DNA of 64,000 nt, taken from NCBI GenBank assembly GCA_004335835.1, contig RWJK01001484.1:1-64000 (forward strand). Reading direction: 5' to 3'. The position numbers were made by a program, and so were the translations under genes. The notes beneath the pieces are model-generated. The model was given only the letters and a program-made list of their open reading frames with translations, was not told the origin of the DNA and did not search any database. The DNA comes from Scenedesmus sp. ARA3. Taxonomy: Eukaryota > Chlorophyta > Chlorophyceae > Sphaeropleales > Scenedesmaceae. Positions 1 to 64,000 of this stretch are shown here, one piece after another (within the stretch, counting starts at the first letter, position 1; each line of letters starts with the position of its first letter).

Positions 1-56
<56 letters not shown>

Positions 57-57
57 G
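1..57 (+). repeat. (CAG)n microsatellite, 19 units
   Basis: Perfect CAG repeat running off the left window edge. Related tracts lie at 160-193 and 291-306, all between the copies of the patatin exon. Confidence 0.97.
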
Positions 58-130
58 AGTTGTACTGCACAGCTCGTGCGCGTCCGGCGGCAGGTACTGC
101 TGCAGGAACTCACACAGCAGCGGGCCCAGC
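55..130 (-). repeat. Patatin-gene exon copy B
   Basis: A second copy of the same exon, with its own AG acceptor at 132-131, codes LGPLLCEFLQQYLPPDAHEL. It is followed by a possible GTGCAG donor at 70-65. A remnant of the same unit tail lies at about 300-330. The copies are separated by CAG repeats, which suggests replication slippage or unequal exchange through the microsatellite. Confidence 0.7.
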
Positions 131-923
131 CTGCAAGCATCAGCAGCACCAGCACCAGCAGCAGCAGCAGCAGCAGCAGTAGCAGCAGCAGTAAGGTGCG
201 CTCGAAGCTCGTGCGCGTCTGGCGGCAGGTACTGCTGCAGGAATTCACGCAGCAGGGGGCCCAGCCTGTGTGGGGCAGCAGCGGCAGCAGCAGCAGCAGC
301 AGCAGCGTTGAGTTGCACTGCATTGCAAGGCGATGGCTGGCAGATAGGAAGGGTAAAACGTGTTGCTGCAGGAACTTTCCCAAATGCAAGGAGCACATAC
401 AGCAATAGCAGCAGCTGCAACGTAGTACACTGCACAGACGGTGCATCTGGCCAGTTAAGTTCATACGAGGGTGGCAGGCAATTGCACTCCACTGCACACC
501 ACCCCACACCAATGGCAGATGCATGCCGCACACCTGTAGCGCGTGCCATTCTTGAGACAGTCCTCGCCAAACTCAATGAGGCTCTTTTCCACCGTCTCCA
601 TGTCAAGACCTGGGGGTGCAGCAGCAGCAGCAGAGGTGCAGTTCCAGTCGAGCTCGTGCTGCATTTCACAACAACAGCGGCTGCCGCACTGCCAAAAGAC
701 AGCACACAATAGCTAGCAGGAGAACGGCAGCTGCTGCTCTGCAAGCAACAGCCATTCTTGGAGCGAAGCCTTGTTGCATGCACTTGCAGCACAGTACAGC
801 TACTCATTTCTCAAAACCACGCTCTACCCTGCGTGCATTCTATCCAGCTGTTGTATGCCTGTGCTGCAGCTGCACTTGACCAGCCACCTCTGATGCTGGC
901 TCTCTCCAATCTATCATCCTCAT

Positions 924-975
<52 letters not shown>

Positions 976-2002
976 CACCTGCATTGAAGCTTGCTGCGAT
1001 GAGGGAGCCTGCTGAGGAGCCTGCCAGCTGCGTGGGCCGTGTCATGACGCCCTTCTGCACCAGCGAGGACACCAGGCCCACTGCAGGACAAATCATGGCA
1101 ACAAATCATTGCATAAGAGGGTTGTTTGTTGTAAGTGTATGTAGGAGTGCTGATTCTACACAATGCACGCACAGGCATTGTACTGCCAAGCCAGGACTCC
1201 TGGCCTGGACTGAGTCCCTGGATGGGACTGAGTCCCTGGATGGCGGCACTTGCATTGGGTGCATTGCATGCGCCAACTCTGCGAAGAGAGCACCACTGCA
1301 TAACTATGATCAAAGATCAATATGATGTGGTTGATTCAGCTGCTGTTTGAGCCACGGCACTTCACCCTGCTGCTCACCGTAGTACGGGAACACCAGGCCG
1401 CCTGCACTGAATCCAAAGCCCAGCGTGCCATTCAAATATGCCTGCTGCACTGCTGCTCTTTTGTGGGCTTTTATGTCATCTATTGTCATCCCTGACAGCC
1501 CAGAAGAGCTCTCTGACGAGCTACCAGCATCAGAGGCATCCATGCTGCTTGCAGGAGAGCTGCTACTGCTGCTGCTGTCTGAAGGCAGTGGGTGGCTCCT
1601 TGGAGTCTGCCGCACGCTGCTGAGGGACCTTCGGTTTATCAGCATTGCATCAAAATCATCTGGTAGCATGCTTGCAGCAACCGGTGGCCGCAGGAGCCTA
1701 GCAGGCCTGTGTACGTAATACTGACAGTGCTGCCCGCGTGCGGGAAGCCCATGGCGCGTACGCTCAGCTGCTAGCATCCTAGTAGTTTTTAAGGCGTATG
1801 CTGACTTGGTATGTAGCATGCTGGTCCCAAGCTTGCAAAGAGCCTCAATCGTCATGGAGGAGAGTGCGAGCAGCGTATGCGAGGTGATCAGGGCATCGTC
1901 AATGCACAAAGCCAAGCAGGCATGTGTGTTGAGAATGGTTAGTATGCTTGCTAGACTGCTGAGCCAGTCCGTGGCACTGGGGCTTTCCACATGACATGAC
2001 AC
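55..2002 (-). CDS. Patatin-like phospholipase (3' end beyond window)
   Basis: Patatin/PNPLA-type lipid acyl hydrolase with an expected Ser-Asp dyad. Exons on the minus strand are 2002-1378, 1080-979, 609-534, then a start at 265 (or its copy at 130). Phases join as 1, 1, 2. The spliced protein reads GFGFSAGGLVFPYY, then VGLVSSLVQKG, then LAGSSAGSLIAAS, which holds the family GXSXG nucleophile motif, then GLDMETVEKSLIEFG and LGPLLREFLQQYLPPDAHE. These segments occur in this order in plant and algal patatin-like proteins. The first about 150 residues are Ser/Arg-rich with little acid and could be a plastid transit peptide. An inner Met near 1816 is an alternative start. The catalytic Asp and the C-terminus lie outside the window. 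The exon starting at 265 exists in two tandem copies (see findings), so the junction beyond it is unresolved. Family call is firm, substrate unknown. Confidence 0.86.
195..265 (-). repeat. Patatin-gene exon copy A
   Basis: An AG acceptor at 267-266 opens an exon coding LGPLLREFLQQYLPPDAHEL. It joins the preceding exon (ending at 534, phase 2) in frame. The end of this copy differs from copy B and shows no clear GT donor before the CAG tract. Confidence 0.7.
924..974 (+). repeat. (CAG)n microsatellite in patatin intron
   Basis: Seventeen units. On the gene's sense strand it reads (CTG)n and lies just downstream of the donor at 978. Confidence 0.95.
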
Positions 2003-2141
2003 ATGTCACCCAACTGCCGCTTTGATGTGCGCTTTCGTACTGTTTAAAAGTAAAAGCATGAACATAAGGGTCTTTTATTCATTTTTCAGGCAGTGCTACG
2101 TCAATTGCGAGCAGTACAGCTCGTTCTGCTGACCCAGTGAG
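2003..2141. promoter_or_regulatory. Short divergent intergenic region
   Basis: Only about 140 bases separate the patatin start from the start chosen for the STPG gene, so a shared bidirectional promoter is likely if both starts are right. No clear core-promoter motif was seen. Confidence 0.35.
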
Positions 2142-3347
2142 ATGTGTTCAAAGTTCCCGTCGTCAAGGCACTGCTTACCCAGCTCAGAGGAACATCCTGA
2201 TTGGGACTTGAATCACATTCAACGCAACCACAATGTAGATGCTCTTCGGCGGGGTTACTGGGCCAGCCTGCAATCAACACAACAGCAGCTGCAGAAGGAG
2301 CCATCTCCACCAAGCTCGGTCGAACAGGACCAACGCAGGCTCTTGAGAAACCCATTGAAAGACCAGATACAGCACAATGGAGCAGCATCTGCCCTGTGGC
2401 AGGCCTTTGCGCAGCAGAAGCAACCAGGCTGTACAGAGCAGTCAGCTGGGCTGGTTGCGCTGCAGTGTGCTGCCCCAACCATGTTTCATCAGCAACGAAT
2501 GGAGACTGTTGAACATGCAAATGAACAAACAAATGATGCCATTTATTATGTGAGCAGCGTGCCAGACTATGCCAGGCAGCAGCTGCAAAGTCATCAAGGG
2601 ATTATCAGCAAGCACAGCAGCTGCAGTGCTTGTGGCAGTGAGTACAGCAGCACCTGCAGCAGCAGAAGCACCAGCCCTGTGCCAGAAGATGACAGTTGCA
2701 CTGAAGCAGCAGCATGTACAGGCAGCAACAACCAGCAAGCACATACACTTACAGAGAGGGCAGCGCCAGCATATTCATTCGGCCGATCTGCTAGATGGAT
2801 GAACAGCCAACGCCACACATCGAATGACCACACCACAGCAGCACATCACAGTAACAGCAGCAATAGTGGCAGCACCAGCTGCAGCAAGACTTTCCTGCAA
2901 GCTGCCGAAGCTGCTGCAGCTGCTGATGCGTTTGCAACAGCCAGGCGCCTTCTGGGGCTTGCACCAGGGGACAGGGGCAGCAGCATCGACCCTGCAGCAG
3001 CTGAGGCATTTGCAGCTGCGAGACAGGTGCTTGAATTGGCTCCTGATGCTGCTTTACCAGCTCAGCAATCGCAGCCAGATGACACAGAGCAAAAGAGGAA
3101 GCGAGTGCAGCAGAACCGCTCGCCCTGGGCATTGTCTGCTTGCTCAGAAGCAGCGGCAGCAGCAGCCAGCAGCAAGCGACAACGGAACATGCAAGTTCCT
3201 GCAGCCTGCCACAACACGCAGCAGCAGCTCGACGATTGCAAGTCTCAGCCAAGCAACAAGCAGCAGCGGAAGCAGCAAGTATCAGAAGCGCGAAACCTGG
3301 CACCAAGCAGCTCTGGTGCAGCAGCGACAAGTACAGCAGGCCCTGCT

Positions 3348-3395
<48 letters not shown>

Positions 3396-3914
3396 GCTCC
3401 CACCCAGGGTGAAAACCCCTCCAGCCGCAGTCAGGCTGAACAGCAGCGCAGCTGTCAGAGTGCTGCAGCTGCTGGGGCGGTGGCTTGTGCAGGGGGTGCT
3501 GCTACAGCAGGCATCAACTTGCTGAAGCCAAAGTGAGCAGGAGCGCTACACACCAGCTGCAGTGCATGCATGAAGCCGCATAAAACTTGCAGGCTGGCGC
3601 CTTGATGAATAGCTGTTTGTATGCTGCCCTTTGGATAGCGGAAGCCGCAACTGCTTCACAGTGTTTGTTGCTGTGTCTCTGCTCCTGCTGCTACTGCCAC
3701 GTAGGGCTGCAGCATTCTCCTTTGGGCATGCCTCAGTCAAGCAGCAGATCCAGCAGCTGCTGCAGGAGAGGAAGCAGCAGCAGGCAGCAGCTGCAGCAGA
3801 AGCGGAGGCAGCGGCAGATGCAAGAAGCACTGCTCGTGCTGTGCTGCTGGCAAGCGCAATGGCAGAGGCAGAGGCAGCAGGGGCGGCACCAGCAGCAGTT
3901 GAAGTTATAAAAGC

Positions 3915-3945
<31 letters not shown>

Positions 3946-6900
3946 ATAGCAGCAACATATGACGCAGAGAATCTGAGCCCTAGGCAGCTAAGCGCCCGCA
4001 GGAGAAGCAGTAGCACCATCGGCACCCCTGCTGAATGGGGCCAGCACCACTCGAGTGTGCCCAAATGCAGCGCAGCTGAGCCAGATGCAGCCGTTGTGGC
4101 ACCACACTCACGACAGCAGTCCCGCTTCCCAGCAATGCAGTCCAAGGTTGGCACGTTTGGTGCAGCTCTGGCATCATCTGGTGCTGCAGCTGGCAGTGCA
4201 AGCGGCACAGCAGGCAACTGCCTGCTGGGTCCTGCCAGTTACAATGTGACAGGCAGCGGCCTTGACGCGCTATCGTACAGGCAGCGCAGCAGCAGGAGCA
4301 GCGCATTGTTTGGCAGCCCTGTGCGGCAGCGGCAGCGCCAGCAGCATGCGCTGCTGCGGGCTGGCCCCAGCCAGAGCAGCACAAGCATCAGCCAGAGTGT
4401 GAACATTAGGGAGAGAAGCGATGGCAGACGGAGGGAACGCGTGATAGGCGGCACCGCTTGGTCTGACGCGTTGTTGTGGGCTGCAGGAATGCCGCAGCCG
4501 TGCAGCTGGTGCAGCAGCCAGCAGCAGGGTTGCAGTGCTGAAACAGGGGGTGGCAGCAGTGGCTGCTGGCCGGCAGGCCATGGCTGCACATGTACAGCAA
4601 GGGAAGGGCCGAGTGTGTTCAGGAGAAGGGCAGGAGGCATTGCGTGGAGCGTACCTGGCATCACAGCTGTGCCAAACCAGCAGCAGCAGCAGCAGCAGCA
4701 TTGGGGTGGAGTTGACATGGGGTGTGAGCGCAGTAGCAGCGGCAGGAATGCGCAGCACGTGCGCAGCAGCAGTGCGCCATGCAGGGCACGTTTGGTGAGG
4801 CAGGTGGTGGCTGCAAGTGGTGCAGCTTCAGGGATACCAAGTCTGCACATTCATCCAGCAGCTGCCACCAGTCTATCTGCTGCTGCTGCTGCTGTCTGTG
4901 TTGGCAAAGATGGGCTGCTGACACACAGCAGGCCTGGAAGAGCAGCAGCAGCAGCTGGTGTGCTGAGCTGGCTGGAGGCTGATGTGGCAGCAGCCAGCAA
5001 TGCCATAAAGCTGCGAATCAAAGGCGGCGTTATAACACCTCTTTCAACGCCCAAGCCATCAACACCTAGACCATCGCCAGCCGCAGCAGGCCCAGCAATA
5101 GCGTGCACGCTGCCAGCAAATGCGAGCAGCACTGCTGTTGCAGCCAGCGCAGAACAGCAGCAGCATGGCATGCCCGCATCAACATTGGATGGTGATGTTA
5201 TTGAGCTGCCAGCTGCTGGCTCAGCAGCAGCAGCAGCAGATGATGGTGAAGTTCACAGTGGTCAGGTGTGGCTTGATGTGAAGTTCACACTGGTTGAGCC
5301 GCGAGTGAAGGGTGGCTTGATCATGGCCAGGGCCAGCAGCAACCCTAGGAGCAGCAGCAGGCTTGGCTGCGAATCACCAACAGCAGCAGCAGCAGCAGGC
5401 GAAGACATGCCTGCATGCAGGGATAGTCAATCAGCTGCTTTAGCTAGCTTCACATCAGCCCGGCATATAGATGTATGGTCATTGGACGCAGCTATCAGGC
5501 CACGCAAGCCTGCGTGGCAGTTCACTGCTGCCGCCAGGACCAGCTGCAACCTGGACAGCAGCAGCAGCAGCAGCAACGCTGGCAGCAGTGGCAGCAGCAA
5601 CCTGCAGCTGCTAGATCTGCAGCCAAATGATGCCGTGCTGCACCCTCGCAAGGGCTTGGGTGTGCTGTGCTTTGAGGCCCAAGGGTCCCGGCAGTCTGGC
5701 AGCAGCAGCAGCAGCAGTGGGAGCGCAGGTTTGCGTGAGCTGCTGCTTGCTGCAAGGGACAGCAGCAGGGCAAGGTGCGGTGTGGCGAGGGAGTGTTGAT
5801 TTTGGGTTTTTTTTTGCGGCTTGCAGGAGACATCGATGCTGTTTCTCCACACAACTTGGCATGCAGGAGCCGATGCACATGCTGCACTCTGGTCTGCCGT
5901 TTGCTCTGCACTGCAGCACTCTTGCTTCATTCTGTTACTGCATCATCAAATGTTCCAAGGGTTGCATGCAATAGGTGTATAATCATGTTTTGATTATTGC
6001 TGGATATGTCCTGCCTGCGCCTTGTGCCTTGCAGGCAGCCCGGCCCCTGTAGCTACAACATCAGCAGCGCCTGGGCCTACCTGCAGAAGCATGTGCCGTC
6101 AGTGCTGCTGGCAGCAGCAGCAACACAAGCCCTGGCAGCAGCAGCAGCAGCAGCTTCTATACCAGCAGCCGATACCAGCAGCAGCAGCAATGCCATGCAG
6201 GGTGCAGATCGTGCAGCAAGCCCTGAAGCTGCTGCTGCTGCTGCTGCTGCTGCTGAGTCAGCAAGGGAATGGTATGACCTGGGCAGAGCGCTGCAGCATG
6301 TGCGGCCCAGGGTTCCTGCCTGGGGTTTTGCACCAATGCCAACAGTGGTGGCAGGGTTTAGGCACCGTGGTGCTTGTGGTTTAGATGGAGGTTCTGGCTG
6401 CGGAGGGGCTTTAACAGCTGGCCTGGAGCTGCTGTATGATGTGCAGCTCACGCTTGTCAGAAGGAGGACAGCAGGTGCGTGGGTTTGACCATATTTGACC
6501 AGCTGTGGCAGGGAATGCAGCTGCCAGCAACAGGTTCATCGTGCCACATGTGCACAGCATTTGGAGGCTGTTAAAAGGGTTATGCCTGCTGTGCCTGGGG
6601 CTGATGCTACTCCATTTTGCAACTGCACCTTGTACTGCGCCTAGTTGCAATCACTAGATGCAGGTGATTCATCTCATCTAATCTTGTGACTGACTTTGTC
6701 ACTTTGACTGCAGGTGGTGTGCCATTCCAGCTGCAGCTGCCATGTGCAATCAACAGCCACGCTGCAGCAGCAGCGCCCTCCGCCCAGCCCCACTTGGGCC
6801 CTGGCTGCTATGACCCCAGCTACAGCCTAGTACAGCCAGTACTGGCGCGGCTGCTGCTGCCATTCCAAGCTGGCAGCAGCAGCAGCAGCAGCAGCAGCCA

Positions 6901-7619
6901 GCAAGCTTTTGCAGGAGCTCCAGCTAACAGTAATGCAGGAGCAGCACAGCAGCCAAAGGAGGGAGATGTTCTGGACTTGGATGTGGCTGCTGCATTGCAA
7001 GCAGTGCTGCCAAGCAAGGCAGCTCACTCTGCAGTGCAAATGCGCCTCATGCTTGGCAGGGAGCAGGCAGCAGCAGCACTGTCAGCTATGGCAGCAGCAG
7101 CAGCAGCCGGCGGAGGTTTTGGGGATGCGAGTGGTTTAGGATTTGGGAAGCTGACCAGCCAGCTGCCATTGCCAGATGCTGACCTGGACGCTGCACTGCG
7201 GAGGCGGCTGCCTGTTGTTACAGGCTTTGTCAGTAACAGTCCGGGGCATGCAGGTGAGCTTTGGCCCCTGGGTGAATGTATGCGCATGCGGGCAGCAACA
7301 ATGACTTGCAACAGAAACATATGTCATGGGCTGCACAAGCATGTAACTGTCTGGCTGGCTGCCAGCATGCGGTATTTGCTTTGCTTTCACCTGACAGCAA
7401 GAAATGCTACTGCGTGTTGCTGGACAATGCAAGACTGGATTGTCGACCACAACGTGCTGAGGACATGTGGCCTCTGCAATGAATACAAAGCTCCATCTGA
7501 CGGCGAGTGGCTGCCACATCTCATTGGTGCCCGCAGGCCTAACACCTCCAGCAGATGCAGCAGCAGCACAGAGAGGCCCAGGCAGCTACCAGCCCCAGCA
7601 CCCTGACACATTCGATGCT

Positions 7620-7717
<98 letters not shown>

Positions 7718-9243
7718 TTGTCTAGAAACAGGTGCTGCAGCACCTGGCCTCCCGGGCCCAGACTTCTCCCGCACCACAGACAGGCAGGGCTACCTGCCCA
7801 CCAGCGAGGCAGCAGCAGCAGCAGTGCTGGCAGTGCGGCGGCTGGCAGCGATCGGTGCCGAGGGCGACCGCCTGGATCTGCATCCTAACATGTTACTAAC
7901 ACGGCCACGGCCGCCGCCCGGCTTGATCCAGCCGCCGCATTGTAACAGCCCAGCCGCCAAGGATCCGGAAGGTTATGCAGCACGCCAGGCACAGCAGATG
8001 GGTGCTTGGAAGGAAAGGCTATGCAGTGCTGCTGCTGATGCAGTGATGCCTCGGCCTGCAGGGCAGCGAGGTGCTGTGGAGTTTGACAAGATGCTACCGA
8101 GGGAGGATGCTGCTGCTGTTGGTGGTGGGAGTGGTGGGCAGGTGCTGCGGCTGCAGCAGTGCGACCTGGACTACAGGTGGGTGAATAAAACTTTGCTGCC
8201 GGCACTGCAGGCACTAGTTATAAGATGCAAATCACATGGATGACACCAAGCTTGATGACACCTACATTTGCTAAGCACCCTTGGTGCAACGCACACAGCC
8301 GATACTTGGCGATGCTGATGCGACCTGTGTGTTGGCAGCATGACGCAAGCTGTTGATGCACCAACAAGCAAACAGTTTGTAACAACCATGTTGTCACAGA
8401 GGGATGTAAGTGAGGGTGGTCACATGTGGGCCCTGGCACTATCCAAGATAAATATCGTGGTGTGCTCATGACACGGCTTTGCTTTGCAGGGTTGAGGACA
8501 TCCCCTTGAGTGTGCTAGCAGGCCACCGCAGCACCCCCAGGGCCCCTGCCTTTGCAACCATGCAGCCACGCACAGCAGCAGCAGCAGCAGCAGAGCCGGC
8601 GCCTGGGGACCTGCTGCAGCTGGATGCTGCTGCAGCAGCAGATGCAGTGCGGTCCAGAGCAATCGCAGGGGCTGTGGGATCAGGCACACATAGCACAGGA
8701 CTCATCAACTTACAGCTGCAGCTGGGGAGAGAGGAGCTTAGGGGAAGTGCAGCTGGTGTGGATGTGGTGTCTACAGCTGATGCTGAAGCAGCTGCCTGGA
8801 TTGGGTTTTACACTGATCCAAGAAGGCCTGATGTGCGGAAGCCGAGGGTGCCAGGGGCTTTAGGGTTTGAGCGGCAGCTTAGCAGGGTAGCAGTGTGTGC
8901 GATTGCAGCAGCAGCGGCAGCTCCAGAGGTGGGGAAGGAGACGGGGGATGTTGATGGGGGTGTGTATGAGCCACGGCTTGCAGCAGTGTGGCCGGCTGCA
9001 GCTGCTGCTGGGTTCACAAGTGCAGCTAGGCCAGGTCCTGCAGCAGCAGCTCAGGGGGCAGGGGTGGTTGAGCATGCAGCCGATGCAGCAAAGAAGGCAG
9101 CAACAGCAGCAGCAGGGGCAAGCGGTGATGGTACCACCGGTGGGAATGCTCAGCAGCAGCAGCTGTCCAGGAAGCAGAGGCTGCAGCTGCTGAAGAGCTA
9201 CAACAAGCAGAAGCTCAAGCAGCAGCAGCAGCAGCCAGAGTAA
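2142..9243 (+). CDS. Sperm-tail PG-rich (STPG) repeat protein
   Basis: Probable axoneme or microtubule-associated protein, from the family role of STPG repeats. Exons: 2142-3532, 3705-5774, 6035-6474, 6714-7253, 7537-8176, 8490-9243. All phases join, giving 1,944 residues. GPGxY-type motifs recur: LLGPASYN (about residue 638), QPGPCSYN (1154), LGPGCYDP (1329), RGPGSYQP (1494), LPGPDF (1551). A second internal motif, a GD(V/L)-hydrophobic-L stretch followed by LQLxLGRE, appears at least twice (in the exons from 6714 and 8490). The first exon is Gln/Ser/Ala-rich and has two similar helices (ATARRLLGLAP and AAARQVLELAP). The apparent stop at 3534 is removed by the GTGAGC donor at 3533, which joins in frame to the acceptor before 3705. 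The Leu-rich stretch at 3631-3704 is therefore intron pyrimidine tract, not a signal peptide. The true start and the completeness of the first exon are uncertain. Confidence 0.72.
3358..3393 (+). repeat. Coding (CAG)n, poly-glutamine tract
   Basis: About 12 units read as Gln near the end of the first STPG-protein exon. Confidence 0.9.
7621..7716 (+). repeat. Coding (CAG)32, poly-alanine tract
   Basis: A perfect 96-base repeat read in the GCA frame inside the STPG protein, giving more than 30 consecutive alanines just after the RGPGSYQP motif. Confidence 0.95.
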
Positions 9244-9718
9244 AGCTCTGGTCGAGTTGTGTGTGTTTGGTATGCTGCACAGCACTGCACTGCATGCGCA
9301 TCTGGTCCGCATCTGCAGCAGCTGAGACATGTTAACTTTTTGCACCTGAAGCTGCTGCAACCTTTTAGCTGGGCTTATTGCATTTTTAAGTTTGCCATGC
9401 ATTGCCTGGCAAGCTCAACTGAGCTTGCAGCTCACCAGGGGAGTCGAGAACATGCCGTTGACTTTGAAACCCTTGTTGCCAACAACGCGGCATACACGAA
9501 GCTTACACACCTGAGTTTGTATAACTTGCTGAAAGAGAGTAGGATCGTTCAGCATAAAACCTTTCACGTTGACGATCTGTCCGCACTGAACTGTTCCGCC
9601 TCAACTTGCGTGTGTTGATCTACTCGTTGGTACTTGCTATCTGACCTATTCGTAACCAACAGTTGATACATCAGATCTCGTGTTACCTGCTGTACAATGC
9701 TGATGTGAAGCGAGAGTA
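9244..9718. other. Intergenic, STPG gene to thrombospondin-type gene
   Basis: Both flanking genes run on the plus strand. The region should hold the 3' UTR of the first and the promoter of the second. No gene or clear motif was seen. Confidence 0.5.
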
Positions 9719-12700
9719 ATGCACAGGAGGATGCAGGTTAGCAGGCCTGAACAGCCGGTGTGGTGGGCCGAACTCACTGCTTCTGAACGATGGAACGACA
9801 CATGGGTTATACATAGAAACTTTGTACTTTTTTCATTCAGGACCTGTGAAATAAGGCTGGTGTACGGTCACATACTGCCCTGCACACCTTTCCTCCTGTC
9901 AGGTGCTGCGCCTGGCACACGTGCCTGCTGTGCTGTGTCTACTGCTGAGCACTTTCATCAGTTTTCTGGCTCCAGCAGCAGCAGCAGCTTGTGTAGGGGG
10001 CGATCCTGTTGTTACCCCCTGCCCCTCGGCACTTGCTGCTGCTCAGGCCCTCACTGGCAACAGTGCACAGCTGCCAGTTTCAAATGCAGCATTCAGCGGC
10101 GCATGCACCCCGGGCGGCATTGAAGGGATGCTGTTAATCAGCAGCTTTGGCTGCCATCATTTGAACTCGAAAATGCCGCTGGGTGAGCACATCATACGTG
10201 CTGCGCAGCTGCAACGATGGCATGCACAAGCAGTCATTCTCCCCCTGCATTCATGCGCATGCAATGTGGGGCTACGGCACGGCTGAATCTGCAACTGCAG
10301 AAATGCCATATCGACCTCCTGCTATTAAGTATGCGCTGAGGCGAGAAGAAGGCAACGACATCATCAAGCAGCAGCCCAGTTGATAAGGGCAGCAACAGCA
10401 GCCAGTGCAAACACCTTGATGCTGATTAGCACACCTGCAGGGTTACGGCACACCTGGCAAATATACTGCTGCCTTGCTGTGATACTGCTGTTATACTGCT
10501 GCCGCAGGTGCCGTGGTGCTGAGCAATGGCGATGCGCGGATTGGAGCCATCACCAGCAACACAGCGCTGCAGCGGACGCAGGCCCAGGGCACAGGCATTG
10601 GCAGCGATCCAGACCTGCAGGCACTCTCAACAGCAGCAGGCTATTCCCAGGCACTGTGTGATGAAGTGCTGCTGCAGTTTGACGTAACGCCTACTGCCAG
10701 TGGCAACTTGGCTTTTCAGTATGTCTTTGGCAGTGAAGAGTATCCAGACTTTGCCCCGAGCCCAGGTGAGGCAAGCAGTTGTGTATGCACATGCAGGTGC
10801 AGTTGCAGTCGCAAAAGCATCAAACGCTGTCTGCAAGGCTTGGTTGGTGACAGGACTGGGCAGCCGCGGCAGCGACGGACACAGCTGTTCATAAGTGTTA
10901 CTGTGCACACTGCCTTGCATGCTGATATTCAGCGACAAAACTTTCAAAGCGGTGTGTTTGCTTAGGCTGTGTCAGCTGCAGCTGCAGCAACACAGCTGAG
11001 CAGCCATAGCTGTGGCCTGCCCAGCAGCCGCACCACAGCTGCAGCCTGTGCATCTTTTGGGGTGCCATGTTCGAGTCTGTCACTTTTTACTCACCCGCTG
11101 TCCACGCATTTCTCACTGCCGTCACGGTGCAGACTATCCGGATCCATCTCCATACAATGACATATTTGGCTTCTTCATGTGGGAAGACTCCGGGACCCAC
11201 ACCAACATTGCCCTGCTGCCAAACACATCCAGCCCAGTCAGCATTTCTACGGTCAACGCGTTACACAACACCTACTACATCAACAATGATTATGCTTCTG
11301 CAACAAAGGCCACGGAGCTCAACGGGCTCACAAAGCTAATCAAGACAGCGGATTACTACGTCACGGCAGGCACCACGTACCACGTAAAGCTCGCGATAGC
11401 AGATGGCCAAGATGCTGGTATCGATTCCATTGTTTGGATTAGGGTTGGCTCTGTGCGGTTCAATATCAAAGACTGTGTTGGAGCGTGGGTGCCGCATATG
11501 TGGGGTCCGCTGAACGGAACTTGCACAGGGGCTTGTGAGGGAGGCGATGGGCTGCTGCCAGAGGTCTACTTCATCTCTGTTGCTGCTGCCAACGGTGAGC
11601 GCAAGCATGCAATAACTTTCAATGAATGTGACATGCATGCAGCTGCTTTTGCAATAAGCTCTGAGGTTGCCGTCACATCTCATGATCTGTGGCAGCCGCC
11701 GGCAGCCAATGCAAGCGCAACTGCCTGCCATAGGGCATCAAAGTCTTTTCAAACATACGCCATAGGGCGTGCCAGATGCATAGCTGCGTGCAACCCTGGC
11801 ATTTGTTTTGCTGCAAATCTGCCCACCGACACCTGCCTGCTTCTCGACAGGCGGAAATGATTGCCCAACCATCAACGGCACAACACGGCTGTCCACGCCT
11901 TGCAAAAACAACAACCCCTGCCCCGTCAACTGCACTGCCGCATGGGTTAAGACCGGCAACTGCACTGGGCTGTGCTCTGGGGGCAGCGGCTTTGTACCAG
12001 AGGTGGGAAAAGCAAAGCACTGTAGTTGGTGCTGCTGCTGCTGCACTGAGGCACAAGAGCATGCTGTTACAAGCCCATCTTCTAGGGATATGAACAACAG
12101 CAGCGCTGCAACATGACAATTGCAACCTACACCCACTCCAACAACTGTGCTACTGTCTCTGTTTTCTGACCACATGTCACACAGGTGTTTCTGGTTTCAA
12201 GCCCAGCCATGTATGGTGGCAGCTGCCCCAGCACAAATGGCACCACTCGGCTTTCCCTGCCCTGCAACAACACCACGCCCTGCCCTCCTAGGGACTGTGT
12301 TGGCGGCTGGGTGGCTGCTGCTGAAGGCGCCTGCCAGGCTCCTTGCGGTGGCGGCTCTGGCTTGCTGCTGGAGCGGTATGTGGTCAATGTGACGGCTGCG
12401 TACAATGGTAAGTATAATTTGTGCTGATTGTGTGACAGTGTGTAACATATCAGGTGCATGTGGTGGCGGCTATGGCCTGCTGCTGGAGCGGTATGTGGTC
12501 AACGTGACGGCTGCGTACAACGGTGAGCGGCGTTAATAACAAGTTTGTAACAGACCAGCTGCATGTGTGTTGTGTGATACACGTGCCAGCTGCATTCAAG
12601 CTGAAGTTCAGCAAGGAGTATGCAGATGATGAACAGGCATGGAGCTGATGCAGATGCTGTTGTTCAGAGTACTGCAGATGACCATGGTGCCTGATGTTTG

Positions 12701-13561
12701 GCCTGCTGCTGCTGCTGCTGCCTGTGCGCCAACCAGGCACGGAGTGCCCAGAGGTCAATGGCACCACACGACTGGAGCAGGTGGGAGGCAGAAAGAGAGC
12801 AGCGAGGGCAGCTGCAAAAGCATGCATGGTGTGCACCACATTATTCTGCTGCAACTGGCCCACCCATGCACATCATATGCACACATAATGCCCCCCATGC
12901 ATCTGCAGCACATGTATCAGCCTGAAATTGCTGTGGCCAGGCTGTGCATCTAATGAGTGCTTGCCCTCTGCCTGTATTCCGGTCGTGTTCAGGTTTGCAA
13001 CAACACCACACCTTGCCCAGTCAACTGCACCGGCGCATGGCAAGTGCTCAACAGCAGCACATGCACAGGTGTTAAACTCACTGGGTCAGGGCACAGCTGC
13101 CATACGACCATGCACAGTGATGTTTTGTTATTTGACCCTGTCAAGCAACTGTGACTTGGCATGCAGTCTACACAGTGAATGTTAGCAGTGAGCAACAGCA
13201 TTACATGTGTATTTCTCCTTGTTTTGTTTGCAGGTCACTGCAGTGGCGGTGCTGGCTTTGTGCCTGAGACATACATCGTTGAGCAGGCGGCGCTGTACGG
13301 GGGTGTGCCATGCCCCGAGGCAAACAACACAATCAGGTGAAGCAGCAGCTGCTGCAGCTGCTGATGCTATGTACAGCAGTATATGCAGCGTCAGCCATTG
13401 CCAGTAGTGCTGCCTGCCTTCTGCTGCTGTAAAACTTCACTACAAAAGCAACCGTTTACCAACATTGTAGTTTAGAGATGCCTTGTGTTGCAGGAGGCAC
13501 TGCAAGATGCCCTCCAAGACAGCAAGTCTGCACGTCGTATGTGCACTGACCACACTGCATT

Positions 13562-13619
<58 letters not shown>

Positions 13620-16600
13620 CTGCAGGCTTGAGATCAACTGCACCAATGCGGAGCCCTGCCCGCCAGTGGACTGTGCAGGCAGCTGGCTGCCAGCAGGGCT
13701 GTGTGAAGGGCCATGCGGCGGAGGCGCAGGGCAGCTGCCTGAGCGCTTCAACAACATAACAACACAGGTGTGTTGGATGCAAACATTAGTAAAACGCTAT
13801 ATAGTTGTGTGTGGATATGCCGTGACAGCACAGCTGCCTCATATGTTGCCTCATTTCAGTCTGCCAGCAGCCCACAACAAGATAAGGCTCTTTGGTGTCA
13901 AGGCTCCTGCATTTGCAGTTGCAGAGCTGTGTGCGTCCTGCGCAGCTGACAGATTGCTGTTTTGCAACACACTACTACCCTCCTACGTATGAACTCAACA
14001 TAATTTCCGCCTGCAGGCTGCATATGGGGGCGCCAACTGCTCTGCAGCGCAGAATGAGACGCGCTTGGAGACAGCCTGCAACAACACCGCCCCCTGCCCC
14101 ATCGACTGCGTTGGCAACTGGACCGTTGTAGCCAGTTGCACGGGCGCTTGCGAGGGCGGCAATGGGACCCTACCAGAGCATTACATCATCACAACAACGG
14201 CCAGATTTGGTGGACTGCCTTGCCCGTTTGCCAATGGAGCAGCACGCTCAGTGCTGGAGTGTACGAATGATGCGCCGTGCCCTGTGCCCTGCAACTATAC
14301 CTGGGTTCAGAACGGCAACTGCACAGGTTGGTGGTGCTGGTGCAAAGCAGCGCTGCTTGGAAAGGGAGGTGCAGGAAAGGGATGAGTGTGTCATCCTGCG
14401 CACCCTGCTACAGCAGGACACAAAAGTGCTTGCTGTCACTGTTGAATCTGGTCTGGCTGAACTGACAACAGCATGCCGCTTCCAGCTGTGCAACCATACT
14501 GCCCTGCCTGGTGCTGGCAACTGTACCTATTTCGTCTGTTGAATTTAAGCTGTGTGCATTCAAACTCAACTCAAACTTTGAGGATGTGCATTGTTTGCCC
14601 TGCAGGGGGCTGCGGAGGCGGCAGTGGCGAGCTTCCTCAAGTCGCAACTGTTGCATTTTTATGCATTTCAAATCAACATTGCGGCTGTGCATTGCTGCTG
14701 TGTAGGGGCCTGTGGTGGTGGCAGTGGCGAGCTTCCTCAAGTCCTGGTTGTTGACAGCCCAGCGCTGCATGAGACGATCAAGCCTTGTCAAATCTACCGT
14801 TGCATGCACGAACAGCGCCTCTGCCCACCTGTTGTTTGCTGTGCAGGGACATGTGGAGGCGGCAGCGGCAAGCTGCCTCAGTCCTTGACTGTTGCATTTT
14901 TATAGATTCGCATCAACATTGTGGATGTGCATTGCTGTGCTGCAGGGGCCTGTGGGGGCGGCAGCGGCAAGCTTCCCCAAGCTCTTATTGTTGACAGCCC
15001 AGCGCTGTATGGCGGCAGCTGCCCGGGAGCCAATGGGACTACCAGGTCTACTGTTACATGCACAAACAGCAACCCATGCCCGCCTGTTAACTGCATTGGC
15101 AGCTTCACCAATTCCGGTTCCTGCAATGGGACGTGTAGAGGTGAGAACCCCACAATTTTATTTGTGTGCGGATCATTTGAATCAGGATGCCGCTTGGGCT
15201 CTGCTGCTGTTCCTGGAGCAGGGTTTGCAGTACAATACATTGCGCCTATTCATATGCTGGTTGAGCAATCAGAACTACTCACGCAAGCTTTTGAAGTCAA
15301 TTTGTTGTTTTCCTCATCACACGCTGCCAGCTAGCTATGTGTCTGCTGACTGCTGGCTGTGCTGCCGCGCATGAGCTGCTGTGCTATGTGCTGCTGTGCG
15401 GAGCAGGCGGTGCCGGCAAGCTCACTCATGCGATTCATGCTGGGCCTGATCATGTGGTTGTGTCATGCATGTGCTGCTGTGTTGAGTAGGGGGTGCCGGC
15501 AAGCAGCGGCAGCTGTTCACCATCACCAGGGCGGCAGCCTGGGGAGGGCAGAACTGCTCAGAGGCAGCCGGCACTGAACGCTTCATTGACTGCAACAACA
15601 CAGGTGGGCAGATCGATTAGTTTGCTTTTCCATCGCTTGCGCTGACCATGGGCGTGCTTGTGGGGAGTGGGGATGCCTTGTGCTGTGTCCTCAGCTGTAT
15701 ATGCACTGCCGTACGAGTCGGTTGCCAACTGCACAAGCGTCCAATGCGCCCACTGCGCCTGCAGCAACACGTGATGCCGCTGCATCATGCACTGCATTGT
15801 GCAGACGCTGCCAGTCTGTCATATGTATGGCGCACAATATAGCTGTTTTCACTGTGGCAGCTGCCATCAAATGTTAACATAACTGATATTGCTTCATCCT
15901 GCCATGCCTTGCCATGCTGCATGCGATTGCAGCCTGCTGTCCTGTCAACTGTGTGGCAAGCTGGGTTACGACCGGCAACTGCACGGGAGCATGCAGCGGC
16001 GGCGCGGGGCTCTTACCAGAGCGCTATATCATCACAGGTGTGAAGGGGACGGTGCTGCATACGCATCAGTGCATGATCTCTGCCTTTGGTTGGTTTTCCG
16101 GCACTGCTTGGGTGCTGAAATTGGGCACTTTGCAAATCATAGTACAGGCCATGTGTCATGCTTGGGATGAGAAGGCAACTGACACAACCTGACGGGTAGA
16201 TGGTTCAATAACAGAAGCAGCCCAGCTGCTATAAATTCTAGACTAGACGCAGTTCTACACTTCTACAAGCTTGTAACCAGCTGCATTGAGGCAACTGACT
16301 TGCAAGCGCAATTGCGCTTCACTGACCACTGGCTGAGCTGTCATTGCCCTGATGCATGTGTACGGATATCAGATTCAAGTCATGTGCAATGCTGCATCCG
16401 CTTGTTCTGCTGCTTTGCTCCAACAGTGCCAATGGCCTGCGGCGGAGTGGCCTGCATAAAAGCCAACAACACCAACCGGCTCACGACTGCGTGCAACAAC
16501 ACCACACCCTGCCCACCCCGGAACTGCGTGGGGTCCTGGGTGCCTCGCAACTGCTCTGGTGCATGCGGCGGCGGGTCTGGCCTGCTGCTGGAGCAGTATG

Positions 16601-19600
16601 TGGTCACTGTGACGGCTGCATATAACGGTGAGTGCTGTTAGTAGCGCCGGTGTAACAGGTCGCCGCATATGTGATGCGTTTGTCTGGCCTGTTGCTTGAA
16701 CATGATGTGGTCACTGTGACGGCTGCGTACAACGGTGAGACGTCTGCAAACACGCATAGCACACACAGCTCAAGAGTTTGATGTGTAGGGAAACACACTG
16801 CTGTGGTGTGAGCTAAGTCTGCTGCTGCTGAAACTGCCCGAAGGCGGTGTGGGCACATACTCAAAGGTTGGGTATGAACCTGCTTATTTGTTGTGCTGCT
16901 GCAGGCACGGAGTGTCCTGAAGTACATGGAGCCACCAAGTCAGTGCTGGTGAGGCTTTGCTGCTGCATAATACGGCCTGAGAGTTGTCTGGTCTATGCAT
17001 CTGCTTGCAGCGCTCGTCCTACATCACATATCTACGTTCTTTTGACGGCAGTACTCGACATCAGCGCAGGCATGCACCCCTCAGCCATGCTGGGGGATGA
17101 TGCTGCAGAACATGTAACTTGTAACGCCTCAGCCATGCAGCATGCTGTGTGTACACACGCTGCCCGCCTGCATTCAGGCACAGCATTGCAGTACAGCCTT
17201 CAGTCAGCTAAAACAAGTGCCAATTGGCGCTTGCAAGGCTCTGCTGGTGCCTGCATTTGGTCTATATTTCATAACATGCACAACCTCACGTTGAGGTTAC
17301 AGCTGTCTGGGTGCCTGCCACAGCAGCAGCACCACAGCGGATGAATGCTTTGAAACGCACCGGATATGCAGCTGACCCGCGTACGCATGTATGGTGTGTG
17401 CACCTGTGCTGCAGGCCTGCAACAACACCAACCCTTGCCCCATCAACTGCACAGGAGCATGGCAGGTGCTCAACAGCAGCCTCTGCACTGGGGCATGGTA
17501 GGTGGCTTCCTGCAGCTGCTGGCTGTACAAGCGTTGCATGCACATTACTTTGCTACTGCAGGCCGGCATTCGGCTATGCAACAGCAGCAACGGGAGCCCA
17601 TAATCAGTACGGCACAATGCTGGCAAAACTAAGGGCAAAGCTGTCTGGGCATGCAGCATGTAAGACTTGCTCCAGGCTTATTGCTCTGAGAGTTTCAAGC
17701 TTGACAGCGGCACCCTTGTGTGTTGTTCAAACCAACGTCCGTGCTGACGCTGACTTCTGCTGGTCTTCCCCTGCCTGCAAATTGCACTAGCGATGGTGGC
17801 GCAGGCTTCATACCTGACTCGTTCATTGTGAGCCAGCCTACAACGGTGGCACCATGCCGTCCAAAACAATTATCTGACTCTGCCACCTGTGACCCTTCCT
17901 CTGCCTGCAACTACCAGCATTGGTGGCCCAGGCTTCATACCAGAGACATTCATTGTGAGCCAATATGCATTCCATATGTGGTGGTGGTAGCACACCACCC
18001 TGCATTGAATCATCCTGACGCTGCCGCCTGCAACCCTACTGTTCTGCCTGCAATTTGTTCCAGCGATGGTGGCGCAGGCTTCATACCTGAGACGTTCATT
18101 GTGAGCCAGCCTGCATTGTATGGTGGCACCGCCTGCAGCGCCACCAACGGCACTGTGAGGTGGGCAACAGAATAGTATAATGTTGAATGCATGTTCAAGC
18201 TGCTCTTGCTGTGCTTCAATGCAGCTAGCTAGTGCTGTGTTTATCCCTGCTGGCGGCCTGATCAGTCACACATTACATTAGATTACATGCTCCACTCAAC
18301 AAGGAGTGGGAACCCCAGTCAGGTGCCAACGAGAGGCTCATAGGGGGAGGTAACACTCATTTGTACAACAATGTGTGCCTCAACTTTGTATGCAATGTTT
18401 TGCCCAGCCCATGCCCTCTTTTGAATGACGCCACGTCGCCTGACACGGGTGTTATCAAAGAAGTAGTAGGTATTTATCCACACAGCTGCGTTGTTTGTGC
18501 TGCAGGAATGCAATCGCCTGCATCAACAACACACCCTGCCCGCCCGTCGACTGCGTGGGCAACTGGATTGCCAACGGCAACTGCACCGGCGGCTGCGGCA
18601 ACGTGCGCCTGGGCGGGCTGCTGCCTGAGAGGTGCGTGACATGTTACAAAACATGTTTCTTTGGACAGCGTCAGAGCAATCCACAGAACCAGCATGCCTG
18701 CTCAAGCCAGTAACAGTCCGCATGTGTAATGGGAGGAAGGGCAAGGACAGGCCTTGCAAGGGCCTGGCAGGTGCGAACACTCAAGCACGGAGGCTGCAGG
18801 AAACACTTGCCATGGTGTAGGCAATTGCCTGTTGCAACTGCACCGGCGGCTGCGACAGTGTGCCATTGCTCGGACCGCTCCCTAAGAGGCGAGGCCGCTT
18901 GTGCAGCTGCAACGCAGCTATGCAAACACAGCAGTGAAGGCTGAAGCGCCTGAAGTGCCGGGATCGTGGGGCTACTCAGAACTTTCATCGCTGTAGTGGC
19001 TGTGTAACATATTTCTTCACACGCCATGGCTGCTGCTATGCCGCTTTCCTGCGCTGCAGATATGTCATCACAACGCCCGCAGCGCGCAACGGCACGGACT
19101 GCCCAGCTGAAGCAGGAGACACCCGCATCACCACGCCATGCCCCAACACACAACATATACTGCTTCTTTCCAACTGACAGTCGGGATTGGCTGCGGCACT
19201 TGAGGTGCAGCTTTCAGGGTTAAGAAGCTTCTTGTCAGGTTGTAGTGGTTGTTGTGCATCATATACGGGTTCAGATCTTGGCTGCTGCATAATCTTGCTG
19301 GCGCTGCAGGTATGTTATCACAACACCCGCAGCGCGCAACGGCACAGACTGCCCAGCCGAAGCAGGAGACACCCGCATGACCACGCCCTGCACCAACAAG
19401 AACCCATGCAGGCCGGTGGCTTGCAATGCCACCTGGGTATCTGCTGGGCCTTGTAATGGTGCCTGCAACAACGGCACAGGCACACGACCAGAGATGTATG
19501 TGATCTATGCGCCGCCAGTTGACAACGGCGCAAACTGCACTCATCCAAATGGCACTATCAGGTGAGAACGGGACTGCTCGATGGCTGCTGTTGGGTGTTG

Positions 19601-20806
19601 TTGCTGCTGTTAGCGTTGCTGCACAGCAGTCATGTTCATGGGTGCATGCGCAGCTGCAGCTGTGCACATGCAGTCTTATCACCACTAGAAAGGCAAAACT
19701 TTGCAAGGCTTTGGTGCTGCTGCAGGGCCAGTCGTACTAGGGACTTTGGCAGCGCTTCAGGCTTTGTGCACTTTTAAAACAGCAGCGCCGCTCTGGTGCA
19801 TCATGCATGCATGTCTGCAAAGCTGTGATCCTCCGCTGCTGTTTCTGCTGCTGCTACTGCTGCAGGTCCACGACCAGCTGTAAGAACCCCACCCCATGCC
19901 CCATCAACTGCAGCAGTGCCGCTCCACTGCTGATTGTGACTGCTGCTGCCCCTGCATCCCTGCCGCTGCTGCTGCTGCAGGTCTACCACAACTTGCAAGA
20001 ATCTCACACCCTGCCCTAACAACTGCACCGGCAGTTGGAGCAGCTGGACAAATTGCACCGCACCCTGCGCAGGCGGCAACCACACATCAACCTTCACTAT
20101 CACAGCCCCAGCTCAGCACAACGGCAGTGAATGTGAGGCAGCTAATGGCACGGTTCGCAGCCAGAATTGCAATATGCAGCCCTGCCCTGAAGATTGCTGG
20201 GGCCAGTGGAGTAACTGGACTGAATGCAGTGCAGCATGCAATACCGGCTACCATACTTCATTCTTCACAGTTTACAAAGACAAGGCATATGGAGGAGCTG
20301 ACTGTGAGGCCGCAAATAACTCAATTCGAAACGACAGCTGCAACACGCAGCCGTGCCCTGAGGCTTGTGTCGGTGGCTGGGGGCCCTGGTCAGAGTGCAG
20401 CGCTAGTTGCTGCGGCGGCAGCCGGAGCGCGTCATTTGTTGTTACATCGCCTGCGTTATATGGAGGTGCTGAATGTGTGGAGGCGAATGGCACGGAGCGC
20501 AGTGAAGCCTGCAATCAGCACCACTGCCCCATCGACTGCGTAGGTGAGAGCAGTACACATAAGGGCACGTGTATACATGTTTTAGGTCGCAAGGAGGCAA
20601 GGCTATGATTCACCAGATATTCAGCTGTTCATTGCAGCTCATGCGCAGGTGCTTATTAGCGGCCTGTACCCACCTGCAGCAGGCTAATGGGTGATGGGCA
20701 GGTGAAAAAGTAGCCTACGTTGAAAGATGAATGAAGATGATGAATCATGCAACATGAAGATGACCACACCAAAGATGAATTGGTGTGCAAGTACCAAGCA
20801 TCTGCT

Positions 20807-20862
<56 letters not shown>

Positions 20863-22304
20863 ATTGCACCCTCTCCTCAGGCTCATGGGTCCCTGGCTCC
20901 TGCAACGGCCCCTGCAACAACGGCAGCGGCTCCTTACTGGAGTACTATATTATAACAAACCCTGCTGCTTACAACGGCACGGAATGCAACACCACTCATG
21001 GTGCAACGCGCCCGGCTGCTTGCATCAACAGCCTGCCTTGCCCAGTTCACTGTGAGGGCTCTTGGGTGACAGCCAGCAGCTGCCAGGGCCCCTGTGGTGT
21101 TACTAACGGCTCACTGCCTGAGGAATATAACGTTATAACGCCAGCGGCACATGGCGGTGATGAGTGCGAGGCAGCTCAAGGGGATATGCGCAACACAACA
21201 GTTTGCAGTACTGTTCCGTGTCCGGTGCCCTGCCGGGCGGTGTGGGATCCTGTCGGGTGCTCTGGGGAGTGTGGGGGCGGTATAGGGTTTTTGGATGAGG
21301 TGTTTAGGGTTTTGCAGCCGCCACTGTGGGGAGCCCCGGCTTGTGCAATTGAGGATGGATGGATGAGGAGTGATCTGGTGTGTCAGAATGACGAGCTGTG
21401 TCCAGTCGATTGTGTGGGAGCGTATCTGCCGAACGGCAACTGCACGGGCAGCTGCTCAACCCAAGGGCAAGGGGTTTTGCCAGAGGTGTATGTTATAACA
21501 ACTCCAAGGGTGGCGGCTGGGCAGCCATGTCCTGTGGCTAATGGTACCACGCGTGCCACTACACCTTGCATAAACACAACCCCGTGTCCATGCAAGGGGC
21601 AGTTTGTGGCTACTGGGCAGTGCATGGCAACATGCAGCAGTACTGGCTTGCAGCGTGAGGTATATGTTATTACTGCTGACGTCGTATTTGGTGGCGCGTC
21701 TTGCGCTGTTAGCAATGGCGCAATGCGTTATTCTACTTGCACAAATAACACGGTTTGCCCATGGGCTGATGTCGTGCTGCCAGATAGTCCACCTGTCTTG
21801 CCGCCTTTAAATATGATGTTAAATGACACTGGGGTTGTCATAAAGGGCGGCAACGTGACAATATCTGGGATCAAGATTGAGGGTGTGAGTGGCTTCAGCA
21901 ATGGTTCCACTGGTGGTGGTATTTCATCGGGCTCTTTCAGTGTCGGCAGCAGCAGCAGCAATGCGTCTGCTGCTGGCACCAACAGCAGCAGCAGCAGCAA
22001 GCCACCAAAGCCGCGCATTGCTGCTTTTAATGGCACCCTAGGGTTTTACACGCTAGGGCTGCTGGTGGAGGTTTTGGGTGAATTCGAACTGCAGCGGTCA
22101 ATGGCATGGACGTGGGACACACGCTACAGTGCATGGAGTAGCCAGGTGGGTGTGCGGGTGACATGTATGTGACATGCATTGTACAACATTCTCATGCGCT
22201 GTGGCTGAAGCAGCCAGCAGGATGCACGCGTGGTCAACCCATGCTATCATGTGCTCAAGTCAGAGTGCGCTCACGCTGATTCAAGCCGCCAGCACTGCTG
22301 CAAA

Positions 22305-22353
<49 letters not shown>

Positions 22354-22688
22354 GCTGCTGCCGCTGCTGCAGGTGTCTATCAGGGGCGTCTTTGTACTGA
22401 CGCGGGAGGAATTAGTCAACAACGTCACAGTGAGTAGCTTACTGGCGAGCACCCAAACCACGCTGTCTGCATAGACAACAGCCGGCTACAAACTGCTTTC
22501 TGCGGCTGGCGATGCCTTGCGCTGCTGAAGACAATGCAATGGAGCCAGAGCATGAAAGCTATTTTTGCAGCTGCATGGAGGATGGCGGATGCAAAAGCAT
22601 CCTTGCATGATCCTGTCTGACAGCGGTGCATACATCCGACACCGCACACGTGCATTGCCAACTGCTGCTGCTGCCGCCGCCGCCGCCG

Positions 22689-22728
<40 letters not shown>

Positions 22729-23694
22729 GCAGACAAGCATCCAGACGCTGCGGCCGCGTGTCTCAGGCTACCTCAACCTTTGGTCAAAGGCCTACCCCGG
22801 CCCTGGCTTCTCAGGTGGGTGTGAACATTGTGGTTCAGATGCATGGCTCTTGCATGGGCGCCAGCATTGCATCCTGTGGCACTGTCTTTTGGTGTGATGG
22901 CGCAAACCACAGAGTGCAGCAATGCACTCGTGGGGTGAGCTGCATTTGGCACCACTCAATGTACCCGCCAGGAAACATGGTTGTCATGTTTGCTTGCCAT
23001 GTATCAAGTTCTGTGTACTTAGTGTGCCTGCTGCATCTGTAGCTCTGCTTCAACACCAAACATTTGGAAACAACCAGTGCATTATGCTGTACGCTGCAGG
23101 CCGCTATGACTGGTCAGGAGAGCTGGAGCTCTCTCCTGACCCCTTCACTGAATGGCAAGACGCTGCTGAACTTCTGCACACCAACAGCAGCAGCAGCAAC
23201 AGCACCAACCCTCCAGCTGGCAACCGCCACAGAATACTGCTGCAGGATGCCAGCAATGCAACCAGCACTGGCATGGTGCCTGTGCAGGGCCGTGTTGCAG
23301 TGAAGGAGTCCAAAGCTCCTGTCGACCCCAGCAGCAGCAACTCCCCTGCAGGTACTGTTGCACTAGATGACTCAGGTGACATCACTCTGATCTGTCTAAA
23401 CGGAGTCTGCCCGCCGAGCCTGACCGGCTTACCGGGCCTCGCTGAGACTCCTGACTCAGGCGAGACTGGAGGCTCAGGTCAGACTCAGAACCCGGTGGGC
23501 GCGGTCACCGGGATGAGACTGCTGATCATCCTTCTGGCAGCGCTGGTAGCGCCAGCTGGACTTGCAATTTGTGCTGCTGGGGTTGCAGCGGTAGTCCTGA
23601 AGAGGCGGCGGAAGGAGAAGGAAGATGAGCAGGCGAGGGATGCGCGGCTGAAGCGGCTGCACACGCACAAGGAAGGTCAGATTGCTGGCCGCCA

Positions 23695-23728
<34 letters not shown>

Positions 23729-25072
23729 CTACAGTTGCAGGGACGGCAGGGCGTGAAGCAAAGCTGGCGCAGCGTTGATGGCGGTGATGCATCATGGGTG
23801 CCCGGTGTGTCTCCAAGCCCAGCTGTTCTAAGAAGATCCACTGCTGGCGGCTCTTATAGCGGCAGTGATGAGTTCACTGACGCCAACCTAGCCCTGCAGC
23901 AGCAGCAGCAGGAGGCGATTGCAAGCTCGAGCATTGAGCGGCTTCAGCCGGGCGAGACTGGCTTTGGCAGTATGCCTGGTGGGGTGAATCGCTTTGCAGC
24001 GATGGTGACGATGCCGCCTGGGAGGGACAGCATGGATGGCTTTGGGGTGGAGAGGTCGAGAGGCAGCAGGTGGTCTCTGGCTGGGTCTGTTGCTGGCATG
24101 GCAAGCTCAGTGGCTGCTGCCGTGCGCTTCAGGTGAGAGGGCTGGGTTGAAGATGTTTGGCTTTTCTCTCGGCCCTACCGCTATAGCACAGCCACTCAGC
24201 CGCAGATGGGTGCCAGTATCAACAATGCGCGCACAAGAATGCTACATGCCATATACCGCATTCATAGTTTGCTAGCAGCGCATGTGGCTCCTCAAGCAAA
24301 ACAGCATGAGTTGAGAGGTCCAGGGGCAGCAGGTGGTCTCTGGCTGGGTCTGTTGCTGGCATGGCGAGCTCAGTGGCTGCTGCTGTGCGCTTCAGGTGAG
24401 AAGGCTGGGTTAAAAATGTTTGGCGGTGTCCTGTCGTGACGCAACTCAGCCGCAGATGGGTGCAAGCCTCAACAATGCGCGCACCGGAATGCTGCATGTC
24501 ACATACCACTTCTTTATCTGCTCAGCAGCACATGTGGCTCTTCAAGTGGAAAAGCATTCGTCAGTGCGACATACATCTGTCACAGATTTGGACGCACTGC
24601 ACCGCCTACTGCATTGGTGTGCAGTGAATCACTGACGGCACATTTGGAGCAGCCTTTCAAAGGACGGTCAACAGAATTCGCCAACCTCACTGCGCGGCAC
24701 TGCCTGTTAATGCACTGTACAGTGCACATGTGCAGGTCGTTACAGGCTAATGAAGCCTACAGGGTGGCTGCGGCAGGGGTTTAATACTGACATGTATTGC
24801 ATTGCATTGCATCTGTGTGCTGCGCAGGTCTTCGCAGGCTGGTGAGGCCTACAGGGCTAGTGCCTCAGGCAGAGGTTTAGTGAAGCATGTAATGTAATGT
24901 AATGCAACGTATTGCATTGGTATGCAGGTCTTCGCAGGCCGGTGAGGCCTACAGGGTGGCTGAGCTGCGGCCAGCTGTGCATGCCAGTGGCGGCTCCTTC
25001 TTCAACTTCTTCCACCCTTTTGCAAACAACGGCCCAGGCCATGCTGTGGAACAGCAGCAGAACAACACAGCT

Positions 25073-25108
<36 letters not shown>

Positions 25109-25264
25109 GCACCGGTTGTGCCTGCTGCTTCGCCTGCGCAGCTGGCAGTGCAGCAGCAGGCTTCTGCAGCAGCTGAGGTAGCGATGGCTGCTGCGCTTGC
25201 TGCTAGTGATGGGCAGGGCAGGGGAGGGAGGGCCCAGCGGGGCCAGCGGCAGCACTACTTTTAG
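9719..25264 (+). CDS. Giant secreted/membrane protein: choice-of-anchor L domain + ~21 TSP1-like repeats
   Basis: Predicted surface or extracellular-matrix glycoprotein of 2,206 residues. Exons: 9719-9736, 9903-10182, 10508-10765, 11133-11594, 11851-12002, 12185-12407, 12737-12780, 12993-13068, 13234-13336, 13626-13767, 14017-14326, 14946-15140, 15490-15603, 15933-16037, 16427-16627, 16905-16948, 17415-17497, 18064-18159, 18506-18631, 19310-19561, 19981-20543, 20881-22145, 22373-22429, 22733-22814, 23100-24132, 24928-25264; every phase joins. Order of parts: signal peptide (1-40), a choice-of-anchor L domain to about 297 (QYVFGSEEYPDF, YNDIFGFFMW, YHVKLAIADG), about 21 Cys-rich repeats of about 60 residues to about 1570 (pattern DCVGxWxxxGNCTGxCGGGxG, then LPExYxIT, then CPxANGTTR), a further extracellular region, one membrane helix (about 1889-1916) followed by KRRRKEKEDEQ, and a Gln/Ser-rich cytoplasmic tail. 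Three repeats (exon 19981-20543) have canonical TSP1 WSxWxxC. N-glycosylation sequons abound. Ligand unknown. Confidence 0.9.
12185..13767 (+). repeat. TSP-gene exon block 1 (duplicated)
   Basis: Five exons (12185-12407, 12737-12780, 12993-13068, 13234-13336, 13626-13767) match the five exons of 16427-18631 one for one. Shared features are an exon ending VTAAYNG, a 44-base exon starting GTECPEV, an exon ending in AWQVLNSS, an exon with GGAGF(V/I)PET, and an exon with PCPPVDC. Confidence 0.85.
12454..12522 (+). repeat. Extra copy of exon end, with AG and GT
   Basis: Near-identical copy of the last about 65 bases of exon 12185-12407, preceded by CAG and followed by GTGAGC. It could serve as a cassette exon, although 68-69 bases would shift the frame depending on the exact ends. 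Confidence 0.8.
14606..15000 (+). repeat. Four tandem exon starts (GGCGGGSGELPQ type)
   Basis: Copies begin at 14606, 14706, 14847 and 14946, each directly after an AG (CAG, TAG, CAG, CAG). They code variants of ACGGGSGKLPQ. Only the last continues into a full exon (to 15140) with a GTGAGA donor. Copies 2 and 4 share a further stretch coding VDSPAL. Confidence 0.85.
16666..16734 (+). repeat. Extra, decayed copy of exon end
   Basis: Copy of the end of exon 16427-16627 at the same intron position as the copy at 12454-12522. It keeps the GTGAGA donor but has lost part of its 5' side. Confidence 0.75.
17791..18110 (+). repeat. Three tandem exon starts (GGAGFIPETFIVSQ type)
   Basis: Copies begin at 17791, 17918 and 18064, each after an AG. 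Only the third runs on to a donor (18160) and is used in the model. Confidence 0.85.
19060..19380 (+). repeat. Two tandem exon starts (YVITTPAARNGTDCPAE)
   Basis: Copies begin at 19060 and 19310 with nearly identical sequence for about 85 bases. Only the second continues into a full exon. A partial copy of the preceding exon's end lies at about 18828-18895. Confidence 0.85.
19866..20030 (+). repeat. Two exon starts before the TSP1 exon
   Basis: Copies at 19866 and 19981, both after a TGCTGCAG acceptor, code STTxCKNxTPCPxNC. The second is used in the model. Either acceptor leaves the same phase. Confidence 0.75.
20812..20862 (+). repeat. (CTG)17 next to a 3' splice site
   Basis: Lies 18 bases upstream of the acceptor at 20879-20880 in the thrombospondin-type gene. 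Similar tracts are at 13566-13625, 22307-22372 and 22662-22730, each ending at an acceptor. Confidence 0.9.
24305..24395 (+). repeat. Copy of cytoplasmic-tail exon end
   Basis: Repeats the last about 85 bases of exon 23100-24132, including the CGCTTCAG/GTGAGA donor, inside the following intron. Confidence 0.85.
24736..24970 (+). repeat. Three tandem starts of the last TSP-gene exon
   Basis: Copies begin near 24736 (decayed), 24828 and 24928 with shared CAGG-TCTTCGCAGGC and GAGGCCTACAGGG. The period is about 95-100 bases. Only the third opens into the terminal exon. Confidence 0.8.
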
Positions 25265-25321
25265 GCCTCAGTCGGGCCAGCAAAGGGAGTGCAGTGTTTG
25301 AAAATGGTATTGCTGCATCAT

Positions 25322-25450
25322 ATGTTGCAGCTTGGTTGCAGGACTTTTCATATGTGGGAGGCAGCGATGGCTGCTGCGCTTGCTGCTAGTGGCGGCAGGG
25401 GCGGGTGGGGAGGGCCAGGCGGCGCCAGCGGCAGCACTACTTCAAAGTCT
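25322..25450 (+). repeat. Copy of the TSP-gene coding end, in 3' flank
   Basis: Repeats the last about 85 coding bases (GCGATGGCTGCTGCGCTTGC to CAGCGGCAGCACTACTT) about 185 bases downstream of the stop. The end of the gene has thus also been copied in tandem. Confidence 0.8.
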
Positions 25451-26637
25451 GAGCTTTAAACAATCAGCAAGCAAGGTATGTTAAATTTGCGCTGTGACTG
25501 GCTGCACCATCACAGTGACTGGCACTGGTATCACGCGTTGCTTACACAACTGCTGTGCAAGCAGTGCTTCAATTTTGGAGTTGCTGATAACGGTCAGGTT
25601 TGTGCATGTCTCAAGATGATGCACGTCTTCTGTACCTCATGACGTGTTTGCATATGCATGCATGACGTGTTCTGCAGCTGCATGCATCATGCATCATGAT
25701 GTATTCTACGTCATCAGCGTAGGCAAGCAAAATTTGGCATATTTGCTGCCTAGCATATGACAGTTGGCAGATGATGCTTGTTATGCAAGTATCACTGGAA
25801 GTATTGAAAGTGACGTTCATGCAGCTTGGCCGTGAAAATGTTCACTGCCACAAGTTGGGCTGAGCAGCAAACCGTTAAGCTTTTTGCAATTATGGAGCAT
25901 CCACGCATGCAGGCATTGTCCTTGCAGCACTGTGACACAGCTGTATGCAGGCTGCACGCTGCTCTGTCTGCGCACCGACATTACTGCTGACCATAGTGTT
26001 GATGCACGGCCAGAGTCTTAGTGTTGTCAAGAGGCAGCGCGCCGCACGGGAGTTTGTTTTCGGTGGTCACTATGCTGGGGCCTCCATCTAGGCACGTGAG
26101 TGAGCATCATGTTGCATTGGTTATCTCCCGACTGGCTCCTTATAATTTGTGGGTGGGCCTGTGACCCTGCGTTGGTGGTGGTGGTGGTGGCATTGTGTTT
26201 TGGCGGGGTGTGCTTCCTGCAAATCTTTATCTACACATATGCTGGATGGGCAGCAGACAAACAGCCCAGGCCAACGCTGGTATGCCACAAATGCAATAGA
26301 CCACATGCATTGGGTTGATCATATTGCATCTGACAGTACCTCCGGCTAACTATGATGCACACATGCTGACAATTGAATTGCATCTTGGGTGCTCGTTAGT
26401 GGTTTAGCAATGCGGGTCTGCTGATGACGTGCCACATGTTGTTGTTCCCCAACAATATTTGCAGTGGCGGTTGAAGCATCTGCTGCTGCATTGTTGTGTG
26501 ATGGAGGCGATGTTGACTTTTAGCATATTTTGTTCAAGGACAGGTGATCACTGATCGGTCATGGCATGACCTGCTTGCGAAATCCCAGTTCATTCCAGAT
26601 CGTAGCTTCAAAAAGGTAACCTTGTTCCTGTGAGCCT

Positions 26638-26642
26638 GTAAG
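26638..26642 (+). terminator. Candidate green-algal poly(A) signal TGTAA
   Basis: TGTAA is the usual chlorophyte polyadenylation signal. This one sits just where the T/G strand bias ends, so it could mark the 3' end of the thrombospondin-type transcript, 1.4 kb past its stop. Positional evidence only. Confidence 0.35.
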
Positions 26643-29600
26643 GGTTTTGTACCTGTTACCCTGTTCAATGCAGGACAGCATGTAGCACCAAATCGCTCCA
26701 GAAGGGAGCAGCACCACTGGCACTGCTGACAGCAAATTTGATCACCATACCACACCGCACCAAACTCTGACTAAGATGTGAAGTGACGTGGCTTTGATGG
26801 TAACACATATCTCATGTTGTACTTGATCAACGCACGTTCAAAACAGCACAGTAGGATGGAGGAAAACTTACTTGTGCACGCAATGAATGGCACCACTGAT
26901 CTGCAGGACACATGAATGCATGCTGTGCAATCAGCTGGCTGCAACTGCTGCCAGTATTAGCACGTAACTGTGATTTGGTATGCGGGGCCAGCAGTTGGCG
27001 GCTGCCCCACCACAATGATTGCCACAATGACTGCCCCACCCTGGCCCTGATGAGCTTTGGCTACCCTCAACGTTCGATGCATAGCACAACACACGTATAC
27101 AAATCTGGTCAAAACACGACAATTCAACACCGCCTGTGCATACATGATACATTCAAATGCTTGGCTACTCCAGCCGCAGCAGCTTGCGCGCGACAGATCA
27201 CCACCAAGACGCAGTGCATGCTGCGGCCAGCAGCCGCACAGCATGATCACGTGGGAGCAAGGCAGCACACTGCATGCTTGAAGGTGCGCAGCTTTGCATT
27301 TTGCATGCTAGACTGTCCATTTTTACACCAGCAGCACGCCAGCCTGATGCACCTTACAACGGGGCAGCAGATGCTCCCAACACTTCATCATCATGTTGCC
27401 CATCAAACCATAGCATCAACGCCACCGGCCCTGCGCCCCAATGGAGCGTCAACAGGAAGGAGCACTACACCTCAACACTTGCAGCGCCAGCAGAGGCAGC
27501 AACCCTTTTGACAAAAAGTTTTGTTGACCTGGACCTATGTGGTGTCACGCAGCCTGCCTGGCACCCCACACCCTACACCTCAAAGTCTGGAACATAACAG
27601 GCTTTGGAGGTTGATTCAGTCTGGCATGAATGTTGCCTACCAATCACGGCCTCTGGTAGAGGGAGGGCAGACACAGAAACAGAACATGCACAATGCTGTA
27701 CTTCATCATGTGGCAATGTGACTACCGCCTGCCCCTAAGAGCATGCGACAACACAGCATACCATTTCTTAAACCCTTCCAAGTATGCACCACTGACGGCC
27801 AGGCCGCAATGGCAGCAGCAGCGCATGCATGTGTGGCAGCACTACGTCCAACTTCATGCATGTGTGGCAGCACTACAACCAACTTCATGCATGTTTTGAA
27901 GCGCTACACCCAACATCAGCAACGCTTGCCAAATGTTGCCAAGTAGTTGGGCTCAGGCCAGAGTATCTGGCCAAGCCGCTTGGCATATGCAATGCCATAT
28001 CACATGCATGTCGCATGTCACATATCAGTGATACACGTCGCATGTCACATATCAGTGATACACGTCGCATGTCACATATCAGTGACACACGTGCAGGCCT
28101 AGGCCGCAGGCACAACAACAGGAGAGGAGTTGAACACATTCGCAGCAGCAGCTGATGTGCGCAGAGTGCTGCCAGAAACAGCACCTGCAGCGGGACTGCC
28201 AAAGCAGATGCATCCATACGTTGAGCAAGTCATACAATACTGTACCAGCTATAGTAAGCAACACTGCTCCATGTCCCTTGATTGAAGCCACCCTGTATCC
28301 CTGCAGGCGAACGTTGCTACGTAACAAAGTAAAGCAGCACGCCTACTGCCAAACAACACCGTTGCCGTCAATGCAAGCTGCTGCACGCCATGGCAGAATG
28401 CTCAAAGTTTGCAGCTTTGTTGGACCCGGCCAAGTGCCATCAACAGCTGGAGCCCCTGGTGATAGCAGCCAGGCCGTGATCAGCGACAGCTGCAGAACAG
28501 TGGGTTTAGCGCAAAACAATGGGTCTAAAACCTGACCCTAACCCGAAACCCTATAACATGGTGAAGGTGCAGGCACACTAGCCGTCACATTTGTGCTGCA
28601 GAGCACCAAGAACAACAGGCATACATTGTACTGAACAGCATGCAGTGCTCGCCCCCACAGCAAAAGCACGCAGTGTTAGCCCTACAGATCAGTGCTCGGA
28701 CCCCAAACAGACTGAACACAATGTCACTCGACTGTTTGACCTGTGGACCGCGCGGTACGGCTTTGAAAACCAAAACAGCCAAGCCGAAGCTTTTAAGGCT
28801 GATGAAGTCCATCAGCCACATTGGCAGGCATCACTACAATGCCGCCAAATGCTTTGGCCAGGGTGTGCATGCCAGCAGCAGCACCGTACAGCTCTGACCG
28901 CCAAAACAGCCAAGCCCAAGCTTCCATCAGAGCCACATGCGTTGCTGCGATAATGCCGCACACAGCAGCATGCAAGGGTGCGCATGCCAGCAGCAGCAGC
29001 AGCAGCATCCAAGGGTGCGCATGCCAGCAGCAGCAGCAGCAGCAGCAGCATGCCAGGGTGTGTATGTCATCTGCGCATGGCAGCCCACAGCCACACTGCG
29101 CGCTCTGTGTACAGTACGGCAGACAGCACAGGCCCCGCGCCTATTGTGCTGTGGTGGTTGGATGCACGTCGCCTTCAACATTGCAGCAACCGCGCTGCGT
29201 GATATGCGCAAAGCGCTGAACAAGCACAGTGCTGCACAAGCACAGTGCTGCACAAGCACAGTGCTGCACAATCCCCACACAGTCCCGGCACCCGCAGTGC
29301 TGTGGTTGTGTGGTGATGGCGGGAACAAGCCGTGATTGCGGGGCTGCAATTGCAGGCGATTGCCAATGCTTTGATGCACCCGAAAGATGCTGTGTATTGA
29401 ACGACAAGGGCGCGAGTCCCCTCTGCCTGCTGCCTCTTTCCCCGAAAGCAGAATTGCTGGCTGCGCAACATGTGCAACAGCCACCTACGTCTACTGCAGA
29501 TCACTTCTGTGCCGTTGCTCCCAGAGAAGGAGGTCGGCAGGAAAGCCTTGAGCCGAAAAACCACAGCAACAAAACACACACCAGCACCAGTCACACTTTG

Positions 29601-29753
29601 TGGTCAACTGCTGTCTTCCCAACAGCTGCATCCAACCCACCCACATGCACAACACTTTTAGAACCCCCCAAAGAAATAAGACTTGAATCAACTCACGCAC
29701 AACACTTTGTAACCTCCACCTGCAGTGCAGCATCAGGTGTCGATCACATCGCA

Positions 29754-32700
29754 TCAGTATCGATATGGCACCGCTTGCTCCCACAACACACCCTGCAGCC
29801 GTGGATACATGCACAATGCCAGTACCAGCAACTGCCCACTTGCCAAAGAAACTGCTAGCATCACTGCAAGATGCCGCAGCAGTACTGGCGTCGGAGGCAG
29901 TATGCCGCTAGGCACAGGCTGCGCTGCAGGACTGCTGGGCTGCTGCTGCTGCTGCTGCTGCTGCTGGTTGTTACTACTGTCGCTGCTGCAGCTGCTGCTG
30001 CCGCTGCCTCCTGCAAATTCGCCTGGGGGCTCATCAACCCCAGCTGCTGCTGCTGCTGCTGCGTCTGTATCAGAGCTCCCCTGTTGCTGCTGCTGCTGCT
30101 CCTGCTGTTGCAAGGAGGCCACCCACTTTGCCTTAGCATGCCGCTGCACGTGCCACGCAACATACAGCGGCAGCAGCAGCACCACAAGCACCATATGCAC
30201 GCAGCAGCACGCCAGGATACACCTGCCAGATAAGCTGCTCACATCAGGAGCCAGGCCAGGCTTCTGAGCAAACAGAGCAGCCACATTGCCTGCAGCTAGC
30301 TGCTGCTGCTGCTGCTGCTGCTGCTGCATGTCTTGGGTTTGACCTTCACTCAGAAAGCAGACGTCGCTGTCTGCCGCTGCAGCTGGAGCAGTATCGAGGG
30401 ACCCGCTGCTGCTGCTGCTGCTGGCCGCCAGCTGCAGCAATTGTGCGGCATGTGATAAGAGCCTTGCTGCAGCTGCTGCCCCTCGCTCCACTCCCAGTTG
30501 CAGCCACAGCAGCTGCGGCCGCTTCTGCAGCAGCAGCTGGAACGGGTACGCCATCTGCGCTACCGTTGACTGAAACTGGATGACGAAGAAGATCGATGTC
30601 AGCACCACCTGAGCTGGGAAGTCCAGCGGAAGGCAGAAGGCTGCAGGGACAGCATCGCAGCAGGCAGCACAGGGTTGTGACAGCAGGTCAGCAGGAGGCA
30701 CTTTTTGGTCAATGTAACACAATTGATGTTTGACCAAAATTGAAGTCGCTGTCGGCGCCAAGAGGCGGCACAGACATGCACGCCGCAAGCAGCGGCGTGT
30801 AACAGCAAGACAAAGCAAAGACGGCCAATGTGGCTGCTGCCTCCTCGCGTGGGTGCTGCACAGCTGCGCAGCAGTTTCCTTTTCCTGCAAGGCTGCTGGC
30901 CAGAGAGGCTGCCTGTTACAGCGGTACCACTGCAGCTGCTTTTGCTGCTGTTGCTGCTGCTGCTGCCTGCGTCGCTGTGCAGAATATGCAGCGATGGAGC
31001 ACATTGGTCGCTATGGCTGTAGCAACAACATTGCTGCTGCACCACTGCACCCACCGTTCCAGCAGCTGATTGTGAAGCCGCTCAGAAGGCTGCAGCACAG
31101 GCAGAGGCAGCGAGCAGCAGCAAAACATAATCGAAACAGGACATCAGAAAAGGTCCTACTGATACTTTCGAAGGAAAAGGAACATGTTCTAGGCACTAAG
31201 CGTGGCCCGGGGGACAGCCAGGAGCTGGCTAGGTATACCAGGCGCTGACGCATACTGCTGCAGGGCGGCAGTAGCACGACGTGCTGCTGCTGCTGCTGCT
31301 GCACATTGCCCACACAGAGCCCCGCATGGACAGCTAGTGCATTGACGGCTAGTGCAGCTGTCCTGTTCATAGCAATCTGGATGTCAAAGCCGTTGACTGG
31401 CAGCACTAAATGGAACAGCCAGTGCAGTTGGTGTTCTGTCCACACACAGCTGTAATTCGAACCCCTCAACAGCGACACATTTACGGCAGCTGCAATCGCC
31501 AAAGCATCACTCACACGAGCGTCTTGCAGCAGAAGTGCAGCTGCGTGCTGGTCTGCTCTGCTGCTGTCAGCCAGGCAGCGAAGCGCGGCCCCCTGCCCAG
31601 CAGCGGCGTGGCAATGATCTGCCGCAGCACACGCTCACCCAGCAGCAGCCAGTACCTGCGGCCACCGCACACAATGCAAAGAAAGGTAAGTCAGTCGGTT
31701 GATGAGCAGCAAGTTTGCCTGAGCATGATGCCTGAGAATGATCTGCCGCAGCACACACTCACCCAGCAGCAGCCAGTACCTGCGGCCACCGCACACAATG
31801 CGGAGAAAGGTAAGTCAGTCGGTTGATGAGCAGCAAGATTGCTGGGCAAATGCCTGAGAATGATCTGCCGCAGCACGCGCTCACCCAGCAGCAGCCAGTA
31901 CCTGTGGCCACAGCACACAGTGCACAACTTGGGTCAGAAGTATGCATAGCTCATGGCACATGAGATGTTGCGGACGATAAGCCGCAACACATGCTCACCC
32001 CGCAGCAGCCAGTACCTGTGGCCACAGCAGTACGGCAAGTTACATGTTGAAGTTGGGAAATGGAGGAAGGTTGCTGTGCAAATGGCGGGTGAATGATCTG
32101 CCGCAGCACGCGCTCACCCAGCAGCAGCCAGTACCTGCACAGCACACATTGCGGGACACAGACGCCTGTCAGTCACACTGCTCTGCTGATCTCGCAGCAA
32201 AACAAGACAGCAGTGCGGCGCTGCTGACCCCGCCTAAATGCACAACGGATGACGGCGTGGCGATGATCTGCCTGGTGCGCTTGCACATGCTGTGCAAACC
32301 AGTGTTATGAGTTGCACTGCTGACCTGCACACCCGAGCACAGCTGCAAGTTGCTGTGGTGACAGCCGCACACAAATCTACAGCATAACATCCTGCAGCTG
32401 CATCTGCTGCGCTGCACCCCTGGCACGCTTGTGCGCCTGCTGCTGCCAGTTGCTATGGTGAACGCCGCAAGCATCGCAGAAGAACTTGCAGTTGTTGCTG
32501 CCTGGCTGCCCCATTGACCTGGCTCGCTTGTGTGCCTGCTGCTGCCGTGCTGCTGGCAGCAGCAGCAGCAGCCCCAGCTGGCCATGGTGACACATAATAA
32601 CACATGCTCAACAGTACTATTATGCATCCGAACGAACCTGGCTCGCTTGTGTGCCTGCTGCTGCCGTGCTGCGGGCAGCAGCAGCAGCCCCAGCTGGTAC

Positions 32701-32823
32701 CCTTTTATGGCCAGCACAGCGCAGTAGATGGAGCACAGCAGCCGTGCTGAAAACAGCGACAGCGCATTCGCAAAGAAGAGCGGCGCGATGAGGCAGTTGT
32801 ATAGGTCGAGGAGCTCGTACTGC

Positions 32824-32859
<36 letters not shown>

Positions 32860-33402
32860 GGTCAGATGCGTGTAAGGGTTCATTGAGGCAGTTGTGCAGA
32901 TCCAGGTGCTCGTACTGCGGCAGCAGCAGCAACAGCAGCAGCAGCAGCAGTGGTCAGACGCATGTAAGGGTTCATTGAGGCAGTTGTGCAGATCGAGGTG
33001 CTCGTACTGCGACAGCAACAGCAGCGAACAGCAACGTTGCGGCGTGCATCGATGGCATGATCTAAGGATGATATGTGTGCTGCAAAGGCTAACGATCATG
33101 TGTATGTGCTCCATACTATGATAGTATCACAGTCACAGTCACAGTTGAGCAGCAGGTCCATGGGTTGGGATATGTGGAGCTGTCTTCTGCTTGCATGCAA
33201 GTGCTGCACCCATTTCTTCGAAGCAACTGATACCAGCAGCATGTCTAGCACTAAAGCGCCTGCCAGCAACGGCATATCAACAACACTGCAGCAACAGAAA
33301 CAGCAGCAGCTGCTGCGCTGCACCCACCTGCTGCCAGAAATCCTGCTCAGCTCCCCGTGGCGACAGCAGCAGTGTGCGCGCATGAAATGTCACTTTCGTC
33401 AT
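29754..33402 (-). CDS. Unrecognised multi-pass membrane protein
   Basis: I do not recognise this gene. Exons on the minus strand: 33402-33328, 32819-32638, 31655-31517, 30608-29754. Phases join (0, 2, 0) and give 416 residues. Visible parts: a short N-terminus (MTKVTFHARTLLLSP), a hydrophobic segment at about 35-60 (LFFANALSLFSARLLCSIYC), a positively charged stretch (HKRARYWLLLGERVLRQI), a second hydrophobic segment at about 132-155 (TSIFFVIQFQSTVAQM), a Ser/Gln-rich loop, a third at about 262-283 (ILACCCVHMVLVVLLLPLYV) and a fourth at about 381-405. Loops carry CAG-coded Gln runs. The third junction uses a GTGTGAG donor at 31516 and is the weakest. An open frame at 31011-31514 could hold an extra exon. 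All three internal exon starts or ends have tandem copies in the introns. Confidence 0.62.
31617..32140 (-). repeat. Five tandem copies of an exon start, ~120-bp period
   Basis: The segment CAG/GTACTGGCTGCTGCTGGGTG and on through CGGCAGATCAT occurs with edges at 31655, 31779, 31900, 32015 and 32134. All keep the AG. Only the copy nearest the exon body (31655) continues into open sequence. Confidence 0.9.
32400..32700 (-). repeat. Three copies of an exon end
   Basis: The end of exon 32819-32638 (coding ARQQQAHKRAR, with a GT donor) is repeated near 32520-32575 and, decayed, near 32420-32455. Confidence 0.8.
32800..33015 (-). repeat. Three copies of an exon start, ~94-bp period
   Basis: Edges at 32819, 32914 and 33006 share CAG/TACGAG(C)T(C/A)C followed by ACAACTGCCTCA. 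Copies alternate with (CAG)n tracts. Confidence 0.85.
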
Positions 33403-34781
33403 CAATGTGTGTGCAGTCTGCTGCTAGGATAGGCTAGCTGCACAGCCCGTCCGCAAGGGAGCATTGGGACCAGGTCCCTGCAGGTATACAGCCACTGCCG
33501 TTTGTTTACTTGATGCGTTTCTAGCACTTGATGTTAATTTGTCGGTAGTTTCACTTCACGAACATCGCTCACTGCAGGCACCGCAAACGACTCCTGGCTA
33601 CGCGACCCCGCTGGCACTGGAACAACTGCCTCAAACAGCGATGTACTGTCATAACAAGGTATTCAACGAATGCAATAGTGTTTGCGCGTACATCATGGCT
33701 GTACAGCCAGGGGTTGGGGGCGTTGTCTCCGTCACACAGAGGGTGTCATCATGACAGCTGCAGAACACTCCACCTGCAGGATATGACGACCAGCACGCTG
33801 CTGAGGTTCTGAGGTGAGTGCAAGAGCATAGAAGAACGTGATAATGTACATAGCGCATTTGTACAGGCAGCAAGCAGCACCCTGATGCGTCCTGGAGCTT
33901 CTAAACACACACATAATTGTTATAACCACTGGTGGCAGCTTGGTGGCAGGGCAGTCACTGCTACCCTTGATCAGTGGGGCCTTAACAAGCTTGACAGGCG
34001 CACCAAGCAGACATTTTGAACATGGTGCCAAACCGCGTGCGTCTCAAAGCTGTGAGCAGCTGCAGGCAAACAACAACTTGACACTGTCAAGTTGACAGGC
34101 ACAACTCAGTTCACAATGAAGTTGAGCAGCGCACACAGTTGTTGTGTGCGCTGTGACAGCCATTCGTTTAGCATTAGTATGTTTGCAGTCGGCTGCTGGT
34201 ATGGGCCAGCCCCCTAAGGAATGAGTCTCGCAGGTCTCTGATGATCGCAGCCATAGTACGCTGCCTTAGCGGTTAATCATCTGACATGATAACTGAACAT
34301 CGTGTTAGTTGTCTAAGGAGGCGGCGAGCTCTGGAAACGTACATCAGCGAACAACATGGCAACGTAACCACCCGCCAGGCTGGCCAAGAGCCGCAGCGGG
34401 CCTGGTGCAACTCAACGAACGGAGGCAACCCACCTTCAAAACCTCATTGACGAATGCTTGCAAGTTGTGCGCACGAGCGGAGCAATGCGCAGCGGTGGAA
34501 CAGTTCCCTGTACGAAAGTTACCAGATCGGTGCGCCGGCCTGCCAGGCTGGACGGCTCATGCCAGTATAAAGAACTGCAGGTGACACACATTGCAGTATC
34601 ACAATGCAGCATACGCCAGGCTGCAGAAGGCCAGCGTGGTGCTGACACACAACAAACACAAGCCAACCAATGTTTCGCGCAACCCATGGGCTAGGTCTCG
34701 AAAAAGTCAACAGGCAGCCGCGCTCTGACCCACAAAACATAAACATAGCAGGGTAGCATGCCCGCGTTGGATATTCAAACC
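33403..34781. other. Intergenic, two minus-strand genes
   Basis: Should hold the promoter of the membrane-protein gene and the 3' flank of the ankyrin gene. A near-perfect inverted repeat (AACTTGACA/TGTCAAGTT) lies at 34075-34093. No gene was recognised. Confidence 0.5.
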
Positions 34782-36177
34782 CTAGCTGAGGTGCACGAGA
34801 ATGTGCTTTGCAACTGCCTTGCCACATTTCGGGCAGCCTTTGCCAGGTTGCCCCTTCAGCGTCTCAGAGCAGCCCCTGCACACCGCCATGTGTTTGCAAG
34901 GCAGCAGCAGCACACACGCAGCTACCCCAGAGCACAGCAGGCACTCATTCCTCAGAGGCACCGCCTGCTGCACTTCCTTGCTGCCCTGCTGCTGCTGCTG
35001 CTGCTGCTGCTCCAGCTGCAGTAGACCTGCTGCTGCCGCTGCTGGTACAGGTGCCGGAGGTACAGCAGTAGAGCGCATATGTGCAGCCCAAACCCCGCCA
35101 GAGGCAGCAGCAGCAGCAGCAGCAGCAGCAGTGCTACTGGAGCTGCCTGCAGCAGCTGCAGCTGCTGCGGCCTTCAGGAGCCGAAGCTTTCTTGCTGTCC
35201 TTCCTGCTTCGCGCTCTGCCTTGGCTGCTGCTCTTGCTGATTTGGCTGCTACCTTGGGCTCTGCTGCTGTAAGCTGCACATCTGCTGCTTGTCGTGCTAC
35301 TGCTGCTGCTGCTGCCGCAAGAGCTCCGGTCGCCTGGCCAGCAACCTGCTGCTGCTGCTGCAGCTGCTGCTGCTGCTGCTGTTGTGCAACGGCAAAGACC
35401 CTCAACCCAGGCTGCAGCCAGGGCGGCAGTGCTGCGCGATTTGAATATGAAGGCACCCAACACCAGCTGCTGCTGCTACTGCTGGCTGTGCTGCTGCTGT
35501 GTGCTGCTGCTTGCTGAGCATTGCTCGCCTCAAAAGGCACTGGGGATGCGCCTGCAGCAGGACCCCGCACAGCAGCAGCAGCAGGAGGCCCAGATTGCTG
35601 AGTGCTAGCTGGTGCAGCTGGTATGGGTGCAGCCGGTGTTGGGGTTGTGGGTGTCACAGGTGCCGGGAAGTCAGCTGCAGCTGCCATGTCAGTTGCCACT
35701 GTCAGCTGCTGCTGCTGTGGCGATGTGGGCCCGCCTGCAGCAGCAGCAGCAGCAGCCGCTGCTGCAGCTGCTGCTGCTGCTGTGGTCGGCTGGAAGACAG
35801 GTGCAGCGATGCGCAGCTTTGACACCCTGAGCTTGGCCTCTGCTGCTGCTGTTGCTGCTGCTGCAGTAGCTGCAGCATGGCTGCTGCTGCTGGCACCGCT
35901 GCTGCTGCTGCTGCTGGCGGCAGCTGGACCGCCAGTGCCCTGCAGTTGCTGCTGTTGTGCTTGCCGCACCCCATCCTGCTGCTGCTGCTGCTGCTCTGAT
36001 GCTGCTGCTGGTGAGCCAAACCAGTCATCAGGCAGCAGCTGCTGCAGCCGCTGTATCAGCTCCGCCTGGCTGCTGCTGCAGCTGCTGCTGCCACCGCTCT
36101 CAAACGTCGCCACCATCACCCAAGCAGCCAGCAGCTTCTGCAGAATTGTCCAGCTTGGAAAACCTCTGCCACCACCC

Positions 36178-36214
<37 letters not shown>

Positions 36215-39200
36215 TTCCTGGTGAAGTTCTCGCTGGCCGCACTGGGAGTTCCAGTGTGAAGAAGCCAGATTCCAGCCAGATGATCAGATCTTCCTTGGCA
36301 AAAGGCCCCTGCACAGTACCTTCTGGGTCCCTGTACAGCCACGCATCACACGAAAGCAGCTGCAGCACAGCAGCAGCGGAGCCTGCAGGCAGCTCAGCAG
36401 CAACAGCAGCAGCTCCTGCGGCTGAAGGTGGCTTAGCTGCGGTGCCTGCTGCTGCTGCTGCTGCTGCCTCATTCGCGCTACTGCTGCTGCTGCTTGAAGC
36501 ACCTGGTGTGTCTGGGGCAGATGCAGCAGCCTCTGGGCGCACAGCTGCGGCTGCAGGCGCTGAGTGTTGTTCAGCTGCAGCATCGGCCGCTGCTGCTGAA
36601 TGCGCCAAGCGTGTAGCGTCCTCAGCATCTGCCACTGCTGCTGCTGCAGTTGCTGCCGCTGCGGCAGCAGCCGCTGCTGCTGCTGCTTCAGACTCTGCTG
36701 CTCGCCTCGCCAGCCGCCGCTCGTCCTTGCGCTGCTTCTTGACGGCCTTAGCATCCACCAGCAGCTGCTGCAGCGGCAGCTTGTTACGGTTCAGCGGCGA
36801 AGCAGCCTGCTGCTGCTGCTGCTGCTGCTGTTTACTGCTTGGTGTCCCCTTGTCCTTACGATTCTTCCTGGACACTGCAGTCTCCCAGTCACCTGCATCA
36901 TCCTGCTGCTCGTGCTCTGCATCTTGTTCTACTAGCAGCACAGCCTGCTGCTGTGCGTGCAATGTGGCCGGTTGCTGCTGCTGCTGCTGCTGCTGTGGCT
37001 GCTGCTCAGCGCTAACTGCAACAGAGTGCTGATTGCTGCTGCTGCGCTGTTTTGCTACACTGCTGCTGCTTGGCTGTTTGCTGTTGCTGCTACCTGTTGT
37101 GCCACCTTTCTGTTTGCTGCTGCTGTTGGAGCTCTGCCCTAGCTGACTGCTGCTAGTGCTACTGCTGCGGCCACTGTCTTTCTCTGCTGCTGCAGCTGCT
37201 GCTGCTGTGCTGCTGCTCTGTGCTGGACTGCTAGCGCCACTCGCTGCACTGCTGCCAGCGGCGTCCTTCTTTGCTGCCTGCTTCTTCTTGCTGCTGCTCT
37301 TCTTGCCTGATCCTGGTGCTGCCTTGCTGCTGCTGCTGGTGCTGCTGCTGTTATCCATCTGCAGCAGATCCTGCAGGATGTTGTCTATGTCATCCTGCTG
37401 TGCTGCTGCATTGCTGCCGGCCGCATTTGCTGCTGCTGCTGCTGCTGCTGCTGGGGCGGCAAGGGAGCCCTTTCGGCTCATGCTGCTGCTGCCGCCACTG
37501 CCGGCTGCTGCGCTGCTGCTTCTGAATCGCTTCTCAGCTGCCTTCAGCACCACGTTCACATAGCTTTGCTGCAGGGATGAACGAACCACGTCGGAGTGGG
37601 CGGCCGGGACAGAGTGAGGATATGTAGAGGTGAGATATTTGTCGTTGCAAGATATGTTCAGACGCACCTGTAAGCAAGGGCCGAACAACAGAGGGCGGCT
37701 CCATGGACTGACAGCACACTTTTCCCTGCTGGTCTGATTTCGCTCCAGCCGCACCGGGCGCACCGGGAGCGATGAACAAACTAATAACATAATGAACAAA
37801 CTATTTACATAAAGAAAGCACACAAAACAAAACAGCAGCCGCAACCCGCACCTTGAGGTTGCGCTTCTTGCAGGCCTTGCAGCCCACTAGCAGCGTCACC
37901 ACATCGCCGCCAGCAGCCTTGGGCCAGGCGCAAGAGCGAAAGTAACAATATAACAACAATAGTAACACAAATGTAACAACATGCTGCCGCACCTTGAGGT
38001 TGCGCTTCTTGCAGGCCTTGCTGCCCACCAGCAACGTCACCACGTCACCGCCCGCTGCTTTTGCGCCGCGCCCGGTGGGCCAGGCGGCGCCTGCCTCAAC
38101 CAGCGCCACACACGCCTCCAGCTGCCCATAGTTGGCGGCGACCTGCAGTTTGCAGATATTCAAGTTTGTCAATATACGGCCGTCAAGCAATGCGCTACAG
38201 TGCAGCGCCCGCCTCCACAAGTGCCACACACGCCTCCAGCTGCCCGTAGTTGGTGGCAACCTGTAAATTGACACACATGTAGAGTGCAACTTTAGTTAGC
38301 CATCAGGCAATGCACGGCAACACAGCGCCCGCCTCAACCAGCGCCGCGCACGCCTCCAGCTGCCCGTAGTTGGCGGCAACCTGCGGTTTGAATGGCAGCA
38401 GCCCGTCATATACAGCAATGCACAGCAACACAGCGCACGCCTCAACCAGCGCCACACACGCCTCCAGCTGCCCTTAGTTAGCGGCGACCTGTAAATTGAC
38501 ACACATGTAGAGTGCAGCTTTAGTTAGCCATCAGGAAATGCACGGCAACACAGTGCACGCCTCAACCAGTGCCTTGCACGCTTCCGGCTGCCCGTAGTCA
38601 GCAGCGACCTGCGTCCAGAACGATACAATCAGAACAAACAGGATAAGGGTTGTGTTTCCGGTTGACAAGCAGTACTGCCAACCCGATATGCCCCCGCACC
38701 TGCACCGGCGTCATGTCGTAGCTGTCTACAGGCGCCAGCGCGGCACCAGCAGCCACCAGGCTGCGTATGATGGCCAGGTGGCCGCCCAAGGGCGATCATA
38801 TGACCTCTCTACATGCAATACGTGCAGCATTTGTGCACATGCACCTATGTCGCGGCTGAAACCAGTTTCAGCCTGCGCCTCTCAACATGGGGGCCATGGC
38901 AAGCAGTAATGTTAATCCAAAACTAAAAGAAAAGAAAAGAAAAGACGACCCCGCACCTGCACGGGCGTCGAGTCGTAGCTGTCCACTGGCTCAAGCGCGG
39001 CACCGGCAGCCACCAGGCTGCGTATGATGGCCAGGTGGCCACCCATGGCCGCATAGTGCAGGGGGGTCATGGCGGTTGCCTTGTCGGGCAGGTCCACGTC
39101 AGCACCAGCCGCCACCAGCGCAGCCGCCACCTACAGTTAGAAAGGCAGTTTGGCTACATTTGTGACATGCATTTTTTGACTCTTGATGTCTGTGTGGCGG

Positions 39201-42200
39201 TTGCCTTGTCGGGCACCAGCCGCCACCAACGCAGCTGCCACCTGCAATCAGGAACCGGACGATTAGCAATTGGGTTTACTGCACGTAGCAGCTTTGGAGG
39301 TATGTGCATGGCGGTTGCCTTGTCGGGCAGGTCCACGTCAGCACCAGCCGCCACCAGCGCAGCCACCACCTACAACCACAAACCAGACGATCAGCAATTG
39401 GGTTTATACCATGTAGCAGCTTTGGAGGTAGCTGCATGGCGCTTGCCTTGTCGGGCAGGTCCACGTCAGCGCCAGCCGCCACCAGCGCAACCGCCACCTG
39501 CAGTTGAAAAAGCAGTTTGGCTACATTTGTGACATGTATTTGTCGGCTCTTGATGTCTGTGTGGCGGTTGCCTTGTCGGGCAGGTCCACGTCAGCACCAG
39601 CCGCCACCAGTGCACACGCCACATACAATGGCACACCAGACAATTAGCCATTGGGTTTATTCTATGCAGCAGCTTTGGAGGTGCGTGCATGGCGGTTGCC
39701 TTGTCGGGCAGGTCCGCGTCAGCACCAGCCGCCACAAGCGCAGCCGCCACCTGCAATCACAAACCCGACGATTAGTCAGTGGGTTTATTCTATGTTGCAG
39801 CTTTGGAGGTATGTGCATGGCGGTTGCCTTGTCGGGCAGGTCCACATCAGCACCAGCCGCCACCAGCGCAACCGTCACCTACAATTTGCAAGGCAGCAAA
39901 AGCTGAACGGCGCTGCTGGGTTTTGCAACTGCCACAAACTCAGGCCGTTGTCGATAAGATCCGCTGGGGAATTGACTGACCATATTGCTGAGCGACTGCC
40001 AAACCAAGCACACACGACCCGCGGCGTGAGCATCAAGTCGACTGACCATGCACAGAGATCTAGGCCGCCTACTCAGCAACGCAAAGTGGTACACAACCGA
40101 ATCGCTCGATCCTATATTGACACACTCCCCGGCCGCACCGCCGCACCTTGGTGTTGCCTCTGCTGCTGGCTAGAACCAGCGGAGTGCAGCCGGCACCCTT
40201 CACGCCGTTGTAGGGGTTCAACGGGCAGCCCGCATCAACGACCTGTGGTGCGACAACAGCCCAGCAGCACGGCAGCACACGTGCAGCGGGGTCAGCATGG
40301 TAGTCAGCGAGACGTGTGCAGCAGTTTAGGGGTTCAACGGGCAGCCCGCATCGACAACCTGTGGTGCGGCAACAGCCCAGCAGCACGGCAGCACGCGTGC
40401 AGCGAGGTCAGCATGGCAGTCAGCGAGACGTGTGCAACAGTTTAGGGGTTCAGCAGGCAGCCTGCTTCAACAACCTAACAGGCGGCAGCCCAGCAGCACG
40501 GCAACACATACGCAGGACGGTCAGCAAGACGTGTGCAGCCTGACCGCCGCGCATGCAGCGCCACAGATGCTGCCCTGCGCAGCATCGCCTCACGGTTCAA
40601 TCCACGCTGTTACATGCCAAGTAGCGCATCGCCCAACCACAAGCAGCAGCTGTGGTAAGCAGCACCGACCCAGAAACCTCTTTCCTTTGCTGCCACATGA
40701 AGCGCCTGCGTGACCAGTGCTGCACAGATCATGCTGTTTGTGGCCGCAACGTGCAGCTCCACGTCGGCTGTGCCACTTCCTGCCCCACACCCCTGCCGCT
40801 GCACCATCAACCCTGCCAGTGGCTTGAGACAACGTTTACCAACACCAACACCACTACCACAGTGCAGGACGGACCTGCCTCAGGCACAAGCCCAGCGAGC
40901 CGATATACCGCTCATGAGGGCGTGATCAGTTTCGCTGCACGCACTTCAACGCAATCCACAGCACCTGCTGGAGTACTGCAAAGCCGCTATGCGCTTTACC
41001 ACATACACCACCGTTGCGATCTAACAAATAGTTTAACCAATAGTTCACTGCAGCGTGCCGCAGGCCCCACCTGCTTCACCAGTGCTTCGCTCCAGTTGGT
41101 GTTGGTGGCAGCATAGTGCAGCTCCACATCATCTGTGGCTGCTGCCGGCACACCAGGCCGCGCCCCAGCAGCCAGCAGCAGCGGGATCACCTCCAGCTGC
41201 TTCGAAAATGCAGCCTGCGGCGCAGCAGCAGCAGCAGCGGCATACCGGCAGGCGCGGCAATAGCAAAGCAGGAGGTGTGTGTGATCACGGCAGTGGTCAT
41301 ATAAACTATGAGGTGCATATGAGTGGGGAGGAGCACAGCTGAGCTGCTGCTGTCTGTGCGTGTGGCTGCAAGCCATTCTGCACACATCAGCTGCAGGAGA
41401 GCTCACAACATCAAGTGAAGCGCGGATGTGCGCACCGCCTGTGCATTGACGCAGGGTCATTTCGTGCAGCAGAGAGCTGCAGGCATGACGTCATCAGCTG
41501 CTGAGTTGCATGCCGTGCACAGCAGCAGCAACAGCATTCAGCAAGCTCACAGGCGTTGCACTCATAGTCACTCTCCTCTCTGGTCTCAGACCATGTGTTC
41601 AACCTGTTGTGGCTCATACCATCCAAGATGGTGCAAGGACCCACATGTAACTATCCTCTCTCATAGCCACATCACACTCTCACATCCTCACCTGCATCAG
41701 CGGGGTGTAGCCATGGCAGCAGCGCAGGTTGGGGTCTGCATTGGCAGCCAGCAGCAGCTCAACCACATGCTTGTGGCCATACGCGACAGCCCTGTGCAGC
41801 GGTAGCGTCTCAAACTTGAGAGAAGCCGCCTGCTCCTCTACCAGTTTGAAGGAGCTCCTGCTGCTGCTGCTGCTGCTGCTGGCTCCAGCAGCATCAGCAT
41901 CGCTGCCACTGCTGCCTGCAGCAGCTGCTGCATTGCTGCTGCTGTCATTGGCTTTGATGCTGCCGTCAGGTGCTGCGGCATCGGCCTTGCTGGCACAGCT
42001 GCTGCTGCTGTTCTTGCCATCACAGCTGCTGCTGTTGGCTGCTGTGACTGCTGCAGCACTGCTGCTGCTGCTGCTGCTGCTGCCGTCAGTGCTGCTGGAC
42101 GCGGCTGCTGCTCTTTGAAGAGCTGCACCAATCCTGTCCAGAGTTGCTTTCAGCGCCGACAAGATGGCAACATCACCGCCGGGCGCGGCTCTGTTGCACA

Positions 42201-44200
42201 GCATTTCATACACTGGCCCCATCTGCCCACTGCATGCTGCTGCTGCTAATGGCGTCAGGCCCGTCTTGCTGACTGAGGTAGTGCTGGCGCCTGCAGCCAG
42301 CAGCTGTCGCACTACATACAAGATCCCAGAGCCGGAAGATCCGGTTCCCGCCTTACGGAACACCTCGGCATGCTCCGTGGCAGTCGCATCCTGCTTGGCC
42401 AGCTGCGCCCTGCAGCGCGATTTGAAAATTTGAAAATGCGGATGACAGATGGCAGATGGCAGGGGGGAACACATGTTGGGGACACCAGCCTGCAATTCAG
42501 ATACACTTCTAACAGCTAGCCGCAGCCTTGTGTGCCAGGGCTGCCGATGCACGAGCTGCGCACCGATGATGATGCCCATGCGGCATTTGCATGCAAAGGC
42601 CCTGAAAGCCGAAACTGCCACAGTCCTGCAAGCTGAGCTCGCCACAGTCCTGCAAGCTGAGCTCGCCACAGTCCTGCAAGCTGAGCTTGCCACAGTCCTG
42701 CAAGCTGAGCTCGCCACAGTCCTGCAAGCTGAGCTCGTCACAGTCCTGCAAGCTGAGCTTTGGTCGCAGTCCTGCAAACCGAACTTATCACAGTCACGCA
42801 AGCTGAGCTTGCCACAGTTCTGCACACTACACTTGTCACAGTCCTGCAAGCCGAACTTGTCAAATTCCTGCAAGCTGAACGTCGGTCACAGTCCTGCAAG
42901 CTGAGCTTCGGTCACAGTCCTGCAAGCTGAACTTGCCACAGTCCTGCAAGCTGAGCTCGCCACAGTTCTGCAAGCTATACTTGTCACAGTCCTGCAAGCT
43001 GAGCTTCGGTCACAGTCCTGCAAGCTGGACTTGTCACAGTCACGCAAGCCGACCTGCCTACAAGCCTGCAAGGTCTTGCAATGTGGCCGTGGCAAGACCG
43101 CTGCAGCTCTGCAATCGGCAACAGTCAACGCACCTGGACAGCCGAGTGTAGTTTCCTGCAACCGCCAGGTGCAGAGCAGTGAAGCCCCCAGGGCCCTGCA
43201 TGTCCACGTCGTTACATGCAGCCAGCACTTCCTGCAAGCTGGGCAGGCTGCTGCGGCTGCTGCTGGCAGTGGTTGCGGATGTGGTGCTGCTGCTATTACA
43301 TGAGGCGGCGGCAGCAGGAACCGCAGCAACTGCTGCTGCTGCTGCTGCTTCAGTGCTTGCTGCGGGTGCTGCAGCACTGCCGGTTAGTGCCGCTGCTGCT
43401 GTGCTACTTGTTGCCGCCTCGCTGCTGCTGCTGACGCCAGCGCCACTACCTGCCTCTGTTACAGGTGCGGATGTGCCTGGGTCTGTCGGTGATGCAGCTG
43501 CTGCTGCTGCTGCTGCTGCTGTCTGCTCAGCGCCCGGCTGCTGCTGCTGTTGCTGCTGTGGTGGCGCCTGGCCGACTGCTAGCATAACTACACGGTGCAG
43601 CAGCGGCCATCCAGCAGCATCTTTGGCTGCTGCATCTATCTGCTCCGGCTGCTGCTGCTCCTGCTGCTGCTCTAGTTGAGTAGCGACGCTGCCACTGCTG
43701 CTGTCTGCTTGCCCGCTGCTTTCAGCAGGCTCCTGTGTTGCTGCTGCTTCATCAAAGCTCCTGCCTAGCTGCAGCCCAACTGCTCCTCGTGCCACATCCA
43801 TTTGAGTCACCATGGCCGCACACACGCTTAAGCACATTGCTGCAACAACTGTGTTGCCCTGCTGCTGCTGCGCCTCGCTCTGCTGCTGCAGAGCCGTAAG
43901 GATGCGCTGCTTCCACATGCTGTGGTCTTTGCTTGGCAGGCAAAGCATGTAGAAGATATCAACTACGTACTTTCTGATCAAGCGCAGCAGAAACCCATCT
44001 AGGGAAGTGTAGTGGCCGCTGATGTGCTCCTGCGCAGCACGCACGTAGTCCTGAACAAAGCCGTCAACTGCTGCTTGCAGCTCTTGTGGAGCCACCTGCA
44101 CGAGCTCCTGCAGCTGCGCCTTGCTGTGTGACTGCTTGTCTGCAGGAGGCAGCTGCCTGGCTTCTGCCACCACCTGCAGGATACTGCTGAGGTTGCCCAT
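34782..44200 (-). CDS. Ankyrin-repeat / GYF / RING-finger protein
   Basis: Likely RING-type E3 ubiquitin ligase with two protein-binding modules. Exons on the minus strand: 44200-43134, 42409-41692, 41196-41071, 40242-40147, 39130-38957, 38142-37993, 37568-34782. All phases join, giving 1,705 residues. The N-terminus (1-110) is a helical region of unknown type. Ankyrin-like units follow (GGFTALHLAVAGNYTRL, LPLHRAVAYGHKHVVELLL, TPLHYAAMGGHLAIIRSL, VAANYGQLEACVALVEAG). After a long Ala/Ser/Gln-rich part comes a GYF domain at about 1185-1235 (WLYRDPEGTVQGPF, then WLESGFF). The C-terminus is a C3HC4-like RING at 1651-1705 (ECLLCSGVAAC, LPCKHMAVCRGC, CPKCGK), which ends the protein. Low-complexity linkers may make residue counts approximate. 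Target unknown. Confidence 0.86.
38090..38610 (-). repeat. Five-copy, ~118-bp tandem array carrying an exon start
   Basis: Edges at 38142, 38260, 38380, 38488 and 38608. Each codes VAANYGQLEAC(V/A)ALVEAG after a CAG or near-CAG. Only 38142 opens into the full exon. The exon's other end is copied at about 37849-37917. Confidence 0.92.
38698..38790 (-). repeat. Copy of an ankyrin exon end
   Basis: Repeats the last about 85 bases of exon 39130-38957 (coding GGHLAIIRSLVAAGAAL), with its own CAG/GTGCGG donor. Confidence 0.85.
39060..39885 (-). repeat. Seven-copy, ~127-bp tandem array carrying an exon start
   Basis: The anchor TTGCCTTGTCGGGCA lies at 39077, 39201, 39315, 39443, 39568, 39697 and 39824. 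Each unit has, on the minus strand, a TGTAG or TGCAG acceptor, then the ankyrin exon start coding VAxALVAAGADVDLPDKATAM, then shared intron sequence. Only the copy at 39130 continues into the full exon. Confidence 0.93.
40205..40480 (-). repeat. Three-copy, 116-bp array carrying an exon start
   Basis: Edges at 40242, 40358 and 40474, exactly 116 bases apart, each coding VVDAGCPLNP or a close variant. The 40474 copy has lost the AG. Confidence 0.88.
40690..40800 (-). repeat. Decayed copy of ankyrin-gene exon 41196-41071
   Basis: Codes DVELHVAATNSM in place of DVELHYAATNTN. The donor GTGGGG has become GCGCTT, so this copy looks dead as an exon. Confidence 0.65.
42616..43070 (-). repeat. 24-bp minisatellite, ~18 units, with splice-acceptor-like core
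   Basis: Minus-strand unit CTTGCAGGACTGTG plus about 10 bases, repeated about 18 times with a few 26-base units. It fills most of the first intron of the ankyrin gene. Most units hold TTGCAG/G, a good 3' splice site. Being 24 bases long, the array can stay open as an eight-residue repeat. Confidence 0.9.
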
Positions 44201-45127
44201 GCTGCTGCTTGGCCCTGCTTGCTACTGTTGATGCTGTGTATGATGGCTGCTCCTGTGGCAGCAGCGGGCGCAGGCTGCTGCCTGCTCCTGCATCTGCAGC
44301 GTGCGAGGCTCCAAACGTATCAGCCTGCAGACATACAAAGTCAATTGTGACTGCAGTTATAACAGCATTGTCAAGTTGAAGGGTATCAGAATGTGCAGCC
44401 TACACTCACGCCAAGCAGGTCCACAGCAGCTGCAGAGGGAAACAGCAGATATTTTACACATGCATGGGCAGCATGTTGCCAGGTTGACCACAGGACACTC
44501 TGTTCAAATGTAGTAATGCACAGCCCGATTTACCTCCAATCTGGGAATCACCGGGGCTGCAGCAGATCCGAGGCAGTGCAGGGAGAACTGGATGACAGCC
44601 AAGCTGGTACAAAAGCTGCTACCGTTCATCCACCATAACTACTAAGATCTAAAACAACTGCATCGCCAGCGGGCCGTCCTACTCAAGAAGACATAACTCC
44701 GGCACAACCCTGTTGTGGCAGTTTCCGCCCCCTCATGTGATCGCTTAGCTGAGCTTAGCTTCAGAGCGTTCTTTTGCAACTGTTCAGTGCTGTATGTAAC
44801 TTCAACCACACGAAAACGACCAGAAGAAAAGCTGCAGTTTTCAGTGACTGGTGTACAGTTGCAGTCTGCTGCTGCATGCTGAAACGAGTACAGCCTTGAA
44901 TGTCACATCTGTTGGTGTTGTATTTTTCTGGCATGGTTACTCGTCGCACGTTGTGAGGACCGGATAGCTCGCAGCTTTCCCTAGCCCAAGTTGATGAACT
45001 GGCACTTACCTGCTGCAACGTCCATGCACAGCTGTCCTGGTCTGCTCGCCGCTCTTGCTGGACAGCAGCATCCTTGAGTCCCCTTCGTGCAGGGCACATA
45101 GCACCTGGTGCAGCTTGCAGGACAAGC
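44201..45127. promoter_or_regulatory. Divergent intergenic region
   Basis: Separates the minus-strand ankyrin gene from the plus-strand hydrolase, so both promoters should lie here. No convincing motif or gene was seen. Confidence 0.4.
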
Positions 45128-47935
45128 ATGAGCAGCAGCAGCAGGCCGGCGCAGAGCAGCAACAGCAGCCCTGCGCTGCCGGGACAGCAGGGCACCGCAG
45201 CAGCAGCAGCAGCAGCAGAACAGATGCCTGGTCAACGAGGCTGCCTGCCAAGCATGCGGGGCCCCGGGCCGTGGGGCCGCATGGTGGATGGCATCGCCAG
45301 CAGGCTTGCTTTTTTCCCGCCTACGCCGCCATCATACACAGTAGAGGAGCATAAGGATAGCACGGGACAGCTGTACATCCAGCCAGTAGAAAGGTGAGCT
45401 CTACCCTGCAGCGTGCATGTAAGCCTGCACTTGAGCTTTGGCTATGGCGTTTGTAGCAAGCAGCTGCTCTTGGGTGAAGCAGCTGTTGAAGAAGTTGCTT
45501 GCAGGAGGGCTTGGCAGACGGCTGCATCAGCTGAACAGCAGCACAGCAGCGTCGTGCAGAAGCGCTGTGTTGCGAGAGCTATGCAAAGCTGTTGAGCGGG
45601 CGTTTTCACTTCACCTCACGCTATAGGATGGCCGGCTTTCAGCAGTCATTCTTCTTGACGGTGGCAGCAGCAGACGAGCTTCTGTGAGTGTCTGGCATTG
45701 AGCCTGTGTGCACCGCGTGCTCTCTGCAGGGGCTACCAGCGAGTGCCATCTGCGCGTGTGCACTGGCTGCAAACGGAGCAAGGCAACCGCATCATTACAG
45801 CATTCGTGCCATTCTTTGATGGCAGAGGGACCATGGCGCGCCTCACCATTCTGTACAGCCACGGCAATGCAGTGGATCTGGGGCAGATGCTGCCTGTGTA
45901 CAGGTGAGCAGTGATGCAAGCACAAGCAGCTGCCTGGCAGTCGACTGTTGCATTTGACCTAGGGCAGATGCTGCCCGTGTACACACGAGCAGTGACGTCA
46001 GGACACCCGGCAGTTGCCTGACAGCAAATTCACCAACTTTCCTCGAGGCAGCTGCAGGCTGCAGCCAGCACACCACGAAGCTAGCGCTGCTTCTTGTATT
46101 GTATCGAGGCCTAATGCTGCCTGATGCTGCCTAATGCTGCTTCATGTTGTAATGTGGCTTGCAGGGACTTAGGGCGCCTGCTGCGTGTGAACGTGATGGG
46201 CTATGACTACACTGGGTACGGCTGCTGCAGCAGCAGCGGCGGCCCCAGCGTCACAGCCACCTGCAGCGATGTGGCAGCAGTGCTGACCGGGCTGGAGACG
46301 CTGCACGGCGTGAAGCGCAAAGATGTGGTGCTGTACGGGCAGTCGGTTGGCTCGGGCCCCACAGTGAGTTTATTGGACACTCAGCAGCAGCAGCAGCAGC
46401 AGCAGGCTGTGTGCATTGAATGCTTGCACGGCTGGCATGCGCTCTGGCAACATGGGCAGTTGGTCGGCGCATGCCCCACAGTCAGGGCAGCCAGCACCTC
46501 GCAGCAGCAGCAGCAGCAGCAGCACAAATTGACTGCTGCCAGGCCTTTCTGGCAATGCATGCAACATACGTGTGCATGCTGATGATTGAGGCGCAACAGG
46601 AGCAGCAACGGCGAATTCTGATGCACATGGGTGCTGAAAGTTGCTCATGCTATTCTGTCGCTGCTGCCACGTGCTCGCAGGTGTGGCTGGCATCACAGCG
46701 GCCAGGCGTGGCAGGAGTAGTGCTGCACTCGCCGATGCTGTCTGGCGTGCGCGTGTTCAACCCCAACCTCAAGTACTGGTGAGCGCAAGTGCACCGCATA
46801 TTTCCAGCTTGGCACGCCTGCTCTTGCACTATCCCAACCTCAAGTACTGGTGAGCGCAAAGCGCAAACTCTTGAAGCTGGCAGTTCTGCTGGGAACACCT
46901 GCCGCTGGAACTCCGACGCACGACAGCAGACACAGAGCGTAGGTTGCCAGCAGCGTACATAGCGGGCATTTGTTCAGCTACATCACCTGCAGCAGAGAGC
47001 ACTTTGCAGGCTGCATGGTGCTGAATGGTTGTGCTGCTGCTGTTGCTGCCGCTGCCGCTGCAGGCCCGCGTGGGCGGACATCTACCCCAACCACCTGCTG
47101 GTCAAGAAGGTGGACGTGCCGCTGCTGGTGCTGCACGGCACCGCGGACGAGGTGAGAGGCTGTAACCAACCCAACACGTGCTTTTGTGTGGCAGCAGCGT
47201 TATGCAGTTTTGGCAGCTGTCTGGACTGCTCGGCCTTCAACAAGTGACGCTGTAACTCGCTCGCCTACATGTTGCAGGTGTTGCTGAGCCAGCTCCTGTG
47301 TATCACTACTTTTTTGACTTGTAACCACTGACCGGGGACATGGGTGGATGTCCATGGATGTCAAACATGGATGTAAACATCGCACTAGGTTTTGGGTACG
47401 TACCTGCACCACGACCTCTCTCGTAGAGGGCGCTGTGTATGCTGCAGGCTCCAGCTGTGTGCAGCATAATCACGTTTGTTCTGCGCTGCTGCCGCAGGTG
47501 GTTGATGTCAGTGCAGGCCGGCGGCTGGCTGAGCTGGATGATCCACTGCATCACTGCATTCTTGGCTTCAGCTGTAACCGTATGTGCATGTGTTGCTGCT
47601 CTTGGTTTCAGCTGTGTGCGGCATGTTTATGTAGAGCCTGCCTTGCTGCGCTGCTGCCGCAGGTAATTGATGTGAGTGCCGGCCGGCGGCTGGCTGAGCT
47701 GGCGCCTGTGGCAGTGCTGCCTGTAACCGGCTTGAGCTGCGAAATGAATGCCTTTTTTGCGACACATGTGCTGCTGCCGCAGGTGATTGATGTCAGTGCA
47801 GGCCGGCGGCTGGCTGAGCTGGCGCCTGCTGCAGTGACGCCGCTGCTGGCGGAGGGCTTTGACCACCAGAACCTGGAGGCCTGCCCAGAGTACCTGCCGC
47901 GCTTGAAGGAGTTCCTGCAGCAGCTGCAGCAGTAG
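45128..47935 (+). CDS. ABHD17-like alpha/beta hydrolase
   Basis: Serine hydrolase of the ABHD17/Bem46-like group. Animal ABHD17 proteins remove palmitate from proteins at membranes; the substrate here is unknown. Exons: 45128-45393, 45730-45903, 46165-46363, 46681-46778, 47064-47151, 47783-47935. Phases join, giving 325 residues, the usual family size. Key parts: oxyanion region ILYSHGNAVDLGQM, MGYDYTGYG, nucleophile elbow GQSVGSG (Ser207), LHSPMLSGVRV, then LHGTADE (Asp274) and EGFDHQNLE (His303). The whole triad is present. The N-terminus is Ser/Gln/Ala-rich and lacks the Cys cluster by which animal ABHD17 proteins are lipidated. Exon edges are copied in introns at about 45957-46000 (end of exon 2), 46825-46855 (end of exon 4), and 47498 and 47663 (starts of exon 6). 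Confidence 0.94.
47490..47830 (+). repeat. Three tandem starts of the last hydrolase exon
   Basis: Edges at 47498, 47663 and 47783, each preceded by CTGCTGCCGCAG and coding V(V/I)DVSAGRRLAEL. Only the last runs to the stop codon. All three acceptors leave the same phase. Confidence 0.9.
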
Positions 47936-48666
47936 CAGCGGCAGCGGCAGCGGTGCTTATGAACAAACAGATGGCGTGTGTTTCCTTGAGGCTTGCAGGG
48001 AGTCAATCAATTGGATGCTTGGTGAGCAACGCTGGTCGCCAGCGCCTGCAGGACGCCAGCCTTTGCAGGACAGAAGCATTTGCAGGATGCAGCTCTTGCA
48101 CGGCGCCAGCTTTTGCAGGTTGCAAGCTCTTGCAGGATGCAAGCTGTTGCAGGGATTGTCAGTGCCTGTGCTGTGCTGTGCTGTGCTGTGCTGTGCTGTG
48201 CTGGTTGGGTTGGGGTGCTTCTGCACTGTCGCCTGGCCTATGGCACACAAGGTGTGCGACTGTGCATTTGTACGGTTGCTGCCATCAGTGTTGCTGTATG
48301 ATATATTGGAGGCTCGGCATCGGCCGTTGACTGTACTGCGTGTGCAGCTTCTGCACGTTCCAGAACGTGGCCTGCATTGTGTTTGGTTTGAGCACCGCAC
48401 GTTGCTGAACAAGCGTTCAAACAACCATATTGCAGCGCGTGTCCTATGCACATGCTGTTGTGGCACACACACCACAACAGCGTACACAGGACAACTTAGG
48501 CAGTGCTGACCCTGATGTGAGGCATACCTTTTGTTTTGGTGTGTTTGTGGCTGGGTGTGTTGCCGGGGTTTCGCGCCAGCCGAGACCTGGCGTGTGTTCC
48601 AGCATGCTAGACTTGCAGTCCTGCTCTAGCTGCCATGACATCTGCCTCCTTCAAGGAAGGCCTTTT

Positions 48667-48709
<43 letters not shown>

Positions 48710-49600
48710 TCAGCTCAGTGAGCGGCTCACCATGCGCCATTGGTGGGGCTACTACCAGCATTGATACACTGTGTCAGTTGAGCAGGAACACCCGTGTGTT
48801 TGGCAATCAAGTGGTTGTGTGGCATTTTCCTTGTAATGCGAGCACTGGTAGGGGTGCTGTGCCCTGATCCCAGTGCTAGTGGGTTGCGGAGGCAGCTGTC
48901 CTCCAGCATGTACTGCCTGGTGTACTACTCTTCCAGTGTCGTTTGTTGTTCTTGATGATGTTACGTGGTGCACAGCTCCAGCCCATTCTGAGGTACGTGC
49001 TTCTGCCTTCTGCAGCAATGCCAGCTGACTGACCTTGTAGCCCTGTGCTGTACGGGTGACAAGAAGACATCTTGTCACTTGTTGATCAATCATCATGATC
49101 AAGTTGTCGATCAATGGGCTTTTGCTCCTATCACATGCACAGTTGTCCTGCTTCGGCCAGTCATTCACTATGGGATTACGTTTTGACAGTCAGGGTGGCG
49201 ACATTCCAAACTCAGGATGTGCTGTGGTGGCTGGCAGTATAGGCCATCTTGGCATGATGACCATGGCATGATCAGGTCACGGCTCTATGCGCACTGCTCC
49301 CAGAGGGTTTGTCTGCTGTGTGAGTTGCTGTAGTGCTTGCAGTCTAACAGCAAATGGTTTTAACCCCTTTTCTTAGCGTAGCGCGCGTCCTTACACTGGG
49401 AACTGCAAATATTTCTGCGAAGTGTGTGCTGTCATCGTGCTGAGGGTTCAGGTCAGTGGAACGTCAACTTCTGCCTGCTCCGCATGAATGTATTACACCG
49501 CAGCTTGCACCTGTATAGTTTGTGTGCTGCTTACGCTGCTTGCTGACTGTGTCTCGATCTTGACAAGGAGCACTTCAAGCACCAGCAACTGTGCAGCATC
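47936..49600. other. Intergenic with short tandem repeats
   Basis: Plus strand is T/G-rich, like plus-strand 3' flanks. Contains related GCAGGATGCAAGC/TTGCAGG units at 48045-48155, a TGTGC pentanucleotide run at about 48165-48203, a CAG tract at 48670-48709 and a TGTAA at 48832-48836 that could end the hydrolase transcript. No gene was recognised. Confidence 0.5.
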
Positions 49601-50879
49601 ATGCAGCTCAGCAAGCAGTCTGTAAGCATGCGGTCGAGGACCAGCAGCGCTCCTCGTGGGCGCTCGTGCGTCTGCAACACCCATACGAGGCAGGCGCAGC
49701 AGGCTAGGAGCTTGTTGAGCATTGCTCAGCAGCAGCATCCTTCGATGGTCGCAGCAGCTGCACAGCAGAGAAACCTTGTCGTTGCTGTGGATCATACTGA
49801 AGGTGAGCGACAAGGAAGCTTGCATGCCCACTTAGGAACTATCTACAGTAGTCGCGCGCTGAAACAGCGCTGCTGTTTGGGCAGTATGCTGGCTTGCACA
49901 CGACATAATAGTCGCAATAAACCGTCGCTTTTCGCATGTTCAACGGCACTAGGAGTGCTCGGGGTGTGACGCGGGCACTGTAGTAGCAAGCTAGTAGCAA
50001 GGGCGGACGCAGCGTCTCGGACTTGCGACAGTCCGCTCAGCCGCGTATATGTTTATCTAGAGTTTTTTCATTGTTGATATCTGCACGGGATGTGGCAGCA
50101 TCACTGCATAGGCAGCATTGAGTACTGATTCTGCTGCACTGTCCTGCATATCTGCACAGGTTCCTACAAGGCCCTGAAGTGGACGCTGGAGCACCTGTAC
50201 CGTGATGGGGACGTGCTGCACCTGCTGCACGTTGTGCCAGCGGCCAGCTCGGTGACCTGCTGTGGCGGGTTTGACCTGGCCAGCACACTGCCACCTGAGG
50301 AGGTGCGCTAGACAGCTTTGCAGCACAGCTCGTAGCGCAGCTGGCATGAAAGCACGAGGGCCTGAAAGCAGTTTAGGGGAGCTTGCCAACATGTTGCTGC
50401 CCACAACCACTGTGCTTATACCTTTCCTGCAAGCCTCCTGCAGCCAAAACAGGCGGCAGTAGCGAAGCAGAGAACACACTGATGGCTGTGCCGCATCTTT
50501 CTCCAGCATGGTTGACAATGGTCGATGTATCTGCATCTGTGGTTTCTGCTGACGCTGATTGTCCTTCTCTTCACCCTTTTCCGCACCACAGGGCCTGCAG
50601 GAGAGCATGGCAGCACACGCTATCGAGTACTTTGCACAGTACATGCAGCTGGCGCGCAAGCACGGCGCAGATTGCGAGCTGGACTTGGTGCACGGCGCAT
50701 GCAACCAGACAGTGTCCAAGGACATCTGCAGGAAAGTGGAGGAGCTGTCGGCTGCTGTGGTGGTGCTGAGCGAGCAGAAGCAAGGCTTTATCGAGAGCAT
50801 CTTCATGCAGACACCAGTCACGCAGCACGTGGTGCAGAACTGCAGCAGGCCCACGCTGGTGCTCAACCACAACGCGTGA
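49601..50879 (+). CDS. Universal stress protein (UspA) family protein
   Basis: Small alpha/beta UspA-fold protein of 210 residues. Exons: 49601-49802, 50160-50302, 50592-50879, with phases 1 and 0. After about 50 Ser/Arg/Gln-rich residues the domain begins with NLVVAVDHTE, continues through SYKALKWTLEHLYRDGDVLHLLHVVP and ends with VVVLSEQKQGFIES, then TQHVVQNCSRPTLVL, matching the family order. The glycine-rich ATP loop of the MJ0577 type (GxxGx9G(S/T)) is absent; SEQKQGFIES stands in its place, so nucleotide binding is doubtful. The N-terminal extension could target an organelle. No exon-edge copies were seen here, unlike most neighbours. Confidence 0.9.
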
Positions 50880-53303
50880 GGTGATGCAGCAGCTGCTGCT
50901 GCTGCATTTGCAACAAAGGGGCGTGCGTTGTGGGTGAGCTAGACAGCAGAGGGTGTGTGCGTGATGCACGATAACGCGTGGGTTGTTCATGTGCTGTTGT
51001 TGCACAGCCACTTTTGCTGACAAGGCACATACAGGGCAAATATCATTTGTGGACTTAGCAGTATGTCGTGCACTTGCTTCAACAGCTGGTTGCAGCCAAT
51101 GCGGCTGCATGGCTACCATAATGTCGGCAGCATTGCTGCAAGCCACAGCTTGCTGCTGCGCACAGCACAACACGCTTGCTGTGGTCCGTCGTGGCTGTGT
51201 TGTCACTCAGTGCAGAAGGCTTCTTCTGCTGCTGGCCAGGGGCAAAAGAGGGCGTGTGTGTTTCAATGAGCAATGGCTGCGAGCCAACCTATCACCTGTT
51301 CATTACTTGTTATTCTCGTGATATACAACAAAGCGCACCCAAGGGCTCCCGCACAAGGGTTGGGTCGCGTGTTTTGCATGGCTGGTCAGTTGTTTTTGCC
51401 GTGGGCGCCGCGTGCCGTGCACGCGTGCCTTGCGTTCCTTTTCACAGCTGAGATGCCGTGATGATGTTGTGGCGCCGCCGTTTGTCGTTCCCTGCTTGCG
51501 CCCCGTGCGCAAGCGCTGTTTACCACCTTTGGAAGTACCCTGTTTGACTGTGTTCATAGTTGCTTTGGCTTCAGCCTACATGCAAGGTCACAAGCAAGTC
51601 TACAAGCAAGCAACCGCATCCGTGTGGTGCTTGCTTGGCACCTGATGTATTCAATGCTGCCCAAGGTTCTTGTCACCATGCGTGCGTAGTTTTTTCGCCT
51701 CTTGCATGCATTGCTTGCGTGTGTTTTTAGGCTTGCTTGCGAACACAGCAGCAGTGCATGGGTGTATGTTTGTGTGTGCCTTTAGTAGCGGGCAGCATGC
51801 GGCAAAGCGCTGCTCAGGCAGAGCTTGTGTCTGTGCCGCTGGTGTATCTAGTGTATTAGTTCTAGTGTGCATGTTCATGTGGTGTGTGTCCCTGCAGTAC
51901 GACAGTGCTTCAGCAGCATGCGCAAGCTGTCGCATGTCGACTGCTGCATTTGTTAGTTTGGGCTGCTTCCTGCCAAAATGTATGTTGCAGCAGTGGCTTG
52001 GCTTCTCGCGGCAGGGCGAGCAGTGGAGTGTACCATAACAACTTGTCGCCGTTATGTCTCCAGCGAGAGCGGGCGCTGTTCGTGTCATGTATGGCAGCAG
52101 CGGAGGTGCAGGGCAGCAGCTTTGTGTGTGCAGGATGGGTAAGCAGGTTGAGGGCCTGGCAGTGCACACTTGTCAAGTTTGCTGCATGTGACGCCGTCAC
52201 ATGTACCTCCAGAGCGCCGCTGCCGCTGCACTGCCCTTTGTGGATTAGAAGTACTGCATTTTGTTTGGTGTGGCTGCCGCTGCCAGCCAAACAGACATTT
52301 GTATGTTATAGCGCAACGCAACGCATACTACTGCAGGGACTTTGCGGCAGCTGAGCAGCCAGAGCAACGGCTTTGTGCTTGCTAGCTCCGCGCGTGTGTT
52401 GCATGCTGCCAGGGCATGCTGAAGGATGCTGTGTTTGGTGGGCCTGTGCACACCTGGCTTGTTTGTTTCGTTTGATTGTTGCCTCCCCAGGCATTACTAG
52501 TGTGTTGTGGCACCATGCAAATACTATGCTTTGTGCATGCAGCATGGTTGATAAGCAGGCAGGATGCAACGGGTGCTGCCATACCAGGCTGGCGGCGTGC
52601 TGTGTCGTTGCTTCTCAGGCCATGCTGCATGTGTACTTGCGCATGTTGCGACATGTCGACTGTTTTGGCAGGTTGACGCTGAAGTGCAACGCACTGAAGC
52701 AGTTGAGTGAATACTGACGCAGCACAGTGCCATATGTGTGTGACGGAAGAGGGCACCGTTTGGCATATGGTGGCTGCGGTTACACTCGGCATTTTTGTGT
52801 TATGCCATCGCGTAGGCAGTGGTGGAGGTCAGAGCGGCCGGTAGCTTGTGCAAGTTTTGACTGGTTGTTGTTTTGATGAGGTGCATTTGTGTGCCTCGCT
52901 GTGCAGTGCAGCGCGTGGGCGGAAGCGAAGATCAGCTGCAGAAGCTGCAGGGTTGTACGTCATATCCAGTGGAGGGAGGGAAGTGTGCTGTTTGGAGTGG
53001 TCCAGCAAGGGTATGGTGATCACTGTGCTTCTTCAAGTCTTCTCGTCTGGTCTGGTCCGGGATTAGTGCACTGCACTTCATGCCACCTTTGACACAAGCA
53101 GTTATGCAAGCTCCTGCCCAATCACTCCGGTGTCAGGTTTTAGGCGAACCTCGCATTTGCAGCACTGTTCCCACTGGTGGTTAAAGAAGCACAGACCGAC
53201 TGCTGCTGATCAATCGATGCAGTGATATACACGCTGACAACACGAAGTTGACAGTCTGTGGCCATCAGCGTTTCGCTGCCTGCACCTCCCGCACACCGTT
53301 CAC
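50880..53303. other. Intergenic, no gene recognised
   Basis: Plus strand stays T/G-rich with many TGTGTG and GCTTG stretches, as in 3' flanks and introns of plus-strand genes here. Open frames are short and without family features. Confidence 0.5.
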
Positions 53304-54509
53304 ATGAAGCTCCAAGGCAGCATCGTGATTTGTTTAGCTATGATGATGGGAACAGCTGCTGCGCAGTTCGTTGCACCCGCCTTCTACAAGGTAGGGCTCC
53401 AGCAGCTGCAGCGGAGTCGGAAGTCCATCAGGCTAGGGGCAACGGGTGCATCTCCTGCGCATTCGCGCAGTTCACGCACATCAAACACCCATCTTGTCAA
53501 GCACATGCGTGATTAGCCGCAGTTCAGGGTGGCATCTGGTGTTACTGGCAGCTGCAAGGTGATTGGTGCATGCATCCTCTCACACACATGTTTTTGCTGC
53601 ATCATTATTTTGCAGGGCCTGGAGGGCCCCAAGTTTACAGTGCTGAAGAAGATTGGGGACAACATTGAGCTGCGCCGATATGAGCCTGGTGGGTGCACAG
53701 CAGCTGGCTGCAACAACCAGCCAACAGCAACTGCTGTGTGACCTGTGGCAGCAGCAGTGGGCTGGTCTGCCTTTGCCTTCTCCTTTCTGCATTCAACCAA
53801 GGCGAGCTTACATTGCTTGGTAGTAGAGAGGAGTTTTGCACCGTGACTGTGTCACGAATGTCATGGCTGCACAAGCAGCAGCGCAACTGACAAGCGGCAC
53901 AAGGTTGGTGCTGGTCTCAAGCCTGCTCCCCAGCACATGCTTTCTCGGCCCCTGCAATTATAAACATTGGCAACGAACCGCGCGGTGCTTCACTCTCAAT
54001 CATGTGTGCTGCTGCTGCCGGATTCACAGGCTCCTGGGTGTCCATCAAGCGCGAGGGCATGCAGCTTGACAGCGCCATGAGTGGAAGCTTCATGAAGCTC
54101 TTCGGCTACATCAGCGGCGGCAATGCAGCAGGCGCAAAGATTGAGATGACCGCGCCAGTGCTGACAAAGGTAAGTGGCATTATCTCAGCAAGACCGGGGT
54201 TCACCTGCCCCTGCCAGGGGTGCAGCTGCCAATGCTGATGCAGCTACAATTGCTCAGGCAGAGACATCTGCAAACGCTCAGGCGGGCTTGCTGTCCCAGC
54301 TTCCGTTGCATCAGCACAAATGTTACTTGGTAGCCCTGGTGTTGGCAGCAGGCCTCCTTCAGACGCCTTTTTGGCAGCTTCGCCTGGGCGCAGTGGATGG
54401 CATGTGGCCTCTGCTGTTGAATGGCAGAGGTAGTTAGCTGGTAGCTGCGGTGACAAATGCATGCCCTGCCATATCTAGCTGTACCACTGTCATCAGCCTA
54501 ATCACTCGC

Positions 54510-54551
<42 letters not shown>

Positions 54552-55622
54552 AGGTGGTGCCTGGCCAGGGTCCCACCTGTGAGAGCCAGTTCACCATGTC
54601 TTTCTACAACCCCTGGAAGTACCAGGTGGGCTGGGGCATGCTTATGGCCCTAGGTTTGTGTTTTGCGTCTGTGTTTCAGCAGCCTGTTTACATAACGGTG
54701 ATGCGGGTGTTGCTGCAGGTCCAGCAGCGCAGGTTAGTGTTTCGGACGGAGCCGGGCCTCCCTGTGTGGCATGTGCTGCTTTGTTGTGTCTGTCTGCTGT
54801 TATTGTCTGCGCATCCTGTCACATGCTACTGTAATCACCCACCCTGTTCAGTGCAGCTGCTTATTGTCTGCCTTCTGTCTTCTTGCTTTCCTGCTGCACA
54901 CATCATTCCACCCGCACCTTGCAGTCCGGCGCTGCCCCTAAGCCCACAGATGCCAGCGTGTTCATCAACAACGTGCCAGCCATGGACGTGTACGTGCTCA
55001 GCTTTGGCGGCTGGGCCAACGAGGCAGCCTACAAGACGCAGGCCGCTGCCCTGATGCAGAAGCTCAAGGCTGAGAAGCTGCCCTTTGACAGCAGGTGCGG
55101 TTGACTGGCTTATATGAACGCTTTTTTGACTGAAGCTTGCATACCTAGGCAGCCGCAGCCCTGATGCAGAAGCTCAAGGCCGAGAAGCTGCCCTTTGACA
55201 GCAGGTGCGATTTTGTGACGTATCGAAGGTTGATCAAGTGGTGTTTGACTGGCTGTTGAGGATGTGTTAATTGAAGCTTGCATCACTCGGCAGCTGCAAA
55301 GCTTATGCAGAAGCTCAGATGGGGAGCTGGCTTCAACAACACAACTAGAACACACCGCGGCAGCTTGCGCGCAAGGTTCTTGAAACTGACGAGTATATGC
55401 CAGACTGCATGCCATGACTCGCGGTGTACAGCAGCCTTCCGATGAAGCGTTCAAGATTCTTCTCTGCCGCTGTTTCTGTCCTGTCCTTGCAGCCACTGGT
55501 TCACTGCCGGCTATGACAGCCCCTACACCATGGCCAACCGTCGCAACGAGGTGTGGGTGCCCGCAGCAGCAGCACCAGCAGCAGCAGCAGCGAAGGCCAA
55601 GCCTGCTGCCAGCGGCCACTAA
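53304..55622 (+). CDS. SOUL heme-binding-type protein, secreted
   Basis: SOUL/HEBP-family protein of 223 residues. The family binds heme or porphyrins. Exons: 53304-53390, 53616-53688, 54030-54169, 54554-54625, 54925-55094, 55493-55622; all phases join. A signal peptide (MKLQGSIVICLAMMMGTAAA) is followed by the domain: GPKFTVLKKIGDNIELRRYEP, SFMKLFGYISGGNAAGAKIEMTAPVLTK, then MSFYNPW and FINNVPAMDVYVLSFGGWA, and YTMANRRNEVWV. KIxMTxPV is the family hallmark. The last about 20 residues are Ala/Lys-rich. The secretory signal means it acts in the ER, a vacuole or outside the cell. A (CTG)n tract (54517-54553) forms the end of the third intron. The coding end is triplicated (see repeats). Confidence 0.94.
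55147..55320 (+). repeat. Copies of SOUL exon 5 end
   Basis: 55147-55204 repeats the last about 60 bases of exon 54925-55094 with its CAG/GTGCG donor. A third, broken copy lies at about 55290-55320. Confidence 0.88.
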
Positions 55623-55691
55623 ATTTTGCAGCAGCAGCAGCAGCAGTGTTGCAGGCCAAGCCTGCTGCGAGTGGCCACTAAATTGTGAGCT

Positions 55692-55726
<35 letters not shown>

Positions 55727-55762
55727 GGTGGTGCAGGCCAAGCCTGCTGGGAGCGGCCATAA
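55595..55762 (+). repeat. Three copies of the SOUL C-terminus with stop codon
   Basis: GGCCAAGCCTGCTG, then GCGGCCACTAA-like sequence, with TAA at 55620, 55679 and 55760, separated by (CAG)n. The first copy is in frame. The others are in the 3' UTR unless alternative splicing reaches them. Confidence 0.9.
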
Positions 55763-57246
55763 AGCTGTGAGCAGCAGCAGCAGCAGCAACAGCAGTTGTG
55801 ATGTGCTGTCAAAACTTGCTGCGTGGCTCACCAGAGGAGGGAGTTGCTGAGAGAGGTATGCACATACTAAATGCTTGATGGATACATATGCATCTGCACT
55901 CAGTGCAGAGCTTTGGAATGGATGTGCTGAGTTGAGTCGAGGGGCCATGTGTGACAAGTTGTGTAGCTTCCTGGTTGGCTGATTATCTGGCTGCCTGTGC
56001 TGCTGCGTGGTGAGTTGTCAGTGTGAGGGAAGTCTGGTGCTGTGTAGTATGCTTGCTCGATGATGCCATCATGTGTCACGTGCAGACGGCCTGGCAATTT
56101 GGAGGGTTGTTGCGTGCTTGTACTTTGGGCGCAGACTTTGGGCTGACCACTTGAATCCTGTTCAGTTTGTATTTTGTACTGGCATGCCTCCTAAGTGTCT
56201 GATTGCATTCAATCGTATTTACATGTTGTCCATGTCAAGAATCAAAAGTTGTTCATGCTGTACTCAACCACAGGGGGGGTTGCTGGGCAGGGAGAGCAGA
56301 TGACGGTCTTGGAGCGCGTTAGGGTTTGCAGTGTGCGCCATGCCAAGCATGCCAAGCATTGTTTTGCAGTGCTCCATGCCAAGCATGCCAAGCATTGTTT
56401 TGCAGTGCTCCATGCCAAGCATGCCAAGCATTCTTTTGCAGTGCTTCCGGAGCAGTGCCAAGCATGCCAAGCATTGCATTGAGCTGAGCACGCCAAGCAA
56501 GTCAAGCTGTGCTCCATGCCAGGCATTGCAGTGTGCCGAAGCTGCTCAAGTGCGGTGCTCTGTGGGAACTGGTGGGGTGAAACCGATGTGCTTGACGTTG
56601 TGCTTGTTATTTCTGAGCGACACCTGTGGCAGTTGCAGCCTGTGGCAGTTGCAGCCGGCAGAGGAATAAACATGTGGAGCACAGGTGTAACATCACTGAT
56701 GCGCCAGGTTCATGCTATGTCTGGTTTGGTCGATTGCTGATACTGCAGGTAACGTTGTACGCATGCCTTCACAGCAGCAGCGCGGCCCGCATCACTCCGC
56801 CAGGTTCAGCACCCCAGCTGCTGACAGGCTCATCAGCACGAAGCACAGCAGCATCAGCAGCGTCATAACAGCCCGGAAGTGCTGCTGACCCCTCGCCTTC
56901 TGCAGCGAATGGCTCAGCAGCAGCCTGCAAACAGTGGATCTGAAAGTGCCAGACAGCATCTTGTCCCATCACCCGCCCAGCCTGACTAGCCCCAGCTGTT
57001 GATGCAGTTCATTTACTCCGCTAAGTTCAAAACCCCAGCTGCGGACAGGCTCATCAGCACAAAGCACAGCAGCAGCAGCGTCATAACAGCCCGCAAATGC
57101 TGCTGACCCATCGCTTCTGCAGCGTATGGCCCAGCAGCAGCCTGCAAATTTGTTTGAACAGTGGATCATGTCAGTGAAAGCGCGTGACCGCATCTTGTCC
57201 CATCACCTGCCTAGCCTGACCAGCCCCAGCTGTTGATGCAGCTGAT
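55623..57246. other. Convergent intergenic region
   Basis: The SOUL gene's 3' flank extends to about 56700, with a block of about 36-base repeats (ATGCCAAGCATGCCAAGCAT) at 56338-56480. From about 56770 the sequence belongs to the permease gene's 3' side, with two copies of its coding end. No further gene was seen. Confidence 0.55.
56686..56690 (+). terminator. Candidate poly(A) signal TGTAA
   Basis: Chlorophyte-type TGTAA lying just before the plus-to-minus switch in strand bias near 56750. Likely 3' end of the SOUL transcript, on position alone. Confidence 0.4.
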
Positions 57247-57300
57247 TTACTCCGCTAAGTTTAGAACCCCAGCCGCGGACAGGCTCATCAGCACAAAGCA
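56792..57300 (-). repeat. Three copies of the permease C-terminus with stop codon
   Basis: Stops at 57247-57249 (TAA), 57013-57015 (TAA) and 56792-56794 (TGA). Each copy carries about 100-130 bases coding FRAVMTLLML(L)CFVLMSLSAAGVLN or close variants. Period 221-234 bases. Confidence 0.92.
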
Positions 57301-60300
57301 CAGCAGCATCAGCAGCGTCATCACTGCCCTAAAGTGCTGCTGACCCATCACCTTCTGCAGCGAATGCCCCACTATCAGGCCCGCTGCGCCACAGCCTGCT
57401 GCAGCAGCATAGAGCCAGCGGTCCGACCAGCGCAGCATGCCAAACATGTAGTAGCCAATGAGCTGGTCTTGCACCATGGCCATCACTGCGTTGGTGCCGC
57501 GCACGGCGCTCTTAGAGGCGTTCAGGTAGGCGTACATCAGCATCATAGGGGGTCCTGATATGCCTGCAAGCAAGGCAGCAGTGTCAGCAGCAGAGCAGGG
57601 AGCAGGACTTTCGAGATGGGCGTGCATGAGCATATTAGGGGTCCAAGGACAAGGAGCAGCAGCAAAGAGCTAGCCTGAAAAGCAATGCAGGATGCTGCGG
57701 TGCACTCTTGGAGGCGTTGAGGTAGGCGTACATCAGCATCATTGGTGGCCCTGATATGCCTGCAAACCGAGACAGCAGTGTCAGCAACACAGCAGGCAGC
57801 AGCACTTTTGAGATGGGGGTACATGAGCATAATAGGGGGTCCAGAGATGCCTGCAGGGACGAAGGAGCAGCAGCAAAGCACTAGCCTGAAAAGCGATGCG
57901 GTGCACTCTTGCAGGCGTTGAGGTAGGCGTGCATGAGCATCATGGGTGGCCCTGATATGCCTGCGAGCCAGGAGAGGGCGGAGTGAGCAGAATGGGACAT
58001 CTCAACCGCACACAGGTTGCAGTTATAATGGTGGGTTGCTGGTGTGGCAACAAGCAGCTGCGTGCAGCGTGTGCAATCTGCATGAACGTCTTCCTGCAAT
58101 TGTGGTACTGCTACATTGCACACATGCATCTGTGGGTCCACTGAGTGTGCCATTCCTGCATTTGAGGCCGCACCTGTGGCTCCCCCCAGCAGGCCTGTAG
58201 CAAGGCCTGCTACAGCTCCGATTGCAAACAGGCCCCAGAAGCTATGCTTCAGCATTGCCTCTTCACCCTGAATTTCATCCTCCCCATCTGACTGCGACTG
58301 TGTGCTTCCTGCATCAACGTCATCATCACCTCCGAGTTGAAGCACCAGTGCGTCCTCTGCAAGTGCCTCCATCTGCAGCTGGCGGTTGTAGTGATCTGAT
58401 GCTGGATGATCTGTTAGATCTGTTACATCTGAGTACAGCAGTGGTCTGCAATCTTCTGTATTCAGATCTTTATCTTGAAGCAGCACTGCACCATCAGTGC
58501 AGTGCTGCTGCTTGTGGCTGGGGTGGCGCATGTGTCCTGCATGAACAACAGCGGGTAAGCCATGAGAGATGCAACGTACACGACTGCACAGGGCAAATGC
58601 ATTGCGACCAGCTGTGCAGTGCTGCGTCTGCTGAAAGTACTACACAGGTACAGCTACAACAAGTGCATGAATGCCAGCAACATAGCAGTCATGGACCAAC
58701 CTGATAATCACAACCCCACAGCAGGTCTCACAAGCAGCAGCACTATTTCTAGTTCAGCACTCACCCTCTGCTCCATCAGCGCCGCCACCACTTGGCAGTG
58801 CATCATCAGCAGAGTCATCGCTGCTCAGAAAGCCGAGCAGCGAGCCGTCGCTGAAGTCACAATCATTGAAGATGTATTCAGCACCCTCGTCAGCGAGCAG
58901 CGCCAGCCGCAACTCGCTGCTGCTGTCTTCAGATCTGCAAGGTGTGTTGGGCAAGCGCAGTCTAGGTATCAGGAGGCAGAGCAACAGTGTTGTGACCTGA
59001 CACAGTAGTAGTGCCACACATGACACAGTAGTGGCGTCAGTGACGTACAGCAATGCTGCGCTGTTGCAACGACAGGCAATTGCCTGCCTTTGTGACAGAT
59101 GCTGAGAAAGCACCAGCACCAAGCAGCGCCAGGCACAACGCTGCCATACAGGCTCTTCAGCGTCACAGTGAGAACTACTAGCCGCACCCTTATTGCTCAC
59201 CTGACATCAGCTTCACTGCACTCCTTGCACTGCCACCCGCACGCTCCTCCATCATGCCTACAGCTGCTGCCAAGCCACCACTGCTTTAGCCCTTGACACC
59301 AGGCCAGCAGCTGCTGCCTGTTCAAGAGCAGCATCAGTGACAGCATCAGTGCTGCCACCACGGCTTCCAGCTGCCGCGCTGGCAGCAGTTTCAGGACAAC
59401 TGCCCCCAGCGGAGCAGCAATGGCCTGCACAACAGAACAGGGGTGGCTCAGCATAAGCAGCTGCAGACGTTTGCAAAGCGTCCAATAGGTTGGGCCAGCA
59501 CAGCTCGACTGATGGTGTGCTGTGTGGCACATCATGTACAGCAATGCCTCAGCCGGCATCCAGTTAAGCCTGCTGTTGTAATGCTATTATGGCAGCTGCG
59601 CTGGTCATCCCCATACCGTGCAGCCGCCAGTTCACTATCTTGCAGTTGGTTTTGGAGATGGCCAGCGGCCTCACGGTTTATGAACTGACTGATTAAGAAG
59701 CGACAGCTGCTGAAATCTAAACCACGCAGCAGTTATGTTACCTTGCAGAGGAGTATGGAGATGGCCAGCGGCCTCACGGCTTTTGCGCTGATCAATATAA
59801 CAGCTGCTGAAACCTAAACCACGCAGCAGTTCTGTTACCTTGCAGAGGGGTATGGAGATAGCCAGCGGCCTCACGGCTTTTGCACTGATCAATATAACAG
59901 CTGCTGAAACCTAAACCACGCAGCAGTTCTGTTGCCTTGCAGAGGGGTATGGAGATGGCCAGCGGCCTCACGGCTTTTGCACTGATCAATATAACAGCTG
60001 CTGAAACCTAAACCACGCAGCAGTTCTGTTACCTTGCAGAGGGGTATGGAGATGGCCAGCGGCCTCACGGCATGCTTGGTGGCGTTTGCGAGGAAGAAGA
60101 AAGGTATCATGCTGATGGTCATGCAGCAGCTGCAGGCGATCACTGCAAGTTTCAGCGGGCCTGCAGCAACAGGGGAAGTGGGTGAGGTGCTTGTGAACGA
60201 AATCATTTTATTTCATCAGTCATTGCCGCTGACGCACTGTCTTCATCATATGGATTGCAGGATGCACTGATATGGACCATGCTGCACTCTGAACGCTTGC

Positions 60301-61037
60301 AACCTGTTGTATTGTCAGATGGTGAAACGCACCTGCATTGTACCCCAGCGCTCCAGCTATGCCCCAGACACACAGGTGGATGATGGCAGTGCCAAAGCCA
60401 CATATGCCCTGCAGCGCATTGTCAAGTAGTGGACACGACGTGGACATACCATATGCATTATCTGAAAACAGTGCACAATGCCTTTAACCAAGGGTTCATG
60501 TGCATAATAGTCAGCAGAGCCGTTTCAAAGCCACAGCCAAACATGCTGTACCTATGCCGTTATCTGCCAGTGCAGGTGTCTGCTCAACTGGCAGCAGCGC
60601 TGCTAGCGCCTTCAATTACCAATTACCAAAGTAGGGCCTCAGGCCCACCCACTAAGGAGCCAGACAAGGCTCATGGGGTCCAAGAACATCGAGAAAGCAG
60701 CCTTATCCAATATAATCTGGGAGAAATCCAGAGCAAACAGCACACACTGTGGTAAGCGGCATCCACTGCACCCATCATCAGCACCAGCACACAGGCCCGG
60801 CAGAGGACACCACTGCCATGTCCTGTCAGTTTTTGCTGGGTGGAATTTATGAATTCCTGTGCTCACCATAGCAATGCTTCCCAAGAAGAGGCCTGTGCTG
60901 AGGATGATGATGGTCTCCAGTGAAGGCGGGCCCCCTAGGCCAGCATCTGCCACCATGACAGACAGCAGCTGCGCGCCTTGGCTGCTGCCAAACAGCAGAT
61001 GCTGAAGCCACTGCATCGCTGCGGATACGCCATCCAT
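57247..61037 (-). CDS. TauE/SafE family membrane permease
   Basis: Member of the TauE/SafE (TSUP) family, which moves sulfite, organosulfonates or related anions across membranes. Exons on the minus strand: 61037-60867, 60408-60333, 60160-60033, 59424-59201, 58934-58765, 58536-58174, 57563-57247; all phases join, giving 482 residues, the usual plant-type length. First half-repeat: FLGSIAM-GICGFGTAIIHL, then AVIACSCCMTISMIPFFFLAN, then VVAALMLSLMLLLN. A long acidic loop (about 200-345, rich in Asp/Glu/Ser) should be cytoplasmic. Second half-repeat: AIGAVAGLATGLLGGATG-GISGPPMMLMYAYLNASKS, ending with LLMLLCFVLMSLSAAG. Its divergent neighbour is a sulfatase, which fits but does not prove sulfur handling. 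Three separate exon edges are copied in tandem. Confidence 0.93.
57560..57965 (-). repeat. Four to five tandem starts of the last permease exon
   Basis: Edges at 57960, 57850, 57759 and 57563, each after a CAG and coding GISGPP(M/I)MLM(Y/H)(A/P)(Y/H)L, plus a remnant near 57605-57640. Only 57563 continues to the stop. All edges have the same phase. Confidence 0.92.
59640..60075 (-). repeat. Five-copy, ~97-bp array carrying an exon end and donor
   Basis: The unit on the minus strand is GTGAGGCCGCTGGCCATCTC, then CCCCTCTGCAAG/GTAACAGAA, then shared intron sequence. Unit positions are near 59661, 59763, 59861, 59958 and 60054. Only the highest-coordinate copy follows the exon body (60160-60033). 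Confidence 0.93.
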
Positions 61038-61450
61038 TTTAGCCGTTGGCCGATCAGGTCCCTGCTTCACGACGTGACTGCTGCACTTTGATAGAGGAAC
61101 TCCCTTGTTACAGCCAGTCCTGCTCTTGGGAACGCATCTGGTCTGAAATTGACAGTAGTGAAACCCGAATGAGAGTGATATGCGTACGATGTCGAAATAT
61201 CTTAGAATGGCAATCGGAACTCTTGCAAATAACAGGGTTACGCAGTCGTCCGTGCTGGAACTTGGCACGTCTCGTTCCTGTCATTTTTGGCATGCCTCGG
61301 CGTGCCTTCTTCACAGCTTCAGCCGAAGCCACACAGCAGTATTAGATCGTTCAACTGCGAGTCTATCTACGCCACTAACTCCTGTGAAAGGCCTTACGGA
61401 GAAGGGAAGCAGCTACTGTACCACTCGGTTGCCCTGAACCCGGTTCTTCC
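61038..61450. promoter_or_regulatory. Divergent promoter region, permease/sulfatase
   Basis: 413 bases between two divergent start codons, so a shared promoter is likely. No sulfur-response motif was identified. Confidence 0.4.
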
Positions 61451-63694
61451 ATGGGTGCTCGAGCAGTGGCAGCTTTGGCTGTCATTGTGTTGTTGCCTGC
61501 TTACTGTGTGAATGCTGCACGTATCAGTGGCAGTGATGGCTTGATGAAGGATGCTGCACACAATAAGCAAACCCCCTCTATTGGTTGCGGCTGCAGCAGC
61601 TGCAAGTGCAGCGCCACAAAGAAACCAAACTTTGTGTTTATCTTGGTAAGTGGCGCAATGCATTTGCCTGACTAATTGCAGTGCTCTGTTTCAACCATCA
61701 ACTTCAGCTTTATCCACAGCACGCACCTTGCGATGCAGCGGTGTTATGTCAGAAAACTGACGCCCATTGGCGTGTGATTGCTGCTGCATGCCCTGCAGGT
61801 TGATGATCAGGATAAGGTATGTGCACCAGCAAGCTTGAGAGATCACAACGTGGCTGTGTATACAGCCGCAACAAAGACAAACCCTTGGATGGCCCAATCT
61901 TGAAACTGTTCAAGATCTTCTTGAGTGTCTTGCAGCAGTGCTGCACACACACAAGACTTGAGATGCAGCCGCGTGTTGTGTGCACTGCACAGCAATAGCA
62001 CATCCCGGCAGATCCACCCTACATAACAAAAAATGCTCAGCAGGCGCCCAACATGCCTGCACGCATGCTGCACCTCAACCTTGGACCAACCATGCCTTGT
62101 TGTGCTGCCTGCACGGCCTTGCTGTTCTACAATTCCAACCGCAGTCTTACAACTCCTCCCACCCACGCTACCAGCCAGCCCTACACAAGTACCTGCGCAC
62201 GCAAGGCACTGAGTTTGATAACCACTACGTCACCACGCCCGTGTGCTGCCCCTCTCGCACCAACATTCTGTTTGGCAAGTACAGCCACAACACAAACATG
62301 ACAGACGTGTTCCCGCCAGTGAGTAATGCTCGTTGGCAGCAACACCTGCGCAACACCACTAGTGCATTTACGCATACCTGCCTCCCATGTTGCACAGCAT
62401 TGAGTAGAGTGGCCGGCGCAGAGCACCATCGATACATGCAGCATAGCTAACGGCTGCTGCAGCTGTGCTTGCCCTTGCACCTTGATGCCCTGCAGCACCT
62501 TGTCAGTTGCTGCCATTTCTGCTTCTGTGATGGCGATTGCCCTGTGCAGCAGCTGCCACGCCTAGCAACCAACACGCAGCTGTTGGTTACATCTTGGCAG
62601 CAGCAGAGTATCTCTGTGGGCAAAAGCTCACATCTGTGTCAACTCTATGTTTACAGCGCTGGTGTCATGACGAGGCTTTGAGCTGTGTGTGCTACATTGA
62701 AATGCTACATCAGCACTACACTGTAAACTGTCCTTTTTACACTCAACTCCCAGGCCGTGGGCTGACTAATGGATGCTGTGCTGTTTTGTTGCTGCAACAA
62801 CATGCCGGCGCCGCTGCACTTCAGGCTGGAGGTTACACAAAGTGAGTGGCGCTGACCAGCCAGTGCAGTTGCTCTTGTATTAGCAGACGCAAGGCTGTCA
62901 ATTTCAATATCATCGTGAGGCTGCTTTCATGGCACAAATTGCGGGGAGGCTATGTGTGCGCATGCGCAGTCCATCTGCTCAGCTTGTTTGGGAGGCTCCG
63001 CCAACTAGTTTCCTGCATATGCTGCATGCTGCTTGCAGGTGGTTAGCTGCGGGGCTCAACCACGGCCCCTACCTGCCAAAATACTTGCAGGATGCAGGAT
63101 ACAACACATACTATGCAGGTGTGACCGTCACACTGTAACTTACAGGTGTTTGAATTTGTAGTTGTTGTGCTATCAAGATGTTACTGCAGGTGATGCAGCT
63201 GGCTGTTGTGCTTTATTGGTGACCTATGACGTTTGGGCTGCACGGCCACGCGATCCCTCTGCACCACCAGACTGGTTGTTTTGCGCTGCTGCTTCTCTCA
63301 ACTGCTTGCAGGAAAGTTCCTGGTGGAGTACGCGCTGTACAACTACCGCCCAGTGCCTGAAGGTGCGGGAAGTTTGACCAGCTTTGACCATCGTTGACCA
63401 GCTATGACCTGCTTTGACCAGCTGGCTGCATCATAGCAATCATGCTGCAGAGATGTGGGGACTTGTGATAACACAAACAGCAGATTATTCTGCATGGTTT
63501 TTGCAAGGCTGCATGTAACGCACGACCATAGCCAGGCTTGGAAGAGCCCTTTTTGCAAACCAGCTGTGCTGTGTTTGTCCCTGCTGCTGCTGCTGCAGGC
63601 TGGACTGACTTTGACGCTGCCATCCACCCCTGGGTGTTCCGCTACGAGTACCCGGTGTTTGCACGCAATGGCGGCCAGCCAACGCTGTACGCGG
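61451..63694 (+). CDS. Sulfatase, secreted (3' end beyond window)
   Basis: Type I sulfatase, which cleaves sulfate esters with a formylglycine made from Cys. Exons seen: 61451-61645, 61799-61816, 62145-62318, 62825-62841, 63039-63118, 63312-63362, 63599-63694; all phases join and the gene runs off the window. A signal peptide (VAALAVIVLLPAYCVNAA) is followed by KPNFVFIL-VDDQDK, with the metal-binding Asp pair at 67-68, then VTTPVCCPSRTNILFGKY. In the latter, C105-C-P-S-R109 is the CxPxR signature with Cys105 as the residue converted. LPKYLQDAGYNTYYAGKFLVEY and AGWTDFDAAIHPWVF resemble arylsulfatase and N-acetylglucosamine-6-sulfatase proteins. The second and fourth exons are only 18 and 17 bases. 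Algae induce secreted sulfatases on sulfur starvation, so the divergent permease is a suggestive neighbour. Confidence 0.9.
63373..63425 (+). repeat. (TTTGACCAGC)-like 10-bp repeat, five units
   Basis: In the sulfatase intron directly after the donor at 63363. TTGAC is the W-box core in plants, but the intronic position leaves its role open. Confidence 0.7.
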
Positions 63695-64000
63695 GTGGGT
63701 TGCTGCGCCGTGCTGCCTGAAACCTGCAACACGCTGCGGCACAGTTTGCATTGGTGCATGTGTTTGTTGAATGACAAACAGATACAAAAGCGCATCCCTG
63801 GTGGGCACCATGCACTGCTGAATAGGCCTGCTGTGCTGTGCCACCCTGGTTTGGTGCCTTGGATGGCCAACTGTGCTGCGGCTGGCGGATGCGTTGACTG
63901 AACTTGCATGCCATGTTCAGCATTCTGCAGCAGAACGTCATCATGTCTTCAGTCTGCATTGCGTGAGGTCACTACGCTGTAGCTAGCTGCAGAGTGTTGG
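63695..64000. other. Sulfatase intron running to window end
   Basis: Opens with a GTGGGT donor. No further exon was recognised before the window ends. Confidence 0.5.

Follow-up and report, generated by a model that had tools for sequence, protein, structure and literature searches.

Introner elements form one family at many sites, and many intronic repeats linked to splice sites occur in algae. Alternatively used duplicated exons are whole exons with two splice sites. Small tandem duplications were reportedly the subject of work in rice by Vaughn and Bennetzen. The excerpts of PMC8355091 describe small tandem duplications from break repair that are short and direct and arise without repeats or homology. 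In the potato RdRp gene, tandem genomic duplication of an intron-exon boundary has been described (Ma, Lan and Niu 2016, PMC4974935). The same paper, in its excerpts, recounts the Rogers model, in which an exonic AGGT segment duplicated in tandem gives rise to an intron, and Drosophila cases are given in the excerpts of PMC2891723.

Many introns of Scenedesmus sp. ARA3, a close relative of Tetradesmus obliquus, contain direct tandem copies of the adjoining exon edge together with its splice site. The copies are genuine and also occur beyond the window, the 64,000-nucleotide stretch analyzed here. Each contains one splice site, the adjoining exon edge and intron flank, and lies beside its source, as expected of junction-crossing tandem genomic duplication. 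Like introner elements, these are numerous intronic repeats tied to splice sites, but in this alga every affected junction has its own copy family. Like alternatively used duplicated exons, they are intronic and derived from exons, but they represent one edge only. The potato RdRp unit, as given in the excerpts of PMC4974935, is similar in being a direct tandem of intron end and exon start, with branch site, pyrimidine tract and 3' splice site. That case, however, is one event in one gene, interpreted as the birth of an intron and an exon. In the alga both acceptor and donor edges are copied, often several times, 43 of 114 junctions are affected, and the copies mostly seem to form part of the intron. 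AGGT intron gain, in the excerpts of PMC4974935 and PMC2891723, shares a tandem duplication that is silent since splicing removes the extra copy; in the alga, in contrast, existing introns are enlarged, each unit spans a junction already present, and a new intron position is not required. Break-repair duplications are likewise short and direct and may be a source of the exon-edge units, but pile-up at exon edges is not described in the excerpts of PMC8355091, and overhangs are about 43–50 b. The literature searched contains single cases, such as the potato RdRp gene, and yielded no genome-wide exon-edge arrays.

Exon-edge copies at splice junctions

Gene models come from spliced alignments of T. 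obliquus proteins that a search had identified. Seven genes are modelled, three from the window and four chaperonin genes on other contigs. At 43 of their 114 splice junctions the adjoining intron carries at least one exon-edge copy, with 91 copies in total. Both edges are affected (acceptors 24/57, donors 19/57), as is a coding end with its stop codon in a TauE/SafE-like gene. Exon-head copies lie upstream and exon-tail copies downstream. On the wrong side of the exon the same comparison is positive in 6 of 100 cases, in other introns of the same gene in 7 of 892, and in shuffled introns in none. Chance is excluded by these controls and by self-comparison of shuffled sequence. The preliminary description had reported tandem repetition of one splice site, exon edge and part of the intron at both exon edges; the counts bear out this core pattern, while its extent, put there at seven or more of ten genes, is covered in part, by the three window genes with a protein-based model. 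Its distinction from whole-exon duplication, which would include both splice sites and either side, agrees with the sidedness and the wrong-side count, and its distinction from introners with the low count in other introns.

Copies occur in five of the seven modelled genes and in two of the three modelled in the window. CCT1 has them at 17 of 22 junctions and CCT6 at 0 of 20; the DNA junction test finds them at 8 of 16 junctions in the CCT2 locus. Overlapping partial exons counted by eye in domain matches are clear in 3 of 11 CCT/Cpn60 loci (1 more is doubtful) and in 2 of 10 HSP70 loci, and are few in kinesin and adaptin matches. This count is insensitive, since the CCT2 locus scores 0 by domain matches.

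An annotated 45-b exon of CCT5 (L034:8074-8118) was scored as a copy. The first exon start is not located in CCT2 and is approximate in CCT6, and for those exons donor sides alone were used. Identity, substitution, indel and exchange analyses used 81 of the 91 copies, leaving out those with an exon part below 25 b or not touching the junction; splice-site scoring used the 82 that touch it.

Genes and arrays in the window

The TauE/SafE-like gene on the minus strand has arrays at a donor edge, at an acceptor edge and at the coding end:

57250..61037, minus strand: TauE/SafE-like gene, relative of T. obliquus OEZ86_005261 (spliced alignment of P0241)
60867-61037, 60333-60408, 60033-60160, 59201-59424, 58765-58934, 58174-58536, 57250-57563, minus strand: its exons (spliced alignment; last exon by open frame)
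59636..60071, minus strand: donor-edge array of exon 3 (exon tail plus GT), real edge 60033-60071 plus 4 copies (self-comparison, aligned copies, junction test)
59936-59974, 59839-59877, 59742-59780, 59639-59676, minus strand: the exon 3 donor-edge copies, period about 97–103
57506..57989, minus strand: acceptor-edge array of the last exon (AG plus exon head), real exon start 57563 plus 3 copies (self-comparison, aligned copies, junction test)
57702-57759, 57808-57850, 57903-57960, minus strand: the last-exon acceptor-edge copies (junction test)
56794..57371, minus strand: coding-end array, stop codon plus following bases, 3 copies (self-comparison, aligned copies, spliced alignment)

For the last exon the open frame to 57250, with the stop codon just beyond, was adopted in place of the annotated splice. 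The annotated T. obliquus protein P0241 aligns through that splice into a copy of the coding end. Searching 48001-58000 for protein domains in its three minus-strand frames returned no families.

The other two modelled genes of the window lie on the plus strand:

45128..47932, plus strand: ABHD17-like hydrolase gene (spliced alignment of P0242)
45128-45393, 45730-45903, 46165-46363, 46681-46778, 47064-47151, 47783-47932, plus strand: its exons (spliced alignment)
45868..46024, plus strand: donor-edge copy of exon 2, real edge end 45903, copy 45949-45983 (junction test)
46762..46859, plus strand: donor-edge copy of exon 4, real edge end 46778, copy 46816-46849, weak match (junction test)
47481..47836, plus strand: acceptor-edge array of exon 6, copies 47498-47537 and 47663-47721, real exon from 47783, period about 120 (self-comparison, junction test)
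61544..64000, plus strand: sulfatase gene, relative of OEZ86_005260, 7 exons in the window (spliced alignment)

In the ABHD17-like gene 3 of 10 junctions have copies, the weak match included. The part of the sulfatase gene within the window has none at 12 junctions and serves as an internal negative. Three further arrays are assigned from sequence pattern:

31605..32154, minus strand: acceptor-edge-like array, 4 copies, splice-like site kept in the copy
40211..40526, minus strand: acceptor-edge-like array, 3 copies, period 116, no site above the splice-score threshold
24047..24557, plus strand: donor-edge-like duplication, 2 copies, period 263, donor-like site 24133 kept in the copy

In the first of these, two copies share little outside the exon-like part.

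Repeat clusters in the window and other loci

When the window is compared with itself in 8 pieces, 30 near-tandem direct-repeat clusters appear that are not of CAG type; they cover 12.8% of bases, and the shuffled window gives none. Another 24 loci were hand-picked at even contig numbers. Of these, L009 borders the window, L029-L032 continue earlier loci, and L030, which is mostly N, was self-compared but left out of the period/CAG, array-span and splice-like-site analyses. In the window and the 23 other loci, the smallest period of 123 clusters has a median of 128 (IQR 113–166), consistent with the mostly 90–130 bp first noticed, and about half of the clusters (62/123) have a unit of 100–140 bp. 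Near-inverted repeats number 0 or 1 per locus, so the duplication is direct, as the local process proposed earlier would have it.

Of the 26 window clusters with a period of 60–300, 15 retain in both copies a splice-like site scoring at least 8. Independently of annotation, the first members of the 123 clusters contain 123 strong splice-like sites (those scoring at least 10), while random intervals of the same loci hold 68.2 ± 7.7. The suggestion that CAG/CTG tracts help the process is not supported: 19 of 123 clusters touch such a tract against 38.0 ± 5.0 by random placement, an observed count that the simple-repeat filter biases downwards. Among young duplications (only 12 rows), breakpoint microhomology follows no clear rule.

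Intron length and splice-site strength

Intron length tracks copy number (rho 0.82, n = 57 introns). Introns without copies have a median of 263 b, and array spans make up 45% of intron bases. The proposed lengthening of introns is thus supported. In Table 1 of PMC5966456, in its excerpted form, the mean intron is 462 b in T. obliquus and 230–302 b in four other green algae.

The copied splice sites are strong decoys, as had been supposed. Copied donors have a median score of 9.6 (real donors 10.4) and copied acceptors 9.2 (real acceptors 10.9), with an intron background of about −3. Of the 38 copied donors 16 score above their own real site, as do 14 of the 44 copied acceptors; the acceptor copies nevertheless tend to fall slightly short of it (P 0.001), and for donor copies a deficit is not clear (P 0.06). 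AG or GT is intact in 70 of 81 copies. In five of the seven genes, the 82 junction-touching copies, matching the exon for up to 60 b, adjoin the site in use.

Pairing of intron ends by telomere-like motifs was considered and rejected. TTTAGGG and CCCTAAA are polar (65 vs 19 and 3 vs 50 in 5' vs 3' intron halves), but they are present in few introns and co-occur in introns no more than by chance.

Origin of the arrays

We consider it probable, though by no means certain, that short tandem duplications are frequent, that those crossing a junction survive through splicing of the innermost site pair, and that the conserved exon edge keeps the copies alike. Duplications, about half of them of 100–140 bp, would arise often in the genome, perhaps by the chemistry of break repair. 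Those within an exon or over a whole exon would alter the mRNA and be lost. A duplication over a single exon-intron junction would be harmless if splicing, by exon definition, keeps the innermost acceptor-donor pair, which touches the exon body; all outer copies would then become intron and stay harmless because the innermost pair is taken. Arrays could expand to several copies and make the intron longer. The real edge would not decay, as it is under selection, and would therefore remain a lasting exchange partner for the copies by gene conversion or unequal crossing over. Similarity would persist in the exon part and the splice dinucleotide and be lost in the unit's intron part, where slippage-prone sequence is common.

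Divergence among the copies is about 11% for the exon part and much higher for the intron part. Exon-part identity between decoys levels off at about 0.87, even when intron flanks have reached the level of unrelated introns. In the four-gamete test 14 of 21 informative site pairs fail, and about 64% is expected under free exchange. Exchange is the probable cause of the plateau. These 21 site pairs lend weak support to the gene conversion put forward in the preliminary description, and recurrent mutation could give the same pattern. The earlier interpretation as a whole is partly supported.

Duplication may instead be targeted to exon-intron junctions, for example by breaks or nicks at structures linked to transcription or splicing, rather than merely filtered by selection. 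An exon edge is included in 43 of 45 clusters within gene models and in 20 of 22 full-unit arrays, where 52% is expected from introns without copies, and the remaining 2 of 22 sit on copies found by the junction test. Density is also regional, with 7 and 8, 0 and 2, and 2 and 1 clusters per 10 kb in adjoining locus pairs. A null model of random duplication and survival yields 85–95% edge arrays if ancestral introns were 100–130 b. With 180 b or longer it predicts an excess of intron-only arrays, so some targeting or differential persistence would then be needed. Random duplication plus survival suffices only with ancestral introns of about 100–130 b; given these, exon edges need not be targets. 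Detection, moreover, favors arrays with a conserved exon part. When exon-derived parts are masked, 7 edge and 5 intron-only clusters are scored, which does not differ from the null, and therefore part of the 43 of 45 reflects slower decay of the exon part. We have scaled back our use of that ratio as proof of targeting and regard targeting as rather unlikely. The contrast between CCT1 and CCT6 is a separate observation, which counts against duplication plus survival.

It is more doubtful still that selection retains the extra edges as splicing decoys, splicing regulators or alternative mini-exons. The intact splice dinucleotides would fit such a role, as would the copy-private changes (66 synonymous and 81 nonsynonymous; 42.8 synonymous expected, P 5e-5) and the in-frame peptides fitting copies in two database proteins (9 aa in P0003, 15 aa in P0134). 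However, the synonymous excess (omega about 0.5) is also the pattern of neutral copies taken at different times from a constrained exon. Of 14 exon-part indels 12 shift the frame, another aligner finds a frameshift in 16 of 81 copies, and two of the seven genes have no copies; an in-frame stop is present in 1 of 69 indel-free copies. Coding constraint on the copies is rejected: although the dN/dS-like ratios are low, a frame shift results from most indels, and copies derived from a constrained exon would show a similar ratio.

Introners, or intron gain from a duplicated exonic AGGT segment, are very improbable. Tandem duplication beside splice sites does underlie the AGGT model (excerpts of PMC4974935 and PMC2891723), but the copies are junction-specific within genes, and each unit consists of one splice site and the intron flank belonging to it, rather than an exonic AGGT. 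In 8 hand-picked aligned arrays, acceptor copies follow intron-type sequence and mostly AG, and donor copies are followed by GT and intron. An assembly or sequencing artefact is hardly credible, because the copies mutually differ and sequence from the same copies is contained in two proteins of other assemblies, P0003 and P0241, whose contigs there measure 4.4 and 5.7 Mb (here 43 and 92 kb).

Significance

The edge arrays are a natural experiment on splice-site choice, in which the copy that is spliced directly tests exon against intron definition. They are also a source of intron length other than transposons, and a possible source of new mini-exons. They carry a warning for gene annotation, as database T. 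obliquus proteins already include peptides fitting edge copies: P0003, P0134 and P0241 do so, whereas the 547-aa CCT1 proteins P0001 and P0002 do not (P0002 is known only from contigs of up to 1,853 b). More tentatively, introns may grow outward from exons in a self-renewing way, the conserved edge being a permanent template that sheds and refreshes copies into the intron, with dozens of near-identical competitors per gene tolerated through the innermost pair and an occasional in-frame mini-exon. If true, such template-shedding edges would let introns lengthen and exons arise by a path separate from transposons, introners and AGGT duplication.

Direct repeats in the genome

The source assembly comprises 87.27 Mb in 1,567 contigs. 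The CCT1 protein read at L033, a locus elsewhere in this assembly whose gene was found by domain search, is identical to T. obliquus P0001 in 480 of 483 residues; the alga is therefore T. obliquus or very close to it. Self-comparison of the window, with CAG-type runs excluded, gives 30 clusters of near-tandem direct repeats covering 12.8% of the bases. The 24 further loci (237,887 b, one mostly N) contain 4.1 clusters per 10 kb and 12.5% of bases, so the window is typical. Shuffled sequence gives no cluster in the same comparison, which bears out the tandem repeats of the preliminary description, and near-inverted repeats are almost absent from the window and the 24 loci. The smallest period is 100–140 b in 62 of 123 clusters, close to the 90–130 bp first described. 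Among 23 loci, cluster density is patchy (variance-to-mean 3.2) and decreases with GC content (rho -0.47, P 0.02). L030 (C845:25001-35000) is mostly N, with a GC of 0.13. Further features were observed in the window:

12263-12575 and 16492-16739: about 70% alike, 4.2 kb apart, each containing a separate tandem pair of about 107–115 b; they may be tandem paralogues carrying arrays and could help to date the copies
20724-24133 (+): long open frames, by eye a putative membrane-spanning, cysteine-rich extracellular protein; their end is overlapped by a donor-like duplication at 24047
42601-43072: about 19 copies of a 24-b repeat, adjoining a putative ankyrin-type coding sequence (by eye); its minus strand shows seven acceptor-like sites

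Edge copies at exon junctions

Three window genes and four chaperonin genes from elsewhere (CCT1, CCT2, CCT5 and CCT6) were modelled. T. obliquus proteins were retrieved with exon-translation queries and aligned to the DNA by a spliced-alignment script, which prefers GT-AG introns, so that the GT-AG ends of the models are no independent finding. The 60 b of exon beside each junction were then sought in the adjoining intron. An edge copy is present at 43 of 114 junctions, with 91 copies in total, and involves 24/57 acceptors and 19/57 donors.

Junctions with an edge copy in the seven gene models
CCT1: 17/22
CCT5: 13/22
CCT2: 8/16
ABHD17-like hydrolase: 3/10
TauE/SafE-like: 2/12
CCT6: 0/20
Sulfatase: 0/12

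The controls match far less: 6/100 edges in the intron on the opposite side of the exon, 7/892 edge tests in other introns of the same gene, and none in shuffled introns. Copies of exon heads lie upstream of their exon and copies of exon tails lie downstream. Because of this array geometry, the innermost copy alone adjoins the exon body and is spliceable as a full exon, as had been claimed. CCT6 (L035) and CCT1 (L033) belong to the same complex and show a total contrast (0/20 versus 17/22), and adjoining loci are alike in repeat density; a regional cause of the gene-to-gene differences is therefore possible. Inside CCT1 intron 11, L033:9417-9488 holds a piece of the exon 11 tail, 4 b and a piece of exon 12, in mRNA order and without either junction.

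Intron length increases with copy number (rho 0.82, n=57), consistent with the proposal that arrays lengthen introns. The median is 263 b for copy-free introns (27), 385 b with one copy (7), 626.5 b with 2–3 (12), 734 b with 4–5 (7) and 927 b with at least six (4). Array spans make up 12,797 of 28,196 intron bases. In Table 1 of PMC5966456, the mean intron is 462 b in T. obliquus, 230 b in Raphidocelis, 302 b in Monoraphidium, 284 b in Chromochloris and 270 b in Chlamydomonas.

State of the copies

In 69 decoy–decoy pairs, identity is 0.886 for the exon part and 0.635 for the 60-b intron flank (unrelated flanks, 0.42–0.49), with 0.42 and 4.16 gaps per 60 b, respectively. Exon-part identity holds near 0.87 where the flanks are most diverged, and AG or GT is intact in 70/81 copies. 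Differences between copies affect 20.0% of four-fold sites, 9.8% of first positions and 7.4% of second positions. Synonymous changes outnumber non-synonymous ones by 34 to 5 among those common to several copies, a bias expected of mutations that arose in the constrained exon; for changes confined to one copy the numbers are 132 to 142. Exon-part indels are 12 frame-shifting versus 2 in-frame. The simplest account is that the copies are non-coding and are kept alike by exchange with the exon or by renewal from it. Gene conversion, one of the processes first suggested, agrees with the four-gamete test, which 14/21 site pairs fail, but the pairs are few and recurrent mutation could also explain the failures. 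Flanks with many CTG and CCCTAAA-type motifs may just have a higher rate of evolution. Motifs in the 5' versus 3' intron halves of the seven models are polar: TTTAGGG-type 65 versus 19, CCCTAAA-type 3 versus 50, CTGCTG 54 versus 194 and CAGCAG 76 versus 38; the telomere-like ones are confined to few introns.

Splice-site strength and choice

Splice-site matrices were built from 57 donor and 57 acceptor sites. By these, the score is 9.6 for copied donors (10.4 for real ones) and 9.2 for copied acceptors (10.9 for real ones), against an intron background of about -3, so decoy splice sites are indeed created. The copy outscores its own real site in 16/38 donors and 14/44 acceptors; in paired comparison copied acceptors fall a little below their real sites (P 0.001), and for donors the difference is not clear (P 0.06). 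Despite these strong sites, neither of the CCT1 proteins P0001 and P0002 contains the copies, and therefore position must matter. P0002 is probably transcript-derived, since its source contigs (at most 1,853 b) are shorter than the gene. The innermost acceptor and donor would be chosen, as exon definition would do.

Leaks of splicing into copies are visible in proteins predicted by others (not RNA reads). P0003, a second model of the T. obliquus CCT1 locus, has an additional VLESGSVVP, obtainable from copy L033:8691-8750 via a cryptic acceptor at 8723 and the copy's own donor. P0134 (CCT5) has 551 aa, versus 536 aa in algal relatives P0174 and P0193, two among the matches listed; its repeated 15-aa stretch matches translated copy L034:8074-8118, at the CCT5 locus, in 13/15 residues. 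In spliced alignment, the C-terminal end of P0241 (TauE/SafE-like) maps to one of the coding-end copies. These are either annotation errors or minor isoforms. P0003 and P0241 lie on contigs of 4.4 and 5.7 Mb and their Scenedesmus sp. ARA3 counterparts on 43 and 92 kb; the copies are therefore present in another assembly too.

Origin of the arrays

Duplication may be targeted to exon edges. An edge lies inside 43/45 clusters of the gene models, whereas random duplication, surviving if wholly intronic or across one junction, predicts 52%, assuming ancestral introns like today's copy-free ones. In whole-unit alignments an edge is found in 20/22, and the remaining two sit on copies found by the junction test. 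However, the exon parts are slower to decay, and once exon-derived sequence is masked there are 7 edge versus 5 intron-only clusters, which does not differ from the null. Three of these five fall in CCT2 clusters otherwise classed as edge arrays and a fourth begins where CCT1 exon 9 ends; counting again would shift the balance towards edges, but the sample is small. The null also varies with ancestral intron length, from 95% edge at 100 b and 85% at 130 b to 70% at 180 b and 54% at 263 b. Given the masked score and this dependence, we keep targeting as a possibility. The preferred mechanism, short tandem duplications that survive where they cross a single junction, is likely.

Splice-site enrichment is also seen independently of annotation. 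First members of the 123 clusters (window and 23 loci) contain 123 splice-like sites scoring at least 10, against 68.2 ± 7.7 in random intervals of these loci, which may also fall in exons and intergenic DNA; at score 12 the numbers are 54 and 25.8 ± 4.9. The copy also retains the site in 40/123 clusters (score 10) or 17/123 (score 12).

The CAG/CTG tracts thought to help duplication touch 19 clusters versus 38.0 ± 5.0 by chance, a deficit biased by the filter and low-complexity masking, and the idea is not supported; a few young units are bordered by them (L025, another locus of the assembly, and window 32828). According to excerpts of PMC8355091, break repair can produce short direct duplications without homology, with overhangs of about 43–50 b, and this is a possible source of the repeat units. 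Papers listed by searches of the open PMC library, from which excerpts of PMC7617258, PMC5966456, PMC2891723, PMC8355091, PMC4974935 and PMC12702839 were compared, include single cases and the AGGT model, and none of those listed describes genome-wide edge arrays. Junction-crossing tandem duplication is already known, and what is new here is its extent and regularity: exon-edge arrays are a true, genome-wide and uneven feature.
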